A stretch of DNA of 30,339 bases. Origin: Novakomyces olei. Its lineage: Eukaryota; Ascomycota; Novakomycetes; Novakomycetales; Novakomycetaceae. Of this stretch, positions 1 to 30,339 are shown piece by piece. The translations under genes were made by a program, and so were the position numbers. Position 1 is the stretch's first letter; each line of letters begins with the position of its first letter. The notes beneath the pieces were generated by a model, which worked only from the letters and a program-made list of their open reading frames with translations, was not told the DNA's origin and searched no databases. Location: the NCBI GenBank assembly GCA_016906335.1, contig JADEYG010000013.1, positions 1 through 30,339 of the forward strand, given 5' to 3'.

Positions 1-2960
1 TTTTGGTGAATGATAAAGATGGCAGCTTTTTCTTTCTCGAAATGAACAGCGAGGCTTTCAAGTCGAACATGGCATAACTGAGCAATGCTACGGAAGTCAA
101 CCTTGTAAAGCTCAATGCTTATGCAGGCTGATGCAGAACGCAGCAATCATGCGCTTGAGGCAGAGTACTTATTGTCCCTACAAAAGTCGGAGCCCCTTGG
201 TGCAAGCATAGAATGCCGTTTGTATGCTGAAAATCCGTCAAACAATTTCAGTCCCTCGCCTGGAGTACTGCAGCATGTTGAGTGGGCAGACGGTGATGGA
301 GTTCGGGTTGATACGTGGGTAAAGCGTGGGACTCACGTAACTCCGTATTATGGTAATTCAGACTGTGATTAAAACCTTTTTGCTAAATTGTATAATTAGA
401 CCCTTTGTTGGCGAAAATAATGGTTCATGCAGACGATCGGGAAGCTGCAAGGAAGCAGATGCTGCATGTTCTCGACCGGTCACGTGTATGCGGGCCGCCC
501 AACAACAAGCATTTTATGTCCTGCATTTTGAAGAAACGCAGACTTTGTCGCTGGGAGGACGCTGACAAGCTTTTTGGAGAAATCGTTTGATTATGAGCCG
601 CTAGTAATGAGCATTGTTGAGCCTGGTGCCTACACCACAGTACAAGATCTTCCAGGACGATTCAACATAGGGCACGGCGTACCCAAGAGCGGACCCATGG
701 ATGAACTGGCATTTAAGAGTAACGGTCTTTGTCCTTTAGTTCCTTTTTTCTTTGACTTTCTTATTTTATATTTTATATTTTTTAATTTTTAATTTTTGAA
801 CCTAACCTCAAAAGTCGCAAATATTGTCGTAGGCAATGATGTCAACACGGAAGCGCTCGAGTCACAATCCGTGGGCCGGTGATTAAATTCCATGCACAAG
901 CTATAGTTGCTGTGTGTGGTGCACCAATGCAGGTTACGATAGACTGTATCCCGAGGCCAATGTGGCAGCGATTGCGTGTCGACCGAGGCCAGACGTTAAG
1001 TATTGGAACCGCTGAAGCGGGAGGTTGTCGATGCTATTTAGCGGTGCTTGGGGGTTTTCCAGAAATTCCAAAGTATCTCGGCTCAAAGTCGACATCTCCA
1101 TCTGTCAAGTGGGGCGGTTTCCAGGGCCGCCAGCTTTTGGCGGGCGATTCTATCGCCATTTCCGACCAGTCGAAAACGGTGTGGGAGCCGTTCGCTATCC
1201 CTCAATCATTGCAGCCCGCTTATCCGTCGCACTCCGAGGTATGGTGCATGTCTGGGCCTCACGACTCGGACGACTTTTTAACAGCAAAGGATCGCGAGAC
1301 GCTCTACTCGGCTTCGTGGAAGATTAGCCACAATGCGAATCGTGTCGGTATCCGACTCATTGGCCCACGTCTTGAGTGGGCGCGTAAGTGGGGGGTGAAG
1401 GAGGCAGCCATCCAAGTAATGTGTGCGATTATGGCTACCCGAGCCCGGGTGCGCTTAATTGGGGCGGCGATTCGTGTGTCGTGTTTGCTGTTGACAGCCC
1501 GGATCTCGGTGGACTCTTGTCTTCGACAACAATTGTCTCGGGCGATTTGTGGCGCGTGGGCCATTAAACCGGGTGACCACGGTTCGATTTCAAGCGACTA
1601 CTTTTGAAATGCTATAACACAGGGAAAAACCTGATCGTTTATTTCCCGCACTAACAATCCTCACAGCCTTTAGGTTGGCCCGCTGGACTGACCTCCGGAC
1701 GAGCAACAGGGGCGATTTTGTACAGCACAGGTAGTGGTGAAGGCTGCAGCGACAGCCGACCAGGGGTTCACATACGGAAGGCGGAGACCTCGTTTCTCTT
1801 GCGATTTGGTCCGATGAGTTATCGCGCCTCCGCTGCCGCGTTCAAGTTCTCTAAGCAGGAGAAGAGCGCGGCTCCCTGGATCTAAAATGCGCCCCCATGG
1901 CGATGTCACGATTGTGTTCAATGGCCAGAAGCTAGCAAAGCCGGCTAATCGATCTAATTGGTCGTATTGAGCGAGAAATGCCCAACAAAAATCACGAGGA
2001 GCTCGACTGGGACGATCCGAAGCCGATTGTCAGGACGAACGAAGCCTTACCGAACGGATAAACCGATATACGAGACCAACGGCCCTACTGCCGTCTAATC
2101 TCCCCGGATAATCTCGAGTTCTGGCCAAATCAACGGACTCCAAGCCGACGCGCAGGCATTTGAGTAAAGGGCACTCCAAGCCAATCCCTTGCGGGCGGGT
2201 TCTCGGTGGGACTCCGACGGCTTTGCCGCTCGATCCCCGGTATGCATTGCTGGCACAAAAGTATAATCCCACACGAACATCGACGCCAGCAGGGGCAGTG
2301 GGTGTGGGAGGAAAGCTTGTGTCTATCTATCCCGCAGAGCAGCCAGGTGGTTATATTCTCTGGGGTCGGACGTTACCAGCATGGGACACATATGGATCAC
2401 GGCGGTCCTTTTCACCAGAGACACCTTGGCTCTTTGTGGATTTTGATATTATCGAGTTTTACGAGGTTACGCAGTCCGAATTTCGCGAGGCCCTGATTGC
2501 CTTCGAAGCAGGGCAATACTTGTTCTCGGTAAAGCCAAGCGCGCTTGATATAGCAAGAGTAGTGGACCAAACAGAGGCAGTGAAGCAGGAAATTGAAGCG
2601 TTTGAAAAGCAGCAAGTGCGTGCATCAGAAGAAATGGCTACCGTAGAACGCGATATGCTTTCGTCTTGGGAACAGAGTCTAGTAGCAGAGGCAAAAGCAG
2701 ATAAGCTCAGAGCCAGCGAGCTTTTACAAAGCCAGGACGCTATCAGAGCCGTTTCTGGCATGAATGCAAATGTCTGGAAATTGGTTGTCCAACCAGGAGA
2801 AACCGTAAAATCGGGGCAGTTGGTGGCTATCTTGGAAGCAATGAAGATGGAGATTAACGTCTATGCACCAACAGACGCTAACAACAAACATGTTGCACAG
2901 ATCGTGGTAAAGCCGGGCTCAATTGTCAATCCTGGAGACACAATCATCATTTTCAAATAA
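1..2960 (+). CDS. DUR1,2: Urea carboxylase / urea amidolyase, C-terminal part, frame-disrupted
   Basis: Biotin-dependent enzyme that carboxylates urea to allophanate in the cytosol. In fungi it is usually fused to an allophanate hydrolase, which would lie upstream of the window. Seen in order: end of biotin carboxylase (FFFLEMN near 30-50; [11 protein letters not shown] and [10 protein letters not shown] at 115-352; LLAKIMVHA after intron 1), KipA-like domain ([14 protein letters not shown] at 610-660, then 880-1607), KipI-like domain (about 1700-2470; [17 protein letters not shown]) and a biotinyl domain at 2755-2957 with the EAMKME attachment site (Lys codon 2844-2846). The stop is at 2958-2960. 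The order matches known urea carboxylases. Frame changes lie near 50-110, 555-572, 858-880, 1385, 1560-1590 and several in 1608-2195; 2200-2960 is clean. Conserved introns and residues suggest either a recent pseudogene or assembly indels. Pyruvate or acetyl-CoA carboxylase is excluded by the KipA/KipI domains. Confidence 0.93.
353..399 (+). other. Spliceosomal intron in urea carboxylase
   Basis: A 47-bp GT...AG intron with a CTAAAT branch-like site near 383. Removing it joins G to AC and gives an uninterrupted [14 protein letters not shown], which matches the conserved biotin carboxylase text. It is a phase 1 intron. The intact splice sites argue that the gene was expressed recently. Confidence 0.9.
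719..814 (+). other. Spliceosomal intron in urea carboxylase
   Basis: A 96-bp T-rich intron, GTAACG...AAAAG, with a CTAAC branch-like site at about 802-806. Splicing joins A to TC and yields [12 protein letters not shown], the text expected in the KipA-like domain (family form LAFRxANRLVGN). Confidence 0.88.
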
Positions 2961-3403
2961 CGAATCACCTTGCGGGAATTGTTTCGAGGAAGATTTCAAT
3001 ACCATTCTTGTTTGAAATTTGAGACAGGCACCGGGAAAAGGTTTAATAATAATTAATATTATTATAATGGTTTCAATAAAGCCTTTTTATGGCCAGTTTA
3101 TAGAAACATTAGACAGCTTTTCATGTTAGAGGAGCATGAAGCTGAATGCGGATTAATTATTCCAATTGTATTATTCTTTATAACTTTCAATCAACTATTG
3201 AAATTTCGGGATATAGTTCGTTCTGGTCGTAGCAATAGTAAGCCAGAATAAGTTAGGTTAGGGTTAGTTATATAACCCTACACTAACTGTTATAAATGCT
3301 GGCAGAAATAATTTTTTAATATATCTTTTCACAAAACAAGAAGCATTCTACTCAATAGGTTATGAGCCTGGCTGACTAGAAAGCAAAGAGTTGAATTGAA
3401 AAC
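2961..3403. other. Non-coding spacer after urea carboxylase, with telomere-like tract
   Basis: AT-rich 3' flank without a credible gene. At 3252-3270 there is a short tract of TTAGG/TTAGGG units, followed at once by an inverted AACCCT (about 3273-3279). I see nothing else here. It marks the border between unique sequence and the repeated subtelomere. Confidence 0.6.
3252..3279. repeat. Interstitial telomere-like tract with inverted partner
   Basis: GTTAGGTTAGGGTTAGTTA followed by TATAACCCT: forward and reverse telomere-like units almost head to head. Confidence 0.65.
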
Positions 3404-3765
3404 CTATACCATATTCCAGCGCGCATTACGGCCGCAAAATCAATAATTTGTTATGTGATATTATAGCCATTGGAAAATTGGACAGGGTTTTTCGGTTGAT
3501 TTTGCGGCGTATGCGGTCCAAAAAAATAAATAATGTATGAGGGGGGGGTCATCTAATTACCTTAACATACGCGCAAATTACGGCGTAATGTATATAAGAA
3601 ATGCAGTAGAACTTTGGTAGGGAGGGTTTTCAGAGACGGATTTTACTGCATATGCGCCTCAATGTATGGGAAAAAAGCGGCGGGTAGTTAAGGGGTAATT
3701 CACAGTGGGGCTATAAAAAGAGCGTCAATTGAAACAGGATTACAGCATAAATGTCAGGGCAGAGA
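3404..3765 (+). repeat. H element, divergent copy (hairpin plus G-run core)
   Basis: Starts with CTATACCATATTCC, like the other H copies. It keeps the core TAATGTATGAGGGGGGGG followed by TCAT at about 3530-3553, and the ATTACGGCGTAAT motif at about 3577-3590. Arm 1 (3553-3579) pairs imperfectly with arm 2 (about 3671-3701). Outside these parts the sequence differs strongly from the main copies at 17095 and 17710. It is followed by Q, as in the other modules. Confidence 0.7.
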
Positions 3766-4130
3766 ATGGCGGCAAGGGTAGGTTGTTGTATTTATATAAT
3801 ATATTTATTATACAAGATGTGCTACACATATTAAGTTATCTGATAATATAATATAAATATTATAGAGAGGGCAACATAGTAATAGAAGTAATAAGAAAAA
3901 CGTCAGAAAATAAGGAAAAATTAAGAGTTGTATCCCATGTGTAGAGGTGACAAAACGTCGAATGAACAATGTTTTTTACAAAAAGTGTATGGTTGGATAG
4001 AGGGAAGCAATAGGAGTGGTAAATATATGTTTGTTTTATAAATTGGATTATTAGTTATAAAGATATATGGGTTTAAAGATTATAAAAAGCTCAATGTATG
4101 GGCCAGGATGCATTTAATGTTGGCAATTAT
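3766..4130 (+). repeat. Q unit, copy 1
   Basis: AT-rich unit starting GGCGGCAAGGGTAGG. It shares long stretches with units at 17465, 18080 and 21857, including GAGGTGACAAAACGTCGAA and AGTGTATGGTTGGATAGAGG, and ends in GGATGCATTTAATGT. No coding potential seen. Confidence 0.8.
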
Positions 4131-4333
4131 AATAATGTATAATAATGTAGGGTATAATAATATATTGTATTATAATGTATGGAGAAATAATTATGGTATA
4201 GTAATATAGGTATTATAATGATTGTAAAAGTAGTGTATGGATAATAATGTATGGTATAATAATATATGTATTATAATGTATGTAAAGTAGTAGTATAATA
4301 ATGTTATGGTATAATAATATATTGATTATAATG
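4131..4333 (+). repeat. S minisatellite, left remnant of array 1
   Basis: Irregular TAATGTATGG/TAATATATGG units. The array is split here by the Copia element and resumes at 16475. Confidence 0.8.
4329..4333. repeat. Target-site duplication of the Copia element, left copy
   Basis: TAATG directly before the left LTR. The same five bases follow the right LTR at 16475-16479. Confidence 0.8.
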
Positions 4334-4561
4334 TGTGAATATAGAATTGGAATTTGCTCTTATGGTAGATTAAAATGATTAGATACTCTAGATTGCTTCA
4401 GCTGAATCCCCCCGAGGGTGTGAGGGTTCGCTGAGCTATATATATGTAACTATGTATTTTTGAGTGATATTCTGTAAAGCTAAAAGTCAAACAACTGACA
4501 CTCATGGTTGATTGTCTAGCCGGTCAGTGAGTCGGCGAGTGTATTATTATTATTATTATTA

Positions 4562-4630
<69 letters not shown>

Positions 4631-4657
4631 AGGGATAATAGATTCCATATTTTCAAA
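4334..4657 (-). repeat. Copia LTR (3' LTR in element orientation)
   Basis: About 324 bp, matching 16147-16474 along its length, with TG at the outer edge. Inner flank in element orientation is the purine-rich GCGGGAG, a likely short polypurine tract. It carries a (TTA)n microsatellite at 4542-4630. Confidence 0.88.
4542..4630. repeat. (TTA)n microsatellite inside Copia LTR
   Basis: Close to 29 trinucleotide units with one slip near 4565. The other LTR has a matching tract at 16363-16447. Confidence 0.95.
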
Positions 4658-6150
4658 CTCCCGCTTGAATCTTTATTTCCTTTTTGTATTCTTGTATTTA
4701 TTTTTTTTTTTATTCTTCTTGTTAGCATTTTGGGTTAATTTGGAATTTGTTTCAAGTAGGTTCTTGTCAATCCATTCTGCCTTCATGTTTCGGAGGGGCA
4801 TCTCTGTATGCCTTATCAGTCCATTTCTCACAATATCCATCACATAGTAGCGGGTGTACTTAGATGTTTTGACCCTGGTAGTTTCCACCATTAGTTGCAA
4901 GTAATATGCAGGCGTTGTTATCGCGTAGACGTTGGGATGTTATCGGGCCCTTTATTAATTTCGTCCATTAGATATTTGTAGTACAAGGCTTGATTGATGT
5001 TAGTTTCATAGCTTCGAACTCCGCATCATTGTACTTGGTGTTAACAATTTTTTGCTTTTGCGATTCCAGCTATTGGGCCGTATTTTTTCCTAGTGAACCA
5101 ACGTATCCTGATCGGGATTTTCTGTCGCAAGTGTCTCCCGGCGATAATCAGAGTCGCCCCACGATGTATCTGTAGATCATTTTCTCTAGTGTAGGTGATA
5201 CATTGTCCCAGTGTAGCGTTTAGATATCTCATAGTGTGTTTTAAGGCCTGTATTTTTCTTCATTTTGTCTTTTTGATGTTTGCTTAACATACTTATTGCA
5301 AATCTGAGGTCTGGTCTTGTCCATTTTCGGTCAAATATATTAATTTTCCCCTATAATAGTTGATAGATTTTCCAGACAATCATAATTTTCATCCGCGGGA
5401 GATAGAGTGAATTGATGTTTTGATGGGCTGACTTATGTATTTAGGTTAGTGTCTCCGTAAGTGCGTATAATTGAGCTTAGCAAATTGTGACTGTGACAAT
5501 TTGAGTATTCCTTTGTCGCATCATATTAATGTCCCATACCAAATATCTCTTTATTTTTCCAAGTTGACTTGATGGAGTAAAATGTTTTCAAAAAGGATTC
5601 AAATTCAAGTCTCTTTCCCTCTGTTTACGGTCTACAGCAATAATTAAAGAGTCATTGTAATATATGGCAGAATCTTTGTTTGATTTTGTTAGACCGTATT
5701 TTGTCAATGTAGAATCCAGTTCACTGTTCCACGATCTTGGTGCCTGGTTGAGGACCATAGAGACTTTTGTTTTAATTTTAGGACAAGGCCGGTTTAATTT
5801 TCACTCCATCGGGATTACACTGACTCCTTAGTGTACCATATAGGAAGGCTGTACCACGTCGATTTGATAGATTCATAATTTTTAATTACTAAGCTAAATA
5901 ACCACCGTATGCGTCAGGACGAGCGACTGGGGCGTATGATCTTCATAGTCTTTTCCCAAAAATCTGTGAGTACCTTGTGCCTACTAGTCTTCTAATTATT
6001 TTCATCACTGTTCTCCTTGTTTCAGTTTAAACACCCATCTGCATCCAACTGTACGTATATTTTTGGATTGGGGAACGAACTTTCCATACTTCATTTCTTC
6101 CATTGCTTTTAGTTCTTTATTTATGCTTCTTTCCCACTGATTGCCCAAAT
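4658..6150 (-). pseudogene. Copia reverse transcriptase / RNase H region (fossil)
   Basis: On the minus strand, RNase H text reads GDTCDRKSRSGYVGSLGKN (about 5072-5140) and KYNDAEFEAMKLTS (about 5000-5037), close to the Copia forms DRKSTSGY and STAEAEYVAL. Upstream, towards 6150, lies the RT region, with weaker recognisable text near 5640-5680. Heavily broken. Confidence 0.75.
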
Positions 6151-7230
6151 GGCCCAGTGATTGCTTCATTGTAATTTTGAGCTCAATGTCAGGAGCTTCA
6201 ATTGATTAACGGCTCCTTTGGTCTGTTTAATATTTTCCTTGACCATTTTTAAGAAAAGGGGGGAAAGGATTTTCTTCAATTTTTTTTTCTTTGGAGATCC
6301 CTTCAAGATTTAATTTTTCTTCACCCAAGAAAGGATTTCCTGCAGCCGGGTCTATTTTTCTCTGAATTTTTCGTCTCCTAGTTGCTTCTGATGACGTTTT
6401 TCTTTTTCGCGCAGGTTGATTTCCTGGGCTGATAAGCTCTAGGGCTTGGTTCCTCTTCTATTTCAATTATAGAATTATTTTTGATTCAATGTTCTTAAAT
6501 TATTGTCAATTTCCATGTTTGATTGAGGGTCGTCACTTTCCTCATCGTCTGTATTTGATTTATTTCCCACTTGGCTCTGTTGAGTCTTCGATCGATCCTT
6601 TAGGTTGTCAGATGACTGATTTTCCTCAGAATTGGCTTGCGTGGGATTTTCAAATTTTTTAATATTAACGTATCATCAGCGGAAGTTTGGGGCGTTTCGA
6701 GAGTATTTGATAGACTATTTGGCGATTTGATTTGTTCAGTACCTTGTTTGACAGTTCACTACTTAGCTTTGGTAGATTGTCAATTATAGTGTGTTGATCC
6801 CTTGCTGGATGAGTTGTTCGTGGTCCCTTTTATTCTCCGTATCGGCTTCAGTATTATTTTGTATGTAAGTTCGCTGTATATTTGATTTCATTATAATCAG
6901 TAGCAGTGGAATATAATCTGTTCGTTTTCAAGGAATTTGACATTTCGAGATACGACTCTTTTCCCATTTTTTGAGATTGACAGTATGTAGCCTTTCTGTG
7001 TTTCAGAGTAGCCGATAAAAAGTATCATCTCCTCTTGTTCCACTTGGTTTTGTTATTGGCGTGCTTGTCCAGTGCTATTGCCAAGCAACCAAACACTTTC
7101 AGATGTCCAATTCGGAGGTCTTTTGTAATTGTTTCGTACGGAGTCTTTGGTGCTATTCTAGTTGGTAGTCGATTTTTCAGGTAGCAACTAGTGACCACAG
7201 CATCACTCAGAATTTATCGGACTTTGCGTG
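6151..7230 (-). pseudogene. Copia integrase C-terminal / linker to RT (fossil)
   Basis: Lies between the integrase core and the RT region, on the minus strand. It contains low-complexity acidic and serine-rich translated stretches, as is common between integrase and RT in Copia elements. Assigned mainly from position. Heavily broken. Confidence 0.5.
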
Positions 7231-7990
7231 CTAGTAGTAGGCTTCGTGCCTTCGATAATATGTTCGATTTGCGCGTTCCGCTACTCCATTGCTGTGGAGT
7301 GTAAGCGGTGCTAGTTTGGTGTATAATCCATGTTTTTTGCACAGTTCATGCATTTCGGCATTGATTATTCCAGACCGTTGTCTGTTCTTAATGTTTTTAT
7401 CATTTTTCCAAATTGTGTTTAACAAATGGAATTAACTCTGCGAAGATTTGGGTGACTTCATTTTTATTCTTCATCAATTTTATGAACGTGAAGCCCGACA
7501 GGTCTTCTATAAATGTAACGAATATTTGTAATTAAATCAGAATTTAGATGATAGGCCCGCACACGCGCTGTGCACCAGGTCAAATAGACCTGTTGGTCTG
7601 CTTCTCCCCGTATTGGGAAGGGTTCCCGATTATATTTGCTGTTGTACATGTATGACATGGTTCAATATCGTTGATTTTAATTAATTGTATTTCCCTGTGG
7701 CTTTTCCGTTATCAGCTCTAGCAGGTACTGTTTATTTGTGTGGCCTAGCCTTTCGTGCCACAGTTTTGCCTTTTCGGCACTATCTTCAGTAACAGAATTT
7801 GAAATGTATTCGTTATGATAGATTGGTTTTGCAGTGAAATAAATATATTATTATTTTTCTTGAGTCGCATAATTGGTTTTGCGTTGCTCATTAACGTTAA
7901 CTTAGATTCGGCAATTGTCATGGAATTTTTTCCCACTGAATGCCTGTAGAATGAGCGGATTGAATAAATTTGTGCCGTACTTAGGGGCAT
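7231..7990 (-). pseudogene. Copia integrase region (fossil)
   Basis: Minus-strand text at about 7240-7330 reads ELCKKHGLYTKLAPLTLHSN followed by GVAERANRT, the Copia integrase motif before the catalytic Glu. The segment at 7464-7660 (NREPFP) fits the GAG-pre-integrase/integrase zinc region. Broken. Confidence 0.8.
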
Positions 7991-8137
7991 ATAGACTTTG
8001 ATAGGATCAGCGTTGATCCCAGGTCATCCCTAACTTTTAAAATTATTGTTCCAATTCTGATACGGGAGAGCAATTGTCCTTCCCTGTTTGAATAGTAGAT
8101 CTGATTAATTTATTTTATTAAGTATTTGATATCTGAG

Positions 8138-8410
8138 CATATGTGACTAGTGGCCCCTGTATCGAGAATCCACTCAGTGATATCTCCAGGTGTCCCTTTG
8201 TTACCTAGTCACAGGATAGGCTCCATATTGTTAATCTTTACGTTATACACCGATTGTTTTTTTGAATTTTTGTATTCATGTTTCTCAATCTTTTGTCAAA
8301 TTCCATATATTCTGCAATTTTACAGTATCTTGCGTTTTTTCCCATTAGGATTCTTAAAGCAGTCATTTGTTTTTGTGGCCATCTTATCGCAGTAACCGCA
8401 TTTGTTAACA
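8138..8410 (-). pseudogene. Copia protease motif and gag zinc knuckle (fossil)
   Basis: Minus strand reads EWILDTGATSH at about 8140-8178, the aspartic protease motif of Copia polyproteins. KCGYCDKMATKTNDC, a zinc knuckle-like CX2C...C stretch, lies at about 8360-8408. The order knuckle then protease on the minus strand fits gag-pol. Confidence 0.75.
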
Positions 8411-8559
8411 GACTTTTTTAGACTGTCTCTCAGCCTTATCGCTATATCCATTGTTTCCACTTTTGAAATTTGATTTGATCTGTTTGATATGATAGGTAAT
8501 TCTTCTCCTCAACAGGAATATGGTGGCTCCATTTCCGAATAGGAATCTTATCCATTGTG

Positions 8560-9008
8560 TAATAAATTAGTTCATTATCGATAAGGTCAAGAGATCAAAT
8601 ACGTGGGTCTCCAGAATTATAGTGGAGCTCACGTTGTGTCGGATTGTATTTGCCATGTCGCGAGGTATTGCAGAAAGTATGCCGCAATAGGCAAAGTAGG
8701 TGAGTTCCGTGTAGCCGAGTCGAACTAAATTTACGATTTGTTTTCTGTATTCCGTAATAAAGTTTTCCGGGTCTCCATTCCATAGTTTCGACGGATTCAT
8801 AAATTTTATACAATGGATTCGGTCACTTGATGCTTTCTTTTTTCGAATTCGGTGTCCAGTAGTTCAATAGTTTTTGAGGGGTTTGAGCCCTTCGATTCGG
8901 GGTCCAAGAAGATCCCCACTTATTGCTTCGACTAGTTCAGCCGTGACTATTAGTGTGCTCACATTCGACACTGTAGTTGTGTCGACAGAATTGTCTAGCA
9001 CGATGAAG
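8560..9008 (-). pseudogene. Copia gag, middle/C-terminal part (fossil)
   Basis: Minus-strand text LWNGDPENFITEYRKQIVNL resembles a Copia gag (UBN2-like) domain. The reading is interrupted at 9008 by the nested Gypsy LTR; the N-terminal gag part lies on the far side at 15907-16130. Confidence 0.7.
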
Positions 9009-9710
9009 TGTAAGGTGGCCCTTAGAGGGGAGCACCGCGGTGTAAACTCGCGTGTCGCTACAGGCGAACACGGACTGTCCTTTGCGAGACCGCTCGACAA
9101 AGGAAGTTCAATGGGTACCGGCGGAAGCGAGTACCGAGAAACGGGAACGTAGACTTGCGCCCGGCGCAAGAACTAAGGAAAAGGAAAAGGACGTTGTCCC
9201 TTGAAAAGGCGACGGCGCTTCTCTAAGCTTACCTGCTACAAGGTTATGTAGCAACTTTGAGATTATAAGCCCGTGGAGAGAGTTCTCTCCATGGGCGACT
9301 ATGTAGACTATCCTATGAGGAATTAGCGGCTCGCTTAGCCACTTCCGGCCTAAGCCTCATCCCACCACGATCTCATGCGATGGTCCCAGACATCCGCATT
9401 GGGAAAGCGGTGGCGAGCTATGAACTCTATGGATCGATCTATCTAGCTTCGTAGCGATGCGCGATCGCTACTACTACTGTCATGCGCCGCGACGTGCCTA
9501 CGTCGGGCGGGCATGGACGTGGACCTGCTTCGCGCGAGCCAGGTCCAACCTGCTCGCGAGCTAGGCCACTTACGCGGCTTCGCGCGAGTAATGTCCAACA
9601 TTACTCGCGCGAGCTATTTAGATCTATCTAGCCTGAAGTCATCGCCTTTGGCGTACAGGACTTCAGGCGTCGTTCGCTGTCGTGGTTCACGCGAGGCGGG
9701 GATCATGACA
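9009..9710 (-). repeat. Gypsy A LTR (3' LTR in element orientation)
   Basis: Starts TGTAAGG and ends ATGACA. It matches 15202-15906 throughout, with about a dozen differences, nearly all single-base length changes. Very rich in perfect inverted repeats. Confidence 0.95.
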
Positions 9711-9724
9711 CTATCCCCCTTTTA
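9711..9724 (-). other. Gypsy A polypurine tract
   Basis: In element orientation the sequence is AAAAGGGGGATAG, directly against the TG of the 3' LTR. This is the expected primer site for plus-strand DNA and confirms the LTR edge. Confidence 0.85.
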
Positions 9725-9767
9725 GGGCGAGGTCTCCGCGCCTATGAAAACCACGTTAGCTACTAGA

Positions 9768-9827
9768 CTGCTATATAAGTGCGCTTTCGGCAAATAAACT
9801 ATCTAAGTAATATAAAGTAATCCGCGG
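9768..9827 (+). promoter_or_regulatory. Possible promoter of the antisense ORF in Gypsy A
   Basis: CTATATAAG, a good TATA-box match, lies at about 9770-9778, roughly 55 bp upstream of the ATG at 9828, on the strand opposite to gag-pol. Inference from spacing only. Confidence 0.45.
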
Positions 9828-10424
9828 ATGCAAAACAAGAATTTTCGCTCTGCGTTCCGGATCAACAACAACATGTCGCTTGTTCATGTCAGAGATGCTA
9901 TCGTGCCCTGCGAGTATTGCGTGGCAAACTCTTTGCCGTGCCGCTTCGTTCTCGGCACTGCACCGTTTGTGCGTCGCTGTATGGTCTGCGCGGCACGTCG
10001 TACCCGTTGCGAAGGAGGCCGTTTTCTTCATGACAATGAGGAGAACGAGCGCCTTGTTGCCGCGCGTGAAAAACAGCGTGTGAGAGAGCACGAGGAGCTG
10101 CAGCGTCGCCGCGAAAGACGTCGCGCGCGACAGCGAGCGCAGGAGGAAAGACGTCAGGCACCATTCGAGGTGCATGTAATTGCCGATGACGGTCCTCCGT
10201 CAACAAATTCGATCGTCGGTTCGGTTTCGAGTGCGCTGGCCCAGCGCGATGCGACTATCGCTCGCCTCGAGCGCCCGCAACCGTGCGTTGGAGCGCGAGA
10301 TTCTTTCGCTCCGTGCCGCTCGTCCGTAATTGTGTGCGTGACTCAACAGCCATTCCTCCTTGCGTTGTCCCATATTATTTGTTCGACAAGTATTGAATAT
10401 GTTTTTTGTATAGTTTTCTCGTAA
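9828..10424 (+). CDS. Antisense accessory ORF of Gypsy A: Zn2Cys6-like cluster and Arg-rich coiled coil
   Basis: A 198-residue ORF on the strand opposite to pol, between the chromodomain end and the 3' LTR. Cys28, 31, 38, 51, 54 and 61 follow the spacing CX2CX6CX12CX2CX6C, which falls within the Zn(II)2Cys6 binuclear cluster of fungal transcription factors. Residues about 70-125 are rich in Arg, Glu and Gln with heptad-like spacing and could form a basic coiled coil. A TATA-like box lies 55 bp upstream and AATAAA-like signals lie at about 10455-10470. It could be a DNA- or RNA-binding accessory protein of the element. The cluster assignment is from spacing; the basic residues typical between GAL4-type cysteines are only partly present. 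I know no named family for it. Confidence 0.6.
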   Translation: MQNKNFRSAFRINNNMSLVHVRDAIVPCEYCVANSLPCRFVLGTAPFVRRCMVCAARRTRCEGGRFLHDNEENERLVAAREKQRVREHEELQRRRERRRARQRAQEERRQAPFEVHVIADDGPPSTNSIVGSVSSALAQRDATIARLERPQPCVGARDSFAPCRSSVIVCVTQQPFLLALSHIICSTSIEYVFCIVFS

Positions 10425-10556
10425 TAATTTAAACAATAATAATCGCGGTATAATCAATAAATCAATAAATCACTTTAAGAGTTGAGTCTTAGTTTCGCGT
10501 GGGTGACGAAAGTTGAAGGTCGTCGCCCGAATAGGGAGCTCGCTTAGCATTCCCAT
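10425..10556. other. Spacer with convergent polyadenylation-like signals
   Basis: AT-rich stretch between the antisense ORF and the end of pol, with repeated AATCAATAAATCAATAAATC at about 10450-10472. It probably carries 3' ends for both converging transcripts. Confidence 0.4.
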
Positions 10557-13500
10557 TTAAGAACCAGGTTTGTTCGGGTGTGCACGGTGGAATTCGTTTA
10601 CCAAATCCATGCAGTTGTGTAAATGTTTCGCAGGCTCCCACGTGCGGTCGGAGGCGTCGTAGCCTTTCCAATGCACATAATATTGAAGTTGCTTGCGTCG
10701 GATGCGCGAGTCTAGAACTTGCTCGACTTCCCATTCCGGGTTAGCATCCAATATAACTGGCGGTGGTGGCGCGATCTGTTCTCGCGCGATCTGCGACACT
10801 GCGTTATGTCGCTCTAGCAATGAAGCGTGGAAGACAGGATGTATACGCATTGCCTTCGGTAGTTCCAAGCGATATGCACGCAAACCAACGCGTGCGATAA
10901 TCCTAAACGGTCCCAGCTTCTTGGCATCCAGCTTATCGCATGGCCGCGTAGTGCTAATATTTTTTCGCACTAGCCAGACTTGATCGCCAATAGCAAAACT
11001 TTTGTCGACGCGATGCTCATTTGCAAAGCGCGCCTGGGTCGCTGAGAGACTTTTTCGATTTCGACTTTCAATAAGCGATGTAGATTCCGTAGGTATTCGA
11101 TACGTTCATCCGCGGATGGGCATTGTCGCGAAGATGAAATCGTAAAGCGACATTTCGGGTTGTAGCCGTAAAAAGCGTAAAACGGTGTTGTCTTTGTAGA
11201 CGACTGCTCTGAATTGTTGTACGCGAATTGAGCAAAAGGTAACAAATTGACCCAATTGCTTTGCTGATAGTTGCTGTAGATCCTCAGATATTGCTCTAAG
11301 ATCTGGTTAAGCCTCTCTGTTTGGCCGTCGCTCTGTGGGTGGTACGCGGTAGACAACTTCTGCTGTATATCGCATTGCGAAAGCAAGTGTCGTGTAAACT
11401 GCGATACAAATACCGAACCCCTGTCAGAGACTATTTCGTCTGGTAGGCCATAGTTGGCAAATACGCGATGGGCGTAAATCAAAGCTAGCTCAGTAGCCTT
11501 AATAGATTCGCGTATTGGTATAAATATTCCGATTTTCGTAAATCGACAGGTGATTACCCATATGGAGTCGTAGGTTTTTTGTGTAATCGCATCGCGCGAC
11601 TCCGGTAATTTCACAATGAAGTCCATTGAGATACTTCCCAGGTCTCGCTGGTACTCTCAGTGGGTGTAGTAGTCCATACGGTGCATGTCGCGAAGGCTTG
11701 TTTCGCGCACAAGTATCGCACGACTCGACGTAGCTAAATATCTCTTTTCGCATGCGTGGCCAATAGTAGTTCGCATGACTAAGTCCAACGTTTTTGGCCT
11801 GGCCAGGGTGACCCGCGACATGCGAATCATGGCATGTCTGTAGTATAGCTAATCGCAAACGATTGTCGTTTGGGATGTATAGCAAACCCGAAAACGTTAG
11901 AAGACCCTTTTCGTTTATACTGTAGTTTCGCAGATGTTCCGACACTGGCTGCTTGCCGAGGTCCTCCATGACAACCTTGCAAGTCTTGTCTTTGCCGTAA
12001 CATTGTTTAATCTGATCATCAATGCCTGTATCTTCTACGGTCGCGAACAGGAAGTGCGATCTGTCCAATAGTGCCATAGTTCGCTCTGGTTTCTCCTGTT
12101 CCTTATCGCCGACATAATCGCTTCGCCTAGACAAGGCATCCGCTTTGTGATTTAGCTTTCCAGCACGGTATTCAATAACGAAATCATAGGAAGCGATCAA
12201 TTGCGACCATCGCATCTGTCTACGGCTAAGTACTCTTGCTGTAAGAAAGTACATGAGATTGCGGTGATCCGTATAAATTGTAGTGCGATGTAACGGACTC
12301 TCCAGGTAAACTCGCCATTCGCGAAGACATGCGACAATAGCTAACAGCTCTTTGTCGTAGATATCATAGTTTACTTCCGCGCTAGTCATTTTTCGCGAGT
12401 AGAACGCGATGGGTCTCATTTCGTCGCTGTTGTCTTTCTGCGAGAGAATCCCACCGATCGCGAAGTCCGATGCGTCGGTTTCCAAATAACTTGGCTTCTG
12501 CGGGTCGAAATGCGCAAGGATCGGCGCACCCAGAAAAGCGTTCTTCAGAGTTTGGAAAGAGTCAATGCACTCCTTGGAGAAATTAAACTGCGCATCCTTC
12601 TTCAGTAAGCGGGTGAGAGGGATGGTAATTTTGCTGTAGTTTGCAATAAATCTGCGATAGTAATTTGATAGGCCTAAGAACGACATAACGTCTTTCGCGT
12701 TCTTGGGTTCAGGCCATGTCTCAATAGAATCAACTTTCGCTTTCTCCATAGACACTCCTTTCGTAGAGACAACAAAGCCTAGGAACTCTGTCGTGTCTGT
12801 GTGGAACTCGCATTTCTCTAGTTTCACAAATAAGTTTGCTTTGCGAAGTCGTTTCAGTACTTCGCGAACATGCGTCACATGCTCCTCCTCGGTGTCCGAA
12901 TAGATCAAGATGTCGTCCAAGTATACAACAGCAAAGCGATCCAGACAATCGCGTAATGTGTCGTTCGCAAGAGCTTGGAAAGATGCCGGGGCGTTCGTGA
13001 GCCCGAAAGGCATAACCTGATATTCGTAATGTCCATAACGCGTACGGAAGGCGGTTTTCCACTCGTCGCCTTCGCGTATACGGACAAGATTATACGCGCC
13101 ACGGAGATCTAATCGCGTAAATATCGTCGACTGACGAATGCGATCCAATAGCTCCGATATGAGCGGCAGCGCATAGCGATTTTTGACAGTTACCGCGTTT
13201 AGCCCGCGATAATCTACGCACAGTCTCAGCGAACCGTCCTTCTTTTTCACAAAAAGAATTGGAGCCCCCGCGGGCGATGAAGACGGCCTAATGAATCCCT
13301 TCGCTAGATTGTCTTTAATGTAGTCGCGTAGTGTTTGTAGCTCGCGTTCGGCCAGAGGATATATAGGCCCGAACGGCGGCTTCGCGCCTTCTGTCAACGG
13401 TATTGCGTGATCCCACGCCTGATGCTGTGGTAGAATGTCTGCATTTCTTTTCTCAAAAAGATCGCGAAAGTCTGCATACTCGGGAGGTATAGCGACGTTT

Positions 13501-14039
13501 TTGTCCTCGCTTTTAGCGTCGGTCGCGTATACGCACAGCAATCCCGAGTCGTTGCCTCGCGATAGCTTAGCAAATTCCGTCGCACTGATTTGCGATGGTT
13601 CGTCTTGTGCCTCGGGCTTCTTAGGCAGTTTGCTAAGCAATAGGAAGACTCGAATTCGACTTTTGCACGTCTCCATGCAATCCTTGGCTCATGTTTGTCG
13701 AGCCATGGCTTTCCTAAAATAACGTCGTGTCCAGAGAGCGGTATCACGTTAAACATCATAGTCTCGCGATGTTCGCCTATGGTGACCTCCATGTTTTCAG
13801 TCTGGGAAGCGAACACCTCCGGTGCGAATCGCTCTTCCATCCACAACTCGTAGTGGCTCAATCTTCGCCTTCTTCGTTATATCGATTATGCTTCTCGTAG
13901 CAAGGCTCTGGCTGATAAAATTCGACGTCGCGCCTGAGTCGATCAGCGCCTTCGCGTCCAGCTGGCCCTTGCTAGTTCTCAAATTTGCAGTAACTGTGAG
14001 ATGTATTCCTCTGTCAGGTTCGGGTACCACTGACATCAC
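10557..14039 (-). pseudogene. Gypsy A pol: protease, RT, RNase H, integrase, chromodomain (fossil)
   Basis: Minus strand. Protease with DSGATSNFIS (about 13930-13970). RT with LDLRGAYN, MPFGLTNAP and catalytic YLDDILIYS (about 12890-12925). RNase H with ETDASDFAIGG (about 12450-12480). Integrase zinc domain HVAGHPGQ...CDTCARNK (about 11700-11810), integrase core with MDFIVKLPES, SDRGSVF and YHPQSDGQTERLN (11100-11626). C-terminal chromodomain EWEVEQVLDSRI...YYVHWKGY...TWEPAKHL (about 10585-10740), which in chromoviruses directs integration to marked chromatin. About four breaks; otherwise well preserved. Confidence 0.93.
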
Positions 14040-14083
14040 CTCCGAAAGCCTCGTGTCATTAACGCCCAGATCAGGCCTTTCTT

Positions 14084-15031
14084 TTAGACCTGGGCTCTCG
14101 CTTTTCCCGGTTCCGTGATACTGTCCATAACCACCGAGATGCGTTGCTCATAATTGCGTTGCTTCTGTTTGCAATCACGTGCGCGATGACCTTCGCGTCC
14201 GCACGTAAAACATCTGTTCTCTTTCTTTCGACGCTGGCGTTCGTCGCTGGTAATGCTCTTCTTTTCGTAACTGGTAGCATCTACCTCCATGGGAGTGTAT
14301 CCTTTGTTCGCGATCGTCGCGCCCCTATAGCCTGAAGCGCCCTTGGCGTTCGTACGGCTAGCGTTTTCGTAGTAACGATCCGACAACCTTTCGTCCACGC
14401 GTACAGACTTCTCAATTAAGTCTGACAATGTACGCGATTTTTCCAACCGAGATAATTCGTCCTTAATTCGATCTTTCAATCCTTGATAATATTCGTAGCG
14501 TAAACTGTGATCGCTAAAATCCAAGTGCGAAGTGATCTGCTGAAAACGCGAAGTATACTCAGCAACAGATCCTCGCTGTTTGAGCAATGCTAGCTCCCGC
14601 TCAGCCTGACTAATGCGGTCGACGCTCCCAAATGTCGTGGAGAGCTCGTCGCAAAACAGGGCAAAGTCACTGGTAATTAGGCTTTCATCGTGGTCGCGCA
14701 AGTGGGGTTCAAACCACGCAAAAGCGGCACCGCGCAGATAAGATACCGCAAACAGGACCTTCGCTTCGTCGTTGCGAAACTCATGTGGCTTGAGTCTCAC
14801 GTATAAGCGAACCTGTGCAAGGAAAGTATCCACCGATCTGCGATCACCTCTGAATGTATCCGGCTTCGAAATGCTTGGCCCTTCGCTGACTCCTGATCGT
14901 CGAGATCCCCGGGATCCCATTTCCTGGCGAAGGCCTTCAATAACCGATTTGTCCTTAACGCGCTCCTCTTGGAGCGACGCGATCTGCGCCTGCAGCGTCT
15001 GCAGAAACGCGTTCAAGTCCTCTTGACTCAT
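14084..15031 (-). CDS. Gypsy A gag
   Basis: 315-residue open frame on the minus strand. The N-terminal 50 residues form a probable coiled coil (LQTLQAQIASLQEERVKDKS). The gag capsid-type domain follows, with FAVSYLRGAAFAWFEPHL at about residues 90-110. Near the C-terminus is a CX2CX4HX4C zinc knuckle, CFTCGREGHRARDC. This is the RNA-packaging protein of the element. It lies directly upstream of the protease region. Confidence 0.92.
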   Translation of the reverse strand: MSQEDLNAFLQTLQAQIASLQEERVKDKSVIEGLRQEMGSRGSRRSGVSEGPSISKPDTFRGDRRSVDTFLAQVRLYVRLKPHEFRNDEAKVLFAVSYLRGAAFAWFEPHLRDHDESLITSDFALFCDELSTTFGSVDRISQAERELALLKQRGSVAEYTSRFQQITSHLDFSDHSLRYEYYQGLKDRIKDELSRLEKSRTLSDLIEKSVRVDERLSDRYYENASRTNAKGASGYRGATIANKGYTPMEVDATSYEKKSITSDERQRRKKENRCFTCGREGHRARDCKQKQRNYEQRISVVMDSITEPGKARAQV

Positions 15032-15201
15032 CGTAATTCAATAATTCGTTTGTGCTGCTAAACCGTAGCAAAGCACCCTTCGTCGCAACAACTTAGTGCG
15101 AAATAAAACTTGTAAATCGAAATTTGTGTACGCCTCCGTGCGTGACACCTTTCAACGCCGTGTAAATCTGTAGCTTAGACGAGCTCACGGGCTTATAATA
15201 G
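15032..15201 (-). other. Gypsy A 5' leader
   Basis: 170 bp between gag and the 5' LTR. It holds the primer-binding complement at 15186-15199; nothing else recognised. Confidence 0.7.
15186..15199 (-). other. Gypsy A self-priming site (complement of LTR 15455-15468)
   Basis: In element orientation ATTATAAGCCCGTG, two bases inside the 5' LTR. It is the exact reverse complement of CACGGGCTTATAAT within the LTR (plus-strand 15455-15468). In Tf1/sushi chromoviruses the 5' end of the mRNA itself pairs with the primer site instead of a tRNA. This layout fits that mechanism and would place the transcript start near 15468. Confidence 0.75.
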
Positions 15202-15906
15202 TGTAAGGTGGCCCTTAGAGGGGGCACCGCGGTGTAAACTCGCGTGTCGCTACAGGCGAACACGGACTGTCCTTTGCGAGACCGCTCGACAAAGGAAGTT
15301 CAATCGGGTACCGCGCGAAGCGAGTACCGAGAAACGGGAACGTAGACTTGCGCCCGGCGCAAGAACTAAGGAAAAGGAAAAGGACGTTGTCCTTGAAAAG
15401 GCGACGGCGCTTCTCTAAAGCTTACCTGCTACAAGGTTATGTAGCAACTTTGAGATTATAAGCCCGTGGAGAGAGTTCTCTCCATGGGCGACTATGTAGA
15501 CTATCCTATGAGGCTTAGCGGCTCGCTTAGCCACTTCGCGGCCTAAGCCTCATCCCACCACGATCTCAATGCGATGGTCCCAGACCATCCGCATTGGGAA
15601 AGCGGTGGCGAGCTATGAACTCTATGGATCGATCTATCTAGCTTCGTAGCGATGCGCGATCGCTACTACTACTGTCATGCGCCGCGACGTGCCTACGTCG
15701 CGCGGGCATGGACGTGGACCTGCTTCGCGCGAGCCAGGTCCAACCTGCTCGCGAGCTAGGCCACTTACGCGCTTCGCGCGAGTAATGTCCAACATTACCT
15801 CGCGCGAGCTATTTAGATCTATCTAGCCTGAAGTCATCGCCTTTGGCGCTACAGGACTTCAGGCGTCGTTCGCTGTCGTGGTTCACGCGAGGCGGGGATC
15901 ATGACA
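15202..15906 (-). repeat. Gypsy A LTR (5' LTR in element orientation)
   Basis: 705 bp, pair of 9009-9710, TG...CA ends. Contains a series of perfect or near-perfect inverted repeats, for example CTTGCGCCCGGCGCAAG (15347-15363) and GGAGAGAGTTCTCTCC (about 15468-15483). Confidence 0.95.
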
Positions 15907-16130
15907 AAAGGCCATGTAATTCAAGTCTATTTTTGATTTTAATTCTCCACTCCAGATAGGAATGCCAATCTTTCAATTGAGGGATGACTCCAAGAATAAT
16001 AGTATTATTTCTGATGCTAGATGCCTGTCCGGGGGTGACATTGACATCAGCCATTTGAGCTTTGAATAAGAGAAATAGTTTTATTAAAAGACAGCGAGCG
16101 GTATCTTGAGTTTGAAATTCAACAATCACC
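15907..16130 (-). pseudogene. Copia gag, N-terminal part (fossil)
   Basis: Minus strand, with MADVNVTPGQ near the start and then DWHSYLEWRIKIKNRLEL, a typical Copia gag N-terminus. Cut at 15907 by the Gypsy A LTR. Confidence 0.75.
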
Positions 16131-16132
16131 TT

Positions 16133-16146
16133 CCAGGCTCATAACC
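16133..16146 (-). other. Copia primer-binding site for an initiator-Met half tRNA
   Basis: On the plus strand CCAGGCTCATAACC abuts the LTR. GGCTCATAACC is the anticodon arm of initiator Met tRNA (CAT anticodon). Drosophila copia is known to prime from a 5' half of this tRNA, and the site here has the same position and target. Confidence 0.75.
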
Positions 16147-16361
16147 TGTTGAATATAGAAGGTTGGAATTTGCTCTTATGGTAGATTAAATGAATTAGAT
16201 ACTCTAGATTGCTTCAGCTGAATCCCCCCCGAGGGTGTGAGGGTTCGCTTGAGCTATATATATGTAACTATGTATTTTTGAGTGAGTATTCTGTAAAGCT
16301 AAAAGTCAAACAACTGACACTCATGGTTGAGTTGTCTTAGCCGGTCAGTGAGTCGGCGAGT

Positions 16362-16447
<86 letters not shown>

Positions 16448-16474
16448 AGGGGATAATAGATTCATATTTCAACA
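16147..16474 (-). repeat. Copia LTR (5' LTR in element orientation)
   Basis: 328 bp, starts TGTTGAATATAG and ends TTCAACA, a short terminal inverted repeat. Pair of 4334-4657. (TTA)n tract at 16363-16447. Confidence 0.92.
16363..16447. repeat. (TTA)n microsatellite inside Copia LTR
   Basis: About 28 uninterrupted units, matching the tract in the other LTR. Confidence 0.95.
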
Positions 16475-16479
16475 TAATG
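16475..16479. repeat. Target-site duplication of the Copia element, right copy
   Basis: TAATG, identical to 4329-4333. Confidence 0.8.
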
Positions 16480-16640
16480 TATGGAGAAATAATGTATGGT
16501 ATAGTAATATATGGTATTATAATGTATAGGAATAATGTATAATAATGTATGGTATAGTAATATATGGTATTAATGTATGGTGATTAATATATGGGGGAAT
16601 ACTGTATGGTGTTAATATATGGTGTATAGTGGAGTCATGT
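16475..16640 (+). repeat. S minisatellite, right remnant of array 1
   Basis: TAATGTATGG and TAATATATGG units that continue the array broken at 4333. Confidence 0.8.
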
Positions 16641-16886
16641 AATAAGATTATATGGGATTTTTTAATCAGGGTTAGGGTTATTTCTGATAGAATGGAGTAG
16701 AGAAATATATTGAGATTGTTGGATAAAGAAAGGGAGGAGGAGAGTTGGAGTTGAAATAGGAGGTAGAGGGAAATAGAAATAGAAAATGGAAATAGAGTTA
16801 TGTACTAGTTGGCAAGAAAGGGTTGAAAAAGGAGATTTATTGTATGAAAGATTGTTTTAATGTTGTATAGTATTGTATAGAATTAT
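16641..16886 (+). repeat. P unit, copy 1
   Basis: Contains GGGTTAGGGTTA at 16669-16680, then a purine-rich stretch with GATTGTTGGATAAAGAAA and GAGAGTTGGAGTTGA, shared with 19740-19860 and 23035-23150. Ends in GTATAGTATTGTATAGAATTAT, where an H element begins. More diverged than the other two P copies. Confidence 0.75.
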
Positions 16887-17094
16887 CTAGATATATTCAA
16901 GACGGAATTATGGCGAAATTCCATTTTTATGTAATGTGATTCTTATTATGTATAATTCTAGTCAGGGTTTTCGCTTTTCCTTTACGCCATAATTCCATTT
17001 CGAAAAATAATTAATGTATGAGGGGGGGGTCATGCCAATTTCCTTAGCATTCCCGCGAATTATGGCGTAATTCTAATAAGAATGGTAGGAGAAA
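16887..17094 (+). repeat. H element, 5' part only
   Basis: Starts CTAGATATATTCAAGACGG. Carries the G-run core and arm 1 but stops after AATGGTAGGAGAAA, where the next H copy starts. Almost identical to 17095-17302. Confidence 0.85.
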
Positions 17095-17464
17095 CTAGAT
17101 ATATTCAAGACGGAATTATGGCGAAATTCCATTTTTATGTAATGCGATTCTTATTATGTATAATTCTAGTCAGGGTTTTCGCTTTTCCTTTACGCCATAA
17201 TTCCATTTCGAAAAATAATTAATGTATGAGGGGGGGGTCATGCCAATTTCCTTAGCATTCCCGCGAATTATGGCGTAATTCTAATAAGAATGGTAGGAGA
17301 AACGTGGAGGCAGGGTTTTTTAGGGAGAATTTTCCGACTAAATTCCAAATTATAATATGGGAAATTGCGCGGGAATGCTAAGGAAATTGGCATAAACGGG
17401 GGTAAGAACGACGTAAGAGCAAAAATAGTTTCCGCCTTAATTCCAAAACATTGGCAAACCATAT
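17095..17464 (+). repeat. H element, complete copy
   Basis: About 370 bp. Arms at 17240-17269 and 17363-17393 are inverted repeats of about 30 nt around a loop of about 93 nt. The core TAATGTATGAGGGGGGG precedes arm 1 directly. A second stem is formed by GGAATTATGGCG near the left end and CGCCATAATTCC about 80 bp later. Confidence 0.85.
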
Positions 17465-17709
17465 TGCGGCGAGGGTAGGGTTATTGAATTTATAAATATA
17501 ATTATTATACAAGATGGGCTACACATATTATAGTTATCTGATAATATAATATAAATATTATAGAGAGGGCAACATAGTAATAAAAGTATAATAAGAAAAA
17601 CGTGAGAAAAATAAGAAAAATTAAGAGTGTGTAGTCCATGTGTAGAGGTGACAAAACGTCGAATGAACAAGTGTTTTTACAAAAAGTGTATGGTTGGATA
17701 GAGGGGAGC
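17465..17709 (+). repeat. Q unit, copy 2 (right part missing)
   Basis: Same text as 18080-18320, cut at TTGGATAGAGGGGAGC by the next H element. Confidence 0.85.
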
Positions 17710-18079
17710 CTAGATATATTCAAACCGGAATTATGGCGAAATTCCATTTTTATGTAATGTGATTCTTATTATGTATAATTCTAGTCAGGGTTTTCGCTTT
17801 TCCTTTACGCCATAATTCCATTTCGAAAAATAATTAATGTATGAGGGGGGGGTCATGCCAATTTCCTTAGCATTCCCGCGAATTATGGCGTAATTCTAAT
17901 AAGAATGGTAGGAGAAACGTGGAGGCAGGGTTTTTTAGGGAGAATTTTCCGACTAAATTCCAAATTATAATATGGGAAATTGCGCGGGAATGCTAAGGAA
18001 ATTGGCATAAACGGGGGTAAGAACGACGTAAGAGCAAAAATAGTTTCCGCCTTAATTCCAAAACATTGGCAAACCATAT
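17710..18079 (+). repeat. H element, complete copy
   Basis: Nearly identical to 17095-17464. Arms at 17855-17884 and 17978-18007; G-run core at about 17838-17852. Confidence 0.88.
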
Positions 18080-18440
18080 TGCGGCGAGGGTAGGGTTGCT
18101 GAATTTATAAAATATAATTATTATACAAGATGGTCTACACATATTATAGCTATCTGATAATATAATAAAAATATTATAGAGAGAGCCCCATAGTAATAAA
18201 GTATAATAAGAAAAACGTCAGAAAAATAAGAAAAATTAAGAGTGTGTAGTCCATGTGTAGAGGTGACAAAACGTCGAATGAACAAGTGTTTTTACAAAAA
18301 GTGTATGGTTGGATAGAGGGGTGCAGTAGGAGTGTAAATATATACTTGTTTACAAGATTGGATTAGTAATTATGGAGATATATGGGTTTAAAGATTTATA
18401 AAAAGCTCATGACGGCGCAGGATGCATTTTATGTGGCATT
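18080..18440 (+). repeat. Q unit, copy 3
   Basis: Complete Q unit ending GACGGCGCAGGATGCATTTT, then the S array. Closest to copy 4 at 21857. Confidence 0.85.
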
Positions 18441-19626
18441 ATAATAATGTATAGTAGAATAATTTATTGTAAAGCAATGTATGTATAATAATGTATAGTA
18501 TAATAATGTATGGTAATTTAATGTATAGGAATAATGTATGTATAATAATGTATGGTATAATAATGTATGGTATAATAATATATGGTAGAATAATGTATTG
18601 TAAAGTTATTGTAAAGTAATGTATGTATAATAATGTATGGAGGAATAATGTATGGAGGAATAATGTATGTATAATAATGTGTGGTATAATAATATATGGT
18701 AAAATAATGTATTGTAAAGTGAATAATGTATGTATAATAATGTATGGTATAATAATGTATTGTAAAGTAAAGTATGTATAATAATGTATGTATAATAATG
18801 TATAGTATAATAATGTATAGTATAATAATGTATGGTATTATAATGTATTGTAAAGTAATGTATGTATAATAATATATGGAGGAATAATGTATAGAGGAAT
18901 AATGTATGTATAATAGTATGGTATAATAATGTATGGTATAATAATATATGGTAGAATAATGTATTGTAAAGTTATTGTAAAGTAATGTATGTATAATAAT
19001 GTATGGAGGAATAATGTATGGAGGAATAATGTATGTATAATAATGTGTGGTATAATAATATATGGTAAAATAATGTATTGTAAAGTGAATAATGTATGTA
19101 TAATAATGTATGGTATAATAATGTATTGTAAAGTAATGTATGTATAATAATGTATGGAGGAATAATGTATGGAGGAATAATGTATGTATAATAATGTGTG
19201 GTATAATAATATATAGTAAAATAATGTATTGTAAAGTAATGTATGTATAATAATATATGGTAGAATAATGTATGGAGGAATAATGTATGGTAAAGTAATG
19301 TATGTATAATAATGTATGGTAGAATAATATATGGCATTATAATGTATGGTATAATAATATATGGCATTATAATGTATGGTATTATAATATATGGTAGAAT
19401 AATGTATGGTAGAATAATGTATGGAGGAATAATGTATGGAGGAATAATGTATGGATGAATAATGTATGGATGAATAATGTATAGAGGAATAATGTATGGT
19501 AAATTAATGTATGGGCATTAATGTATGGAGGAATAATGTATGGATGAATAATGTATGGATGAATAATGTATAGAGGAATAATGTATGGTAAATTAATGTA
19601 TGGGCATTAATGTATGGGGGCATAAT
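18441..19626 (+). repeat. S minisatellite array 2 (15-bp monomers)
   Basis: Monomers such as TAATGTATGGTATAA, TAATGTATGGAGGAA, TAATATATGGTAGAA and TAATGTATTGTAAAG. The block 18539-18780 recurs from about 18905 with an offset of 366 bp, so a higher-order repeat exists. A shorter block around 19441 recurs near 19527. No gene. Confidence 0.92.
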
Positions 19627-19916
19627 GTATGAGATTTGTTCAGTTAGGGTTAGGGGTAATTATTGGGATAATGTATGTGGTATTATAATGTATGAGGAAG
19701 TTGTTTTATTAGGGTTAGGGTTGTTTATCAGGGAGTGGAGTAGAGAAATTTGTTGAGATTGTTGGATAAAGAAAAGGATGGAGAGAGTTGGAGTTGAGAT
19801 GGGAAATAGAAGTAGAAAATGGGAATAGATTTATGTAGATTTTGGCAAAAAAAAGGTTGAAAAAGGAGAGTAATTGAAAGAAAGATTGTGATAATATTGT
19901 ATAGTATGATATAGAG
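19627..19916 (+). repeat. P unit, copy 2
   Basis: Holds two telomere-like tracts (19643-19656 and 19709-19722) and the purine-rich segment, and ends ATTGTATAGTATGATATAGAG, where the Gypsy B LTR starts. Confidence 0.85.
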
Positions 19917-20257
19917 TGTGAGGGTAACTCACTGTTGTAACAAATAAATTAAAAGATAGAAAAAACTATGTTCTAAACTATGGGAAACCGTGTCCTTTTT
20001 ATAGACTCCTGTAATGGATTAATAATTCATTGTCCGAAAGCCCGAAATGGCGTGATTAATTATGAGTCAGCCTTGACTAATCATGAGTCAGCTTCCGCTA
20101 TGGCGTGATTAATTATTAATCAAATGCCGAGGTTCCAGATTTAATCCGTACACGTTTAGGACCCTTTGAGTAATTCAATGTTTAATTTTAATCCGTACAC
20201 GTTTAGGACCCTTTAAGTAATTCAATGTTTAATTATTTATTATCTACACTCCTAACA
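19917..20257 (-). repeat. Gypsy B 3' LTR
   Basis: 341 bp; in element orientation starts TGTTAGGAGTGTAG and ends in CTCACA. Contains an internal tandem duplication of about 50 bp around ATCCGTACACGTTTAGGACC (about 20140-20230), and two copies of ATGGCGTGATTAATTAT. Confidence 0.82.
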
Positions 20258-21483
20258 TCCTCCCCCACTAATTCGAGATGTGTCGAATTGTAGTTGTCAA
20301 GGAGTTGTCTGGAATGTAGTAGGTGTTGTTTTGGCTCCCATGTGTCTTCCTCAGGATTGTATCCTTCCCAGCGAACTCGGTAACGTAAGGTGTAGCCTTT
20401 TTTAGGTGTTGTAGACTTTTTGTCAGCTCTGAACCAAGCGTGGTCAACTATGCTTTGTATAGCATAAAGTTCTGTATTATCTTTATAGCGTCGCAAAGCT
20501 TTTGGTTTTGGTTGTTCACGTTCGTTCTGTTCAGTCATTGCATTGTGCTTTTTGAGTTGTGAGATATGAACAACTGAATGATATTTTAGATTTGTGGGTA
20601 GTTCCAGTTCATATGCCACTGGACTGACCTTTTCAACAATTTTGTATGGTCCAATGTATTTGGATTGAAGTTTTCTGGTCAAGTCATGTTGAAATAGTTC
20701 AGGTATTTCTCGAATGTTTGCAGTACTCAGGTATACATAGTCGTTGACTTCATATTCAATGTTGAGTCTGTTTTTGTCTGCATAAATCTTTGATAAGTCA
20801 TGTGCGGCTCTTATGGCATCTTGACAGAGTATTTGATTAGCTGCTAGAGTTTCAAGGAATGATGAATTGTCTTGACTTTGTGGAATAGATATTGCAAGAT
20901 CACTTAAGCTTCTTGGATTGTATCCTAGGTCAGCTTCAAATGGAGTCATCGAGATAGCAGAGTGTTTGCTTGAGGAATAGAAGAATTCTGCAAACGAAAG
21001 CAATTTGTGCCATGTGAAGTTGTTACGATTGGCATATGTAAATAGGCGTAGGTAATCTTCGAGAACCCTGTTTGTTCTTTCCGTTTGCCCATTTGTTTGT
21101 GGGTGATAGCTTGATGATGGTTTGAGTTTGACTTCAAGAACCTTTGTGAGTTGTGTCCAAAACTCTGACATAAACCTGACATCTCGGTCACTAATAATTA
21201 TTTTTGGTAGACCATGTAGGCAGAAATATCGATCCAAGAATAGAGCTGCTGTGCCTTCAGCGGTTATAGTTGTGTGTGTTGGCCAAAAATGTGCGCGTTT
21301 GGTGAGTCGGTCAACAATACAAATTATTGCATCGTATTTTTCCTTTCCAGATAAAGGAAGCCCAGTAATGAAATCCATTCCAATGGTTTCCCATCGAGCC
21401 TTTGGTATGTTCAGCTCTTGTAGTAAACCAATGGGCTTGTGAGGTGTAATTTTGCTCTTAGCACACGTCTCGCACGACTTCAC
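20233..21483 (-). CDS. Gypsy B integrase with chromodomain (partial pol)
   Basis: 416-residue open frame. Begins in the zinc domain with SCETCAKSKITPH, then the core with MDFITGLPLSG, DRDVRFMSEFW and YHPQTNGQTERTNR, ending with the catalytic Glu region. The C-terminal chromodomain reads YRVRWEGYNPEEDTWEPKQH. Its last codons overlap the LTR start. Upstream pol and gag are absent from the window. Confidence 0.93.
   Translation of the reverse strand: MKSCETCAKSKITPHKPIGLLQELNIPKARWETIGMDFITGLPLSGKEKYDAIICIVDRLTKRAHFWPTHTTITAEGTAALFLDRYFCLHGLPKIIISDRDVRFMSEFWTQLTKVLEVKLKPSSSYHPQTNGQTERTNRVLEDYLRLFTYANRNNFTWHKLLSFAEFFYSSSKHSAISMTPFEADLGYNPRSLSDLAISIPQSQDNSSFLETLAANQILCQDAIRAAHDLSKIYADKNRLNIEYEVNDYVYLSTANIREIPELFQHDLTRKLQSKYIGPYKIVEKVSPVAYELELPTNLKYHSVVHISQLKKHNAMTEQNEREQPKPKALRRYKDNTELYAIQSIVDHAWFRADKKSTTPKKGYTLRYRVRWEGYNPEEDTWEPKQHLLHSRQLLDNYNSTHLELVGEDVRSVDNK
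20258..20267 (-). other. Gypsy B polypurine tract
   Basis: Element orientation GGGGGAGGA directly before the LTR start TGTTAGG. Confirms the LTR edge. Confidence 0.85.
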
Positions 21484-21489
21484 ATAGTC

Positions 21490-21856
21490 CTAGATATATT
21501 CAAGACGGAATTATGGCGAAATTCCATTTTATGTAATGTGATTCTTATTATGTATAATTCTAGTCAGGGTTTCGCTTTTCCTTTACGCCATAATTCCATT
21601 TCGAAAATAATTAATGTATGAGGGGGGGGTCATGCCAATTTCCTTAGCATTCCCGCGAATTATGGCGTAATTCTAATAAGAATGGTAGGAGAAACGTGGA
21701 GGCAGGGTTTTTTAGGGAGAATTTTCCGACTAAATTCCAAATTATAATATGGGAAATTGCGCGGGAATGCTAAGGAAATTGGCATAAACGGGGGTAAGAA
21801 CGACGTAAGAGCAAAAATAGTTTCCGCCTTAATTCCAAAACATTGGCAAACCATAT
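21490..21856 (+). repeat. H element, complete copy
   Basis: Same left end CTAGATATATTCAAGACGG as the copies at 16887, 17095 and (one variant base pair) 17710. Arms at about 21632-21661 and 21755-21785. It directly abuts the broken Gypsy B integrase. Confidence 0.88.
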
Positions 21857-22215
21857 TGCGGCGAGGGTAGGGTTGCTGAATTTATAAAATAATTATACAA
21901 GATGGTCTACACATATTATAGCTATCTGATAATATAATAAAATATTATAAAGAGAGCCCCATAGTAATAAAGTATAATAAGAAAAACGTGAGAAAAATAT
22001 GAAAAATTAAGAGTGTGTAGTCCATGTGTAGAGGTGACAAAACGTCGAAAGAACAAGTGTTTTTACAAAAAGTGTATGGTTGGTTAGAGGGGAGCAGTAG
22101 GAGTGGAAATATATATTTGTTTACAAGATTGGAATGGAGTTATGGAGATATAAGGGTTTAAAGATTTATAAAAAGCTCATGACGGCGCAGGATGCATTTT
22201 ATGTGGCATTATAGT
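21857..22215 (+). repeat. Q unit, copy 4
   Basis: Complete Q unit, closest to copy 3, followed by S array 3. Confidence 0.85.
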
Positions 22216-22917
22216 AATGTATAGTAGAATAATTTATTGTAAAGTAATGTATGTATAATAATGTATAGTATAATAATTTATTGTAAAGTAATGTATGTAT
22301 AATAATGTATAGTATAATAATGTATAGTATAATAATGTATGGTATTATAATGTATTGTAAAGTAATGTAATATATGGAGGAATAATGTATAGAGGAATAA
22401 TGTATGTATAATAATGTATGGTATAATAATGTATTGTAAAGTATGTATAATAATGTATGGTATAATAATATATGGTAGAATAATGTATTGTAAAGTTATT
22501 GTAAAGTAATGTATGTATAATAATGTATGGAGGAATAATGTATGTAAATAATGTGTGGTATAATAATATATGGTAAAATAATGTATTGTAAAGTAATGTA
22601 GTATAATAATGTATGGTATAATAATATATGGTATTATAATGTATGGTATAATAACATATGGTATAATAATATATGGTATTATAATGTATGGTATAAGAAT
22701 GTATGGTAATTTAATGTATAGGAATAATGTATGTATAATAATGTATGGTATAATAATGTATGGAGGAATAATGTATGGATGAATAATGTATGGATGAATA
22801 ATGTATAGAGGAATAATGTATGGTAAATTAATGTATGGGGATTAATGTATGGAGGAATAATGTATAGGGATAATGTATGGTGTTAATATATAGTATTAAT
22901 GTATGGGGGCATAATGT
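22216..22917 (+). repeat. S minisatellite array 3
   Basis: Same 15-bp monomers as array 2, including part of the 366-bp higher-order block (about 22450-22590). Shorter than array 2. Confidence 0.9.
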
Positions 22918-23205
22918 ATGAGATTTGTTCAGTTAGGGTTAGGGTTAATTATTGGGATAATGTGTGGGGTATTATAATGTATGAGGAAGTTGTTTTATTA
23001 GGGTTAGGGTTATTTATCATGGAGTGGAGTAGAGAAATTGGTTGAGATTGTTGGATAAAGAAAAGGATGGAGAGAGTTGGAGTTGAGATGGGAAATAGAA
23101 GTAGAAAATGGGAATAGATTTATGTAGATTTTGGCAAAAAAAGGTTGAAAAAGGAGAGTAATTGGAAGAAAGATTGTGATAATATTGTATAGTAAGATAT
23201 AGAGT
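22918..23205 (+). repeat. P unit, copy 3
   Basis: Two telomere-like tracts (22932-22947 and 22998-23012), then the purine-rich segment, ending ATAGTAAGATATAGAGT at the Gypsy C LTR. Very similar to copy 2. Confidence 0.85.
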
Positions 23206-23760
23206 TGTCACGAGTGTGACATGGCCTTAAGTAAGACAGCGAATGCTGCATTACTTAAGGATAAGGACTATATAGTTTTATATAGTATTTCATAGCGATA
23301 GCACTAGGTAGTGCTATACAGCACCACCTTGTGCTATTACTTAGTTTCATAGAAGTCGTAGTGTATAAAAGGCTTCGCGGAAGACTTTTTACACTACGCA
23401 ATATCATAATGTTAGGGAGTCGCTATTTAGGCCGCTATGAACGGTTGATATAGCGACGAGTCTTATTCAACTTTCCAGTTTATTACTTTAATTTCTTTTA
23501 GTTATTTGTTTAATGTGGCTTAGATAGTTCTAGAATAGTTTTCTCATAGTTTAACCACAAGGGTCAAGCTTATAAATAGAGGCTTGTCTTCTACTTGTCC
23601 CTTGTGTGAAATCAATTTGGGTTACGCCTATACTTCGCGACTGTAGGCTCCTCAGTCTCCTTGTTGCAATAGTCACCGACAGTACTCTGGTTCGTCCCAT
23701 CTTCCTGCCTCCGCCCGCGCGATATCGGGCTAGTCCATCACCCAGGGTCACCCCCTAACA
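23206..23760 (+). repeat. Gypsy C 5' LTR
   Basis: 555 bp from TGTCACGAGTGTGACA to CCCCCTAACA. TATA-like boxes at about 23363 (TGTATAAAAGG) and 23571 (TTATAAATAGAGG). Several inverted repeats, for example CCTTAAGTAA...TTACTTAAGG at 23224-23259. No second LTR is present to confirm the edges. Confidence 0.75.
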
Positions 23761-23789
23761 GTATTTCACACCCGCGACGTGGCACCGAG

Positions 23790-24770
23790 ATGGAAGTCGA
23801 TCCAAACAACGAGATGTCGGCTACGATTCAACAAATCCTTAGGGATATGAGTTCTAGAATGCAAAACCTGGAACAGGAAAACCTTCAGTTACGAGGTCAT
23901 GTGATGGATTTGAGTTCAAGAACCAGTGGACACACTTCGAATTACCGGGAACCAAAGCTGGCTACACCGCCACTGTACCACGGAGAACGAGCGAAGACCA
24001 CGGAGTATCTTACGCAAATCAAAATGTACATCGACAGTCAACCGACGAGATTTACTACAGAGAGACAACAAGTTATGTTTGCTGCATCCTATTTGAGAGG
24101 CTCTGCATTTAGATGGTTTGAACCACATGTGAAGACAGACAACAGTATGATCCTAGACGACTTTGACGAATATTGTACGCAGTTAGAACGAATGTTCGGG
24201 AGACCGCAATATTCAGAGAACAGCGCAGAAACAGATACGTGAACTACGACAGAGACGATCAGTTGCACAGTATGCTGCAGAATTTAACCGCTTGCGTGCG
24301 TGGATCAATTGGAACAATGATCCATTGATATCACAGTTTTACGAAGGGTTAAAAGACGAAATGAAAGACGAATTGGCCAGAATGGATGAGCCAAACGACA
24401 TTGACAAACTCATTGACGAGTGTATTAAAATTGACAACAGACTATCAGAAAGAAAGGGGAACAACGGTCGTTTCCTAACCCATAGACCGCAACAACCAGT
24501 ATCGAGAGATAGGGGAGCTGTGCCCATGGACGTCGACATGGTACAAGCTCAGCCCGCAAAGAATGCCGCTTGGAACGGACATAATAACGGACAACAGAAT
24601 ATGGTCGCTCAATCAGTCGCTAAGAACAGAGGATTTAGCGGACACAATACGGACCCATCAGACAAGTATATGAGGGACGCATGAACATGCCCAAGATACA
24701 GTGCCAACGCTGCCATAAGTTAGGACACTATGCCAAGGATTGCCGAAGCACATTTCCGGCACGAGATATG
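23790..24770 (+). pseudogene. Gypsy C gag with zinc knuckle (fossil)
   Basis: N-terminal coiled coil (MQNLEQENLQLRGHV), then the gag domain with FAASYLRGSAFRWFEPHV, similar in layout to Gypsy A gag. Knuckle CQRCHKLGHYAKDC at about 24700-24745. Broken. Confidence 0.88.
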
Positions 24771-24898
24771 ACGAGAGAACGTCAAAATAACGCTTTAAGT
24801 TGGAGGAGACGATGGTCTACCAGTCTGAACATGATGAATTCAGTGAGAATGAAGACACTATGCCCCAACGAGTGGAGGTAAATGTGAAAATAGGAAAT

Positions 24899-27113
24899 GA
24901 GAGTTTTACGCTTTAGTTGACTCCGGCGCGAGCTCAAGCTTTATGCACTGGAAGCTAGCAGATAAGTTGAAGATCGAAACTGCTCCATTAAAGAATCCTA
25001 TTATTGTACGCGTGGCTGACGGGAGAACTATACGTTCACGTCAAGCAATTAAGCGAACCGACAGTTTGAACCTGAGTATCAATGGATACGAGACGGATAC
25101 AAGATTTTTAGTTGCCGAGATCGGAACAAATAACATGTTACTGGGAGTAGATTGGCTAGAAAGCACAACCCCATAATAATTGGAAGAAGGTACTATTGCA
25201 TGGGAGACGACCAGTAATACCTTCACGGAAACATCAATGAACACCGAATTTGAACCTCACACTGAGGAAGTAAGTGATTCAACAGACGATGAAAACATAA
25301 TTACATCTGCCAAAAACGAGGACGTTCTGGAATTGGACATTACAGAAGTTACCTCAACTGCAACCAAGATACCAGAAGAGTATCAGGAATTAAAGATGTA
25401 TTTGGCGAGCAAGAACAATTGGAACTACCGCCACACCCGCTCATACGATCACGAAATCGTACTAGAGAAAGATGCCAAGATCCCATTCGGACCAGTTTAT
25501 GGAACTACACCGAAAGAACAAGACTATCTACTAAAGTACTTGGAAGAAAACTTGCAATCAGGATTTATTCGAAAATCTAAAAGTCCTGCTGCATCACCTG
25601 TACTATTTGCACCGAAGAAAGACGGTGACCTTAGACTCTGTGTCGACTACAGAGCTTTAAACAAAGTTACAGTGAAGAACCGTTATCCTTTGCCGCGCAT
25701 TGATGGACTTATTGATAAGTTAGCGCAGGCCATCTACTTCACTAAACTAGATTTGCGAGGTGCATACAACCTCATCAGAATTAAGAAAGGAGACGAATGG
25801 AAAACAGCATTTCGTACTCGCTATGGATTATTTGAATATCGCGTAATGCCATTTGGACTTACAAATGCACCAGCGACGTTTCAAAATTTAATGAATGACA
25901 TATTTCGAGATATATTAGATGTCAAAGTTTTGGTTTATCTAGACGACATTCTAGTATATAGCAAGACCCTTGAGCAACACCTTCAGGATGTTCGCGAAGT
26001 ACTTTATCGCTTACGACAACACACTTTATATGTGAAACTAGAAAAATGTGAATTTCACAAAGCTACCGTTGAATTTCTAGGATATATCATATCAAAAGAT
26101 GGACTGTCAATGGCAAAATCGAAAACAGAGCCAATACAAAACTGGCCACAGCCAAAGAATGTCAAGACGTGCAAATTCTTTTAGGTTTCTGCAACTACTA
26201 TCGCCGCTTTATCCCGAATTTCTCGAAAATTGTATTACCAATAACTGAGTTACTCAAGCAAAAAACCGCATTCGCTTGGACCGGCCGCTCAGAGCGACGC
26301 TTTTAGCGACTTGAAGAAATCATTTCTAAAAAATGTTATGCTTGATCATATTGATAACAATTTGCAATGTGTCATTGAAACAGACGCTTCAGACTTTGCT
26401 TTAGGCGCCCTGTCTACGACAACAAAGCAAAGACAAACGACCTATCGCCTTCATTAGTAGAAAGCTACTACCAGCAGAGCTAATTACGACATTTACGACA
26501 AAGAACTTTTGTGTATCGTGTGGAGTTTACGCACATGGCGTCATTATTTACATGGCTCACCACATCCTATACTGATCTACAGTGATCACCAAAACCTACA
26601 AACGTTTACAACATCGAAAATACTCACCAGACGACAAGCCAGATGGGCTGAGATCTTAGCTGAGTTCGATTTTAACATTATTTATCGAAGAGGTCAATTA
26701 AACATACCTGCTGACGCATTGAGCCGCCGCTCCGACTTAGCAGATACTACGGATATTGAATATCAAAAGATACAATTGAAACCACTGCTTAAACAATCGC
26801 AGTTTATCGCAGTAAACACCGTTGAAGAAGGCAAACATTTGTGCCACCCGAGAATCGACAAGAGATTCTAGCAGCGTGTCATGATCACCCGCTATCTGGT
26901 CATTTAGGAATCAATAAAACCATTGAACTTGTCACCAGAAATTACTTTTGGCAGGGAATTCACCGCGACGTAAAGGAATACGTACAAGGCTGCACTACTT
27001 GCACCCGAAACAAGGTCCCCAGACATCGCCCTTATGGACTGCTAGTACCACTCTACGTTCCCGACCGCCTTGGAAGTCTATTTCTATTGACTTTATTGTT
27101 AAACTGCCTATTT
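24899..27113 (+). pseudogene. Gypsy C pol: protease, RT, RNase H, partial integrase (fossil)
   Basis: Protease DSGASSSFMH (about 24916-24945). RT with LDLRGAYNLI, MPFGLTNAP and YLDDILVYS (25180-26184). RNase H with ETDASDFALGA (about 26378-26412) and ADALSRRS (about 26712-26735). Integrase zinc domain HPLSGHLG...CTTCTRNK (about 26885-27015), then only the first residues of the core. Broken several times. Confidence 0.9.
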
Positions 27114-27440
27114 CTATACATATTCCTGCGCGAATTACGCCCGTAATTCGAAATATATGTATCGTAGTTTTTATTAGCTATATTTTTTGTTAGGGTGTTC
27201 TACGTAGAATTACGGCGTAATTCCAGTTTGAAAATTAATTAATGTATGGGAGGGGGGTCATGTGAATTTGCTGCTCGTCGTCGCGAATTACGGCGTAATT
27301 CTAATAAGAATTGAATAACAAATAGTAAACAGGGTTTTCGAGGGTAGATTTTACTGCATAATTCCAGGTTAATATATGGTAAAAATCGCGACGACGGAAA
27401 GGAAATTCACACTATTAATAATAAGATTCGCATTATATCG
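27114..27440 (+). repeat. H element, divergent copy next to the helicase gene
   Basis: Starts CTATACATATTCCTGCGCG, close to the copy at 3404. Core TAATGTATGGGAGGGGGGTCATG at about 27240-27262. Arms 27262-27289 and about 27383-27410 pair over most positions but have a different sequence from the main copies. AATTACGGCGTAATTC motif present twice (about 27218 and 27285). It cuts off the Gypsy C integrase and ends about 60 bp before the helicase ATG. Confidence 0.75.
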
Positions 27441-27499
27441 AAAATAGATTACAGCATGTTTCTAGTAGTAATTAAAGACTTGAACAGATATACTCAGTC

Positions 27500-30264
27500 A
27501 TGGAGTACTTGGGAATCGAGGAGGCCTTTGGTTTAAAGGTAGTTGCTTGCAAGGCTTGTCGGGCATGCGTAAAGGTCGAGGTTGGAACCAACGCAGCCGA
27601 AAGGCATTTGCGTCAGGCGCATAAGCTAAAGTCAACTGAACTTCAAATTGCACTTTCTGTAATTAATGCAAACGACGTGAATATCGCTCCTGTTTTGAAT
27701 ATATATTGGAGCACGCCGAGCCTGCGTGAAGTGGTTGAACCGTTATTATTTCTAAAGGTTTGCCAAGGCTACTACTGCAGTTTTTGCTATGATGCTGCTT
27801 CAACATCGCGAAAGGTCATTGAGCAGCATATCTCAAAAGAACATACTGTTCGAACATCAAAAGATCATATTGTTGTTCACCCCTACAAACTTGTTTTACA
27901 GAGAATCAATTTCTGAAATATTTTCGTGTTGCTGCGAAAGATGGTTTAAAACCAAGCTCAAATTCAGCCGCGGAGGGCGTTGTAGGAAAGTTCTTGGAAA
28001 AGACCCTTATAACCCTTCCCAGTGCTGCAACAGAAAGTGATGTCGATCAAAGAGACATTCCACCGTGGGTCACGAAGTTTGGGGTTTGATCGAGTCTGTT
28101 TACAAACGGAAAACCTGAGCAATTTCGAATCCACAGTGCTTGACAGTATTGATGAACCAAATCGAGCTTTTATATAACAATATATTTGATGAAAGCAATA
28201 TGAAAATGACTTCAGCTATGGCGACTAGACTGAGTAGTTTTGTGCCGGAACAATTCTGGACGAGTGCGCCACTTTCGACGAACAACTTTACCTGCGACTA
28301 AGAAAAGATATTTTTCGTACTGGGCTCAGGCAATTCGATTTTTCATTACTCGACTGATGTTGAACTGTGACGACGCTCAAAGGGCTAATGTCGAGGGGAC
28401 TGTACTTGCAATCAAAGCTGGTCTATTTGATACTGCGCGACGGTTTCTTTTTTATATTGGTTTATATCTTTTAAAACAACCAATTAAAAAACAACGATTT
28501 TGATTCTGCACTCTTAAGCTTTTGTGCATCATGTGCTTATTTATATCAAGGAGATGCTTCAAAAGGCTGGAAACCGCCTAATGGATTTAATACGATATTA
28601 TCTGGATTGATTTACTGCGCTCAATTAACTTTGTTTGAAGAGGCTTGCTCGCAGCCGGGAGAGGCTAGTTCAAACTTGGACATTTTAGTTGAGCAGTTTC
28701 TCACCCATCAAGAAGTACTGCGGTTGGAGTTCTTCTTAATTGGAGAGCTTATCTTTTTCAGTATACAAAATATATGTTAATCCGCACCAATGTACCTGGG
28801 ATATTGCAGAGAGAGAAGTCTCTTACAGAGGAAGTTCTCTACGAATGGCCGAAATCACAATTTATATACAAACGCGCAGTTTTGGCAGCCTACGGAATTT
28901 TAAGCGACAGTCTTTTGTTTGGAATCAACTACAAATTCTTTCGACAAAATCTCTTCGTGATTTAATTCATATTTCACAGCCTGGCTACTGGTTTGGGATA
29001 GCAGCTGAAAACAAACATTATTTAAAAGAACATGAAAACTGGCTCGTTCGTCTATTGCAATCAAATACACGTCTAACAACTTATTTTCATAACGGAACAG
29101 GAGACTGGGACAAATCAGCCATTGCGCGGTATTTGGCTGCGGTACACACATTTTTGCGATGGATATGGACACTATTAACAATATCAGCGCCCCCATTGCG
29201 CGGTACGGAAACCATAACTATATGGTTCAGAAATGGAAGGAGAGGGCGAAATATATTTATTAAAGATGGACAGATGCTAGTATATACAACCTATACTAAA
29301 ACACAAAACATTACTGGGCGCCCGCGAGTCCTTGCACGGTTTCTAACTCACGAAGTTGGGGAACTTGGTTCTGAATTATTTGATTTATATTCAACCGTTT
29401 ACTGAATACTTACAGGGGTCCTCGGGAACGCACTATCTCAAACGGCATTATTTGTGTCACATGGAAAGGAATGGGACGGTAAGTGCCTTTCTCGGTACTT
29501 CGAGCAGTCTTGCGCACATGCAAGTGTTCCAACGTTGTCAATATCTGCCTGGCGGCAGATTGCTTCGTCCATTATAAATGTCAAATTCTCAAAACACATC
29601 GCAGACGTTGAGGACAACAGTGACGATGATGAAGGTCTTACTATGAACTCATAATGCTGTCAATTTAATACACCTATCGAATCACAGTGTCGCCAAACAC
29701 ACCAGGTAACAATGTACGGAAAACAGTAGCGTTTGAAGAATACGGCGATCTTTGGCTCAACCATAGTTGGAAGGCGTGTCAGTCATGGGCGGATTTCTTC
29801 AAAAATGTCTGAACAATATATTCATGCTACGGACAAGATCGAAAATACTAAAGCATACAAAGAAGTTTGCCGAAGAAAGAATCATGAAAAGCAAAAGAGC
29901 TGTTTGGTTCTGATTTTGAATTCCAGTGCTGCAATACAGGCGGATGCTATTGTAGCAGTTGCCCGAAAGTACAGGAAAATTTATTGTATTTCCTACTGGG
30001 TTGGAAAGACATGTGTAATCCAGGTTGCAGCTGCTTGCCGCAAGCTTCATGCACAGTGATGGTTTTACCATTTGTGGCGTTGATGATTGATGTGGAACGT
30101 CGGTCCAAACTAGTGGGATCGACACTGGAATATGGACCGCGAATGATTCGCCGCAAAAGTTTTATCGCTTAACCTTGATGTCGGTGGAGACAGCTGTGTC
30201 GGACTCGGGACGGCAATATTTAACACTTTTACGCAAAGGAGGAATTCTTGATCGATTGGTAGTT
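27500..30264 (+). pseudogene. Telomere-linked helicase: OrsD-type zinc fingers plus RecQ-like ATPase start, truncated by the telomere
   Basis: Host subtelomeric gene of the fungal telomere-linked helicase kind. Residues 1-138 (27500-27916) hold two zinc fingers, CKACRACVK...HLRQAH and CSFCYDAAS...HISKEH, as in the OrsD (DUF3505) domain. Later family-like text: KRYFSYWAQAIRFF (about 28300-28350), PPLRGTETITIW and RNIFIKDGQMLVY (29190-29290), HEVGELGSELF (29350-29385). Helicase motif I is visible as FPTG and GKTC at about 29989-30012, then VLPFVALMIDVERR and LMSVETA. The gene ends at LDRLVV, just before the expected DEAH box, where telomere repeats start. Frame changes occur near 27916-28090, 28240, 28500, 28730-28740, 29400, 29570, 29700-29820, 30000 and 30150. 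It cannot encode an active helicase as assembled. Confidence 0.85.
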
Positions 30265-30339
30265 AGGTAGTTAGGGTTAGTTAGGGTTAGTTAGGGTTAG
30301 GGTTATTAGGTAGTAGGTTAGTTGGTTAGTTAGGGTTAG
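30262..30339 (+). repeat. Telomere repeats (TTAGGG type, irregular)
   Basis: 78 bp of TTAGGG, TTAG and TTAGGTAG units, G-rich strand running 5' to 3' to the window end, as expected for a right chromosome end. The irregular units may be real or come from low-quality end reads. Confidence 0.9.

Follow-up and report, generated by a model that had tools for sequence, protein, structure and literature searches.

The Y' elements of Saccharomyces have telomere repeats at their borders and spread chiefly by recombination, and work by Maxwell et al. in 2004 reportedly showed that Ty1 can mobilise them in telomerase-negative survivors. Y' elements are helicase-bearing, telomere-adjacent and occur in long and short forms, all of which they share with the element described here, but the proximal joint of our element is a fixed, non-telomeric terminus. 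To our knowledge, the presence of telomere-linked helicase (TLH) genes at many fungal chromosome ends has so far been explained only by recombination. Fungal TLH genes and regions, as described in sections of two accounts (PMC12857005, PMC7473861), resemble our element in being multi-copy and subtelomeric, with a RecQ-like helicase by telomere repeats, and in often being truncated. We analysed a window of 30,339 nucleotides (the whole stretch of Novakomyces olei DNA), in which the original prediction had placed six copies of a hairpin repeat, H, with a G-run core. All six start points (3404, 16887, 17095, 17710, 21490 and 27114) are exact to the base, and H is indeed a repeat family whose copies have in common a fixed left end and a G-run core. 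It did not prove to be a stand-alone hairpin element: H is the proximal ~300 bp of an element with a telomere-linked helicase (OrsD and RecQ-like), and forms its end on the centromere side. Two stems, P1 and P2, are common to its subtypes, which are of ~70% identity, P1 being a second stem to the left of the core. The features of the window are as follows.

3404..3703, + strand: H module of subtype B, left end CTATAC(C)ATATTC; P1 arms 3419-3441 / 3498-3516, core 3531-3552, P2 arms 3552-3575 / 3678-3703
16887..17094, + strand: H module of subtype A, ending after 209 bp at the next copy; P1 16903-16915 / 16985-16996, core 17012-17033, P2 arm 1 alone at 17033-17057, arm 2 lacking
17095..17709, + strand: subtype A element, stopping after 614 bp; P1 17111-17123 / 17193-17204, core 17220-17241, P2 17241-17265 / 17368-17392
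17710..19917, + strand: short subtype A element that lacks the helicase gene; H module 17710-18007, then a minisatellite block; P1 17726-17738 / 17808-17819, core 17835-17856, P2 17856-17880 / 17983-18007
20233-21483, - strand: Ty3 integrase/chromodomain frame, its end forming the left flank of the 21490 element
21490..23208, + strand: short subtype A element; H module 21490-21784, then a minisatellite block; P1 21506-21518 / 21586-21597, core 21612-21633, P2 21633-21657 / 21760-21784
27114..27410, + strand: H module of subtype C; P1 27132-27149 / 27207-27223, core 27240-27261, P2 27262-27285 / 27387-27410
27500..30263, + strand: telomere-linked helicase gene of the subtype C element, running into telomere repeats
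30274..30339, + strand: terminal telomere tract of GGGTTAGTTA-like repeats, at the contig end

The predicted agreement between arm 1 and arm 2 holds in every subtype, imperfectly in C. The arms read TGCCAATTTCCTTAGCATTCCCGCG / CGCGGGAATGCTAAGGAAATTGGCA in the subtype A copy at 17710 and GTGAATTTGCTGCTCGTCGTCGCG / CGCGACGACGGAAAGGAAATTCAC in the subtype C copy at 27114, and subtype B at 3404, which shows several single-base indels relative to its copy on contig C12, supplies a third arm pair. In folding-energy comparisons with dinucleotide shuffles, z ranged from -3.69 to -7.65 over the three subtypes and both strands, and none of 200 shuffles equalled the native energy in any of the six folds. 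Twelve of the 44 pairs are altered on both sides with pairing retained, and 91.9% of cells are paired, falling to 32-46% once the register is slid; of 500 shuffles, 13 have 12 or more two-sided pairs and 468 have at least as many pair types. The compensatory arm changes are confirmed, clearly above the slid-register control and above shuffles on most measures, with only three diverged lineages contributing. Wobble pairs are near-absent from P1 and P2, which contain one U-G pair type, so pairing at the DNA level is equally possible; two A-C cells in these stems would be G-U if the other strand were read, and the two strands come out about equal. It is possible that the left end also pairs with the core (P0). 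A telomere-like AGGGT(T) motif is conserved in both stem-loops. The structure had been suggested to be either selected or regenerated, and of these selection is the better fit. In an old internal copy on contig C7 arm 1 is altered and arm 2 unaltered, and a copy on C10 has decayed, which argues against simple copy-correction between the arms. Rfam gave no match at gathering score in the window, and a permissive Rfam search gave only matches far below threshold, the best being MIR5512 (29 of 139 bits, E 0.0021).

An N-terminus of OrsD/DUF3505 type is a feature of telomere-linked helicases, and OrsD ends of the helicase gene lie at contig ends of C1, C3, C4, C9, C12, C13 and C15. In the window gene the OrsD piece (27500-27916) is open and the rest is frame-broken, and the subtype C gene at the C12 end forms one open frame of 931 aa, comprising OrsD and the start of DEAD. 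A six-frame genome search placed PF12013 (OrsD) above cut-off at 10 places; in protein comparisons subtype C scored 34.0 and 27.9 bits and subtype A 23.6 bits, which is under the cut-off of 26.6. DEAD and Helicase_C exceed their cut-offs at the right end of C9, with BLM/RecQ as best solved relatives, and a RecQ zinc-binding match is under its cut-off (20.6 of 25 bits). A complete subtype A element, at C9:1644703-1653258 (8,556 bp), runs into telomere repeats, and its long non-repeat frames are OrsD and the RecQ-like helicase. As a section of PMC7473861 reports for subtelomeric RecQ helicases no domain beyond the helicase core, OrsD may not define TLH elements. Protein searches brought up no close relative with a name, the best match having 56% identity, and for one transporter basidiomycetes account for 6 of 9 named matches; a text search for the telomere repeat yielded nothing of relevance.

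Across the genome there are 42 occurrences of the core TAATGTATGAGGGGGGG (27 on the + and 15 on the - strand) and none of the core read backwards. A genome DNA search gave at least 42 subtype A places (identity of at least 89%, ~30-base arm-to-arm inverted matches set aside) and at least 11 subtype C places, both lower bounds, with four of the A places and one of the C places, all in C13, repeating C12; nine left ends belong to subtype B. The motif ATTAYGSCGTAATNY has 111 genome matches (63 + 48) against 1 for a control, and those places that were listed and compared by eye coincide with H copies. Seventeen of the 30 contig ends bear copies, in which the G-run strand runs towards the telomere, and every copy found lies within ~40 kb of a contig end, save one at C4:1362 kb and a pair on C7. 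They are not confined to one duplicated block. The 59 left ends in the DNA examined fall in 41 distinct flanks.

The two ends of these copies differ in kind. All rows of the genome search (at least 42 of subtype A and 11 of subtype C) start at base 1, with no left-truncated copy among the matches listed, and right ends are variable (for example 189, 209, 455, 485, 614, 958, 1354, 1514, 1873 and ~2157 bp). For 24 junctions an uninterrupted relative was available, and at 23 of these the start of the lost target equals the first 1-5 letters of the element itself (C, CT, CTA and so on). At least one leading base is common to target and element in 23 of the 24, at least two in 18 and at least three in 7, against means of 3.57, 1.00 and 0.26 at random positions in the same flanks and maxima of 12, 6 and 4 in 20,000 draws. 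At the remaining junction (C12R 18727, window 17710) the best relative shares no leading base, and 3 of the 35 relatives share 1. Another junction, at C2L and outside the 24, carries two extra T. A pyrimidine precedes the joint in 32 of the 41 flanks (C 18, T 14, A 6, G 3), and one left end directly abuts an 18-base interstitial telomere tract. Continuation of the target is missing downstream in 21 of 39 junction rows and is found in 18, there within element-derived sequence that later copies themselves carry; in most cases the element has taken the place of the original sequence beyond the junction and is followed by telomere or by another element. The one internal insertion, at C4:1362 kb, has a truncated right end and a target duplication of 7-8 bases, TAGTTCG(T/C), a single case with one mismatch. 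A candidate duplication (shared GTTGA) at a subtype B copy on C15/C14 was dropped, its right flank TGTTGAATATAGAAGG being judged by eye to resemble a Ty3 LTR start.

On the sequence evidence, the junctions point to an element that attaches to chromosome ends by way of a defined terminus. Alternatively, a block whose border is the constant left edge could have been spread by ordinary subtelomeric recombination (break-induced replication between homologous ends), duplicative capture of this kind being documented in a section of PMC8381367 for Pyricularia. Many copies are 99-100% identical between chromosome ends, and at junction C4R 13854 the near match is longer (CTACACATATT versus CTATACATATT), but recombination would not break at the same base against 41 flanks that share mostly 1-3 bases, and the prospects of this explanation are slim indeed. 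Recombination surely moves copies between ends afterwards, and leaves the junctions unexplained.

The main rival is a DNA route: the element would be cut precisely at its left end by a nuclease or recombinase, possibly at the base of an extruded hairpin, and the telomere-bearing fragment would be end-joined to a different broken chromosome via 1-3 matching bases. Joint matches of this length, which are those observed, are typical of end joining too, near-pure Watson-Crick stems suit cruciform DNA, and the complete C9 element extends into telomere repeats. However, end joining usually nibbles both partners, and the listed A and C rows contain no left truncation and the C2L junction is the one case of filler; the route also requires a sequence-specific nuclease, of which nothing here gives an indication, and the sole internal insertion bears a target duplication. 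We regard the DNA route as less likely than not.

An unseen enzyme, either a transposase or one of rolling-circle type, might instead move the element by classical transposition, using the hairpin terminus by the logic of a Helitron, Crypton or IS200-like element. This would likewise account for a fixed, structured terminus with subterminal hairpins and short, shared target letters, the right end merely having been lost through later chromosome breaks. Helitrons have TC...CTRR ends, insert between A and T and encode Rep/Helicase; the reverse-strand end of subtype A, ...CTAG, resembles their 3' end. In subtypes B and C, in contrast, this end is ...TATAG rather than CTRR, the flanking bases given above define no strict A|T site, and the long non-repeat frames of the complete element are OrsD and RecQ-like, and a Helitron was rejected on these grounds. 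A second fixed end was not found, and transposition of any such kind appears unlikely. A TIR transposon or MITE was also rejected, as its inverted repeats would have to form the outer borders, whereas here the arms lie inside, with homologous sequence to the left of arm 1, and the right end is variable.

We give an even chance to the reading that the TLH element becomes added to chromosome ends after breakage or erosion, from its defined H terminus, via RNA-templated priming. The element would be transcribed in antisense, towards the centromere, into an RNA whose 3' terminus (...UAUAG-3' or ...CUAG-3') coincides with the left end and would be set by the P1/P0 hairpin. Where a chromosome exposes a 3' end whose last letters are C, CT or CTA, these would pair with the final 1-3 bases of the RNA, and a reverse transcriptase (RT) would extend them. 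The resulting copy would be fixed proximally and variable distally, and telomerase would then cap its distal end. The TLH gene would be carried along, and may help. Telomerase is the natural candidate for the copying enzyme, with an abundant Ty3 enzyme as the alternative. Against RNA templating, the helicase gene lies on the strand opposite to the proposed antisense template, and no element-encoded RT was found, the complete C9 element containing no RVT_1 match. Of the 85 RVT_1 matches in the genome, 75 have a Ty3-type RNase H within 600 bp behind; the others are one TERT candidate (C1:1477374-1478913), two on C6 and seven fragments of at least 80 bits without RNase H behind. Telomerase is the sole non-LTR RT recognised among these matches. 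The seven fragments would allow H to be the tail of a LINE/SINE-type retroposon whose partner RT was missed and whose attachment to ends is incidental, with an invariant RNA 3' end, a variable 5' end and one target duplication, but the Ty3-type majority of RVT_1 matches and the near-confinement of copies to within ~40 kb of contig ends make this very unlikely. We infer that RNA-templated copying by telomerase is to be favoured, and propose tentatively, as a possibility rather than a probability, that an RT-less mobile element heals chromosome ends through a structured antisense RNA whose 3' end pairs with any broken end over 1-3 bases and is copied by telomerase. The AGGGT(T) motif in the stem-loops is a possible docking site.

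The junctions record dozens of events with a defined, folded terminus and a base-matching rule, and so make the mechanism testable; if true, it would amount to an RNA-templated back-up cap that carries a helicase gene. Athena Penelope-like elements and terminons, HeT-A and TART are likewise added at exposed ends and leave 5'-truncated copies, according to a section of PMC5537684, but Athena and terminons contain RT, and none was found in the H/TLH element. The MoTeR and FoTeR telomeric retrotransposons are also fungal chromosome-end elements with truncated copies and, in Fusarium, with co-occurring TLH genes, as parts of PMC12857005 describe; FoTeRs encode RT and sit in telomere repeats, whereas H, for which RT was not found, joins at C, CT or CTA in varied sequence. 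In the literature searched we found no description of a TLH terminus of this kind, with target matches of mostly 1-3 bases. In contrast to the fungal TLH regions described so far in the sections cited, the H element has a proximal terminus that is defined, folded and covarying, and that is joined at one base to dozens of unrelated flanks. The H element combines a constant proximal with a variable distal end at chromosome ends, as end-attaching retroelements do, and the proposed mechanism would connect subtelomeric helicase elements with such retroelements and with telomere healing.

The hairpin repeat (H module, about 300 bp) is the inner edge of a larger unit, which as a whole is a telomere-linked helicase (TLH) element. 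The original prediction had placed six copies in the window, and their start points proved exact. In the whole genome (14.3 Mb in 15 contigs, C1-C15, the window being C13) the 17-base core of the module occurs 42 times, and not once when read backwards. Protein searches placed no named organism close to this genome, which is taken to be fungal. Genome DNA searches with one copy as query gave at least 42 rows at 89% identity or more for subtype A, leaving aside arm-to-arm inverted matches of ~30 bases, and at least 11 rows for subtype C, and the DNA examined held at least nine left ends of subtype B, one of them a 27-base stub; all these counts are lower bounds, and C13 rows repeat those of C12. 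By DNA comparison the window largely equals the right end of C12 (stretches L017, L018, L023 and L029), with 99.4% identity over 16,926 bp (3 mismatches, 103 gap positions) and 96.1% over a second stretch of 10,756 bp (43 mismatches, 375 gaps). Because these differences are mostly indels, C13 is probably an unpolished duplicate of the C12 end, and the frame breaks in its helicase gene may be assembly errors; the two contigs were merged in flank counts. H copies are found at 17 of 30 contig ends (C8, C10, C13 and C14 being short contigs), at ~40 kb or less from the end and with the G-run strand pointing to it. Two places depart from this pattern: C4:1362 kb, with one copy, and C7:1835-1836 kb, where a pair lies head to head. 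The pair (C7:1835181-1836456; L024 882-2157) consists of two decayed subtype A copies face to face, with mirror-image identical left flanks and an odd AT-rich sequence between them, deep within the largest contig sampled, and resembles a scar left where two chromosomes fused end to end.

On its outer side the window ends in telomere repeats of the GGGTTAGTTA type. Contig-end repeats (for example window 30274-30339) have a 10-base unit, mainly GGGTTAGTTA with GGGTTAGTCA and TTAGGG variants; we do not know this unit from other fungi. The subtelomeric elements are interspersed with pieces of Ty3-type retrotransposons at window 9000-16000 and 20233-27000, one piece carrying a chromodomain, and a urea carboxylase/amidolyase-like gene (CT_A_B, CT_C_D and biotinyl domains) lies at 879-2960 in pieces, its frames separated by introns or indels.

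The H module of subtype C is followed by the gene for an OrsD and helicase protein, whose ATG is located 386 bases past the left end; at C12 this frame stays open over 931 aa, and then telomere repeats follow. The subtype A element at the C9 right end spans 8,556 bp and reaches the contig end in telomere repeats; its helicase gene begins ~2.2 kb into the element and comprises a 308-aa frame and then a 1063-aa open stretch, encoding OrsD followed by DEAD/Helicase_C, with BLM/RecQ as best solved relatives. As judged from overlapping matches, direct-repeat blocks of ~1.3-1.5 kb flank this gene (element positions ~372-1636 and 6739-8280; L016/L021), and recombination between such blocks would explain the short elements that have no helicase gene.

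Subtypes A, B and C have 68-73% mutual identity across their first ~294-298 bases, and their separately computed folds have 28 pairs in common, in two stems.

Stems and loop motifs of the H module
P1: columns 18-29 with 99-110, common to A, B and C folds
P2 (arms 1 and 2): columns 147-171 with 275-299, common to A, B and C folds
AGGGTT in P1 loop: example at window 17787-17792
AGGGTT in P2 loop: example at window 17927-17932

Each of six folds (three subtypes, two strands) was better than 200 of 200 shuffles; as wobble pairs are nearly absent, the folds do not distinguish RNA from DNA, or one strand from the other. Covariation was counted over ten copies, effectively three lineages, and 44 pairs in an alignment not fitted to structure. 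Paired cells (91.9% of 431, shuffles 83.1%), cells with two-sided changes (41, shuffles 16.9) and the covariation score (0.229, shuffles 0.083) were each reached by none of 500 shuffles. Pairs with two-sided changes numbered 12 against 9.4 (13 of 500 shuffles reached 12), and further pair types 15 against 17.0 (468 of 500 reached 15). Kinship alone can beat shuffles without any structure, but a control that slides the partner by 1-3 columns preserves relatedness, and there only 32-46% of cells paired, with 1-3 two-sided pairs. A possible third pairing, P0, of the left end with the TAATGTATG core appears in the folds of A and C, its register differing by two bases between them; having no two-sided change, it is without covariation support. 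The old copy at C7 carries changes in arm 1 but none in arm 2, evidence against one arm being copied automatically from the other. A telomere-like AGGGT(T) block is kept in the loops of both stems across the three subtypes: AGGGT is the longest invariant run of loop 1, which reads AGGGTG in subtype C, and the two longest such runs of loop 2 include AGGGTTTT.

Elements begin at base 1, and their right ends, from contig ends mapped on three references, are widely scattered, frequently coinciding with base 1 of the element that follows or with telomere repeats. Subtype C breaks off at ~485 both at the C2 left end, where telomere repeats follow (L004 ~144-629), and at the C3 left end, where a new element follows (L005 ~1635), which may mark either a chromosome end once common to both or a hotspot of breakage. 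A pattern search that demands an intact terminus, and misses truncated ones, found 59 left ends, whose 20-base flanks fall into 41 groups when up to 3 edits are allowed (44 by mismatches alone); no left-truncated copy was present among the A and C rows of the genome DNA searches, which should reveal such copies. Uninterrupted relatives of 24 of the 41 flanks, and not of the other 17, were present in the DNA examined. In the best relative, the target bases matching the element start number 0 at one junction, 1 at five, 2 at eleven, 3 at six and 5 at one, with differing lengths from other relatives for a few. At least one, two and three letters thus match at 23, 18 and 7 of 24 junctions, against maxima of 12, 6 and 4 at random positions in the same flanks (20,000 draws). 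The C2L junction, where two extra T separate flank from element, was left out of the 24. The constant first base together with 1-3 matching letters suggests that a copied molecule ends at that base, and the chromosome end would pair with its last letters. C or T precedes the joint in 32 of 41 flanks, which would be consistent with one more G in the template.

The simplest template for such copying is RNA; a DNA route, by cutting and end joining, is the alternative. One telomerase reverse transcriptase candidate was found in the genome, and the 78 of 85 reverse-transcriptase hits examined comprise this candidate, 75 with Ty3-type RNase H behind and two others on C6. The sequence beyond the junctions points to addition at chromosome ends more than to insertion. 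Within the examined contig-end sequence, which has gaps at some ends, the continuation of the target is absent downstream in 21 of 39 junction rows; in the 18 where it is present, the target is element-derived sequence, carried by a new or later copy. One element at C3 directly abuts 18 bases of telomere repeat (21 bases further out examined), and degenerate telomere tracts are buried within the C4 and C15 arrays. The internal C4:1362 kb copy is instead flanked by TAGTTCGT to the left and TAGTTCGC to the right, its right end is truncated, and its target reads CTATA, as the element does; this single case matches the expected product of target-primed reverse transcription.

In text searches of mostly open-access literature we found no account of TLH elements with a folded terminus or with a rule for their junctions. 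Fungi are known to carry TLH regions and telomeric retrotransposons (PMC12857005, PMC8381367, PMC7473861), and retroelements that attach to ends are likewise known (PMC5537684).
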